A DNA stretch of 39,764 nucleotides, taken from positions 1 to 39,764 of the forward strand of contig JAFYBM010000042.1 of assembly GCA_017540225.1 (NCBI GenBank). The letters are read 5' to 3'. This stretch comes from Oscillospiraceae bacterium. GTDB taxonomy: Bacteria > Bacillota > Clostridia > Oscillospirales > Ruminococcaceae. The notes under the pieces were generated by a model. It was not told the DNA's origin. It searched no databases and saw nothing but the letters and a program-made list of their open reading frames with translations. Position numbers and translations under genes: made by a program. Below, in pieces: positions 1 to 39,764 of this stretch; positions within the stretch are counted from its first letter, which is position 1; the number at the start of each line of letters is the position of its first letter.

Positions 1-2
1 AC

Positions 3-83
3 TACGATATTCAGGAAGCGCTCAAGATGAACAAGCCGTTCGATGACGATCTCTATGAGCTTTCCAAGATCATCAGCATCTGA
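3..83 (+). CDS. pfkA: 6-phosphofructokinase, C-terminal end (partial)
   Basis: Only the last 26 codons are inside the window; the gene starts upstream. The readable tail runs from YDIQEAL to LYELSKIISI and ends at TGA 81-83. PfkA proteins of Firmicutes characteristically finish in a similar D-I-x-E-A-L ... Y-x-L-S-K-x-L/I-S-I tail, so I read this as the end of the ATP-dependent glycolytic phosphofructokinase (fructose-6-phosphate to fructose-1,6-bisphosphate). The catalytic part is not visible. A 7-bp hairpin (arms 102-108 and 112-118) follows but has no T-run, so it is not a convincing terminator. Confidence 0.6.
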   Translation, partial: YDIQEALKMNKPFDDDLYELSKIISI

Positions 84-118
84 GAATTTATGTATGCCAT
101 TCAGAAGCGCTGCTTCTG

Positions 119-222
119 TGACAGAGTAGAAGATTCCGCGTGAAGTGCCGTCCGGACGGGGAGTTGTCGGGCGGACGAAAAATGCGCTGCATTTGCGATG
201 GAGTCTTCGCATCCCGCTGGAG
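119..222 (+). promoter_or_regulatory. Tetrahydrofolate (THF) riboswitch aptamer
   Basis: The stretch matches the THF riboswitch class (Rfam RF01831) in order: GAGTAGA followed by GATTC near 124-137, the GCGTGAAGTG core at 138-147, a P3-type stem with the GTTGTC loop at 163-168, a GACGAAA segment at 174-180, and a closing GGAGTCTTCGCATCC at 200-214. GATTC near 133 can pair with GAGTC near 201 as the P2-like helix. Known members bind reduced folates and control folate transport or synthesis genes. The gene downstream here is a FolT-like folate transporter, which supports the call independently. Confidence 0.85.
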
Positions 223-237
223 GCATAAGGGAAACAT

Positions 238-284
238 ACACTCCTTTGTGCATTCAGTTTATTGTGCAAAGGAGTGTGTTTTTT
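238..284 (+). terminator. Riboswitch expression platform: terminator hairpin covering the folT ribosome binding site
   Basis: ACACTCCTTTG (238-248) pairs perfectly with CAAAGGAGTGT (267-277), and a few inner wobble pairs extend the stem. A T-run at 279-284 follows and abuts the start codon at 285. The 3' arm contains AAAGGAG, the only ribosome binding site for folT. The same hairpin could therefore stop transcription and hide the ribosome binding site when folate is bound. Confidence 0.7.
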
Positions 285-872
285 ATGAAAATCTTTCGCT
301 GGTCTATTGAAGAAATGAAGAATCTCCGTGCGGTGATCGTCACGGGACTGCTGATTGCCGTGTCAATGGTGATCGAATCGTTTACGATCAATCTCGGTTT
401 TGCAAAGATCAACTTTGCTTTCCTTGCGATTGCGGCGATCGGGATGCTGTACGGCCCTTCCGTCAGTCTGCTGGCGGGCGCCATGTGTGATATTCTCGGC
501 TACATGGTTGCGCCGGACGGAGCCTTTTTCCCGCTGTATACGGTCATCGGCGCCGTACAGGGTCTGATCTACGGCCTGATCGCCTATCGCCGGCTTTCTC
601 AGAAAACCGGACGCGCCTTTGATGTCGAAATGATGGTGCGTCTTGTGATTGCCCGTGTTGTCGATGTCGTGTTCATCAACCTGATCTGCAATACAGCCGC
701 GAATTTCCACTACGGCTTCCTGCGCGATAAAACGCTCGGCGCAGCCATTGCCGCAAGAGTTGTCAAGAATCTGCTGGAGCTGCCGGTTGATATTATCCTG
801 ATCGCTGCCGTTCTGACCGCTGTGCTGAAAGCCTATGAGGCTGTTTTCGGCAAACCGCAGAAGGCAGTCTGA
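285..872 (+). CDS. folT: Folate ECF transporter substrate-binding (S) component, FolT family
   Basis: A 195-residue, very hydrophobic protein with about six membrane segments. It carries the S-component signature region YGPSVSLLAGAMCDILGY near residues 64-81. S components bind the vitamin in the membrane and dock onto a shared EcfA/A'/T energy module, which is not in this window. The THF riboswitch directly upstream points to folate as substrate. The start at 285 is chosen because AAAGGAG lies 10 bases before it; an in-frame upstream extension to 198 would run back through the riboswitch and is not credible. Confidence 0.85.
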   Translation: MKIFRWSIEEMKNLRAVIVTGLLIAVSMVIESFTINLGFAKINFAFLAIAAIGMLYGPSVSLLAGAMCDILGYMVAPDGAFFPLYTVIGAVQGLIYGLIAYRRLSQKTGRAFDVEMMVRLVIARVVDVVFINLICNTAANFHYGFLRDKTLGAAIAARVVKNLLELPVDIILIAAVLTAVLKAYEAVFGKPQKAV

Positions 873-896
873 ATCTTTTACGAAGGAGCAAACAAT

Positions 897-1709
897 ATGA
901 AGCTCGGATTTTTGGGTGCCGGCAATATGGGCACCGCTATGATGCGCGGCATCGCCGCCTCGGAACTATGTAAAAACGGCGAAATTGCTGAAATATTCGC
1001 CTTTGATACCGATGCAGACAAGCTCAGCCGCCTTGCCGACGCGGGAATCCGTCCCTGTGAATCCGCACAGGCACTCAGCGATACCGTTGATTTCCTTGTG
1101 CTTGCGGTCAAGCCGCAGGTGCTCGGCGGTGTGCTGGATGCGCTGACGCTCCGGAAAGAGCAGGTCATTATTTCGATCTGCGCCGGCATTTCTGCGGAAT
1201 TCATCCGCAGCCATACGATCGCGGATGCACGGATCATTCTTTGTATGCCGAATACCCCGCTGATGCTCGGCCTCGGTGCAACGGCACTTGCAAAATGCGC
1301 CGGCATATACGATGATGAATTTGCGCTTGCAATGAAGATGTTTGCAACCTGCGGCATCGCAGAGGAAATACCGGAGAACAAAATGCGCGAGATCATTGCC
1401 GTCAACAGCTCCAGCCCTGCTTTCCTCTATCTCTATGCAAAGGGCTTCCTCGATTTCGCAAAGAAAGAAGGACTCGATGACGGCGCGGCACTCCGCCTCT
1501 TTGCACAGGCAATGATCGGTTCTGCGAAAATGATGACCGATTCCGGCTATTCGATCGACGAGCTGATTAAAATGGTCTCCTCACCGGGTGGCACGACGCT
1601 TGCCGGCCTCGATCAGCTTTACGCCGGTAATCTGACCGATACGGTCGGAAAGTGCTGCAATGCCTGCACTGACCGCGCCTATGAGCTTGCCGGTGCGGCC
1701 CGCGGGTGA
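897..1709 (+). CDS. proC: Pyrroline-5-carboxylate reductase
   Basis: A 270-residue cytosolic enzyme for the last step of proline synthesis, reducing 1-pyrroline-5-carboxylate with NAD(P)H. The N-terminal Rossmann motif FLGAGNMGTAMMRG lies at residues 4-17. The family segments MPNTPLMLGLGATAL (near 118) and SSPGGTTLAGLDQL (near 228) are present. Length matches the family (about 265-280). GAAGGAGC precedes the ATG by 8 bases. It follows folT by 24 bases and may share its transcript, but no functional link is evident. Confidence 0.95.
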   Translation: MKLGFLGAGNMGTAMMRGIAASELCKNGEIAEIFAFDTDADKLSRLADAGIRPCESAQALSDTVDFLVLAVKPQVLGGVLDALTLRKEQVIISICAGISAEFIRSHTIADARIILCMPNTPLMLGLGATALAKCAGIYDDEFALAMKMFATCGIAEEIPENKMREIIAVNSSSPAFLYLYAKGFLDFAKKEGLDDGAALRLFAQAMIGSAKMMTDSGYSIDELIKMVSSPGGTTLAGLDQLYAGNLTDTVGKCCNACTDRAYELAGAARG

Positions 1710-1824
1710 GAAAGGCATCTCCGGCGGATTGAGAATGGGAGCGAAGCTGTATTATAAATGATTTCTTCTTATCCGCAGGCATAATCGGCAGAGGTGCGGC
1801 ATAGAGTATACCGGAGGGATGCTT

Positions 1825-2466
1825 ATGAAGCTATCGACCGGAATACTTTATCATACAATGTCTGCGCGGACAAGCCGTTTAGCGGCGGAAATCCGGCCGC
1901 CTGACGCGGTTCGGCTGCTGCTTTGCTGGGCGATTCTCGGTGTCGGGACAGGCGCACTGCTCTACAGCGCGGATCCGGCACTTGCCGACAGCCCGTTTTT
2001 TTCGCAGGGGCTGGCAGTTTCCACGGAAGTACGTTCACTCTGGCAGGTCTGCCGCACGGCGCTCTGTCCGATGCTGCTTCTGCTTGCAGGTGTTATGGTG
2101 AGCGGCTGCGCGGCCTTCGGACAAATTCCCGCGCTGCTGCTGCTTTTTTCGCGCGGCGTTGCCTTCGGGCTTTCATCTGCCGCCTGCATGGAAAACCGTT
2201 CGCTGCGGGATGCGCTCTGTATTACGGCTGTTTTGATTCTTCCTTACGGCTTCTGCTCCATTCTGCTGCTTTGCTGTGCAGTGCGTGATGCGCTGCGGCG
2301 CGCCGGCAGAATGACAAAATTTCTGCTGCATGGAACGGCAGAAGCTGAATCCGCAGAGAATGACGTGCTTTCTGCGATGCTCGGACAGCTGCTGCTGACG
2401 CTGCTTGCAGCCGGAATGCACACACTGCTGATCTGGCAGCTCAATGACAGACTTCTTATCATGTAA
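1825..2466 (+). CDS. Membrane protein, possibly SpoIIM-like
   Basis: A protein of about 213 residues with at least four hydrophobic segments: near residues 31-47, a region around 80-98 (LLLLAGVMVSG), 110-125, and a C-terminal pair. The spacing, with a glycine-rich segment ending in GVAFGLS followed by ILPYGFCSILLL, resembles stage II sporulation protein M, which acts with SpoIID and SpoIIP in engulfment. The similarity is only topological, so this is tentative. The start at 1825 is preferred over 1819 because GGAGGG at 1813-1818 then has a 6-base spacing. Confidence 0.45.
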   Translation: MKLSTGILYHTMSARTSRLAAEIRPPDAVRLLLCWAILGVGTGALLYSADPALADSPFFSQGLAVSTEVRSLWQVCRTALCPMLLLLAGVMVSGCAAFGQIPALLLLFSRGVAFGLSSAACMENRSLRDALCITAVLILPYGFCSILLLCCAVRDALRRAGRMTKFLLHGTAEAESAENDVLSAMLGQLLLTLLAAGMHTLLIWQLNDRLLIM

Positions 2467-2481
2467 AAGGATGTGTTTGAT

Positions 2482-3390
2482 TTGGGTCTCTTTGGAGGCT
2501 ATCAGAATCCGGGGCCGGGCATTAACCCTTATGCCCCGAAGAAAAAGCCGTTTTTTCGTTACTGGGAGCTGCTCTGGCGCAATTTCGGAAAGCTGATCTC
2601 CCTGAATCTGATCTACACGCTGCTGCACGCGCCGCTTTTTCTTTCGCTGATCGTGTATAATGAGACGAATAACAAGCTGACGTCCCTGATGACGATTTTC
2701 CTGCTGATTGTGCAGTTCCTGATTGAAGGCGCAACTATGGCGGGATGTTCACGCGTACTGCGCCTGATTGTGCTGGACAAGGCTTTTTTTCTCGGTGAGG
2801 AATTCAAAAAGGGCTTTAAGCAGAATTTCGGTGCAGGTCTTGCCTTCTGGAGTCTGGATGCAGTCGTTCTTGCATCGGTTCTGGCGGGACATTGGGTGTA
2901 TCCGCAGCTTGCGGAGCAAAGCGGAAACAAGGCGGCATTTATTCCCTATGGCATTTCCATTGCCGTTGCACTGATCCTGCTGTTCATGAATTATTATATT
3001 ATGCCGCTGCAAACTGCGACTACACTCAAAAAGCGTGCAATTCTGAAAAATGCGTTCATGCTGGCTGGGCTTTCGCTGAAACAGTGTCTGCTGACGACAG
3101 TATGTTCGGCACTGATGCTCGGTATCATGATATTTCTTGTGCTGTTCCACAGCTATTTCATGTTTCTGCTGGCATTTTTCCCTGCGGCGTTCATCGGTTT
3201 CCTTGCGATGTTCATGCATTATCCGGTGATTCAGAAATTCGTCATCAATCCCTATTATGAGGAAAGCGGCGAAGAAAATCCGGAGGCGGAGCCGGAAGTA
3301 CCGGAAGAGGATCGTGTCTTTACAGACCGCGGCGGCTCTGAGGAGCCGGTGCAGAAGCAGAAATCGAAAAAGGGGAAGATCATTTCCTGA
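2482..3390 (+). CDS. DUF624/YesL-like integral membrane protein
   Basis: About 302 residues with six or so membrane segments and an acidic then lysine-rich cytoplasmic tail (EEPVQKQKSKKGK). The N-terminus GLFGGYQNPGPGI followed by a lysine cluster and a FFRYWELLWRNFGKL segment is typical of Ruminococcus DUF624-type proteins. These are often near sugar-use or transport genes but have no defined role. No ATG is available. A TTG at 2482 sits 10 bases after AAAAGGA and gives the expected M-G-L-F start; GTG 2473 is in frame but too close to the ribosome binding site. It lies 15 bases after the preceding gene. Confidence 0.55.
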   Translation: MGLFGGYQNPGPGINPYAPKKKPFFRYWELLWRNFGKLISLNLIYTLLHAPLFLSLIVYNETNNKLTSLMTIFLLIVQFLIEGATMAGCSRVLRLIVLDKAFFLGEEFKKGFKQNFGAGLAFWSLDAVVLASVLAGHWVYPQLAEQSGNKAAFIPYGISIAVALILLFMNYYIMPLQTATTLKKRAILKNAFMLAGLSLKQCLLTTVCSALMLGIMIFLVLFHSYFMFLLAFFPAAFIGFLAMFMHYPVIQKFVINPYYEESGEENPEAEPEVPEEDRVFTDRGGSEEPVQKQKSKKGKIIS

Positions 3391-3399
3391 TAGTTTAAG

Positions 3400-3429
3400 A
3401 GGCACCCGATTGTTCGGGTGCCTTTGTTT
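3400..3429 (+). terminator. Intrinsic terminator
   Basis: AGGCACCCGA (3400-3409) and TCGGGTGCCT (3414-3423) form a perfect 10-bp stem with a 4-base loop, followed by TTTGTTT. It ends the + strand genes that start at folT. It can also form on the opposite strand, where a convergent gene ends at 3485. Confidence 0.85.
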
Positions 3430-3441
3430 CTCGACAGGCTG

Positions 3442-3474
3442 AATCCCCCTGTTTGCAGAAAACAGGGGGATTTT
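3442..3474. terminator. Second hairpin between convergent genes
   Basis: AATCCCCCTGTTT (3442-3454) and AAACAGGGGGATT (3460-3472) form a perfect 13-bp stem with a 5-base loop. On the + strand a short T-run (TTTT, 3471-3474) follows. On the - strand the stem sits 11 bases past the stop codon of the xxxLxxG-repeat gene. With the hairpin at 3400-3423 it makes a two-hairpin, probably bidirectional, termination zone. Confidence 0.7.
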
Positions 3475-3484
3475 GAAGCAAATG

Positions 3485-6148
3485 TTATTTTGTGCCGTCC
3501 ATCATATAAATGAACCGCACCTTGCCGTCCATCTGATCGGAAATGCCGGAGAAGCTGTTATAATCTGCGGAAGCCTCCTGCACGGCTCTGAATCTTGCAA
3601 GCAGATCGGGAAGTGCGGTATCTGCTGCATCTGCGATCTTCTGAATGCCCTTGTCATTCAGCTGATTCATGCCGGTATTGAGGTCGTTTGCACCGCTGCG
3701 CAGCTTTGCAATGCCTTCTGCGAGGGTCATGCCGCCGCCGCGCAGTGTGCCGATGCCGTTATAAAGGGTGCCTGCACCGTCGGCAAGCTGTCCTGCACCG
3801 TCATAGAGCTGAACGCCTGCACCGCTGAGCTTTTCGGCGCCCGCTGCAACCTGTGCGCTGCCGTCCGAAAGCGTCAGCAGACCCGCATCCAGTGCGGCCG
3901 TGCCGTCATAAAGCTGTGTGATGCCGCCGCGCAGTGCTGCGGAACCGTCATAAAGACTGCCGAGACCGGTGCCGAGCTGTGCGGCACCGCCGGAAAGCTG
4001 TGAAAGACCGCCGTCAAGCTGTGCGGCACCGCCGGAAAGCTGCCGGATGCCGTCCATCAGGCTGTCGAGGCCGCCGAACAGCGCTGTGCCGCCGGCAGAA
4101 AAGCTGCCGATGCCCTGATCCAGTGCTGCTGCGCCCTGCGAGAGATCCGCCGCACCTTTTGCAAGCTGCTTCGAGGAGGCTGCCAGTTTTCCTGAACCAT
4201 CTGCCAGTGCCGAGCCGCCCTCCTGCAATTTTTTCAGGCCGCCGTCCAGTGCGGCCGCACCGTTCTGTGCATTGGCAAGGCCGCCGCTGAGCTGCTGCAA
4301 GCCGCCGCTGAGCTGTGCTGCGCCGTTCTGTACGGCTGCTGCGCCTGCACCGAGCTGACCGTCTGCCTTCATGGATGCAGCGATCTGCTGCTGCGCCGCG
4401 ATCGTCTGCTGCAAGGTTCCCACTGCCGCTGCCAGCTCCTCGGAAGGCGCCTGTGCATAGAGTGCCTGCAATGCTGCCAGCGCCTGCTCATTTGCGGCAA
4501 TCGTGGTTTCCAGTGAGCCGCTTGCCGCAGTCAGTCCGCCGGAGAGCGCTTCGGCACCCTGTGCGAGCTGAGAAGAACCTGCGGTAAGGGTATCTGCACC
4601 GGTTTTCGCAGCCGCAATGCCTGCGGACAGAGAATCTGCGCCGGATTTTGCATCGTTGATGCCGGCAGAAAGCTGTGCTGCTGCGCCGCCGATCTGATCG
4701 GCCCCCTGCGAGAACGCTGTCATGTTTTCGGAGAGCGCATCTGCGCCGCCGGAAACTTTTTTGCTGCCCGCGCTGAGATCTGCCATACCGGATTTCAGTT
4801 TTGCGGAGCCGTCTGTCAGTGCGCCGCTGCTTTCATTGATCTTTGCAAGACCTGCATTGAGCTGACCGGAGCCGTTCTTTGCTGCTTCAATGCCGTCTTT
4901 GAGTGTATCGGCACCGTCCTTTGCAGCGGCAATGCCGTCAGTGAGCTGTCCGGCGCCGTCGCTGACCTTTCCGTATCCGTCAAGCAGTTTTGCGGAGCCG
5001 TCCTTTGCGGACTGTGCGCCGGCTGCAACCTTTCCGGCACCGTCTGCGAGCTGCTTTGCACCGTCACGGACTGCGCCTGTGCCGTCACGGAGCGATTCTG
5101 CGCCGTCTTTCAGCGAGAATGCACCGTCATAAAGCTGCGCGATCCCGTCATTGAGATCACCGTCGCCGTCAGAAAGCTGACTGAGGCCGTCATAAAGTGC
5201 AGCGGTGCCGTCGCAGAGCTGCTTTGCGCCGCTGCTCAGCTCTGTGACCTTTTCGGTCAGCTCGTCAAATGACATTTTATCGTCAAATTTCAGATTCGTG
5301 AAAATTTCATTGGAGACAACCGTCACGGAGGTGCCCATTGAGAAATCCGTCACATCGGCGGAGATCTCGAAACTCTCCGGCAGATCTGCGGAGATTTCCT
5401 TGATCTCGCGGAGACCGAGACTCTCGTTCAGTCCCGGGAATGCGGCACCGACTGCGATCAGGCGGCTGCCGTCCGAGATGAGGCGGCCGTTCGTAATCTC
5501 GACATTGAGAAATTTGTCGCTGTCAAGCACTGCGGCGCTCGCTGCCATGAACGGAACATAGACCGTACGCTTCTCGCCGCCGATCTCCTTGGTGGATTTC
5601 TTGCGGTTTTTGTAGTCCCAGCGGATCTTCACATGGCCGCTTTTTCCTTTCAAGTCTTCCGCAGAGATCTTTTTGCCGTTGAGATAATATGTGACATTCA
5701 CATCGACCGGAAGCTCCTGATCGCTGTGTCCCTGATAGTAGATGTCATCGCCGGAGGCTGACCAGTCAACCTCATCGCCGGATTGCGCGAATTCCTCATC
5801 GCCCTTGACATTGACAATATCAGTCAGCGAGGATACATCTTTCAGCACATCCAGTGCGCCGGTGTTTTTCAGCCAGTCGCTGACGACCACTTTTTTCACC
5901 GAAGCATCCGGATTACACATGACATAGACGGTTTCCTCCTTGCTTGCATTGCCTTCGGCGGGCTTCCGGACTGCCGCGGCTTTCTTTTCCGATGCTGTTT
6001 CTTCGGCGATTTCCTCCGCTTTTTCAGCGGTAGCGGCGGTTTCTGTTTTCTTTTCCTCAATATTTTTTGCGTAGGCAAGCGAACCGGTTGCGCCGGCGGA
6101 AATCAGAACAGCAAGCAGACTTGCAATCACTTTTCTGTAGTTTTTCAT
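3485..6148 (-). CDS. Secreted/surface xxxLxxG-repeat protein (YhgE/Pip-like repeats)
   Basis: About 887 residues. The N-terminus has a basic, hydrophobic signal (KNYRKVIASLLAVLISAGA), then an Ala/Glu/Lys-rich spacer and a roughly 200-residue globular region. From about residue 290 to 860 the protein is dozens of heptad-like units of the form DGA-x-x-L-x-x-G or SGG-x-x-L. This is the xxxLxxG repeat known from YhgE/Pip phage-infection proteins and predicted to form a long rod. No C-terminal membrane anchor is seen. The start at 6148 is chosen because AGGAG lies 8 bases upstream. It is the last gene of the operon, 28 bases after an MMPL transporter gene, so it may be an extracellular partner of that transporter. 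Confidence 0.75.
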   Translation of the reverse strand: MKNYRKVIASLLAVLISAGATGSLAYAKNIEEKKTETAATAEKAEEIAEETASEKKAAAVRKPAEGNASKEETVYVMCNPDASVKKVVVSDWLKNTGALDVLKDVSSLTDIVNVKGDEEFAQSGDEVDWSASGDDIYYQGHSDQELPVDVNVTYYLNGKKISAEDLKGKSGHVKIRWDYKNRKKSTKEIGGEKRTVYVPFMAASAAVLDSDKFLNVEITNGRLISDGSRLIAVGAAFPGLNESLGLREIKEISADLPESFEISADVTDFSMGTSVTVVSNEIFTNLKFDDKMSFDELTEKVTELSSGAKQLCDGTAALYDGLSQLSDGDGDLNDGIAQLYDGAFSLKDGAESLRDGTGAVRDGAKQLADGAGKVAAGAQSAKDGSAKLLDGYGKVSDGAGQLTDGIAAAKDGADTLKDGIEAAKNGSGQLNAGLAKINESSGALTDGSAKLKSGMADLSAGSKKVSGGADALSENMTAFSQGADQIGGAAAQLSAGINDAKSGADSLSAGIAAAKTGADTLTAGSSQLAQGAEALSGGLTAASGSLETTIAANEQALAALQALYAQAPSEELAAAVGTLQQTIAAQQQIAASMKADGQLGAGAAAVQNGAAQLSGGLQQLSGGLANAQNGAAALDGGLKKLQEGGSALADGSGKLAASSKQLAKGAADLSQGAAALDQGIGSFSAGGTALFGGLDSLMDGIRQLSGGAAQLDGGLSQLSGGAAQLGTGLGSLYDGSAALRGGITQLYDGTAALDAGLLTLSDGSAQVAAGAEKLSGAGVQLYDGAGQLADGAGTLYNGIGTLRGGGMTLAEGIAKLRSGANDLNTGMNQLNDKGIQKIADAADTALPDLLARFRAVQEASADYNSFSGISDQMDGKVRFIYMMDGTK

Positions 6149-6176
6149 CGTGAACACTCCTATCTCTGAATCACAG

Positions 6177-8285
6177 TCAATGCGAATGTGCGAATATCAT
6201 GCGGTGCTTCGGCTTTTCTTCCTTCGGCTCGAAGCCCGCGCTTGTTTTGCAGATGACCTTATCAAGCAGCATGAACATCGAGGGCAGGACGGTGATGACC
6301 ACAGCCATTGAGATCAGTGCGCCGCGGGCAAGCAGCATACACAGCGAGGAAATCATGCCGATGTCCGAATAAAGGCCGACACCGATCGTCGCGGCGAAGA
6401 AGCCGAGCGCCGAGGTGATAACGGACTGCACCGAGGTTTTCAGCGCAACGCCGACGGCCTCTTTTTTCTCTTTTCCGCTGTATCGCTCTGCGCGGTATCT
6501 TGTTGTCATCAGAATTGCGTAATCGACGGTCGCGCCGAGCTGAATGGTGCCGATGACGACCGATGCAATAAACGGCAGCGCCGTGCCGGTGTAATATGCA
6601 ATGCCGAGGTTGATCATAATTGCCAGCTCGATCACGGAAACCAGAATCACCGGCAGCGTGACGGATTTGAAATTCAGCGCGATAATCAGGAAGATGACCG
6701 CGATGGAAAGAATGCTGACAACTTTGAAATCCTTGTCTGTGATCTCAATGAGATCCTTTGTGGCCGGTGCCTCACCGATCAGCAGGCTGTCGCTGTCATA
6801 TTTCTCTGCGATCTCATTCAGCGCGGTAATCTGCTGATTGACGGCATCGGATGCAACCTTATATTCCGAGCCGATCAGAATGAGCTGTTTGTCATCGCTT
6901 TTCAGGATGCTGCGGACAGAATCCGGAATGATCTCCTCCGGAATCGCCGAGCCGACCAGCGAATTGAAGCCGAGCGTAAACTGTACACCGTCCACGGCTT
7001 CCATTTCATCCATCATGCGGGTTGCGGTCTTTGCATCCATATGCGCATCCGCAAGCAGCAGATGCGTGCTGTTCATGCCGTATTCCTCCGAGAGCTTGCT
7101 GTTGGCAATCACGCTGTCCAGCGTTTCGGGGAGCGTGCTGTCGAGGTTATAGTACACATTGTAATTTTTGTAGCCGAATACCGCTGGAATCAGGAGCACG
7201 GCCGCTGCTGTGAGGAATACGCCGGAATGATTCGTGATGAATTCCGAGATCTTCGTGAATTTCGGCAGCAGATCACGGTGCGAGGTCTTTTCAATCGCAC
7301 GGTCAAAGATCAGGATCATCGACGGCAGGATGGTCACGCAGGCGATCACGCCGCAGACAACACCCTTTGCCATGACGATACCGAGGTCAAGGCCGAGCGT
7401 GAAGCTCATGAAGCACATCGCAAGGAATCCGGCAACGGTTGTCAGCGAGCTGCTGACGACCGATCCGACCGTCAGCGCAATCGCGTGCGCCATTGCCTCC
7501 GGCCGGTTCTCCGGATATTTCTGCTGCTGCTCCTTGTAGCTGTGCCAGAGGAAGATTGAGTAGTCCATCGTCACGCCGAGCTGCAAAACCATTGCCAGCG
7601 CCTGTGTAATGAACGAGATCTCACCGAGAAAGATGTTCGTGCCGAGATTCCAGATCACCGCAAAGCCGATGCTCAGCATGAAGAACAGCGGAATCAGGAA
7701 GGAATCCATTGTCAGCAGCAGGACGATGCTCGTGAGAATCACGGCGATCACCGCGTAGACGATTGTTTCACTTTCGGTCAGGTGCTTCATATCGGCTGTC
7801 ACCGCGGACATACCGCTGATGAAGCACTGCTTCGAGGTGATTGCGCGCATCTCGTCGATTGCTGCGAGTGTGCCGTCTGCTGAGGTCGTGTCATCAAAGA
7901 ACACTGCCATCATTGTGGTGTCGTCTTTGTTGAATACATCGTAGACCTTCTGCGGCAGGATCTCCTTCGGGATGTCGAGATCGGTCAGCGATTCGTAGCA
8001 GACCACATCCGCCACATGGTCGATCTCCTTAAGCCGGTCGGCTGTATCCTTGATCTCCTTTTCGCTCATGCCCTCCACGATCACGAACGAGAAGCCGCCC
8101 TTGCCGAATTCATCCTTGAGAATATCCTGCCCGATCATTGTATTGATGTCCTTCGGCAGATAGGACAGAATATCGTAATTCACGCGGGTATGCAGATACC
8201 CGAAGACCGAAGGTATCAGCAAAATGATACCGGTCACAAGCACAAGGATCCGGTGCTTTGTGATCCATTCTCCGAATTTTGTCAT
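6177..8285 (-). CDS. MMPL/RND-family membrane transporter
   Basis: A 702-residue protein with 12 predicted membrane helices in two repeats, each preceded by an extracytoplasmic domain. The first is residues ~35-160 after the N-terminal helix; the second is ~375-510 after the helix near residue 350. The pattern (helix, large loop, five helices, twice) is that of MMPL/YdfJ-type RND permeases, which move lipids or hydrophobic compounds by proton motive force. It overlaps the upstream DUF308 gene by 4 bases and precedes the repeat-protein gene, so the three are probably one transcript. The cargo is unknown. Confidence 0.85.
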   Translation of the reverse strand: MTKFGEWITKHRILVLVTGIILLIPSVFGYLHTRVNYDILSYLPKDINTMIGQDILKDEFGKGGFSFVIVEGMSEKEIKDTADRLKEIDHVADVVCYESLTDLDIPKEILPQKVYDVFNKDDTTMMAVFFDDTTSADGTLAAIDEMRAITSKQCFISGMSAVTADMKHLTESETIVYAVIAVILTSIVLLLTMDSFLIPLFFMLSIGFAVIWNLGTNIFLGEISFITQALAMVLQLGVTMDYSIFLWHSYKEQQQKYPENRPEAMAHAIALTVGSVVSSSLTTVAGFLAMCFMSFTLGLDLGIVMAKGVVCGVIACVTILPSMILIFDRAIEKTSHRDLLPKFTKISEFITNHSGVFLTAAAVLLIPAVFGYKNYNVYYNLDSTLPETLDSVIANSKLSEEYGMNSTHLLLADAHMDAKTATRMMDEMEAVDGVQFTLGFNSLVGSAIPEEIIPDSVRSILKSDDKQLILIGSEYKVASDAVNQQITALNEIAEKYDSDSLLIGEAPATKDLIEITDKDFKVVSILSIAVIFLIIALNFKSVTLPVILVSVIELAIMINLGIAYYTGTALPFIASVVIGTIQLGATVDYAILMTTRYRAERYSGKEKKEAVGVALKTSVQSVITSALGFFAATIGVGLYSDIGMISSLCMLLARGALISMAVVITVLPSMFMLLDKVICKTSAGFEPKEEKPKHRMIFAHSH

Positions 8286-8887
8286 GGTTCATTTCCCTCC
8301 GTATAGGTTGCATCAATGATTTCCGGCCGCTGATTGCGGACGATCTTGACGGTCATCAGCACGGTCAGCAGATTGAGGATTCCCTCTGCCAGCACCACAC
8401 AGCCGAACAGCCGCATGATGAGCGCGGTGCTTGCGCCCGGCCGCAGCAGCAGTGCTACGCCGAGAATACAGGTCAGAATCGCTGCGGCGAGAATCGCCCA
8501 CCATTTTCCGATGCCGAAGCGGTGTGCATCGTGCGCTGTCTGCAGCTTCATCAGACCGTCAGCCGTGACATACAGGCCGGTCACGATGCAGAGAAAATGC
8601 AGCAGGTTTTCCGGCTTTGTCAGGATGACGATACCGAGCACCAGCATCAGAATGCCAAATGCCAGATCAAACTGAAAGGCGAGCCGGTAAAGATCCTTTG
8701 AAAAATAGCCGATCAGTTTGAAGATGCCGAACACGATCAGCAGGATGCCGGCAAAGCTGCCGATCACTGCTGTGCTGACATCCGGCCGGCAGATCAGGAA
8801 TATGCCGAACAGACAAAGCACAAACGAGAGGATGATATATCCGGTTTTGGCGGTCTGCATCGGCAGGACGGAACGCACGTTTTTCAT
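8282..8887 (-). CDS. HdeD-like (DUF308) membrane protein
   Basis: About 201 residues with six hydrophobic segments arranged as three helix pairs, typical of the HdeD/DUF308 family. The recurring unit has the form G-I-x-L-I-V-F-G-I-F-K-L near residues 48-59, with a similar GCVVLAEGILNLL near 165-177. HdeD is linked to acid resistance in E. coli, but most family members have no known role. The start at 8887 is chosen because AAAGGG lies 9 bases ahead; an ATG at 8896 directly abuts the ribosome binding site. First gene of a three-gene operon behind a good promoter. Confidence 0.75.
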   Translation of the reverse strand: MKNVRSVLPMQTAKTGYIILSFVLCLFGIFLICRPDVSTAVIGSFAGILLIVFGIFKLIGYFSKDLYRLAFQFDLAFGILMLVLGIVILTKPENLLHFLCIVTGLYVTADGLMKLQTAHDAHRFGIGKWWAILAAAILTCILGVALLLRPGASTALIMRLFGCVVLAEGILNLLTVLMTVKIVRNQRPEIIDATYTEGNEP

Positions 8888-8933
8888 TTTCCTCATCCCT
8901 TTCCGGTTTGATATGTCTCTTGCTTACAGTTCT

Positions 8934-8962
8934 ATCATACACCGGCCGAACGGTTTTTGCAA
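8934..8962 (-). promoter_or_regulatory. Sigma-A type promoter for the DUF308-MMPL-repeat protein operon
   Basis: On the - strand TTGCAA (8957-8962) and TATGAT (8934-8939) are separated by 17 bases, a near-consensus vegetative promoter. It lies about 45 bases upstream of the first start codon. Confidence 0.75.
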
Positions 8963-9082
8963 CGGACAGTCTGCCCGCTGCTGTCTGATTTTTATACACA
9001 CAGGAAAAAGTGTCCGGTTTTTGGGCATTTTCCCGCAATTGCCCAACAGGCGGCACTGTCAGCAAAAAATCAGTCAAACTTA

Positions 9083-9111
9083 TTGACTTTTTGTGCAGTA
9101 TCGTGTATAAT
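9083..9111 (+). promoter_or_regulatory. Sigma-A type promoter
   Basis: TTGACT (9083-9088), a 17-base spacer and TATAAT (9106-9111). It drives the YegP-like gene about 80 bases downstream. With the - strand promoter at 8934-8962 it defines a divergent promoter region of about 300 bases (8888-9189) that holds no other feature I can see. Confidence 0.8.
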
Positions 9112-9189
9112 AAAGATATGCGAAGCTGCAAAACACAACAGCCTTTTGCAGCAATGATCGCAGCATGAAAAAAACGGAGGATGAACACT

Positions 9190-9561
9190 ATGGGAAAATA
9201 TTTGATCAAGCAGACAAAAACCGGCATCAAATTTGACCTGAAAGCAGGCAACGGTGAAGTCATCGCAACCTCTGAGGTCTATACCACGGAAAAGGCCTGC
9301 CGTGCCGGCATCGCCAGCGTGCAGAAGAATGCACCGGTCGCAGGCATTGAGAATCAGACGGAAGAAGGCTTTGCAAAGGTCAAGCATCCGAAATTTGAGA
9401 TTTACAATGATAAAGCAGGCGAATTCCGTTTCCGTCTCAAAGCAACCAACGGACAGATTATTGCGGTCAGCGAGGGCTACAAGGCACTCAGCGGCTGCAT
9501 GAACGGCATTGAATCTGTCAAGAAGAATGCCGGTTCTGATATTGTTAAGCAGGAAGCATAA
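9190..9561 (+). CDS. YegP-like protein with two DUF1508 repeats
   Basis: A 123-residue soluble protein made of two copies of the same ~48-residue unit, at residues ~3-50 and ~67-113. Each contains F-x-L-K-A-x-N-G-x-[VI]-I-A-x-SE and ends in SV-x-K-N-A. This is the YegP/DUF1508 fold, a small alpha/beta domain widespread in bacteria, with no established biochemical role. The start at 9190 is used because GGAGG at 9176-9180 is then 9 bases away; ATG 9181 abuts it. Confidence 0.85.
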   Translation: MGKYLIKQTKTGIKFDLKAGNGEVIATSEVYTTEKACRAGIASVQKNAPVAGIENQTEEGFAKVKHPKFEIYNDKAGEFRFRLKATNGQIIAVSEGYKALSGCMNGIESVKKNAGSDIVKQEA

Positions 9562-9608
9562 GCAATCGGCAACGGCTGCAACTGTTTATTAAAAGGAGGA
9601 GAATCCCG

Positions 9609-9875
9609 ATGGATGTAAAGGCTGAAATTGAAAAAATCGTTGCGAAGGTCTCAAAGGACGGCGACCTCAAGGATAAATTTATGAAGGATCCGTCCGGCAC
9701 GGTCAAGGGACTGGTCGGAGACAAGGTCGATAAGGAAACGCTCGAAAAGATCGCTGCAACTGTCAAGGGTATGATCGGAAAGGGCGGTCTCGGTGAGATC
9801 GGCGACAAGATTCAGGGCGCGCTGGGCGGTCTGCTCGGCGGCAAGGATGATGCCAAAAAGGATGACAAATCATAA
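9609..9875 (+). CDS. Small charged, glycine-rich-tailed protein of unknown function
   Basis: 88 residues with a strong AGGAGGAG ribosome binding site 7 bases ahead. The first ~55 residues are helical and highly charged, with DLKDKFMKDPSGTVKGLVG at 20-38. The next part is glycine-rich (GKGGLGEIGD, then GALGGLLGGKDD) and the tail is lysine/aspartate. The D-P-x-x-x-[VL] pattern vaguely recalls nitrile-hydratase-like leader peptides, and the GLLGG resembles a leader cleavage site. No RiPP maturation or export gene is adjacent, so I do not assign that role. It follows the YegP-like gene by 47 bases and is closed by a terminator. Confidence 0.6.
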   Translation: MDVKAEIEKIVAKVSKDGDLKDKFMKDPSGTVKGLVGDKVDKETLEKIAATVKGMIGKGGLGEIGDKIQGALGGLLGGKDDAKKDDKS

Positions 9876-9882
9876 CCGGCAG

Positions 9883-9912
9883 GCACTCCCGGCTTCGGCA
9901 GGGAGTGCTTTT
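9883..9912 (+). terminator. Intrinsic terminator
   Basis: GCACTCCC (9883-9890) pairs with GGGAGTGC (9901-9908) around a 10-base loop, followed by TTTT. It separates the two small genes from the regulator/nitrogenase-like operon. Confidence 0.8.
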
Positions 9913-9938
9913 CACTGCTGTGCGGCGGCGGACGCGCC

Positions 9939-9967
9939 TTGACAAACGGTGCGGAATGCGGTATAAT
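9939..9967 (+). promoter_or_regulatory. Consensus sigma-A promoter of the nitrogenase-like operon
   Basis: TTGACA (9939-9944), exactly 17 bases, then TATAAT (9962-9967): a perfect vegetative promoter. The first start codon is 44 bases past the -10 box. No comparably good promoter is visible upstream of the next gene, so it may serve the whole operon if the hairpin at 10344-10380 is passed. Confidence 0.9.
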
Positions 9968-10011
9968 AAGAACAGGACAGACATGATCTGCCGAAGGAAA
10001 GGATTATTTCT

Positions 10012-10260
10012 ATGGGAACCAGAGTTGCGGTCATTGCGATCATTGTGCAGAACAGTGAATCCGCAGTGCAGCTCAATGCCCTGCTCCATGAATTTGACCG
10101 GTATATTATCGGCCGCATGGGGCTGCCCTACCGCAAAAGGGGCATCAGCATTATCAATATTGCAATCGACGCACCGCAGGATGCGGTCAACCGTCTGGCC
10201 GGCAGCATCGGCAGACTGGAGGGCGTCACTGCAAAAACCGTTTACGCACCTGAAAAATGA
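10012..10260 (+). CDS. TM1266-family putative regulator (iron-only hydrogenase system type)
   Basis: 82 residues. The pattern R-V-A-V-I-A-I-I-V near the start, LLHEFDRYIIGRMGLPYRKRG at about 25-45 and a terminal GVTAKTVYAP match the TM1266 family (TIGR03959). That family has an ACT/NikR-like ferredoxin fold and is normally found beside hydE, hydF and hydG, the [FeFe]-hydrogenase maturation genes. A regulatory role is only presumed for the family. Here none of those genes is adjacent; instead a terminator-like hairpin and then a NifH-like gene follow. AAAGGA lies 9 bases before the ATG. Confidence 0.85.
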   Translation: MGTRVAVIAIIVQNSESAVQLNALLHEFDRYIIGRMGLPYRKRGISIINIAIDAPQDAVNRLAGSIGRLEGVTAKTVYAPEK

Positions 10261-10343
10261 ATCAATTGTTTTCTTCTGATGCCAAAACGCGGCAAAAGCC
10301 GTCTTGCGGCAAAAGCAGACAACCGCAGCATTATAAAACGGGA

Positions 10344-10380
10344 AGCTGTATCTGCAATCAGAAGCAGGTGCGGCTTTTTT
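10344..10380 (+). terminator. Strong intrinsic terminator, possible attenuator, ahead of the first NifH-like gene
   Basis: AGCTGTATCTGC (10344-10355) pairs with GCAGGTGCGGCT (10364-10375) over 12 positions, three of them G-U, around an 8-base loop, and is followed by a six-T run (10375-10380). It lies only 27 bases before the NifH-like start at 10408, too little room for a separate downstream promoter. Transcription must therefore either read through it or start just before it. A weak TATAAA at 10332-10337 lacks a good -35 at normal spacing. Confidence 0.75.
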
Positions 10381-10407
10381 CTATTCGCTGACGGAAAGGG
10401 GCTTATC

Positions 10408-11163
10408 ATGATTAAAATTGCGATCTACGGGAAGGGCGGCATCGGAAAATCAACGATCTCATCTAATATTTCCGCGGCACTCGCACAGCGCGGCCTGAAG
10501 GTCATGCAAATCGGATGTGATCCGAAAGCCGATTCGACCGCACTGCTTCACGGCGGCAGCCGTATCCCGACCATCTTGCAGCTGGAACGCGAAAAAGCAA
10601 GCAGGATCACACTTTCAGATGTTGTTATCGTCAGCGGGACAGGCGTGATCTGCGTGGAGGCGGGCGGCCCTGTACCGGGTGTCGGCTGTGCGGGACGCGG
10701 CATCATCAATGCGCTCGAAACCCTCAAAAAGCTCGGCGCCTATGAAACCTATCAACCGGATCTTGTGATCTATGATGTGCTCGGAGATGTGGTCTGCGGC
10801 GGCTTCTCCATGCCGATGCGAAAGGGATATGCCGACCGCGTGTTCGTTGTGACATCCGGTGAAAAAATGGCGCGCTATGCAGCCGGAAATATCTGCATGG
10901 CTGTGCAGAATTTTCAGGGGCGCGGTTATGCCTCGCTCGGCGGACTGATCCTCAACCGACGGAATGTTCCGGATGAGGATGCTGTCACTGCGGCGCTTGC
11001 GGCGGATTTTGATACGAAGATCATCGGTACGCTGGATCGTGCCGCGGAGATTCAGCAGGCTGACGATGCCGGTATTCCGTTTGTGACGGCCTATCCGGAC
11101 AGCACCGCTGCTGCACAGCTCCGTGCGATTGCCGATGCGGTTCTATCGGAATGCGGGGAATGA
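10408..11163 (+). CDS. NifH-like ATPase iron protein, first copy
   Basis: 251 residues, shorter than nitrogenase NifH (~275-295) and close to NifH-like reductases. It has the Walker A motif GKGGIGKS at 8-15, switch [10 protein letters not shown] at 36-44, and both cysteines that ligate the subunit-bridging [4Fe-4S] cluster: C94 in VGCAGRG and C130 in GDVVCGG. The segment [15 protein letters not shown] corresponds to the NifH switch/docking region. Such proteins pass single electrons to a NifDK-type partner with ATP hydrolysis. The partner is probably the adjacent D/K pair. The start is chosen at 10408 after AAAGGGG; an in-frame extension to 10279 would run through the terminator hairpin. Not a true nitrogenase subunit: nifE, nifN and nifB are absent. 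Confidence 0.9.
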   Translation: MIKIAIYGKGGIGKSTISSNISAALAQRGLKVMQIGCDPKADSTALLHGGSRIPTILQLEREKASRITLSDVVIVSGTGVICVEAGGPVPGVGCAGRGIINALETLKKLGAYETYQPDLVIYDVLGDVVCGGFSMPMRKGYADRVFVVTSGEKMARYAAGNICMAVQNFQGRGYASLGGLILNRRNVPDEDAVTAALAADFDTKIIGTLDRAAEIQQADDAGIPFVTAYPDSTAAAQLRAIADAVLSECGE

Positions 11164-11165
11164 AT

Positions 11166-12473
11166 ATGCAGTATGAAAAGCCCGCATCTGTGCGGATTTC
11201 TGAAGCGGACCCGAACGGTTTTTTTGTATCGGGACTGGAATACAGTCCGCCGGTGCGCGGAATGTGGAATATCGTTCACATGGGAATGCTCGTGCCGGAA
11301 GCGCATCAGATCTATTGCTGTGCGCAGGGCTGTCTGCGCGGCGTCATCCTGACGGCAGCGGAAATGAATACAATGGAGCGCCTGAGCTGGATCTCACTGA
11401 CCGAGGAGGATATGTTCAACGGCACACTGGAGGAAAGTATCGTCGAAGGCACCTGTGAAATCCTCGAAAAGCTCACAGATAAGCCGAAAATGGTTCCGCT
11501 GTTTCTGAGCTGTATGCATCTGTTTGCAGGCTGTGATTTTGAGGGCGTAATCAGTGATCTCAGCGCAAGGTATCCGGATATTACATTCGTGGATTGCTAT
11601 ATGACACCGACCATGCGCACAACGATCTCGCCGGTCGCACAGTGCAGCAGACAGCTCTATATGGGCTTGCAGCCGCTGCCGCGCAATGAAAACAGCGTGA
11701 ATATCATCGGCTGCGACCGTCCGACAGATCCGCAATCAGAGCTTGTGAAGATCATCCGCGGTGCCGGTCTGACACTGCGTGATCTGCCGCTCTGCGAATC
11801 CTACGACGACTATCTGCAAATGGCCGAAAGCAAGCTGAATATCCTGTATCTGCCGACGGCACACGCGGCCGCCGATGCACTGGAGGAACGGCTCGGCATT
11901 CCGCAAATCTATGTACCTGCACACTTTTTGTTCGATCGGATCACGGAGAATTACCGGAGACTATGTGAAGCACTGGCAATTCCCTGCCCTGATTTCACAG
12001 ATGCGTGTGCCGCAGCTGACCGTGCGCTCCGTGAAACGAAATCCGTGATCGGTGATATGCCGCTTGCAATTGATTATACCGCGGTGACGCGCCCCTTTGA
12101 GCTGGCACAGCTTCTCTGCGAATACGGCTTCGATGTGCGTTATATCATTGCGGAGGCTGCCGGTGAGGACAGCGAATCCTTCCTCTGGCTGCGCGAAAAC
12201 CGGCCGGAGATCGTGCTGTTTTCTCCGACCAATGTGAATATGCTGCATCAGGATTCGCAGCCGCATGAGCCGATGCTTGCAATCGGACAGAAGGCTGCAT
12301 ACTATTTTGCTACTGACCGTTTTGTGAATTTCGTGGTCAACGGCGGTTATTACGGCTTTGCGGGTGTGCAGCAGATCGCAGAGCTGATGACGGATGCGTT
12401 CCGTCATCCCAAAAACCGCCGCGCGCTGCTCCGCCATAAAGGCTTCGGCTGCGATTCCTGTCTCCTTGCGTAA
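11166..12473 (+). CDS. NifD-like nitrogenase component 1 type protein (D1)
   Basis: 435 residues with the three-Rossmann layout of the component 1 oxidoreductase family. The cysteine-bearing segments are C51, C52 and C56 (IYCCAQGCLRG), C97, and C116 (FLSCMHLFAGCD, also C123). By eye the C51-C56 block and C116 align with P-cluster ligands C88 and C154 of NifD. No counterpart of NifD C62 precedes them. The C-terminus ends in an unusual GFGCDSCLLA. It is a diverged relative of the D-like protein at 17903. The start at 11166 puts GGGG at a 7-base spacing; ATG 11160 would give an ATGA overlap with the NifH-like gene. Probably binds an Fe-S cluster and possibly a larger cofactor; substrate unknown. 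Confidence 0.8.
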   Translation: MQYEKPASVRISEADPNGFFVSGLEYSPPVRGMWNIVHMGMLVPEAHQIYCCAQGCLRGVILTAAEMNTMERLSWISLTEEDMFNGTLEESIVEGTCEILEKLTDKPKMVPLFLSCMHLFAGCDFEGVISDLSARYPDITFVDCYMTPTMRTTISPVAQCSRQLYMGLQPLPRNENSVNIIGCDRPTDPQSELVKIIRGAGLTLRDLPLCESYDDYLQMAESKLNILYLPTAHAAADALEERLGIPQIYVPAHFLFDRITENYRRLCEALAIPCPDFTDACAAADRALRETKSVIGDMPLAIDYTAVTRPFELAQLLCEYGFDVRYIIAEAAGEDSESFLWLRENRPEIVLFSPTNVNMLHQDSQPHEPMLAIGQKAAYYFATDRFVNFVVNGGYYGFAGVQQIAELMTDAFRHPKNRRALLRHKGFGCDSCLLA

Positions 12474-12506
12474 CGGCGGCAGGGTTGCTTTTGACAAAAC
12501 TATGCG

Positions 12507-12519
12507 GGGGCGGAGCCCC
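12507..12519 (+). other. GC-rich mini-hairpin in the only sizeable gap of the operon
   Basis: GGGGC (12507-12511) and GCCCC (12515-12519) pair around GGA within the 105-base gap between the D1 and K1 genes. A TTGACA occurs just upstream at 12491-12496, but no -10 box lies at 16-18 bases; TATAAA at 12522-12527 is 25 bases away. The gap may hold a small repeat element, an RNA-processing hairpin or a poor internal promoter. Confidence 0.4.
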
Positions 12520-12578
12520 AATATAAACCCGCCGGAGGCACCTCTGTCGCCGCTGCGCGGGGAGAGAGGGGATTGCAG

Positions 12579-13733
12579 ATGAGACAGGTGACGAGGATTA
12601 TTCCGTGTTATGCGGCGGATACATCCGGAGTCTGCTCGGCGCTCTACGAGCTGGGCGGGATGATTGCGGTACACGACGCATCGGGTGTGAACTCGACCTA
12701 CGCGACGCACGATGAACCGCGCTGGGAACAGAATCACGCGATGATCTATGTATCCGGTCTGACGGAGCTGGACGCGATTCTCGGAAACGACGAAAAATAT
12801 ATTGCGGATGTTGTATCGGCGGCTGCCGATCAGAACCCGGCCTTTCTTGCGGTCTGCGGCTCGCCGATGCCCATGATGATCGGTGTGGATTTTGACGCGG
12901 TCGCGGCAGAAATTGAACAGCGCAGCGGCATCCGTACCTTTGCGCTGCACACAAACGGGATGCATTCCTATATTGAAGGTGCGGCAGAGGCGCTGCTTGC
13001 AATTGCCGAAGAATATGTGCAGCCCGCATCACAAAAAATACGAAACGGCGTAAATATTCTCGGCGCAACACCGCTGGATTCCGGCAATATGCAGCAAATA
13101 CAGAGTATCCGCGCATGGCTTGCCGAAAACGGCTTTTCGGTCGTTTCCTGTTTTGCAATGGGCGATGATCTGCAAACGCTCGGCCGTGCGGCAGAAGCGG
13201 CGGTCAGTCTGGTTATATCGCAGACAGGGCTTGCGGCTGCACAATATTTTTCTCAGAGATTTGGTATTCCGTATGTCTGCGGTGTGCCGGTCGGTTTACA
13301 GTTTTCTGCACAGCTTGCTGACGCGCTGCGCTGTGCCGCTGATACCGGAGAAAGCGCGTATCCGTGTGCATTTCGCAGCGGAAGCGGCGCAAAAACCGTT
13401 CTCATCGGGGAAAGCATTTCGGCCGGATCGCTTGCTGCGGCGCTTGGCATGGACGGCACGCCTGCAAGTGTCATCTGCCCGCTGCCGCACGATGAAAAGT
13501 CCCTCGGTGCGGCGGATTCCGGTGCCGCAAGTGAACAGGATATTGCGGATGTTCTCGCACAAATGCAGCCGGAAACAGTCATTGCAGATCCGCTTTACCG
13601 TTTCATTCTTCCGGAAAATGCGCGGCTGATCGAGCTGCCGCACTATGCATTCTCCGGCCGCTGCTTTGAGACAAAAATGCCCGATCTGACCGCCGGACGG
13701 TTCGGAACATGGCTGCGGGAGGTGCAGGCATGA
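12579..13733 (+). CDS. NifK-like nitrogenase component 1 type protein (K1)
   Basis: 384 residues, clearly paralogous to the protein at 19186. Shared elements are SG-x-C then YELGG near 17-27, DEPRW at 45-49, LDAILG near 64-69, NILGATPLDSG (K2: GVIGATPLNTG) mid-protein and a C-terminal PHYA-x-SG. C19 and C93 (LAVCGSP) are the likely counterparts of NifK C70 and C153. The middle ligand position (NifK C95) is valine 37 here, whereas K2 has cysteine there. Length is below NifK (~510) and fits a minimal core. A TTG two codons upstream is in frame, but ATG 12579 has GAGAGGGG 7 bases away. Presumably forms a heterotetramer with D1. Confidence 0.75.
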   Translation: MRQVTRIIPCYAADTSGVCSALYELGGMIAVHDASGVNSTYATHDEPRWEQNHAMIYVSGLTELDAILGNDEKYIADVVSAAADQNPAFLAVCGSPMPMMIGVDFDAVAAEIEQRSGIRTFALHTNGMHSYIEGAAEALLAIAEEYVQPASQKIRNGVNILGATPLDSGNMQQIQSIRAWLAENGFSVVSCFAMGDDLQTLGRAAEAAVSLVISQTGLAAAQYFSQRFGIPYVCGVPVGLQFSAQLADALRCAADTGESAYPCAFRSGSGAKTVLIGESISAGSLAAALGMDGTPASVICPLPHDEKSLGAADSGAASEQDIADVLAQMQPETVIADPLYRFILPENARLIELPHYAFSGRCFETKMPDLTAGRFGTWLREVQA

Positions 13734-14428
13734 GCTTGCAGGAATATGCTGCGGTGCAGCAAATCGCAAAGGACACGGTCGCATATCTGAAAACGGTCAT
13801 CCGCGCAGGGATGCATCTGACGGAAGTTCGCCGGCTTTGCGAGGAGAAAATGCTTGCGCTCGGCGCAGATTCATTCTGGTATTATAATATCGGCGCGTTT
13901 GTGTTTTCGGGCGATGAAACAGCAGTTTCGCTCTCCGGACGGGATTACAAAACGCCTGACCGCTGCCTTGCGGAGAATGATATTCTGACCGTCGATCTCA
14001 GTCCGCAGCGCGGGAATATCTGGGGTGACTTTGCGCGGACGATTATCCTTGAAAATGCGCAGGTGCGTCAAAATCCATACGAAATACAAAACGCGGAGCG
14101 CCGCCGCGGTCTGCTGACTGAGGAGCTGCTGCACCGCGAAATGCGCCGGTTTGTTACGCCGGAAACCACATTTTCCTCGCTCTGTGAGCACATGAACCGC
14201 GTGATTGAAGCGGAGGGCTTTGTCAATCTGGATTATCGCGGCAATCTCGGGCATTCCATCGAAACGGCGCGCGATGCCCGCATTTATATTGAGCCGGAAA
14301 ATGGACGTCCGCTTGCATCGGTGCGGTATTTCACGTTCGAGCCGCATATCGCGCTGCCGGACTCGAAATACGGCTATAAGCATGAAAACATCTATTATTT
14401 TGCAGACGGCGTTCTGCATGAATTGTGA
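13730..14428 (+). CDS. M24-family (pita-bread) metallopeptidase-like protein
   Basis: 232 residues forming just the catalytic pita-bread domain. All five metal ligands of the methionine aminopeptidase/PepP fold can be placed: D89 and D100 (TVDLSPQRG, WGDFART), H175 (LGHSIE), E204 (FTFEPHI) and E219 (KHENIYYF). Family members cut N-terminal or X-Pro bonds; others, such as creatinase, do non-peptidase hydrolysis. It overlaps K1 by 4 bases (ATGA) with GGAGG 7 bases ahead, so it is translationally coupled to the nitrogenase-like genes. It could process a subunit or hydrolyse a small C-N substrate; neither can be decided here. Confidence 0.75.
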   Translation: MSLQEYAAVQQIAKDTVAYLKTVIRAGMHLTEVRRLCEEKMLALGADSFWYYNIGAFVFSGDETAVSLSGRDYKTPDRCLAENDILTVDLSPQRGNIWGDFARTIILENAQVRQNPYEIQNAERRRGLLTEELLHREMRRFVTPETTFSSLCEHMNRVIEAEGFVNLDYRGNLGHSIETARDARIYIEPENGRPLASVRYFTFEPHIALPDSKYGYKHENIYYFADGVLHEL

Positions 14429-14434
14429 GGAAAT

Positions 14435-14839
14435 ATGAAGAATTCAAGCCATGTTGAAGGCATCGGGACACTCCTGCAAACGCTGCCGGAGGAAATGCAG
14501 CATTGGCACAGATTCGGCCGTATTGCGGAGCTGCATTTTACGCAGGAATGGGATGATATGCACGGCCGGGCGGTTGCCTGCGCGGAGATGATTCTGACCG
14601 ATGATGCAGAACAATATGCGATCCGGCTGACGCTCCGGAATGTCCGCGGGCGGTTTGCGTTTGATTTGCAGAACGGTTTTTGCTGCGGCGTGTCGATTCA
14701 GGAATACTTCGGCCGCGGCTATGAAGCGGACAGCAGATTTCGCTTTGCAGCGGTTGAATTTGCATCGGAGGAGCAGGGGAATAATACGGCTGTTTACTGC
14801 GAACGCATCAAAGCGGAACTGATAGAGGAAAAAGTATGA
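14435..14839 (+). CDS. Unknown small protein in the nitrogenase-like operon
   Basis: 134 residues, soluble, rich in aromatic and acidic residues, with no family I recognise. After a short helical start ([14 protein letters not shown]) it reads like a mixed beta fold: ALVAC-type and [13 protein letters not shown] strands, then [20 protein letters not shown] and a final [20 protein letters not shown] precedes the ATG. It sits 6 bases after the M24 gene and overlaps the second NifH-like gene by 4 bases. Tight coupling suggests a role with the second iron protein. Confidence 0.65.
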
Positions 14840-15603
14840 TAAAGCTGGCAATTTACGGAAAAGGCGGCATCGGAAAATCAACCTGCACGGCAAATCTTGC
14901 AGCGGCATTTGCGATGCGCGGAAAAAAAGTCATCCAGATCGGCTGCGATCCGAAAGCGGATTCGACAATCAATCTGCTCGGCGGCAGGCCGGTCACGCCC
15001 GTCATGGACTGGATGCGCGATCATGACGATGAGCCGGATTCGCTGGATCAGATCTCGGCACGCGGCTTCGGCGGTGTGCTCTGCATCGAAACGGGCGGCC
15101 CGACACCGGGGCTGGGCTGCGCGGGGCGCGGTATCATTACAACCTTTAGTCTGTTGAAGGAGCTGCGCCTCTTTGAAACAGAACAGCCGGACGTTGTGCT
15201 CTATGATGTACTCGGCGATGTCGTCTGCGGCGGCTTTGCGGCGCCGATCCGCGAGGGCTATGCGGAGCAGGTGCTGATCGTGACCTCCGGCGAAAAAATG
15301 GCGCTCTATGCTGCAAACAATATCAACAATGCGGTCAAAAATTTTGAGGACAGAAGCTATGCAAAGGTGCGCGGACTGATCCTCAACCGCAGAAATGTCA
15401 CGGATGAGGCGCAAAAGGTATATGCCTTTGCGGAATCGGCGGGACTGGCTGTTGCAGCGGATATTCCGCGCTCGGATGACATTACAAAGTACGAGGATAC
15501 GGGTAAAACCGTCATTGAAGGGAATCCGGAATGCGAAACGGCAAAACGCTTTTTTGCACTGGCGGATCTGCTCATTGCGGAGAAAGGCGGGCGTGATGTT
15601 TGA
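14836..15603 (+). CDS. NifH-like ATPase iron protein, second copy
   Basis: 255 residues. Walker A GKGGIGKS at 8-15, GCDPKADST at 36-44, and cluster cysteines C95 (LGCAGRG) and C131 (GDVVCGG) are intact. The segment [13 protein letters not shown] is close to nitrogenase NifH. It differs from the first copy mainly in the 46-80 region (acidic [12 protein letters not shown] insert) and in the C-terminal third. It lacks the C-terminal extension of true NifH. The start overlaps the upstream stop codon (ATGA) with GAGG 7 bases ahead. The nearest following D/K pair is at 17903-20214, so I infer this copy serves that pair, though the two iron proteins could be interchangeable. Confidence 0.9.
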
Positions 15604-16030
15604 GTTTCTGTGCTTGTTCGGAAAAAAATTCCGGATCTTCATTGCAATATTGCTGTATCTCATCGCGGGTGCCGCACTATTTTATTTCATTCCGGATACG
15701 ATAGATTATCTGCGCGCACGCGGCCGGCAGACCGTTTCGGCGGAGATCATTTCCACGGAGGAGCATACCAATGCCGACAACGAGCGCGAATACCGCGTCA
15801 CCATGCAGTATGTGATCGACAACAGAAAATATTACTATACCGAATACACAAAGAACTGCCCTTCCGGCAGACAAAAGCTGCACGTTTATCTGCTCGCTGA
15901 CGGAAACTGGGCGGTCTATGAGCTCAATATTGGCGGTATTCTGGTTCTGATCGGCATTGCAGCAGCTTCGGCGGTCTGCGGTACGCGGCTGATTCTATCC
16001 TGCCGTGAAAAAAAGGAAGGCACATCATGA
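15596..16030 (+). CDS. DUF3592-like membrane protein
   Basis: 144 residues with a hydrophobic segment at ~13-31, an extracytoplasmic or lumenal beta-rich region (~45-100) and a second segment at ~108-128. This two-helix layout with a conserved middle ([25 protein letters not shown]) fits the DUF3592 family, whose function is unknown. It overlaps the end of the second NifH-like gene by 8 bases and the next gene by 4. It is the only membrane protein inside the nitrogenase-like block, so it may anchor part of the system. Confidence 0.6.
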
Positions 16031-16497
16031 GAAGAAACGACAGAGCGGTCACCGATATGGCACAGATCGAAGCATTTATCGCAAAAGAGCAGATTCTCCG
16101 CGTTGCGTTTTACGATGCAGGCGAGATCTATATTGTACCGGTCAATTATGGATACCGTCTCGAAAACGGAAGCTGTTGCTTCTATTTTCACGGTGCGAAG
16201 GCGGGGCGGAAATATACGCTCGCGCAGCAGAATCCGTCTGTCGGATTTGAGATTGACGGGAACTATGCGCTGCTCTCTGCGGATACGGCGTGCGGGCATT
16301 CCGCGAAATATATGAGCGTGACCGGCACCGGAAAGCTGCAAGTCGTATCGGATGAAGCGGAAATTGTTTCCGGTCTGCAATGCATTATGCGGCAGACGAC
16401 CGGGAAAGCAGACTGGACGTTTGATGAAGCGGTATTGCAGAAAACGGCGCTGTTCCGGCTCGATGCCGAAACGCTTTCCTGTAAGGCGAAGGGGTAA
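16027..16497 (+). CDS. Pyridoxamine 5'-phosphate oxidase-like flavoprotein (NimA-type)
   Basis: 156 residues with the split-barrel flavin-binding fold. The pattern [18 protein letters not shown], then RVAFYD, YIVPVNYGYRLENG and FHGAKAGRK follows the NimA/PNPOx-related family. Family members bind FMN, F420 or heme and reduce nitro compounds or other small molecules; resistance to 5-nitroimidazoles is known for some. Here the ATGA overlap and operon position suggest a reductase or electron-handling role in the nitrogenase-like pathway, not drug resistance. Cofactor and substrate cannot be deduced. Confidence 0.75.
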   Translation: MRRNDRAVTDMAQIEAFIAKEQILRVAFYDAGEIYIVPVNYGYRLENGSCCFYFHGAKAGRKYTLAQQNPSVGFEIDGNYALLSADTACGHSAKYMSVTGTGKLQVVSDEAEIVSGLQCIMRQTTGKADWTFDEAVLQKTALFRLDAETLSCKAKG

Positions 16498-16501
16498 TAC
16501 G

Positions 16502-17260
16502 ATGAATGCAAAGGAACAGATCGCGGCAGCAAAGCAGAGCTTTGAACAGAGCTTTGCAGCAGGGGCGTTTTACAATAAGCAGACGCAGGATGCAGACCAT
16601 TTGCAGCAGATTCTTTCATTTCTGCCGCTGAAAAGCGAAATGCGCGTGCTTGATCTCGGAACGGGCAGCGGCTATCTTGCGTTTGCGCTTGCGGCGGCAC
16701 ATCCGGATATCGAAATCACAGGCCTCGATATTGTTGAGCAGGCACTGGATGTCAACCGCAAAAGAGCGGCGCGGGAACAGCTTGCCAATCTGCATTTTGT
16801 CAGCTATGACGGGATGGATTTTCCGTTTGCGGATGCTGCATTTGATCTCGTTGTGTCGCGGTATGCGCTGCATCATTTCCCGGATATTGCGCACAGCATC
16901 GGCGAGGTCAGCCGTGTTCTGAAACCTGCCGGATCCTTTTTTCTCTCCGACCCGATGCCCAATCCCTGCGATACCAGCGGCTTTGCGGATGCATTTATGC
17001 GCTTGAAACCGGACGGCCATATCCGGTTTTATGGCAAAGATGACTGGATTCGGCTCTGCGGCGGCAGCGGAATGATACTTTCCGGCGGCTTCGGGAGCAT
17101 CATACGCTTTCCGCGAAAACGCAGTGCCGAAAACGAATATGAAACGTTGATCTCGCAGTACCCGCGGGAGGTTGTCGAAAGCTATGACCTGCAAATCGCC
17201 GGCGATGAAATATGGATTACAGAGCGTGTGAATAACCTTCTGTTCCGGAAAACTACATAG
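16502..17260 (+). CDS. Class I SAM-dependent methyltransferase
   Basis: 252 residues with the Rossmann SAM-binding core. Motif I is VLDLGTGSGYLAFA near 49-62, the acidic residue ending strand 2 is in GLDIVEQALD near 75-84, and DLVVSRYALHHF near 116-127 is the motif IV region typical of UbiE/Methyltransf_11 proteins. The C-terminal part (from ~170) is specific and unassigned. It starts 4 bases after the flavoprotein gene. Could methylate a small molecule or a cofactor precursor made by the operon. Confidence 0.85.
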   Translation: MNAKEQIAAAKQSFEQSFAAGAFYNKQTQDADHLQQILSFLPLKSEMRVLDLGTGSGYLAFALAAAHPDIEITGLDIVEQALDVNRKRAAREQLANLHFVSYDGMDFPFADAAFDLVVSRYALHHFPDIAHSIGEVSRVLKPAGSFFLSDPMPNPCDTSGFADAFMRLKPDGHIRFYGKDDWIRLCGGSGMILSGGFGSIIRFPRKRSAENEYETLISQYPREVVESYDLQIAGDEIWITERVNNLLFRKTT

Positions 17261-17271
17261 GGAGTGACAGC

Positions 17272-17895
17272 ATGGCAAAAGAAATTGATCCGCAAAAAAC
17301 ATCCAGAGCAGCAGCATTTGCCATCTGGATGCAGGCACCGAATCCGATGGTGACGCTCATGAAAACGCTGGATGTCTCAAATCTGATCCGCGTCAGCCGG
17401 CGGCGGCACCTGAAATTCAATATGCTGCTCTGTTTCTGTATTGGCAAGGCTGCGGCGCAGATTCGGGAATTCTATCTGCTTCCGGTGCGGCAAACGCTGA
17501 TGCAGTATGACAGTCTTGCAGTCAGCGTGATCGTACCGAATAAACAAGGCGGGCTTTGTTCATGCGATATTCTGTTCCGGAATGATCTTCGGGCGTTCCA
17601 TCGGGATTATATGAAATATACGCGCCTTGCGGCGGAACGCTGTCAGGAACACGATCTTTCGGCGGAGAGTATGGTGATCGGCACCTCAGCCGTCACCGAA
17701 ACCGATCTTGACGGCGCAGTCGGCATGAACAGCGGCATTTACAATAATCCGTTTATGATCTGGGGCAGATACCGGAAAGGACTGCTGCGCTGCACGCTGC
17801 CGGTATCATTCCAGTTTCATCATACACAGATGGACGGCGGCCACGCAGGGCGTTTTCTGGAACTGTTACAGTGTGAAATCAATCGTATCAGGTAG
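17272..17895 (+). CDS. CAT-fold (chloramphenicol acetyltransferase-like) acyltransferase
   Basis: 207 residues, near the usual CAT length (~215). The catalytic signature HHxxxDG is present as H183-H184-T-Q-M-D188-G189, with H184 matching the catalytic histidine of type III CAT. The N-terminal segments (FNMLLCFCIGKAA) match the CAT fold. Several cellular enzymes share this fold, so resistance is not implied. Its position between the methyltransferase and the second D/K pair suggests acylation of a pathway intermediate. Confidence 0.75.
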   Translation: MAKEIDPQKTSRAAAFAIWMQAPNPMVTLMKTLDVSNLIRVSRRRHLKFNMLLCFCIGKAAAQIREFYLLPVRQTLMQYDSLAVSVIVPNKQGGLCSCDILFRNDLRAFHRDYMKYTRLAAERCQEHDLSAESMVIGTSAVTETDLDGAVGMNSGIYNNPFMIWGRYRKGLLRCTLPVSFQFHHTQMDGGHAGRFLELLQCEINRIR

Positions 17896-17902
17896 GAATC
17901 AT

Positions 17903-19189
17903 ATGAACAATGCTTATTCGATCACCGCAGCGGAGCTTGCCGCACGCGGCTTTGATGATCTGCCGGAGGAGCTGAATTCGGCAAAGCACATGATCTACAG
18001 CTCACCCGCAACACTTGATTATAACTCTCCCGGCGCAAAGGGCTTCGGCGTCAAACGCGCAGGACTTGCGATCCCCGGTTCGGTGATGTTATTGGTCGCA
18101 CCGGGCTGCTGCGGGCGAAACACCGCGCTTCTCAACGAGCTTGGCTACAGCGAACGCTTCTTCTATCTGATGCTTGATGACACGGATATTGTGACGGGCA
18201 GGTATCTCAAAAAAATCCCGCAGGCGTGCGCAGAGCTGCTCGAAGAATGCGAAACGAAGCCCTCGGCGGTCGTCATCTGCATCACCTGTGTGGATGCGCT
18301 GCTCGGCACGGATATGGAGCGTGTCTGCCGCGCCTGCGCGGACAAAACCGGTGTTCCGACGATTCCCGCATATATGTATGCGCTGACACGCGAAAAGCGT
18401 CTGCCGCCGATGGCACTGGTGCGGAAATCGGTGTATTCTTTGCTCAGACCGCAGAAGCGTGTCTCAACAGCGTGCAATCTTCTGGGTTATTTTTCCGCGC
18501 TGGAGGACGGCTGCGAGATCTATGATCTGCTGCGTTCCGCAGGAATCAAAATGATCGGAGAAATCGGCCGCTGTCAAACCTTTGAAGAATATTCCGCACT
18601 TTCAAAGGCCAATTTTAACCTCGTATTAAATGCGGAAGCGCGCCATGCGGCGCAGGATATGCAGGAGCGGCTCGGCATTCCGTTTATCGAGCTGACACGT
18701 CTTTTCCGCCTCGATAAGATCCGCAATCAGTACCGGCTGCTCGGTCAGGCGCTCGGCGTCACCTTCGATGATTCGGAATATTATCAGACAGCGCTGGAAT
18801 CCGTCGAGCGCATTCAGGATAAATACGGCAATGTAAAAATCGCGGTCGGGGAGTGCCTCAATGCGGACAGTTTTGAACTCGCGCTCGCGCTGACGGAGTA
18901 TGGCTGCACTGTACCGGAAATATACGGAACGGTCGGCGAGCGGAATTTTGTGTTCATCAAAAAGCTCGCGGAGGTTTCACCAAATACACGCATTTACTCG
19001 AATTTGTCGCCGTCGATGCTTGGCTACAGACGGGACTGCGAGCTGGATGCCGCACTTGGAAATGATGCAATGTATTATCACCGCGATCTGCCGGGCATCG
19101 GTTTTCAGGATGAGGCGCAGCCTTTCGGCTACCGCGGCGTGACGCTGTTGTTTGAGCGCCTCTCGGCCGCATTGGAGGGAACAGGATGA
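17903..19189 (+). CDS. NifD-like nitrogenase component 1 type protein (D2)
   Basis: 428 residues. C69-C70 (APGCCGRN) and C126/C129 (CITCVDALLGTD) correspond by eye to the NifD C88 and C154 regions. C109 and C116 lie between, and no N-terminal equivalent of NifD C62 is seen. It shares with D1 the helix MQERLGIPFIELTRLFRLDKI (D1: EERLGIPQIYV...FDRI), confirming common ancestry. It lacks the cysteine-rich end of D1. The start at 17903 has TAGGAATC 5-6 bases before. It overlaps K2 by 4 bases. Likely the alpha-type subunit of the second reductase or of a cofactor scaffold. Confidence 0.8.
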   Translation: MNNAYSITAAELAARGFDDLPEELNSAKHMIYSSPATLDYNSPGAKGFGVKRAGLAIPGSVMLLVAPGCCGRNTALLNELGYSERFFYLMLDDTDIVTGRYLKKIPQACAELLEECETKPSAVVICITCVDALLGTDMERVCRACADKTGVPTIPAYMYALTREKRLPPMALVRKSVYSLLRPQKRVSTACNLLGYFSALEDGCEIYDLLRSAGIKMIGEIGRCQTFEEYSALSKANFNLVLNAEARHAAQDMQERLGIPFIELTRLFRLDKIRNQYRLLGQALGVTFDDSEYYQTALESVERIQDKYGNVKIAVGECLNADSFELALALTEYGCTVPEIYGTVGERNFVFIKKLAEVSPNTRIYSNLSPSMLGYRRDCELDAALGNDAMYYHRDLPGIGFQDEAQPFGYRGVTLLFERLSAALEGTG

Positions 19190-20214
19190 GCAATCTGCTG
19201 AAGCATTTGTCTCCTCTTGCACCGGATGATTCCGGTGCCTGCGGGGTATTCTATGAGCTGGGCGGCATCACGGTCATCTGCGATGCCGGCGGCTGTGCGG
19301 GCAATGTCTGCGGCTTCGATGAACCGCGCTGGCACGAGAAAAAATCGGCATTGTTTAGCGCCGGACTTCGTGATATGGACGCAATTCTCGGCCGCGATAA
19401 GCTGCTGATTGACAAGCTCGCAAAAATCACAGAGCAGATTCCCGCTGCATTCACGGCGATCATCGGCACGCCTGTTCCGGCAGTCATCGCTACGGATTAT
19501 TCCGCTTTACAGCGCATGGCGGAAAGAAAGACTGGTCTTCCGTGCATCACAATTGAATCAGACGGCACACGCGGCTATGATTTTGGTGAAATGCTTGCCT
19601 ACTCAAGATTGTTCCGTACATTTGCAAAAGAGCAATATCCTACTAAAAAAGGGAAGCTCGGCGTGATCGGTGCAACCCCGCTGAATACGGGCTTAACTCG
19701 TGCCGGAAGCATTACAAATTCATTGACGGATAAAGGATGGAATGAAGTCGTTTGCTTGGGGATGGACAGTGATCTTTCCGAAATCGTCCGCGCTTCGGAA
19801 TGTGAGAAGATACTCGTAATTTCTCCGTCCGGAATTAAAGCTGCGGAATATATGCAGGAAAAATTTGATGTGTCGTTTGAAACCGGATATCCGGTGCTGC
19901 CGGAAGACATTATTCAGCGAACAAAATTTTTGTCCGGCAAGCACGTTCTGATCGTGCATCAGCAGTTTGCGGCAAACGCACTTCGCAATATTATTACAAA
20001 TTGTGACGCTACCTGTGCGACATGGTTCATGCTGGATCCGCGATACGCATTGAAGGATGACTTTACAATACGCGATGAAACAACGTTTCGTGAAGCAGTG
20101 CAAAGCTATGATGTTGTGATCGCAGACAAAATGTTTCGGCGCGCAGCGCGCGGTTTTTCCGGTGAATGGATAGACTTTCCGCATTACGCCGTCAGCGGCG
20201 CTGCGGAATTCTGA
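19186..20214 (+). CDS. NifK-like nitrogenase component 1 type protein (K2)
   Basis: 342 residues, the smaller paralogue of K1. C19 (DSGACG) and C37 in CDAGGCAGN match NifK C70 and C95; C32 and C42 are additional nearby cysteines. The third ligand position reads IIGTPVP, with no cysteine, the reverse of the pattern in K1. DEPRW (45-49), GVIGATPLNTG and PHYAVSGAA are shared with K1. The first half has the GC-rich codon use of the operon, while from about 19600 the DNA is visibly more AT-rich. ATGA overlap with D2, with GAGGG 7 bases ahead. Confidence 0.75.
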   Translation: MSNLLKHLSPLAPDDSGACGVFYELGGITVICDAGGCAGNVCGFDEPRWHEKKSALFSAGLRDMDAILGRDKLLIDKLAKITEQIPAAFTAIIGTPVPAVIATDYSALQRMAERKTGLPCITIESDGTRGYDFGEMLAYSRLFRTFAKEQYPTKKGKLGVIGATPLNTGLTRAGSITNSLTDKGWNEVVCLGMDSDLSEIVRASECEKILVISPSGIKAAEYMQEKFDVSFETGYPVLPEDIIQRTKFLSGKHVLIVHQQFAANALRNIITNCDATCATWFMLDPRYALKDDFTIRDETTFREAVQSYDVVIADKMFRRAARGFSGEWIDFPHYAVSGAAEF

Positions 20215-20228
20215 GAGAGGAGCAATCG

Positions 20229-20663
20229 ATGATCAGAGAAATAAACGAAGCCGATTTTGACGGCCTGATGCAGCTTTATACGCATCTGCATGAGAATCCG
20301 ATTCCTGAAAAAAGCAGCGCACTCACTGCGCTCTGGCAGCAGATTCTTTGTGATCAGTCGCACCATATTATTGTTGCGGAGATTGATGAAAAGATCGTAT
20401 CTTCGTGCGTTTGCGTGATAATCCCGAATCTGACGCACGCGCAGCGGCCTTACGCACTTGTCGAAAATGTCGTGACACATCCGGATTACCGTAAACGCGG
20501 CCTTGCATCCGCCTGTCTTGACTTTGCCAAGCGTCTTGCTATACAAAACAACTGCTATAAAATCAGTCTGATGACCGGCGCAAAAGATGCGGAAACACTG
20601 CGCTTTTATGAACACGCAGGCTATAACCGCAAAGATAAAACCGCGTTTATTCAGTGGCTTTGA
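20229..20663 (+). CDS. GNAT-family N-acetyltransferase
   Basis: 144 residues. The acetyl-CoA binding motif appears as VVTHPDYRKRGLASACLDFA near 84-103 (the [RQ]xxGx[GA] loop is RKRGLA), followed by C-Y-K-I-S-L-M and the family's FYEHAGY end. GAGAGGAGC precedes the ATG 6-7 bases away. It lies between K2 (14-base gap) and hypF (19-base gap), so it is part of the operon. The substrate is unknown. Confidence 0.85.
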   Translation: MIREINEADFDGLMQLYTHLHENPIPEKSSALTALWQQILCDQSHHIIVAEIDEKIVSSCVCVIIPNLTHAQRPYALVENVVTHPDYRKRGLASACLDFAKRLAIQNNCYKISLMTGAKDAETLRFYEHAGYNRKDKTAFIQWL

Positions 20664-20682
20664 AACGGAGGAATCTCGCGCC

Positions 20683-22995
20683 TTGACATTACAAATTCAT
20701 ATCTACGGCATCGTACAGGGCGTCGGCTTTCGGCCGTTTACCGCTGTAACAGCGGCGCGCTGCGGCATTCGCGGAACGGTTGCAAATAAAGGCTCTTATG
20801 TTGAAATTGTTGCACAGGGAACACAGGAAAATATCTTTACATTTTTGGAACAAATTCTGAAGAATCCGCCGGATCGTGCAATGATCCTCAGCATAGACAG
20901 TGAAGAAATAGATGACGCAAAAGCAACGCTATTCCGTGATTTTCAGATTATTGAAAGTGAAAAGGAATACGGGGATATTTTCGTATCACCGGATATTGCA
21001 ACCTGCAACAAATGCAGAACAGAATTATTTGAAATGAAAAACCGCCGCTATCTGCATCCCTTCATTAACTGCACTCAGTGCGGCCCGCGCCTGACGATTC
21101 TCGACACGATGCCCTATGACCGTGAGCGCACGAGTATGCGGGAATTTCCGATGTGCAGTCAGTGCGCGGCGGAATACCATGATCCTGCAACACGGCGTTA
21201 TGATGCCCAGCCAAACTGCTGCAATGACTGTGGCCCCGAGGTCTATATAATTGGTACAAAATTGCGGAGCCATGAAGCAATATCAGCGGTGCGCTGCGCT
21301 GTTTCTGAAGGAAAAATTGCAGCAATTAAGGGGATCGGCGGATTCCATTTATGTTGTGACGCAAGAAACGCTGCGGCAGTACAGCGCTTGCGAACACTGA
21401 AAAATCGCCCTGCGAAGCCATTTGCGGTGATGATGCGCGATTTGCAAACTGTCGAACGCGAATGTATCATTCATGATTCACAGCGCGAAATGCTGACGGG
21501 CTGGCAAAAACCAATTCTGCTCCTTGAAAAGCGCGCGCAAATGACGATTTGTAATAATATTGCTCCCGACAACCGGACGGTGGGCGTCATGCTTCCCTAT
21601 GCTCCCGTGCAGATGCTGCTGTTTGATTATCCTGACGGCGTGCAAATGACGGACTGCCTTGTCATGACCAGCGGAAATGTGCGCGGTGCACCGATCTGCC
21701 GTAACGATGAAGATGCAGTGCGTGAAATCGGCGGCTTCTGTGATCTGATTCTTTCACATAACCGTAAAATCCGCCTGAGAGCTGATGATTCTGTATGTGA
21801 CTGGCTGAACGGCAGGCCGTATATGATCCGCCGTTCGCGCGGTTTTGCACCGCTTCCGGTTATGATTCATCAAAAAAAACATCCGCAGATTCTTGCAATC
21901 GGCGGTGAATTGAAAAACAGTTTCTGCATTGCGAAGGGAGGGCTTCTGTATGCTTCGCCGTATATCGGAGATATGGCCGACATACGGACGGTGAATGCTT
22001 TGCGCGAATCCGCAGACCGGATGTGCGGACTGCTGGAAGCAAAACCGGAAGCTGTGGTATGCGATACGCATCCCCTTTACAATACGGTTTCTGTTGCACG
22101 GGAAATCGCGCAGGAGCTGGATATTCCGTTGATTCAGGTTCAGCATCATTACGCGCATATCCTATCCTGTATGGCGGAAAACAATGTGACAGATCCTGTC
22201 ATCGGACTGAGTTTCGACGGAACTGGCTATGGCGACGATGGTACAATCTGGGGCGGTGAGCTTCTTGTTTGTGATACAAAAAACTATCGCAGTGCCGGCA
22301 GCATTCAGCCGTTTTTGCAGATCGGCGGTGATCTTTCCGCAAGGGAAGGATGGCGGATTGCAGCTGCACTGCTGCATGATGTTTTTTCTGAAGATGCGCA
22401 GAAAATCTGTGAATCGCTCGGCGTTTGTTCTGCACAGGAATACAAGCTGCTTATTAATATGTCGCGCATGGGAATCAATACGATTCGCTCTACAAGCTGC
22501 GGCCGTATATTTGATGCTGTGGCCGCGATTCTCGGCATTCGCCGTGCTTCATCCTTTGAGGGTGAAGCGTCTGCTGCACTTATGAACGCAGCAGAGCAAT
22601 ATTATTCAAATCATGGAGATTCCCTGCCTGAATTTCCGTTATATTGCAAAAACAATGACGGATTTCTTATCATGCAGACTACAGATCTTGTCGCGGAAAT
22701 TGTAAAGTCTTTTCTTTCAGATTGTTCCCCTGAGAACCGTCTGCATCTTGCTTATCAATTCCATGTATCGCTCGCAGAGCTGTGTGTGCAATTATGTATT
22801 AAAACACGCGAAGATACCGGAATTTCCGTATGCGCATTAAGCGGCGGCGTATTTCAGAACCGTTTGCTCACAAGAATTACAATTGAAAAGCTGACTGCAT
22901 CCGGATTTACCGTTTTGCAGCACAGTCTGATCCCGCCCAATGACGGCGGAATCTGCATCGGACAGGCGTTGTATGGCGTTTATAATGCAGAATAA
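20683..22995 (+). CDS. hypF: Carbamoyltransferase HypF
   Basis: About 770 residues, full length. In order: acylphosphatase domain (VQGVGFRPF near 10-18), two zinc-finger halves (CNKC ... CTQCGPR and CSQC ... CNDCGPE, residues ~108-185), a YrdC domain (KIAAIKGIGGFHLCCDA near 210-225), and the Kae1-like carbamoyltransferase part (HHYAH near 488, GLSFDGTGYGDDG near 507, ALSGGVFQN near 725). HypF makes carbamoyl-adenylate from carbamoyl phosphate and ATP and passes the carbamoyl group to HypE. The start is TTG 20683 with GGAGG 11 bases before, giving a normal N-terminus. Codon use is AT-richer than the nitrogenase-like genes. Confidence 0.95.
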   Translation: MTLQIHIYGIVQGVGFRPFTAVTAARCGIRGTVANKGSYVEIVAQGTQENIFTFLEQILKNPPDRAMILSIDSEEIDDAKATLFRDFQIIESEKEYGDIFVSPDIATCNKCRTELFEMKNRRYLHPFINCTQCGPRLTILDTMPYDRERTSMREFPMCSQCAAEYHDPATRRYDAQPNCCNDCGPEVYIIGTKLRSHEAISAVRCAVSEGKIAAIKGIGGFHLCCDARNAAAVQRLRTLKNRPAKPFAVMMRDLQTVERECIIHDSQREMLTGWQKPILLLEKRAQMTICNNIAPDNRTVGVMLPYAPVQMLLFDYPDGVQMTDCLVMTSGNVRGAPICRNDEDAVREIGGFCDLILSHNRKIRLRADDSVCDWLNGRPYMIRRSRGFAPLPVMIHQKKHPQILAIGGELKNSFCIAKGGLLYASPYIGDMADIRTVNALRESADRMCGLLEAKPEAVVCDTHPLYNTVSVAREIAQELDIPLIQVQHHYAHILSCMAENNVTDPVIGLSFDGTGYGDDGTIWGGELLVCDTKNYRSAGSIQPFLQIGGDLSAREGWRIAAALLHDVFSEDAQKICESLGVCSAQEYKLLINMSRMGINTIRSTSCGRIFDAVAAILGIRRASSFEGEASAALMNAAEQYYSNHGDSLPEFPLYCKNNDGFLIMQTTDLVAEIVKSFLSDCSPENRLHLAYQFHVSLAELCVQLCIKTREDTGISVCALSGGVFQNRLLTRITIEKLTASGFTVLQHSLIPPNDGGICIGQALYGVYNAE

Positions 22996-23033
22996 AATAA
23001 GTTTCATATTATTATAATTTTGGAGGTTCAATT

Positions 23034-23243
23034 ATGTGTGTCGGATTATCTGCAAAAGTTGTAAAAGTTGAGGAAGGCACTGCGCTTATTGACGCGAGCG
23101 GTGCACAGCGTGAAATCAGTGCCGGTGTACTCGATGATCTTGAGCCGGGTGATTTCGTGATGGTTCATGCGGGCGTGGCAATCGCAAAAATCACGGAAGA
23201 TGAAGCTGCCGAGGCGGACGAAGTGATGGAGGAACTGCTGTGA
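23034..23243 (+). CDS. hypC: Hydrogenase maturation chaperone HypC
   Basis: 69 residues, typical of HypC/HybG (70-90). The essential N-terminal cysteine is C2 (MCVGLSAKV), and the H45 region PGDFVMVHAGVAI matches the conserved GDYVLVHVGFA motif. HypC with HypD carries the iron on which two CN and one CO are assembled. The canonical M-C-[LIV]-G-[IV]-P start has S instead of P. TGGAGGTT lies 6 bases upstream. It overlaps hypD by 4 bases. A TATAAT-like AT-rich stretch precedes it, but no clear -35 box is visible. Confidence 0.95.
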   Translation: MCVGLSAKVVKVEEGTALIDASGAQREISAGVLDDLEPGDFVMVHAGVAIAKITEDEAAEADEVMEELL

Positions 23244-24286
23244 ACGAGAGTGCAAACCGCGCACGGGATATTATTACCGGCTATAACGGCCGTCCGCTTC
23301 GGATTATGGAGGTATGCGGCACGCACACGCACGAAATATTCCGCATTGGCCTGCGGAAGCTGCTTCCGCCGCAGATCGACCTGATCTCCGGTCCGGGATG
23401 TCCGGTTTGCGTCACGGCAGTCGGATTTATCGACGAGGCGATCTGGCTTGCGCTGGAAAAAGGATGTATGATTTGCACATTCGGTGATCTCATTCGTGTG
23501 CCCGGTACCGAGATGAGCCTTGCCGGTGCGCGCAGCAGGGGCGGAGAAATCCGGCCTGTATATTCGCCGCTGGACGCAGTTGCGCTTGCGAAGGATAATC
23601 CGGATAAACAGGTTGTTTTTCTTGCAGTCGGTTTTGAAACAACAACGCCTTCTGCGTGTCTGGCTGCGAAGCAGGCGAAGGAAGCCGGCCTTACAAATTT
23701 CTCGCTCCTGACCGCAAACAAGACAATGCCGAACGCCTATCAGGCGCTTGTCGGCAGCGCGGATGCGTTCCTGTATCCGGGTCATGTCAACGCGATCACG
23801 GGCAATGCGACCTGCATCAAATTGTGTGAAGAACAGGGCGTTTCCGGTGTTGTTGCGGGATTTACGGCGAGCGAGCTGCTGACAGCGCTGGCCGTGACAA
23901 TCAGGCTGCTTGAAAAGGGTGAGCCGTTCTTCCGCAATTGTTATCCGCGGGTTGTAAAAGATGAGGGCAACCCCGCGGCAATCCGCATGATGAACGAGGT
24001 CATGGAGCCGTGCGACAGCGAATGGCGCGGGCTTGGGCTGATCGCGGGTTCGGGCATGAAGCTGCGGGCGGAATATGCGGCTTACGATGCACGCCTGAAA
24101 TTTGATATGCCGGTCATCACGGGCAAGCCTAATCCGGCGTGCCGCTGCGGCGATGTGCTGCAAGGCAAGATTCGCCCGTGCGACTGCAAGGTGTTCGGAA
24201 AGGTTTGCACGCCGCTGCATCCGGTCGGGGCGTGCATGGTTTCGGACGAGGGAGCCTGCGCGGCGTATTATCAGTACGCTCTATGA
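23240..24286 (+). CDS. hypD: Hydrogenase iron-cyanide/CO scaffold HypD
   Basis: 348 residues, full length (~360 typical). The redox and iron-binding motifs are intact: EVCGTHT at 24-30 (C26), GPGCPVC at 51-57 (C54, C57), and GFETTTP. The C-terminal [4Fe-4S] cysteines are present in CRCGD, CDCKVFGKVC and GACMVSDEGAC. HypD receives cyanide from HypE and holds the Fe(CN)2CO unit with HypC. The start is GTG 23240 overlapping the hypC stop (GTGA). GC content returns to the higher level of the operon here. Confidence 0.95.
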   Translation: MNESANRARDIITGYNGRPLRIMEVCGTHTHEIFRIGLRKLLPPQIDLISGPGCPVCVTAVGFIDEAIWLALEKGCMICTFGDLIRVPGTEMSLAGARSRGGEIRPVYSPLDAVALAKDNPDKQVVFLAVGFETTTPSACLAAKQAKEAGLTNFSLLTANKTMPNAYQALVGSADAFLYPGHVNAITGNATCIKLCEEQGVSGVVAGFTASELLTALAVTIRLLEKGEPFFRNCYPRVVKDEGNPAAIRMMNEVMEPCDSEWRGLGLIAGSGMKLRAEYAAYDARLKFDMPVITGKPNPACRCGDVLQGKIRPCDCKVFGKVCTPLHPVGACMVSDEGACAAYYQYAL

Positions 24287-25017
24287 ACGCGAGGGATTAT
24301 CTTGAAATTCTGCATCTTGCAGAACGATTAAAAGACACGCTGCGGCATTGCACAACATCAAAACGCAGAACAGAGAGTGTCGCGGAACACAGTTGGCGTG
24401 TGTCGCTGCTGGCATTTCTGATGCGGAAAGAATTTCCGGATGTGAATATGGATAAGGTGATAAAAATGTGCCTGATTCATGATCTTGGAGAATGCTTTAC
24501 CGGAGATATTCCGACATTTGAAAAGACCGATGCTGACAGGAAAATTGAAGATTCACTGCTGCGGCAATGGCTTCATTCGCTGCCGGAGAATATTGCAGAA
24601 GAATTCCTGCCGCTGTTTGATGAAATGGATGCAATGCAAACGCCGGAAGCTAAAATCTGCAAGGCGCTTGATAAACTCGAAGCATTGATTCAGCATAATG
24701 AATCGCCGCTTGATACATGGTCGGAGAATGAGTTTTCGCTGAACAAAAACTATGCATTTGATACGGTGGCTTTTTCAGCGCCGCTGACGGAATTGCGCAA
24801 TGAAATTCTCGCAGATACAATGAAAAAGATTGAGGAAGAGCAAATGGAACCGCATGATTATATTGTCACGGATATTCAGGGCGATTACGCCTATCTGATG
24901 CAAACCGATACGGACGGCGCAGAGCCGTTTCAGGTTGCGATGGCGCTGCTGCCGCCGGAGACTGACATCGGCACAAAGCTGCGCGGATTTATGGGAATGT
25001 TTGAAGTCATCGGATGA
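24283..25017 (+). CDS. HD-domain hydrolase (YfbR/HDDC2-like) with a small C-terminal barrel domain
   Basis: 244 residues. The HD residues are H36 (SVAEHSW), H66-D67 (CLIHDLGE) and a later aspartate near ALDKLEALIQH. This is the pattern of 5'-deoxynucleotidases and related HD phosphohydrolases. From about residue 192 a separate segment (DYIVTDIQGDYAYL ... ALLPPETDIGTKL) resembles DUF3006-like small beta domains. The start overlaps the hypD stop (ATGA). It is not a standard hyp gene; insertion between hypD and hypE suggests a job in the same pathway, possibly on a nucleotide or phosphate ester. Confidence 0.75.
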   Translation: MNARDYLEILHLAERLKDTLRHCTTSKRRTESVAEHSWRVSLLAFLMRKEFPDVNMDKVIKMCLIHDLGECFTGDIPTFEKTDADRKIEDSLLRQWLHSLPENIAEEFLPLFDEMDAMQTPEAKICKALDKLEALIQHNESPLDTWSENEFSLNKNYAFDTVAFSAPLTELRNEILADTMKKIEEEQMEPHDYIVTDIQGDYAYLMQTDTDGAEPFQVAMALLPPETDIGTKLRGFMGMFEVIG

Positions 25018-25028
25018 GGAGATGCATG

Positions 25029-25544
25029 ATGAAAATTACACTTGTCAGACCGGCGCCGGAGCATCAGGCGGCTGCAACGGCATTCCGGCAGGCATTTTTT
25101 GATGCCGGCGAAACGGTCATCAACGGCAGCGAGCTGCTCGACCAAACCGAAAGCTATGACGACTGGCTCAAGGCCGTCACCGACAACACGAACACCGAAA
25201 CGGTCAATCCCGAATGGGTTGTGACGGATACATTTTTTGCTTTTGACGCAGAAGAAAAGCTCATCGGCATCATTGATTTCCGGCATGAGCTGAAAGGCTT
25301 TCTGGTTGATTTCGGTCACTGCGGCTACAGTGTCCGGCCGGACGAGCGCTGCAAGGGCTATGCAACGGAAATGCTGCGTCTGCTGCTGGAATATGCGAAG
25401 AAATGCGGCTTTGAGAGCCTGCAGCTCTCGGTTGAACGCAAAAATGCACCGTCGGTGCGCACGATTGTGAAGAACGGCGGAACCTACGAGCGCAGCTTTG
25501 CATTTGAAGGTGAAACGGCGGATGTTTACCGCATTATATTATAA
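25029..25544 (+). CDS. GNAT-family N-acetyltransferase
   Basis: 171 residues. SVRPDERCKGYATEMLRLLLEYAKKCG near 98-124 is the acetyl-CoA loop, followed by SLQLSVERKNAPSVRTIVKNGGTY, the usual RimJ/RimL-like C-terminal half. The start at 25029 has AGGAG 7 bases away; a tandem ATG at 25026 is possible. Placed between the HD gene (11-base gap) and hypE (15-base gap). Substrate unknown. Confidence 0.8.
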   Translation: MKITLVRPAPEHQAAATAFRQAFFDAGETVINGSELLDQTESYDDWLKAVTDNTNTETVNPEWVVTDTFFAFDAEEKLIGIIDFRHELKGFLVDFGHCGYSVRPDERCKGYATEMLRLLLEYAKKCGFESLQLSVERKNAPSVRTIVKNGGTYERSFAFEGETADVYRIIL

Positions 25545-25559
25545 AAGGAGCATTTTATC

Positions 25560-26567
25560 ATGAGCGAAAAGACAGTCACGCTTGCACACGGCGCGGGCGG
25601 CACACAAACAAATGAACTGATTGACAGCGTATTCAAGGCGCATTTTGCAAACCCGATGTTTACCGGCGATGATGCCGCCGTTCTGCCGCCGATCAGCGGA
25701 AAAATCGCAACCTCGACGGACGGCTTTATTGTTTCGCCGTGGAAATTTCCGGGCGGCAATATCGGAAAGCTCTCGATCTGCGGCACGGTCAACGATCTCT
25801 CCTGCATGGGCGCAAAGCCGCTTTATCTGACCTGTGCATTTGTGATCGAGGAAGGCTTCCCGATGGACGCACTGGAAGAAATCGCCGCTGCAATGGAGAA
25901 AACCGCGGCGGAGGCCGGTGTCCGCATTGTGGCCGGTGATACGAAGGTTGCGGGCAGGGGACAGTGCGACGGTGTATTCATCACAACAACGGGTATCGGA
26001 GAGATCATGCCGCAGGCACAGACTTCCGGTACACTTGCAAAACCCGGTGATGCGATTATTGTGACGGGCGATGTCGGACGGCACGGCTGCACGATTCTGC
26101 TTGCCCGCGATGACTATGGCATCGAATCCGATGTGGACAGCGACTGTGCGCCGCTTTGGAGTGCAGTTGAAACGCTTTATCAGGTGACGGACGAAATTCA
26201 TGTGATCCGCGATGCAACGAGAGGCGGCGTCGGCACAGTGCTGTATGAGATTGCCGGACAAAGCAGTGTCGGTATGCAGATTCAGGCAGCAAGCGTACCG
26301 GTTGATCCGCGTGTCAGGGGTGTCTGCGGAATGCTCGGACTGGATCCGCTCTATCTTGCCTGTGAGGGCAGACTGGTCATCATTGCGCCGCAGCAGCACG
26401 CAGATGCGATTGTTTCAGCACTCCGCAGCGGCAAATACACACAAAATGCAGCAATCATCGGGACAGTGACCGCTGAGAATGCGGGAAAAGTCATCATGGA
26501 AACGGAAATCGGTGCGCAGACCATTCTTCCGCAGCCGAAAGGTGAACTGCTGCCGCGTATCTGCTGA
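25560..26567 (+). CDS. hypE: Hydrogenase maturation protein HypE (cyanide-forming)
   Basis: 335 residues, PurM-like ATPase fold. Motifs: LAHGAGGTQTNELI near the N-terminus, MFTGDDAAVL, the GNIGKLSICGTVNDLSCMG region, a GDTKVAGRG loop, DATRGGVGTVLYEI and a C-terminal LLPRIC. The last residue, C335, is the universally required cysteine that takes the carbamoyl group from HypF and is dehydrated to thiocyanate. Its presence means the CN-donating chemistry should be intact. AAAGGAG lies 9 bases before the ATG. It is not SelD or PurM, which lack the terminal cysteine. Confidence 0.95.
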   Translation: MSEKTVTLAHGAGGTQTNELIDSVFKAHFANPMFTGDDAAVLPPISGKIATSTDGFIVSPWKFPGGNIGKLSICGTVNDLSCMGAKPLYLTCAFVIEEGFPMDALEEIAAAMEKTAAEAGVRIVAGDTKVAGRGQCDGVFITTTGIGEIMPQAQTSGTLAKPGDAIIVTGDVGRHGCTILLARDDYGIESDVDSDCAPLWSAVETLYQVTDEIHVIRDATRGGVGTVLYEIAGQSSVGMQIQAASVPVDPRVRGVCGMLGLDPLYLACEGRLVIIAPQQHADAIVSALRSGKYTQNAAIIGTVTAENAGKVIMETEIGAQTILPQPKGELLPRIC

Positions 26568-26582
26568 ACCGAAAGGATGGAA

Positions 26583-28085
26583 ATGAAAAAGAAATCAATC
26601 GCTGCCCGAAATGTGCATTCCGCACGTTCCAGAACAGCGCAGATACAGAAAGACAGAACGATTCTTCGGCATCTTGGCATTATTACACTGATACTGACCG
26701 TTCTGTTTGTGATTGCAACGATACTCTGTACGGTTCTTCATGCAGGGCGTCTGGAGTTATATCTGCCGGAGGGCAATTCCGCAGCAAACTTTTATCCGGA
26801 GGAGGAAGGCATCGTTGATCTGGTCTTTGACAGCAGTGATCCAAGTCATATGACTGTGCTTGCGAAAGGCCGCGGCTCTGTCTTTCTGATAAACCGTGAT
26901 CCGGAATCCAGAATTGCCTTACAATATGTCTCTGTTTCGGCCGGAAACATTATTTTCAACAAGCTGAACGGAAATTATTCCGGCTGCGAATGGACTGTGC
27001 TGTTCGTGCAGATATATATTATAAGTATTGCAATTTTGCTGATTACATCTTTCATCGTTCGCTGCCGTTCGGAGCTGTATTCCTATACAACATTGTATTT
27101 CGGCGGTATTGCATTATTCATGCTGACGGGCGCAATGGAAATGCTGTATCAGAGAATTATTCTGTCCAGGTTCCGTCTTTCCGTAAATATGTCTGATATT
27201 TATTATATCATTCGGAACGCCGGCTTCGGTTTTATGATTTGGACTATGATCCCGATGCTGCTGTTCGCAATCGCGCTTGTCATCAGCAATATTGCCCTTA
27301 TCCGCCGTGAAGGCAGAAAGCCCGCCAATCTGCTCGGTATTGCGATGAGCCTTGCGATTGTCGGCGGATATATCATGTATTTTATCATAAATAGGCTTTT
27401 TTCATCCGGCAGCGAATGGGATCGCCGTCTGAACGGCGCGCTCACCGGTGCCTATACAACCGTATGCGTTTATATGCAGGCCATGCTGCTCAGTGCAGCC
27501 ATCTGCGGATTGACTGCGGCAAAGAAACGCCCCTTTTTAGATAAAACTCATGTGATGATTCTCGGCTGTGCGGTCGCAAAGGACGGAACACCGTATCCGC
27601 TGCTGCGCGGAAGGATCGACCGTGCAATTGCATTTGCGGAAAAGCAGAAGGCTGAAACCGGTCAGGATGTGATATTCGTTCCATCCGGCGGACAGGGCGC
27701 GGATGAAGTGATCTCCGAGGCTGCGTGTATGCAGAATTATCTCTGTAAACAGGGGATTTCCGCAGAACGCATCCTGCCCGAGAGCGCATCGGCCAATACA
27801 AAGGAAAATATGCGCTTTTCACTGAAAAAGATCACCGAAACGTGCAGTTCACCGCAGATTCTCTTTTCAACCTCAGATTATCATGTGCTGCGCAGCGGCA
27901 TTATTTCGCAGGATGAAGGACTGAATGCAGAGGGCATCGGATGCAGGACAAAGTGGTATTTCTGGCCGAATGCATTTATACGGGAATTTATCGGTCTGCT
28001 CTGGCGCAAGCGCCGGCAGCATATTCTCTGGATCATCCTGCTGACGGTATTATTTGTTGCACTGAATTTACTTTGTCCGATGTAA
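26583..28085 (+). CDS. YdcF-like (DUF218) membrane protein
   Basis: 500 residues. After a basic start come an N-terminal helix (~32-55), an extracytoplasmic segment, and about six more helices to residue ~310. Then follows a DUF218 domain: HVMILGCAVAKDGTPYPLLRGRIDRAI (~322-348), FVPSGGQGADE, AESASANTKENM-type loop and STSDYHVLRS. A final helix is at ~480-496. DUF218 proteins include the envelope-related SanA/YdcF. The start at 26583 has AAAGG 6 bases away. It is 15 bases after hypE and probably on the same transcript, though its function may be unrelated. Confidence 0.8.
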   Translation: MKKKSIAARNVHSARSRTAQIQKDRTILRHLGIITLILTVLFVIATILCTVLHAGRLELYLPEGNSAANFYPEEEGIVDLVFDSSDPSHMTVLAKGRGSVFLINRDPESRIALQYVSVSAGNIIFNKLNGNYSGCEWTVLFVQIYIISIAILLITSFIVRCRSELYSYTTLYFGGIALFMLTGAMEMLYQRIILSRFRLSVNMSDIYYIIRNAGFGFMIWTMIPMLLFAIALVISNIALIRREGRKPANLLGIAMSLAIVGGYIMYFIINRLFSSGSEWDRRLNGALTGAYTTVCVYMQAMLLSAAICGLTAAKKRPFLDKTHVMILGCAVAKDGTPYPLLRGRIDRAIAFAEKQKAETGQDVIFVPSGGQGADEVISEAACMQNYLCKQGISAERILPESASANTKENMRFSLKKITETCSSPQILFSTSDYHVLRSGIISQDEGLNAEGIGCRTKWYFWPNAFIREFIGLLWRKRRQHILWIILLTVLFVALNLLCPM

Positions 28086-28167
28086 AGCGACAAAACACCG
28101 CAGCTTTTGTGGCGTGCGGCGCAGAACAGTGTCGCCTATAAGCCCATAAATCATTGTGCACTGCACG

Positions 28168-28193
28168 ATATTCTGTGCAGAGTGACAGAATAT
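28168..28193. repeat. Perfect 9-bp inverted repeat
   Basis: ATATTCTGT (28168-28176) and ACAGAATAT (28185-28193) flank an 8-base centre in the 189-base gap after the YdcF-like gene. No T-run follows within 10 bases, so it is a weak terminator candidate at best. It lies about 35 bases upstream of a probable -10 box and could equally be a binding site. Confidence 0.45.
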
Positions 28194-28224
28194 GCGCTGC
28201 GGACTTTCTTTTTTTCGATTTTTC

Positions 28225-28233
28225 TGGTATGAT
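28225..28233 (+). promoter_or_regulatory. Possible extended -10 promoter
   Basis: TGGTATGAT (28225-28233) fits an extended -10 element, preceded by a T-rich tract and no clear -35. It is 41 bases before the start codon of the next gene. Confidence 0.4.
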
Positions 28234-28274
28234 AGCATTAACTAGGTATATCCGAAGAAAGGAGAGATCATCCC

Positions 28275-29636
28275 ATGAATGAAGCAAAGCGGCCGCGTCA
28301 GCCGGTGAAACAATCCGGAAGCGGAACAGCCGCGAAAAAGAAGAATTCCAAAAAAAATCAGAGAACGCAGCTTATCATGATGGTTGCTGCATTGGTCGTG
28401 TGCGCCGTTCTGATCACATGGACGGTGATGCTGCTGCGGGAGCGTCTGGCGGAAAACCGGATAATGAATGAACAAAGCTCCAGTGTGCAGGTCTGGGAGC
28501 AGAGCAGTGCGGAGGAGACGGAAGAACCTTTGAAGACCGCTGTGCCGGAATTCCAGGAGGCTACCGTAACCACTACCAGCACAACTGAGTATACGGGAAC
28601 AACGGAATCGACCCGTCCGCCCGATGCGACTGCGCCGCCTGCGGTTAAAGTGCAGGATCCGCATTTTGTCAAGGCAACATCCGTCAAGGGCAAGCAGACA
28701 ACCAATTCGCAGCATTCTGCCTCCGGCGGCACGACCTACACGGAAACACAGCCGGTTCCGGAGAATGTTCCGGCAGGCACCCAGATTCCGTATAACCAGC
28801 TGCTTGCGCTGTATCTCGGCGCACAGGCACAGGGCGGTCATGCATATTTTATGGACGGTGCCGGCAATGCAGAGCCGACTGTGGTTCTGCACGGAAACAG
28901 CGGATATTATGTTGTATCCGCAGCGGATGAATTCAGCGTGAAGAACCGTCTCGGCGGCACCGGCGGAAGTGCAGAGCAGCCGTGGCAGACCGGTGCGGAT
29001 TTCAAGCTGTATCAGTATGACGACAACGGCCGGTATCTCTATTATTCCAGTCAGGGAAACAATTTCCAGATTATCGGCTATTACAATGCCGCGACCTGCG
29101 AAAATATCTGGGCACGGCTGCATTATTATCAGCTCGGCGCGGGCTGGCAGGCGGAATACTATATTCACCACTGCAACCGTCCGGACAGCATGAACGGAAC
29201 AGAATCCGAGCTGAACAGCGGTACCTTTGATACGCAGGAGCTTTACGGAATTCCGGCGGAATTTTTGCAGATTCTTTCGCAGGATATGCTGGCAAAGGGA
29301 ATGTCCGCGGGCAACTGGAACGGTTATTATGAGATTACGGTAGATTCACAGGAGGCAGTACTCCGTGCCAAAGCCGGAAATTACAACAGCACCTTCACGC
29401 CGGCAGCCGGATCGGTTTACGGTGTGGTGCACAGCGGCGGCGGAACAGCTACGCTGCGCAATGCGGCGGTCGCGGGTGCAACAGTTGCCAATCTGCCGGA
29501 CGGCGCATTTTTGAGTGTACCTTCCGCAGCACTTCCGCTGACGGACGGCACGGTTTCGGTAAGCGCAATGGTAAACGGCGAGCAGATGACAGGATATTTG
29601 GACAGCAAATATATCTTAGTCTGGCCGGCGCAATAA
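28275..29636 (+). CDS. Membrane-anchored extracellular protein with SH3-like C-terminal domain
   Basis: 453 residues. A basic Lys/Arg/Pro-rich cytoplasmic start is followed by one membrane helix (~36-54), a Ser/Thr/Glu/Pro-rich linker (~65-155), a globular region (~160-360) rich in Tyr and Asn, and a C-terminal SH3_3-like beta domain (~378-453) with GSVYGVVHSGGGTATLRN. SH3_3 domains often bind cell wall. The middle domain is not one I recognise. AAAGGAGAG precedes the ATG by about 8 bases. A single-gene transcription unit, closed by a strong terminator. Confidence 0.7.
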   Translation: MNEAKRPRQPVKQSGSGTAAKKKNSKKNQRTQLIMMVAALVVCAVLITWTVMLLRERLAENRIMNEQSSSVQVWEQSSAEETEEPLKTAVPEFQEATVTTTSTTEYTGTTESTRPPDATAPPAVKVQDPHFVKATSVKGKQTTNSQHSASGGTTYTETQPVPENVPAGTQIPYNQLLALYLGAQAQGGHAYFMDGAGNAEPTVVLHGNSGYYVVSAADEFSVKNRLGGTGGSAEQPWQTGADFKLYQYDDNGRYLYYSSQGNNFQIIGYYNAATCENIWARLHYYQLGAGWQAEYYIHHCNRPDSMNGTESELNSGTFDTQELYGIPAEFLQILSQDMLAKGMSAGNWNGYYEITVDSQEAVLRAKAGNYNSTFTPAAGSVYGVVHSGGGTATLRNAAVAGATVANLPDGAFLSVPSAALPLTDGTVSVSAMVNGEQMTGYLDSKYILVWPAQ

Positions 29637-29641
29637 ACAAA

Positions 29642-29681
29642 GAGGGGAGAGAACGGATTGTTCTCTCCCCTCAGTTTTTTT
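29642..29681. terminator. Bidirectional intrinsic terminator
   Basis: GAGGGGAGAGAAC (29642-29654) and GTTCTCTCCCCTC (29660-29672) form a perfect 13-bp stem with a 5-base loop. On the + strand TTTTTTT follows (29675-29681). On the - strand the downstream bases read TTTGTTTATT, so it can also end the pyrE transcript. Confidence 0.9.
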
Positions 29682-29730
29682 ACAGGGTACGGGTGCTATT
29701 ATACACACTTCAGACAGGCTGCGCAATGTC

Positions 29731-30384
29731 TCAGACACCGTATTGTTCGCGGTAGGCGCGCATCTGAGGAAGATAGGCCTTGCCGTCCACAACGCCTGCC
29801 TCGATCGCCGCGATGATGTCGCTGACGGTGACAATCGAATAGACGTCGATGCCGAACTCCTCCTTGACCTCCTGCACTGCGGATTTATCGCTGTTCAGTC
29901 CTTTTTCCTGCCGGTCAACGGTGATAATCATGCCGGTGATGTCCACATCTGCGACCGATTTCAGCTTCGGATAAACCTCGCGCAACGCCTTGCCGGAGGT
30001 CATGACGTCCTCGATCAGCACGACCTTGGTGCCGTTTTCGAGCTTGGAGCCGACAATCATGCCGCCCTCGCCGTGATCCTTGACCTCCTTGCGGTCATAG
30101 GCATAGCCGACCTCAACGCCGTGCTCCTTCCAGAGCGCGACCGCCGCAGATGCCGCCAGCGGAATGCCCTTGTAGGCCGGCCCGAACAGCACATCCGCTT
30201 TGAGGCCGTGCTCCTGCATACACGCTGCATAATATTCACCGAGACGGCAGAGCTGTCTGCCGGTTTTGTAGTTGCCGGTGTTGACGAAATACGGCGCCTT
30301 GCGGCCGGATTTCAGCGTGAAGTCACCGAATGTCAGCACACCGCATTCGGTCATGAATTTGATAAATTCTTCCTTGTAGGTCAT
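29731..30384 (-). CDS. pyrE: Orotate phosphoribosyltransferase
   Basis: 217 residues. It converts orotate and PRPP to orotidine 5'-phosphate in pyrimidine synthesis. The PRPP-binding motif VVLIEDVMTSGKA lies near 120-132. The N-terminal FTLKSGRKAPYFVNTG and the GPAYKGIPLA loop are typical of this family. AAAGGAAG lies 9 bases before the ATG. It is the last gene of the - strand run and begins 26 bases after a small membrane protein gene. Confidence 0.95.
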   Translation of the reverse strand: MTYKEEFIKFMTECGVLTFGDFTLKSGRKAPYFVNTGNYKTGRQLCRLGEYYAACMQEHGLKADVLFGPAYKGIPLAASAAVALWKEHGVEVGYAYDRKEVKDHGEGGMIVGSKLENGTKVVLIEDVMTSGKALREVYPKLKSVADVDITGMIITVDRQEKGLNSDKSAVQEVKEEFGIDVYSIVTVSDIIAAIEAGVVDGKAYLPQMRAYREQYGV

Positions 30385-30410
30385 GGGGATACTTCCTTTC
30401 GTTTTAGATT

Positions 30411-30812
30411 TCAGAGGAGAACTCCTGTATGATTAGACATATAAAACGCTTCGACGGTAAATAAAAGCTGCAATATAATCATAGAAATAATACGGCTTTT
30501 CTGATTCAGCAGGAGCAATCGCGCAATGAGCCGCACGATCAGCAGTACAGCCAGATTCCAGACTGCAAGGCCGGACATCATCAGCACATCTGTCGGAAGT
30601 GCAGACGTTTGCAAGCGGTCGTAAAGCTTGTACGCGACATGAAAATACAAATATATTGCACCTGCGGAGAACGGAAACAGCAGCAGGATCATAACGGGCA
30701 GTCTGCCGCTTTTTGTATCCGGCCGCTCCGGACGGCGAATCTCAATCACAAGAAAAATCAAGGTGATTATGATGATCGGCGCAATGGTAAACAGCGTATA
30801 GGGAATGAGCAT
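30411..30812 (-). CDS. Small membrane protein, tandem duplicate (copy B)
   Basis: 133 residues, four hydrophobic segments, no recognised family. It is a clear paralogue of the gene at 30982-31377: both open with a hydrophobic helix ending in a [TE]-[FI]-R-R-PE patch, then [TN]-[KA]-[SR]-SGRLP and a second helix, and both have RL[IL]ARLL.L near the end of the third. The duplicate arose together with the end of mutY (see 30863-30903). TGAGGTGTG precedes the ATG. Function unknown. Confidence 0.6.
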   Translation of the reverse strand: MLIPYTLFTIAPIIIITLIFLVIEIRRPERPDTKSGRLPVMILLLFPFSAGAIYLYFHVAYKLYDRLQTSALPTDVLMMSGLAVWNLAVLLIVRLIARLLLLNQKSRIISMIILQLLFTVEAFYMSNHTGVLL

Positions 30813-30862
30813 AAATCACACCTCACATTTACATATAAATGCGCATAATATGCAGCCGATTC

Positions 30863-30903
30863 TCACTTCGGCAGGCATATTTTGAACGCGGTCGGCAGGG
30901 CGG
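30863..30903 (-). pseudogene. Remnant of the 3' end of mutY
   Basis: Read on the - strand this codes ALPTAFKICLPK followed by TGA, nearly identical to the true MutY C-terminus ALPTAFRICLPKE and in the same position relative to the next membrane gene. Upstream of it the similarity stops. It is a trace of a tandem duplication that copied the tail of mutY plus the small membrane gene. Confidence 0.8.
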
Positions 30904-30981
30904 ATCAATGGTTTGCTGTATGCACAAAAGCTGCATAATATTCATTCACTAACAAGTGTCCTGCGGGCGGATTCGGGCGCA

Positions 30982-31377
30982 TCAGAAACCGCCGGTTAAA
31001 TATACCCAGAAGAGAATAATCGCCGCCGGAAAGAGCACCAGCATCACGCTCAGCGAGATGAGCCGGTCTTTTTTCGTCAGGTGCAGCAGTCGCGCAAGCC
31101 CGCGCACAAGCAGCAGAACAAAATAAGCGTCCACCGCCATAACAGTCAGAATCAGCGCGGTGCCCATCACTTTTCCGAACGGCGAGACGATATAGCTCAC
31201 GAAGTAGCCCGACAGATAATAGGGAACGACGCAGCCGGCCGAGAGCAGAACAACCAGCAGCAGCGTGATCGGCAGGCGGCCGGAACGGGCATTTTCGGGC
31301 TCCGGCCTGCGGAATTCGGTCAGCAGAAAAACCAGCAGCACAATGATCGCAGGAATCGCTGTCAATAAAGAATGCAT
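30982..31377 (-). CDS. Small membrane protein, tandem duplicate (copy A)
   Basis: 131 residues with four hydrophobic segments, starting MHSLLTAIPAIIVLLVFLLTE. It has FRRPEPENARSGRLPITLL after the first helix. Homologous to copy B by eye through the whole length. The start codon is 5 bases past the mutY stop with GGAG inside the mutY end, so it is probably translated with mutY. Function unknown. Confidence 0.6.
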   Translation of the reverse strand: MHSLLTAIPAIIVLLVFLLTEFRRPEPENARSGRLPITLLLVVLLSAGCVVPYYLSGYFVSYIVSPFGKVMGTALILTVMAVDAYFVLLLVRGLARLLHLTKKDRLISLSVMLVLFPAAIILFWVYLTGGF

Positions 31378-31382
31378 AGCGT

Positions 31383-32444
31383 TCACTCCTTCGGCAGGCA
31401 GATTCGGAATGCGGTCGGCAGGGCGGTTTCGGCGGCGAGCTGTTCCGGCGTGACCCATGTGAAACGCGCCGGCTTTTTCGTGACAAGGAGATGCACCGCC
31501 GTCATATGCCACTCGATATGTGTGAATATATGCACGCAATTCCGCATGGAAATCAGCTCCGCAGCGCCGGTTTCCCACGCCGCAATATCGCTGACCGCCG
31601 CCTGTGCATCGCGTTTGCCGTCCAGATGCGGCAGCTCCCAGAGCCCCGCAAGCAGACCCGTTTTCGGGCGCTTCTGCACGGCAATTCTTTCGCCGCACTG
31701 CAAAATGTAAACGGTATATTCCTCGATTCTGCGTGCTTTTTTCACTTTGCGAACCGGAAATATACTGACCGAATCCGATTTGTGCGCTTCACACAGAGCG
31801 CGCAGTGGACAGAGCTCACAGTGCGGTGCGCCGTTCGGAACGCAGACTGTTGCGCCAAGCTCCATAAATGCCTGCGTGAGCTGCCCGCATTTTCCGTCTG
31901 CGTATTTTGTGTATATTTCCCGCATATTCTCGCGGATGCTGCGTTTTACGGCAGCGTCATCGGTGCAGCGGGAATCGCAGAAAAGCCGCGTCCAGACGCG
32001 CAGAACATTGCCGTCCACGGCAGGCTCCGGCAGATCGAAGCAGATCGAGGCAATTGCACCGGCAGTGTAATCCCCGATACCTGCAAGCGAACGAATTTCT
32101 GCGTAACTGCGCGGAAATTCGCCGCTGTACTCCGCCACAATCTGCTGTGCGGCCTTTTGCAGATTCCGTGCGCGGCTGTAATAGCCGAGTCCCTCCCAGA
32201 GCTTCATGAGCGTGTCATGCGGGCATTCGCTTAGCGCCGCAATATCCGGCAGCGCCTCCAAAAACCGCACATAATAGGGCTTGACTGCCTCTACTCTGGT
32301 CTGCTGGAGCATGATTTCCGACAGCCAGACATGATACGGTTCGCGGTCGCGCCGCCACGGCAGATCGCGCTGATTCTCTGCAAACCACGGAAGCAGCAGC
32401 GCGGGAATCTCAGCATAAATCCCGCTGATACGTTTCTTTTGCAT
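31383..32444 (-). CDS. mutY: Adenine DNA glycosylase MutY
   Basis: 353 residues. It removes adenine mispaired with 8-oxoguanine. The catalytic glutamate is in LSEIMLQQTRV near 42-52, the helix-hairpin-helix is LAGIGDYTAGAI near 119-130, and the catalytic aspartate is in AVDGNVLRV near 142. The [4Fe-4S] cluster cysteines are in the order C-x6-C-x2-C-x5-C (VCVPNGAPHCELCPLRALC). A NUDIX-like 8-oxoG recognition domain follows (~230-350). Its ATG overlaps the glnN stop (TAATG), so the two are translationally coupled. Confidence 0.95.
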   Translation of the reverse strand: MQKKRISGIYAEIPALLLPWFAENQRDLPWRRDREPYHVWLSEIMLQQTRVEAVKPYYVRFLEALPDIAALSECPHDTLMKLWEGLGYYSRARNLQKAAQQIVAEYSGEFPRSYAEIRSLAGIGDYTAGAIASICFDLPEPAVDGNVLRVWTRLFCDSRCTDDAAVKRSIRENMREIYTKYADGKCGQLTQAFMELGATVCVPNGAPHCELCPLRALCEAHKSDSVSIFPVRKVKKARRIEEYTVYILQCGERIAVQKRPKTGLLAGLWELPHLDGKRDAQAAVSDIAAWETGAAELISMRNCVHIFTHIEWHMTAVHLLVTKKPARFTWVTPEQLAAETALPTAFRICLPKE

Positions 32445-34555
32445 TAAATGTTATAAAGGATCTCGGAGTAAGCAGGGAACGGCCACTGATCCTGCGGAAT
32501 CAGGACTTCAAGCGCATCGGCAGTCGTGCGCAGACGCTCCATTGCCGGAACGACCTTTTTGCGGTAGGCAGCGGCGGTTTCATTGACACCGCTGCACCGG
32601 CCTGCCAGCTGAATTGCCTCGCGGAGATCGTCAATTGCATCATAAAGGCCTGCGGTCAGGTCGCTGATTTGTGCGGCGAGTGCGTCCTCAACGGCAGAGC
32701 TGATGCGCAGCATCGGAGAGATTTTCTCCTTTGCGGCAATCGCTTCGCAGAGCTGTTTTGTATACGAAATGCACACAGGCAGGATTTTTTTGCGCGCAAT
32801 ATCAAGCATCGTTTTTGCCTCGATGCCGATGGTTTTGCTGTAATTATCAAGCAGGATCTCCTTGCGCGATGTGATTTCCGCGCGGTTCAGGACATTCTGC
32901 TCCTCGAAGATCGCAACAAATTCATCGCGGTCATACTGCATCAATGCTTCGACAGTTGAGGGGTAATTCGGCAGATTGCGGCGCTTGCATTCATCAAACC
33001 ACTCGTCGCCGTAGCCGTTTCCGTTGAAGATGATGGCTTTGTGTTCACGGATGGTGCGGACGATCAGGTCATGCAGCGCGGACTGGAAATCGTCTGCCTT
33101 TTCAAGCTCCTCGCAGAACTGCGTGATCTCATGCGCAAAAATCGTGTTCATGACAAAATTGAAGCAGGAAATCGAATCTGCGGAGCCGAGCATCCGGAAC
33201 TCAAATTTGTTTCCGGTGAAGGCCATCGGGGATGTACGGTTGCGGTCGGTCGTATCCTTGCGGAACTGCGGCATCGCATCCACGCCGAGGTTGAAGCGAA
33301 CCTTGCCGAGATCATCGAGCGGCTTGCCGGATTCAATCGCATCCAGTACACGCTGGAGATCATCACCGATAAACACCGAAATGACGGTCGGCGGCGCTTC
33401 GTTTCCGCCGAGACGGCAGTCATTTCCGGCAGATGCCGAGGACAGACGGATCAGCGGTGCATATTCATGCACACCCTTCAGGAAAGCGCAAAGTACCAGC
33501 AGGAATTGCATATTATCCTGCGGCGTATCGCCCGGATCGAGCAGATTCTGACCGTCATCGGTCGAGAGGGACCAGTTATTGTGTTTGCCGGAGCCGCTGA
33601 TGCCTGCAAAGGGCTTTTCGTGCAGCAGGCAGACAAGGCCGTGCTTGAGCGCTGTCTTTTTCATCAGCTCCATTGTAAGCTGGTTGTGGTCAGCCGCGAT
33701 GTTAGATGTTGTATAGACCGGAGCAAGCTCATGCTGTGCCGGTGCGACCTCATTGTGTTCGGTCTTTGCGTAGATGCCGAGTTTCCACAGCTCAACATCC
33801 AGCTCCCGCATGAAATCGGAAACGCGCTGTGTCAGATTCCCGAAATAGTGGTCATCCATTTCCTCGCCCTTCGGCGGTTTTGCTCCGAACAGCGTTCTGC
33901 CTGTGAGGATGAGATCCTCGCGGGCATCGTAGCTCTGCTTGTCGATCAGGAAATATTCCTGTTCGGGGCCGACGTTCGTCATGACGCGCTGCACCTTGTC
34001 ATTGCCGAACAGACGCAGCATCCGGACGCTTGCACGGCTGACAGCTTCCATGGAACGCAGCAGGGGCGTCTTTTTGTCGAGCACTTCGCCGGTATAGGAC
34101 ACAAAGCCGGTCGGGATGCAGAGGGTACGGTCCTTGATGAATGCATCGGAGGTCGGATCCCATGCGGTATAGCCGCGTGCTTCAAAGGTTGCGCGCAGAC
34201 CGCCCGACGGGAACGAGGATGCATCCGATTCGCCCTTAATCAGCTCCTTGCCGGAGAAATCAAGGATGACACCGCCCTCTGCGGGAATAATAAAAGCATC
34301 GTGCTTTTCGGCAGTGACGCCGGTCATTGGCTGGAACCAGTGGGTGAAATGCGTGCAGCCGTTTGCGACAGCCCATTCGCGCATTGCGTTTGCCACGGAA
34401 TCCGCAGCATCCTTCGGAAGCGGCGTGCCCATTTTGCGCGTTGCCATGACAGCCTCAAAAACTTTTTTCGGCAGACAGTTCCGCATGACATTTTCATTGA
34501 ATACATTACAGCCGAAATAGGTATCCGGTGAAGTGTTCTTATCCAAATTCTGCAT
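32444..34555 (-). CDS. glnN: Glutamine synthetase type III
   Basis: 703 residues, the size of type III enzymes (~700, against ~450 for type I). It makes glutamine from glutamate, ammonia and ATP. Motifs seen: the GSIII N-terminal block (FNENVMRNCLPK), VGPEQEYFLID, TEHNEVAPAQHELAP, GSGKHNNWS, and NRTSPMAFTGNKFEFRMLGS. Type III enzymes are characteristic of Bacteroides and Ruminococcaceae. AGGAGGAAT precedes the ATG at a larger than usual spacing. First gene of the - strand run that continues through mutY to pyrE. Confidence 0.97.
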   Translation of the reverse strand: MQNLDKNTSPDTYFGCNVFNENVMRNCLPKKVFEAVMATRKMGTPLPKDAADSVANAMREWAVANGCTHFTHWFQPMTGVTAEKHDAFIIPAEGGVILDFSGKELIKGESDASSFPSGGLRATFEARGYTAWDPTSDAFIKDRTLCIPTGFVSYTGEVLDKKTPLLRSMEAVSRASVRMLRLFGNDKVQRVMTNVGPEQEYFLIDKQSYDAREDLILTGRTLFGAKPPKGEEMDDHYFGNLTQRVSDFMRELDVELWKLGIYAKTEHNEVAPAQHELAPVYTTSNIAADHNQLTMELMKKTALKHGLVCLLHEKPFAGISGSGKHNNWSLSTDDGQNLLDPGDTPQDNMQFLLVLCAFLKGVHEYAPLIRLSSASAGNDCRLGGNEAPPTVISVFIGDDLQRVLDAIESGKPLDDLGKVRFNLGVDAMPQFRKDTTDRNRTSPMAFTGNKFEFRMLGSADSISCFNFVMNTIFAHEITQFCEELEKADDFQSALHDLIVRTIREHKAIIFNGNGYGDEWFDECKRRNLPNYPSTVEALMQYDRDEFVAIFEEQNVLNRAEITSRKEILLDNYSKTIGIEAKTMLDIARKKILPVCISYTKQLCEAIAAKEKISPMLRISSAVEDALAAQISDLTAGLYDAIDDLREAIQLAGRCSGVNETAAAYRKKVVPAMERLRTTADALEVLIPQDQWPFPAYSEILYNI

Positions 34556-34642
34556 ACTTTTTGTGATACGCCCTGCATTTTGCAGACCGTATTCCTCCTT
34601 TCAAAATGAATACGATATAACCGTTTGATTTGCACACTTTAT

Positions 34643-34671
34643 ATTATAACACATAACGGAAGAAAACGCAA
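34643..34671 (-). promoter_or_regulatory. Probable glnN promoter
   Basis: On the - strand TGTTATAAT is an extended -10 (TATAAT at 34643-34648) with a poor -35, TTGCGT at 34666-34671, 17 bases away. About 90 bases of leader precede the glnN start; no riboswitch class was recognised in it. Confidence 0.55.
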
Positions 34672-34711
34672 TGGGAGAGGCAGAAAAAGATTCGGGAGAT
34701 CCTGCATGGTG

Positions 34712-34748
34712 CAAAAAAAGAAGCGGATACATTTGTATCCGCCTCTTT
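34712..34748 (-). terminator. Intrinsic terminator
   Basis: On the - strand AGAGGCGGATAC pairs with GTATCCGCTTCT around a 4-base loop (one mismatch region), followed by seven T residues (complement of 34713-34719). It lies just past the stop codon of the gene at 34756. Confidence 0.9.
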
Positions 34749-34755
34749 CAGGTTA

Positions 34756-36342
34756 TCAGTACAATCCGTCAACGCTGTCATTTACTTCGCCGATCAGCTT
34801 ATCGCTGACGCCGAGACGCTTCAGGACGGTTTCGGAAAATTTCTTGATCTCGTCCTTGGAAACATACTGCTCAATATCCACACCGCGCATATCAGGAGAA
34901 ACCTCAAATACGCCGGAACGGTCGGGCACTTCCACGCTGCCGCCCTTATCTGCGGAATAGGTCAGTGTCAGCAGACCGACAGAATATTCCTCGACGTTCA
35001 GCTGATAGGAAATACTCTCGCTGCTGCCGTCAGAATTGAAGGTCAGCGCAATTTCCGGAATCTCCTCATCATTTGTTGTCAGTTTGACATCGCCGGAGAA
35101 ATAGCCTTTTTCAGCATCCACGATCTTGAAATTGCTGAAATCTGCTTTGATTTCATTATCCTCATCGCCGTATGTATTGTTGACGAAAGCGGAAGCCGTG
35201 CCGTTCAGTGTCATACCGTCGCGTGTTGCATCGAGTTTGCAGCTCAGAAGGCTCTTGCCGGCTGCCGATACCTTCAGCTCGCCCGCGATTTGATTGTCTT
35301 CCATGCCGATTGCACCGAAATAACCGAAATCGCTGCCTGCCGTGATATAGTGGCCGCGGATTGTGCCGGTTGTGTCAACATAGGTAATCATCTGGACATT
35401 GGTGGTGCCGGAGATGCCGCTTTCGCGCAGCTGACGGATCGAATCGCCGGCTTCCAGCATTGCATTCTGGAAATCAGCCTGATCGGGGATCAGCTTTTTG
35501 AGAGTTTCATCCGTGCTGGCGCTGTCGGTGAACTTCTGCGCAATATCGAGTACCTGCTCTGCGGTCAGGTTGGCAGTCATGGCAGTGTATTCCGTAGAAA
35601 TACCGCTGATCTGCACAGGCTTTTTCTTTTCAATGGTGACTTCCGTGATATTTTCGACCGGAATCATGCAGTACTTTTTCACACATTCGCCGATCTCCTG
35701 ACCGGTCGGGACATCCTTCGGATTGAACAGCAGATCGCTGCCGTTGAGCAGCTCCTCAGAGGCTTTTTGAATGTCCATGCCGATGTAGCGCTCCGTCAGA
35801 TCCGCCACGCGGCCGTAGGCATAGTTGTTGTCCAGATCCATGATAACATCCGCATCAGTCAGTGTTTCGCCGTTGCGGAGCAGCGTCAGCTTTTCGGAAA
35901 AGCTGTTTTTCAGCACGGTTGAATCAACGCGGAATGCGATCGAATCGGTTTTCTGAATGATGTCCGCAAGCTCACGCTCCTCATCGCTGGAATCGCTGTC
36001 AATGCTGAGGGCATCATCTATGATGTAATTGCGGATTTCCTCAGTCGGCTCCAGACGCAGCTCTGCATAGCCGGTCGCGCCTTCATTCTTCTGATCAATG
36101 GATTTCTGATAGCTTGCGCCGCAGGCATCAGCCAGATCACTCGTATTCTTTTCGTAGACCCATGTAAAATAATCCTCCGGCTTGGAAAAAGCGAGCTTTA
36201 CCTGGTTTTTCACTGTGTCTGAGAAAGCATAGGCCGCAGCGCAGCCGCCTGCAAGGACGGCACAGACGCCGAGAATACCTGCAATCTTCAGGCCGGCACC
36301 GCTCTTCTTTCCGTACATATCATCGCTGTAGAATGTACTCAT
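34756..36342 (-). CDS. Membrane-anchored extracellular protein of unknown function
   Basis: 528 residues. A short polar start (STFYSDDMYGKKSG) leads to one membrane helix (~18-44) that ends in a Gly/Cys/Ala-rich stretch, then ~480 residues outside. The exterior part is acidic and Ser/Asp/Thr-rich, with many beta-type segments, and finishes in a short tail (LIGEVNDSVDGLY). I recognise no domain or catalytic motif. The start at 36342 follows GGAGGT; an in-frame upstream ATG at 36369 lacks a ribosome binding site. Single-gene unit behind a consensus promoter and an inverted repeat. Confidence 0.7.
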   Translation of the reverse strand: MSTFYSDDMYGKKSGAGLKIAGILGVCAVLAGGCAAAYAFSDTVKNQVKLAFSKPEDYFTWVYEKNTSDLADACGASYQKSIDQKNEGATGYAELRLEPTEEIRNYIIDDALSIDSDSSDEERELADIIQKTDSIAFRVDSTVLKNSFSEKLTLLRNGETLTDADVIMDLDNNYAYGRVADLTERYIGMDIQKASEELLNGSDLLFNPKDVPTGQEIGECVKKYCMIPVENITEVTIEKKKPVQISGISTEYTAMTANLTAEQVLDIAQKFTDSASTDETLKKLIPDQADFQNAMLEAGDSIRQLRESGISGTTNVQMITYVDTTGTIRGHYITAGSDFGYFGAIGMEDNQIAGELKVSAAGKSLLSCKLDATRDGMTLNGTASAFVNNTYGDEDNEIKADFSNFKIVDAEKGYFSGDVKLTTNDEEIPEIALTFNSDGSSESISYQLNVEEYSVGLLTLTYSADKGGSVEVPDRSGVFEVSPDMRGVDIEQYVSKDEIKKFSETVLKRLGVSDKLIGEVNDSVDGLY

Positions 36343-36387
36343 TGTGAGACCTCCGTTTCTGTATCTCATTCCAAAAACTGCTTATCA

Positions 36388-36420
36388 TGCTATCAGCAGG
36401 CTGTTTCCCTGCTGATAGCA
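36388..36420. repeat. Perfect 13-bp inverted repeat over the promoter start region (candidate operator)
   Basis: TGCTATCAGCAGG (36388-36400) and CCTGCTGATAGCA (36408-36420) flank a 7-base centre. The outer end of the repeat is the last base of the -10 box at 36420-36425 (on the - strand), and the expected transcription start lies inside it. It could be a repressor operator, or the mRNA could begin with this hairpin. There is no T-run, so it is not a terminator. Confidence 0.75.
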
Positions 36421-36448
36421 TTATAACATATGCGCATTTTTTTGTCAA
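36420..36448 (-). promoter_or_regulatory. Consensus sigma-A promoter
   Basis: TTGACA (36443-36448) and TATAAT (36420-36425) on the - strand with a 17-base spacer: a perfect match. It drives the gene at 34756-36342 with a leader of about 70 bases. Confidence 0.9.
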
Positions 36449-36517
36449 TAAAAAATACATCAAGAAATTATAACAATCCAATCACAAAACAGTGACAGGA
36501 AGATAATAGACAAGCTG

Positions 36518-36550
36518 ACGGCCGCCCGTGTGTACTGCACGGGCGGCCGT
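36518..36550 (-). terminator. GC-rich hairpin terminator
   Basis: ACGGCCGCCCGTG (36518-36530) and CACGGGCGGCCGT (36538-36550) form a perfect 13-bp stem, 25 bases past the stop of the xylanase gene. The U-tract after it on the - strand is weak (CAGCTTGTCTATT). Confidence 0.65.
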
Positions 36551-36575
36551 TGATTACAGGAGGTATCAATTGGAA

Positions 36576-39461
36576 TTATGCCTTGAAGATCAGGCGGACA
36601 AAGTTGTAGATATGTGCTCTGATGCAGTTGTCGCCGTGATAACCGCCCTGCACAATGTGCCAGATATGCGGTGTGCCGGCCTTGTCAAAGTTGTCATGAT
36701 AACCCTGCGGCGTATTCAGGCCGACAACGTCATCATTTGTACCGCCGGTCAGCAGGATGAGAGACGGTGCAGCTTCTTCGCTGCCCCAGCTCCACGGACC
36801 CTCGACGCCCGGTGCCGGACAAATCGCGCCGATATAGCCGAATTTGTCAGCATACTTCATGCCGATGCGCAGAGACTCTCTGCCGCCCATAGAGAAGCCG
36901 GTGACGGCAGTGTTTTCTCTGCCGGTCGCAACGCTGTACTTGCTCTCGATATGCGGCATCAGGCTGTCAACGATGTCATCCACAAAGTTATCATAGCCCA
37001 CGCTGGATTCATAATCCTGGAAGCTCGTTGCATTTTCCTTCGTTGCGTGCGTGAAGACGAACGGAACAACAACGATCATTTCCTTTGCCTCACCGGAGGC
37101 GATTGCGTTCGTGATGATCTGCGGTGTCGGGATCGGCGGGTTATTGCCGGTGAGGATCATGCGGTCCTCATCCTCAAAGAAACCGTGCAGGATGTAAAGA
37201 ACCGGATACTGCTTGCTGGAATCGTAATTTGCCGGAAGCATAATGTTGTAATTCTTGTTCTTGTTTGCCTTCTTGGAGAAATACTGTTCCTTTTTGACCT
37301 GCGGATAGGTCACGCCGGCCTGCTGCTGGGTTGCGCTGTTCGGCTCGGTCATCACGATGCTGTCCTTTACGGCTGCGGTGTATTCGGTAATGGTACGCAT
37401 CGGGAGCTGTGCAGGTGTCTGCTTTTCGGGGAAGTCCTTGGTCTTGCCGGTCAGATACTGCACATACCAGTCAAGGTCATCATGATCGACAACGCCGCTG
37501 TAATTGACATCTGCCATCTTCTTCTGGTCATTGTCTGCAAAAGAGCCTTTGATGCCCTTCTTTGCGATAGAAAGATCTGCTGCGGTGATTTTGCCGTCGC
37601 CGTTGAGGTCGCCGAGCTTGTATTCAACAGGCTCCGGAACGTCCGGATGCGGGCCGTCGATCACGGTGCCTTCCGGTGCGCCGATGACTTCATCAACGAG
37701 GAAATCACATTTTGTTCCGACATCCTCATCTGTTTCGACATAGATCTTTAAGTTGGACGCGCCTGCCGGGATCGTGAAGGAAGCGTTGGAAAGCTGTGTC
37801 CATTCGCCCTTCGGAACGGTGCCGGAAGCGATCTTTGCATATTTCGTCGTTTCACCGTCGGAATATTCCAGCGACAGATGCATTTTTTCCGTTGCGTTTG
37901 CATTCTGCTTGACGACTGCGCTGAAGCTGTAGGACTGGCCTGCCTTCAGGGCGCCGGGCAGTGTATGCGATGCGCCGTTCCAGTTGGAAGCACGGTCGGT
38001 CACGGAGAGGCATTTGCTGCCGTCGTACTTGTCTGTCGCAACAGACGCGAGCGTCTCACTTGCACGGCCGGAGAAGCCGTCAGTGCCGTTTTCAAAGGTA
38101 TAGTGGAAGTAGTAGCCGTTCGGATCCGGTTCTGCCTCGCCGGTGCTGATCACGAATGTCGTTACAGACTGTGCGGGCAGGGATGCGGAGAAGCTGCTGT
38201 CACTGTAGCTCGGAGCTGCGGTGGAGCGGAAATTCTCATTGCTGGTGCTGTGATAGGCCTCGATTGCGGAAATCTTTTCGCCGCCGGAGAGCGTAAAGCT
38301 CTGCGTGACAGCGCCCGAACCCTTGTTGATCACGACAACTGCAACGCTGCCGTCCTCGTTCTTGTATGCGGAGCAGAGAACATTGCCGGTCGGCTGCTCG
38401 GTGGTCTCAACGCGGTATGCACCCGGACGCACCCACTTGGAATACTGCGCCATTGCCGCGCCGCGCTTGGAGACTCTGCCGTCATCCCACAGGAAGCTGT
38501 ACTGGCGGCGAATGTACCACCAGACATATGCGCTCATGTTGCCGACGACCAATGCATTGTGGATGTTCTCAGCTGCCTGGAGCGCCTGCGACCAGATATC
38601 AGCGGAGTTCGCATCGGAGTTCGGGACATAGACCTCTGTCATCCAGATCTCCTTGCCGCAGCTTTCCAGCTCCGGGAAGTCCATCTGGCTGCGCTGCGTG
38701 CCGTAGAAGTGTGTACCGAACAGATCGCAGTTCGCAAATGCCGCCGAATTGGCGAGGATCTTTTTGTAATAGGTCTTGCCGTGATCGCCGGAGCTGTACT
38801 GGAAGCTCTCAGGCGACATCAGCTTGGCATTCGTGCCTTCCTTAACGGCCTTGCCGTAATTCGCGATGAAGTTCGTCGCGCGGTCCGGCGACCAGTATGT
38901 CCATTCAGACGACCAGTCCGGCTCGTTCTGCACGGAGATGGAATACAGGTTGACGCCCTGCCCCTCGCAGTACTTGACGAAGCTGTTGAGGTGCTGTGCG
39001 TACTGGGCCTCGGCACCGTTGTTCAGCACATACAGGCCGGATGTGTGACCCTTGCCGCCCGCGCTGCGCATACTTGCCGGCGGGTTCCACGGCGTTGCAA
39101 AAACGGTCGCGCCGAGCGCCTGTGCGCGCTTCGCGGTCGGGATCGCGTTGCCCCATGCGTTCTTGTCATCGCTGACGAAGATACGCAGGATGGTGAGGCC
39201 GAGCTCGTTTTCACCGTTTCCGAATGCCGTCTGCACCTGCTCGGCCGTCATGTCGCCCTTGGCGCCGTACTGCGTATTGACGGACTGCCATTCCGGATGG
39301 TTCATGCCGCCGAAGCCGCGGATGTACTGATGTGTTTTGCCCGTGTCGATGACGCAGTCGGCTGCTGCGGCATGGAATGCCGGCATTGCCGCGAATGATG
39401 CGGACATCATCATTCCGCTGCCGAGCAGCAAAGCAACTGCCCTTTTAAGTTGTCTTTTCAT
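36576..39461 (-). CDS. Cellulosomal xylan-degrading enzyme: GH30-CBM22-dockerin-CE1
   Basis: 961 residues, secreted. A signal peptide (~1-34, ending HAAAA) is followed by a GH30 subfamily 8-like glucuronoxylanase domain (~35-445). Acid/base glutamate is in VQNEPDW (~179), nucleophile in WMTEVYVP (~275), and WWYIRRQY (~320) carries the arginine that reads methylglucuronic acid. A CBM22-like module (~450-600) follows, then a type I dockerin (~612-677) with two calcium repeats (DLNGDGKITAADL and DVNYSGVVDHDDL). The CE1 esterase (~690-961) has GFSMGG (~857), an aspartate in GGTNDD and a histidine in GGYHGDN. It should cut glucuronoxylan and remove acetyl or feruloyl groups, docked on a scaffoldin cohesin. 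AAGGGGG is 8 bases before the ATG. Confidence 0.9.
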   Translation of the reverse strand: MKRQLKRAVALLLGSGMMMSASFAAMPAFHAAAADCVIDTGKTHQYIRGFGGMNHPEWQSVNTQYGAKGDMTAEQVQTAFGNGENELGLTILRIFVSDDKNAWGNAIPTAKRAQALGATVFATPWNPPASMRSAGGKGHTSGLYVLNNGAEAQYAQHLNSFVKYCEGQGVNLYSISVQNEPDWSSEWTYWSPDRATNFIANYGKAVKEGTNAKLMSPESFQYSSGDHGKTYYKKILANSAAFANCDLFGTHFYGTQRSQMDFPELESCGKEIWMTEVYVPNSDANSADIWSQALQAAENIHNALVVGNMSAYVWWYIRRQYSFLWDDGRVSKRGAAMAQYSKWVRPGAYRVETTEQPTGNVLCSAYKNEDGSVAVVVINKGSGAVTQSFTLSGGEKISAIEAYHSTSNENFRSTAAPSYSDSSFSASLPAQSVTTFVISTGEAEPDPNGYYFHYTFENGTDGFSGRASETLASVATDKYDGSKCLSVTDRASNWNGASHTLPGALKAGQSYSFSAVVKQNANATEKMHLSLEYSDGETTKYAKIASGTVPKGEWTQLSNASFTIPAGASNLKIYVETDEDVGTKCDFLVDEVIGAPEGTVIDGPHPDVPEPVEYKLGDLNGDGKITAADLSIAKKGIKGSFADNDQKKMADVNYSGVVDHDDLDWYVQYLTGKTKDFPEKQTPAQLPMRTITEYTAAVKDSIVMTEPNSATQQQAGVTYPQVKKEQYFSKKANKNKNYNIMLPANYDSSKQYPVLYILHGFFEDEDRMILTGNNPPIPTPQIITNAIASGEAKEMIVVVPFVFTHATKENATSFQDYESSVGYDNFVDDIVDSLMPHIESKYSVATGRENTAVTGFSMGGRESLRIGMKYADKFGYIGAICPAPGVEGPWSWGSEEAAPSLILLTGGTNDDVVGLNTPQGYHDNFDKAGTPHIWHIVQGGYHGDNCIRAHIYNFVRLIFKA

Positions 39462-39529
39462 GTTTTATCCCCCTTAAACACTTTGGCGATTCATTCTTGT
39501 TTGTGCATCTAGCACAGCACTTTTCCGCC

Positions 39530-39567
39530 ATTATACACATTTTACACGATTAGCACCGAAGTTGCAA
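39530..39567 (-). promoter_or_regulatory. Promoter region of the xylanase/esterase gene
   Basis: On the - strand TTGCAA (39562-39567), a 17-base spacer and TAAAAT (39539-39544) fit a vegetative promoter. A TATAAT at 39530-39535 is an alternative -10 without a good -35. The leader is about 70-80 bases. Confidence 0.6.
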
Positions 39568-39613
39568 TGCACAATTTACTGTTTTGGTGGACAAAATACA
39601 GATAAACAAAGGA

Positions 39614-39644
39614 AGAACCCGATCGCACAGTGCAATCGGGTTCT
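39614..39644 (-). terminator. Intrinsic terminator of the following partial gene
   Basis: AGAACCCGATCGCA (39614-39627) pairs with TGCAATCGGGTTCT (39631-39644) with one mismatch. On the - strand it is followed by TCCTTTGTTTAT. It lies between the partial gene at the window end and the xylanase promoter. Confidence 0.65.
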
Positions 39645-39685
39645 GCTTGAAATATAAAAAACAATACAAATCTGTCCGGACAATC

Positions 39686-39764
39686 TTATGCCATGCCGGC
39701 GGTGATGATTGCCATTGCATAGACTTCCTCGGCATTGCAGCCGCGGGAAAGATCGTTGATCGGA
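39686..39764 (-). CDS. C-terminal end of an unidentified gene (partial)
   Basis: Only 25 codons are visible, ending PINDLSRGCNAEEVYAMAIIT then AGMA and TAA (complement of 39686-39688). The frame is open to the window end and is followed by a terminator, so it is probably a real 3' end. I do not recognise the family. Confidence 0.5.
   Translation of the reverse strand, partial: PINDLSRGCNAEEVYAMAIITAGMA

Follow-up and report, generated by a model that had tools for sequence, protein, structure and literature searches.

The operon at positions 10012 to 26567 of the window (the whole stretch of DNA analysed here, 39,764 nucleotides) combines two nitrogenase-like modules with the cyanide-forming proteins HypC, HypD, HypE and HypF, which raises the question of which metal centre such a combination would serve. 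Gene content and conservation indicated that the cassette, which many bacteria of rumen and gut share, probably assembles the iron-CO-cyanide core of hydrogen-producing enzymes by an undescribed route; no description of it was found in a literature search of open-access papers (bioRxiv not covered). Protein families were assigned by Pfam and NCBIfam profile scans, which gave the following genes:

10012..10260, + strand: putative regulator of the TM1266 family ('iron-only hydrogenase system'), first gene of the operon (TIGR03959, 104 bits, cut-off 60.8)
10408..11163, + strand: H1, NifH-like ATP-dependent reductase (PF00142)
11160..12473, + strand: D1, NifD/NifE-like subunit, with relatives also in genomes lacking both HydG and hypD
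12579..13733, + strand: K1, NifK-like subunit, start codon uncertain (PF00148)
13709..14428, + strand: M24 metallopeptidase-like gene, non-core (PF00557)
14435..14839, + strand: small gene, family unassigned, non-core (no Pfam match)
14836..15603, + strand: H2, second NifH-like reductase (PF00142)
15596..16030, + strand: small gene (open reading frame) with membrane stretches predicted from sequence, non-core (no Pfam match)
16027..16497, + strand: pyridoxamine 5'-phosphate oxidase-like (PPOX) gene, non-core (PF12900)
16352..17260, + strand: methyltransferase, non-core, true start probably further in (PF13847 and others)
17272..17895, + strand: CAT-fold acyltransferase, non-core (PF00302)
17903..19189, + strand: D2, second NifD/NifE-like subunit, observed in the Hyp-containing type only (PF00148)
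19186..20214, + strand: K2, second NifK-like subunit (PF00148)
20166..20663, + strand: GNAT acetyltransferase, non-core (PF00583)
20587..22995, + strand: HypF, carbamoyltransferase with zinc-finger and Kae1-like domains (TIGR00143, 761 bits, cut-off 466)
23034..23243, + strand: HypC, chaperone with conserved N-terminal Cys2 (TIGR00074, 64 bits, cut-off 48)
23240..24286, + strand: HypD, assembly protein for Fe(CN)2CO, function assigned by family (TIGR00075, 400 bits, cut-off 193)
24285..25017, + strand: HD-domain protein, non-core (PF13023)
25014..25544, + strand: second GNAT acetyltransferase, non-core (PF13302)
25560..26567, + strand: HypE, cyanide-forming dehydratase, function by family, C-terminal ...RIC (TIGR02124, 416 bits, cut-off 252)

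Ten of these genes, all on the + strand within 10408-26567, form the core H1-D1-K1-H2-D2-K2-HypF-C-D-E. Overlaps of 4 bases were found at D2/K2, HypC/HypD, the small gene 14435..14839/H2, the small gene 15596..16030/PPOX and HD/second GNAT. The co-occurrence of such D/K families with hypCDEF, which the preliminary description had proposed to look for across genomes, was borne out: the complete ten-gene set lay on one strand in 49 of 80 related loci (the best 80 of 251, ranked by D2 similarity; the genomes of 50 of the 80 were tested), and contig ends cut most of the rest. Among the hosts, which had Ruminococcus-like or Lachnospiraceae genomes, were R. albus and Anaerobutyricum hallii. In L100 and L117, D1 and K1 formed a single open frame. 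The M24, PPOX, methyltransferase, CAT, GNAT and HD genes of the window fell outside the conserved core. Among the 80 loci, the M24 gene was present in one (L052) and absent from L013-L016, the PPOX-like gene occurred only in L038 and L046, the methyltransferase in few, the GNAT gene at 20166..20663 in a minority (mostly close relatives) and the HD-domain gene in a minority, while the CAT-fold acyltransferase had no match.

HypF, HypC, HypD and HypE were full length and above the curated NCBIfam cut-offs, and the catalytic residues read from the window proved to be conserved: HypC Cys2 was invariant in 70/70 orthologues kept, HypD Cys26/54/57 in those kept (66 of 70 found) and the C-terminal Cys335 of HypE in 62/62. 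Such intact proteins could in principle be maturases of a missed [NiFe]-hydrogenase, a reading that is largely excluded by the distribution of its other parts. Neither a [NiFe] large subunit nor HypA was detected in the window's assembly (G000, 77% complete); the large subunit (PF00374) was found in 0/5 cassette genomes of the window's family and in 1/51 genomes of a wider cassette set, which includes G000 and three of the five family genomes again, and HypA in 0/5. The pairing of nitrogenase-like modules with HypCDEF in the absence of a [NiFe]-hydrogenase thus extended beyond the window, where it had first been noticed. Moreover, the HypCDEF of the family's six [NiFe] genomes is a different one: its HypD is 36-49% identical, vs. 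82-85% among the four same-family cassette genomes.

The nitrogenase-like subunits also bore out what had been read from the sequence, namely two NifH-like proteins with cluster cysteines, two NifD-like and two NifK-like subunits. H1 and H2 matched the NifH family, with Cys37/82/94/130 of H1 invariant in 75/75 orthologues kept and Cys37/83/95/131 of H2 in 84/84, and D1, K1, D2 and K2 were four PF00148 proteins. Invariant residues were C21, H34, W51 and H357 in K1 (83/83 kept), C69, C70, C126, C129, C142 and C224 in D2 (36/36), and C37, C42 and W49 in K2 (77/77 kept). For the cysteines of H1, H2, HypC, HypD and HypE, 62 to 84 orthologues were kept; short, cut-off or broken copies had been dropped (HypD from 70 to 66, HypF from 72 to 60, D2 from 85 to 77). 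The AF2 model of D2 had a pLDDT of 86.2. The NifH and NifDK folds might suggest nitrogen-fixing nitrogenases; this can practically be dismissed, since the curated NifH, NifD and NifE cut-offs were all missed by wide margins. H1 and H2 scored 290 and 301 bits to TIGR01287 (NifH), both below the cut-off of 394, and the D and K proteins were far below every Nif cut-off, including the NifD and NifE equivalogs. PMC6776011 likewise describes rumen N2 fixation as negligible despite common nifH hits.

The neighbourhood of the cassette pointed elsewhere. A TM1266 homologue was present in 48 of the 54 loci that contain H1 preceded by 3 kb or more of sequence, and HydE lay -10 to +30 bases from H1 in 32 of the 34 loci where both were found. 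In G113 (99% complete), HydF-HydE-H1-D1-K1-H2-D2-K2 were contiguous, followed by HypF-C-D-E; the canonical comparison operon (L119) reads TM1266-HydE-HydG-HydF. In the window's own clade (L038-L050), HydE was not beside H1. The genes to which the cassette belongs are those of [FeFe]-hydrogenase maturation: TM1266, HydF and HydE.

HydG, a tyrosine lyase, is the normal source of the CO and CN of the H-cluster. It was above the cut-off (TIGR03955) in 0/50 cassette genomes and in 0/5 of the family sample; the two sets share three genomes, giving 52 distinct cassette genomes, none with HydG. R. albus AR67, R. albus KH2T6 and A. hallii DSM 3353 were all below the cut-off. Among the HydE-positive genomes of the 119-genome family sample, HydG was found in 0/10 with D1 and in 45/47 without D1 (Fisher p 1.5e-9, kinship ignored), and G108, from the same genus, carries HydG but lacks the cassette. 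That genus is the one to which the window belongs. High D1-profile scores of the D proteins from hypD-less genomes are by construction, because these six proteins were among those from which the profile was built; by BLAST, an independent measure, they matched the window's D1 with 298-357 bits. Seven further family genomes with weak D-profile hits (43-72 bits) were considered and none proved to be D1: their loci reached no more than 59 bits against the D1 profile vs. 591-725 for D1, and five were nif-like sets.

The rest of the [FeFe] pathway was retained. HydE was above cut-off in 49/50 cassette genomes, HydF in 58/62 (below it in G000, G158, G165 and G167) and HydA, the [FeFe]-hydrogenase, in 57/62, including G000 with 533 bits; the 62 genomes comprised 55 cassette handles (52 distinct), six hypD-less genomes and one HydG control. 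The H-cluster ligand cysteines were intact in all 12 HydA loci fetched, 11 of them from cassette genomes, and the third HydA motif was MGC, not MAC, in 7/12. In the window's 77%-complete assembly HydE and HydF were not above cut-off, and both were above it in the close relatives G119-G121. Of 112 columns invariant in 12 HydG-partnered HydE proteins, none was consistently changed in cassette HydE and 94 were unchanged at 95% or more. The HydE tree contained at least three changes of cassette label on well-supported branches, suggesting more than one swap between HydG and the cassette. In both HydE analyses, 8 of 52 slices held a stop, probably from upstream read-in, and were kept.

The linkage to [FeFe] maturation genes, together with a HydG that was never found alongside in the genomes tested, makes the H-cluster the likely customer of the cassette. 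The preliminary description had set [FeFe]-hydrogenases aside as independent of Hyp proteins, which does not agree with these data; we retain its idea of an Fe-CN-CO unit destined for something new, with the H-cluster rather than the nitrogenase-like proteins as the probable user. A sceptic might hold that the cassette is unrelated, a mere neighbour of HydE and HydF, and that the ligands come from another protein or from free CO and cyanide. PMC9431212 reports clostridial acetogens for which a motif search gave no HydG, and cites activation of about 1% when HydE and HydF act alone, a level that CO or cyanide increased; in addition, ThiH-sized matches (166-198 bits) occurred in 35/50 cassette genomes. 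However, some cassette genomes, e.g., G113 and G065, are without a ThiH-sized match too, HydE adjoins H1 in as many as 32 loci, and the exclusion of HydG holds in both lineages and inside one genus, a loss that chance neighbourhood does not explain. We consider this explanation improbable.

Homologous clusters that consistently lack hyp genes formed one part of the evidence that the preliminary description had listed as counting against it, and this part applies to a degree: six genomes carried an H-D-K set of the H1-D1-K1 type with no hypD (the type being defined by hypD alone), yet these were HydG-less and had kept HydE. Their H-D-K genes were accompanied by an iron/cobalamin-type importer, and in two of them a TM1266 domain is part of the importer ATPase encoded next to H-D-K. 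Hyp is thus not needed in every HydG-less genome, which suggests that H1-D1-K1 is the common substitute for HydG and the Hyp branch one of two ways of supply. The same genomes could also mean that only H1-D1-K1 replaces HydG, with H2-D2-K2 and HypCDEF building a separate Fe-CN-CO unit that serves the nitrogenase-like proteins as cofactor or substrate, in line with the preliminary description. The changed order of H1-D1-K1 and the H2-D2-K2-Hyp block in 4 of the 49 complete cassettes could point the same way. Against this stand the joint occurrence of all ten genes on one strand in those 49 loci and the strong D2 matches (at least 880 bits), which in the 119-genome family sample were confined to the five hyp-cassette genomes. 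Two separate systems should also sometimes occur alone; but the loci were picked by D2, and L081 does have D2 without H1-D1-K1 in the 5 kb upstream. We regard a separate cofactor as unlikely, though somewhat less so than an unrelated cassette.

We favour, with a probability of roughly three in four, the reading that the operon encodes a HydG-independent pathway to the CO/CN-ligated iron precursor of the H-cluster, a judgement made from sequence and gene order. HypCDEF and two nitrogenase-like, ATP-driven enzymes would replace HydG. By known family chemistry, HypF and HypE convert carbamoyl phosphate to a cyanide donor and HypCD makes Fe(CN)2(CO); the cassette proteins would do the same, with HypC and HypD placing CN and CO on iron. 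More tentatively, H1-D1-K1 and H2-D2-K2 may each consist of a NifH-type ATP-driven electron donor and a D/K-type scaffold that holds the iron, reduces it or exchanges its ligands, for instance by making or adding CO, and might then pass an Fe(CO)2(CN)-type synthon to HydE, after which HydF and HydA would act by the usual route. The substrate ascribed to HydE is Fe(CO)2(CN), whereas HypCD yields Fe(CN)2(CO): the pathway presupposes a ligand change. Co-occurrence by itself does not fix the direction of flux, and we infer the contribution of the Hyp branch to the precursor.

On balance, we lean towards a broader view in which the [NiFe] cyanide machinery and two nitrogenase-like enzymes make the [FeFe] CO/CN-iron unit: a third Fe-CO-CN route, in which a nitrogenase-type protein would build metal-bound CO and cyanide instead of reducing a substrate, and which would have displaced HydG on more than one occasion in Clostridia of rumen and gut. 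If so, two hydrogenase assembly chemistries would be linked and nitrogenase-like proteins would gain a new job. Because the cassette may hold a CO-forming step, it makes testable where anaerobic Hyp systems obtain their CO ligand. The cassette might also serve as a set of tools to produce hydrogenases in a host independently of tyrosine. PMC11736057 counts HydG among three dedicated maturases, all of them required, and regards it as supplying the H-cluster with CO and cyanide; a HydG-free route would explain [FeFe]-hydrogenase maturation in bacteria such as A. hallii and R. albus, the latter described as hydrogen-producing in PMC6776011. It would also be one answer to the common rumen 'nitrogenase' genes of that study, whose nifH hits, we would guess, include H1 or H2.

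Among the known systems compared with the cassette, the NifEN/NifH scaffold system and NifDK/VnfDK/AnfDK gave 11-20% sequence identity in fold alignments, and its proteins fell below all Nif cut-offs. As to CfbCD (F430 synthesis) and BchLNB (chlorophyll), H1 and H2 scored about as high against CfbC (294.9 and 297.0 bits) as against NifH, yet below the CfbC cut-off of 402, and reached 178 and 208 bits against BchL (cut-off 345); nor did any gene of tetrapyrrole synthesis catch the eye in the cassettes. With HypABCDEF [NiFe] maturation the cassette shares HypF, C, D and E and their conserved catalytic cysteines, whereas its hyp genes sit with [FeFe] genes, HypA was found in none of the five genomes searched, and a [NiFe] large subunit was missing from nearly all. 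With HydE-HydF-HydG maturation it has in common TM1266, HydE, HydF, the client hydrogenase and, in many loci, the place in the operon; where HydG stands there, the cassette has two H-D-K modules and HypFCDE.

Pfam and NCBIfam scans bore out the preliminary description of an operon in the window that combines two NifH/NifD/NifK-like modules (H1-D1-K1 and H2-D2-K2) with HypF, HypC, HypD and HypE. Four nitrogenase component 1 proteins (D1, K1, D2 and K2) were recognized beside the two NifH-like proteins, and HypF, HypC, HypD and HypE exceeded their curated NCBIfam cut-offs. Features of the operon included:

10012-10260, TM1266-family 'iron-only hydrogenase system' regulator, first gene of the operon (104 bits vs. 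a cut-off of 60.8)
10408-11163, H1, NifH-like protein (Pfam/NCBIfam)
14836-15603, H2, NifH-like protein (Pfam/NCBIfam)
17272-17895, + strand, chloramphenicol-acetyltransferase-family protein inserted in the operon (PF00302, named by family)

Neither the [NiFe]-hydrogenase large subunit (PF00374) nor HypA was found in the window's assembly (77% complete), in which the [FeFe]-hydrogenase match reached 533 bits. A tetrahydrofolate riboswitch (RF01831, 82 bits) at window positions 120-221 (+) precedes an upstream gene and has no relation to the cassette.

Within a family sample of 119 genomes (approximately one per genus, with drafts that can miss genes), HypD was found in 11. In G035, G065, G071 and G113, HypD was 82-85% identical to that of the window and the gene order H1-D1-K1-H2-D2-K2-HypF-HypC-HypD-HypE was the same; neither the [NiFe] large subunit nor HypA was found in these four or in the window's genome. 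The six other HypD genomes carried divergent HypCDEF (HypD 36-49% identical to the window's), with the [NiFe] large subunit in all six and HypA in five. In the wider cassette set, one of 51 genomes, G133, gave a [NiFe] large-subunit-like match (L179, G133:C54:31827-32033), which scored 51 bits and covered profile residues 1-69.

Scanning one genome per species with a D2 profile yielded 251 relatives, the best 80 of which underlie the locus counts. The full ten-gene set lay on one strand in 49 of these 80 loci, in the order H1-D1-K1-H2-D2-K2-HypF-C-D-E in 45 of the 49 and with H1-D1-K1 last in four. Most of the 31 incomplete loci were cut at a contig or locus end; in L041, L047, L055, L071, L081 and L093 genes were missing though some room was available. 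Species among the best 80 included Ruminococcus albus AR67, Ruminococcus albus KH2T6 and Ruminococcus sp. YE71, as well as Anaerobutyricum hallii DSM 3353 and Anaerostipes sp. MSJ-23. In most of the 80 loci, the window's peptidase, PPOX, methyltransferase, CAT, GNAT and HD genes have no counterpart. The D1 profile matched 2672 proteins at E <= 1e-10 among 7999 scored, and named matches among the 120 listed were 'nitrogenase component 1' or 'hypothetical protein'.

Some loci departed in detail. D1 and K1 share one open frame of about 840-850 residues in L100:6718-9243 and L117:6680-9235, and the HypF match fell into two pieces in the related Lachnospiraceae loci L106, L110 and L111. In L041, L044 and L047, K1 is immediately preceded by HypE and an HD-domain gene, which follow D1 without a gap in the gene order if the locus includes D1; this is gene shuffling within the cassette in the window's clade.

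Presence of the modules coincided with absence of HydG. In the family sample, 48 genomes passed the cut-off for HydG and 57 that for HydE. Twelve had HydE and lacked HydG: the cassette genomes G035, G065, G071 and G113; six genomes of a second type with an H-D-K module (G022, G030, G032, G040, G063 and G093), in none of which HypD was found; and two assemblies of poor quality, G016 at 55% completeness and G049 at 75%, the latter with fragments of HydG next to HydE. Every second-type genome encoded a D1-like protein, which scored 98-139 bits with the D2 profile and 298-357 bits by BLAST against the window's D1. Weak D-profile matches (43-72 bits) in seven more genomes (G023, G049, G051, G056, G089, G091 and G116) were rejected as D1, since none of their D proteins scored above 59 bits with the D1 profile, vs. 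591-725 for D1. With the six counted as carrying D1 and the seven not, HydG occurred in 0 of 10 HydE-positive genomes with D1 and in 45 of 47 without it (Fisher p 1.5e-9, kinship ignored). As to the seven, G023, G049, G051, G056 and G089 held nif-like gene sets, those of G049, G051 and G056 (L211, L212 and L213) being of H-D-K-E type and clearly distinct from the cassette's modules, and G091 and G116 held another nitrogenase-like set.

Among 50 genomes tested from the best 80 of 251 loci, HydG exceeded the cut-off in none and HydE in 49. Three of the genomes duplicate family-sample members at identical places (G127 = G035, G139 = G065, G143 = G071); with the window's genome and G113 added, 52 distinct cassette genomes therefore lacked HydG. 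In the 99%-complete G108, which belongs to the same genus as the window, HydG (926 bits) and HydE were present and neither HypD nor a D-profile match was found, so that HydG and the cassette are swapped inside one genus.

Flanking genes, grouped by clustering, tied the cassette to [FeFe]-hydrogenase maturation. Among the best 80 of 251 loci, a radical SAM protein, HydE (545 bits in G113), flanked 31 and a GTPase, HydF (538 bits in G113), flanked 30; HydE lay -10 to +30 bases from H1 in 32 of the 34 loci where both were found. A TM1266 homologue was upstream in 48 of 54 loci having H1 and at least 3 kb upstream, and four relatives of the window's TM1266 gene exceeded the TIGR03959 cut-off. HydE was not found within loci of the window's own clade (L038-L050) and was present elsewhere in the genome in all three members tested (G119-G121). 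Of 62 genomes (six of the second type, the control G108 and 55 cassette handles), 57 exceeded the cut-off for HydA and 58 that for HydF. The canonical family locus L119 (G013) runs TM1266-HydE-HydG-HydF, whereas G113 (99% complete) runs HydF-HydE-H1-D1-K1-H2-D2-K2, followed by HypF-C-D-E; the nitrogenase-like modules thus occupy HydG's place.

In the second type, H and D were present in all six genomes, D sharing 37-43% identity with D1; the five with a long enough locus also had K, which shared 41-45% identity with K1. A Peripla_BP_2 binding protein adjoined the module in those five loci and a FecCD permease in four. HydE was in one run with the module in G093 and G032, together with HydF in G040 (L152), and on a different contig in G063 and G022. 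The importer ATPase beside H-D-K ends in a C-terminal TM1266 domain (PF21699) in L152:1770-2858 and L157:11269-12321, and the importer is therefore tied to the same [FeFe] system as the module. An importer of the same kind, its parts read by eye, occurs in a different nitrogenase-like set (H, binding protein, permease, ATPase, D, K; L160:3935-10148 and L161:3466-9679), in whose genomes HydE over the cut-off was not found.

HypEF makes cyanide from carbamoyl phosphate, and HypCD is the carrier of Fe(CN)2CO. In the proposed route, HypCDEF would be the source of cyanide-bearing iron, which the two ATP-driven reductase modules may reduce or re-ligate to a HydE-ready synthon, with one or other module possibly providing the CO. 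Since the second type has H-D-K without HypD, H1-D1-K1 is suggested as the part common to both types. In the canonical pathway, HydG converts tyrosine to CO and CN, and the Fe(CO)2(CN)Cys synthon then passes to HydE (PMC11736057, PMC9431212). A motif-conforming HydG was not found in five of eight clostridial acetogens, for which the study offered no straightforward explanation and included an atypical HydG-like gene among its proposals (PMC9431212). No description of the cassette or of such a system was found in the open-access literature. To our knowledge, a HydG-free, nitrogenase-like, Hyp-linked route is of no known kind, and the individual parts of the cassette are known families.
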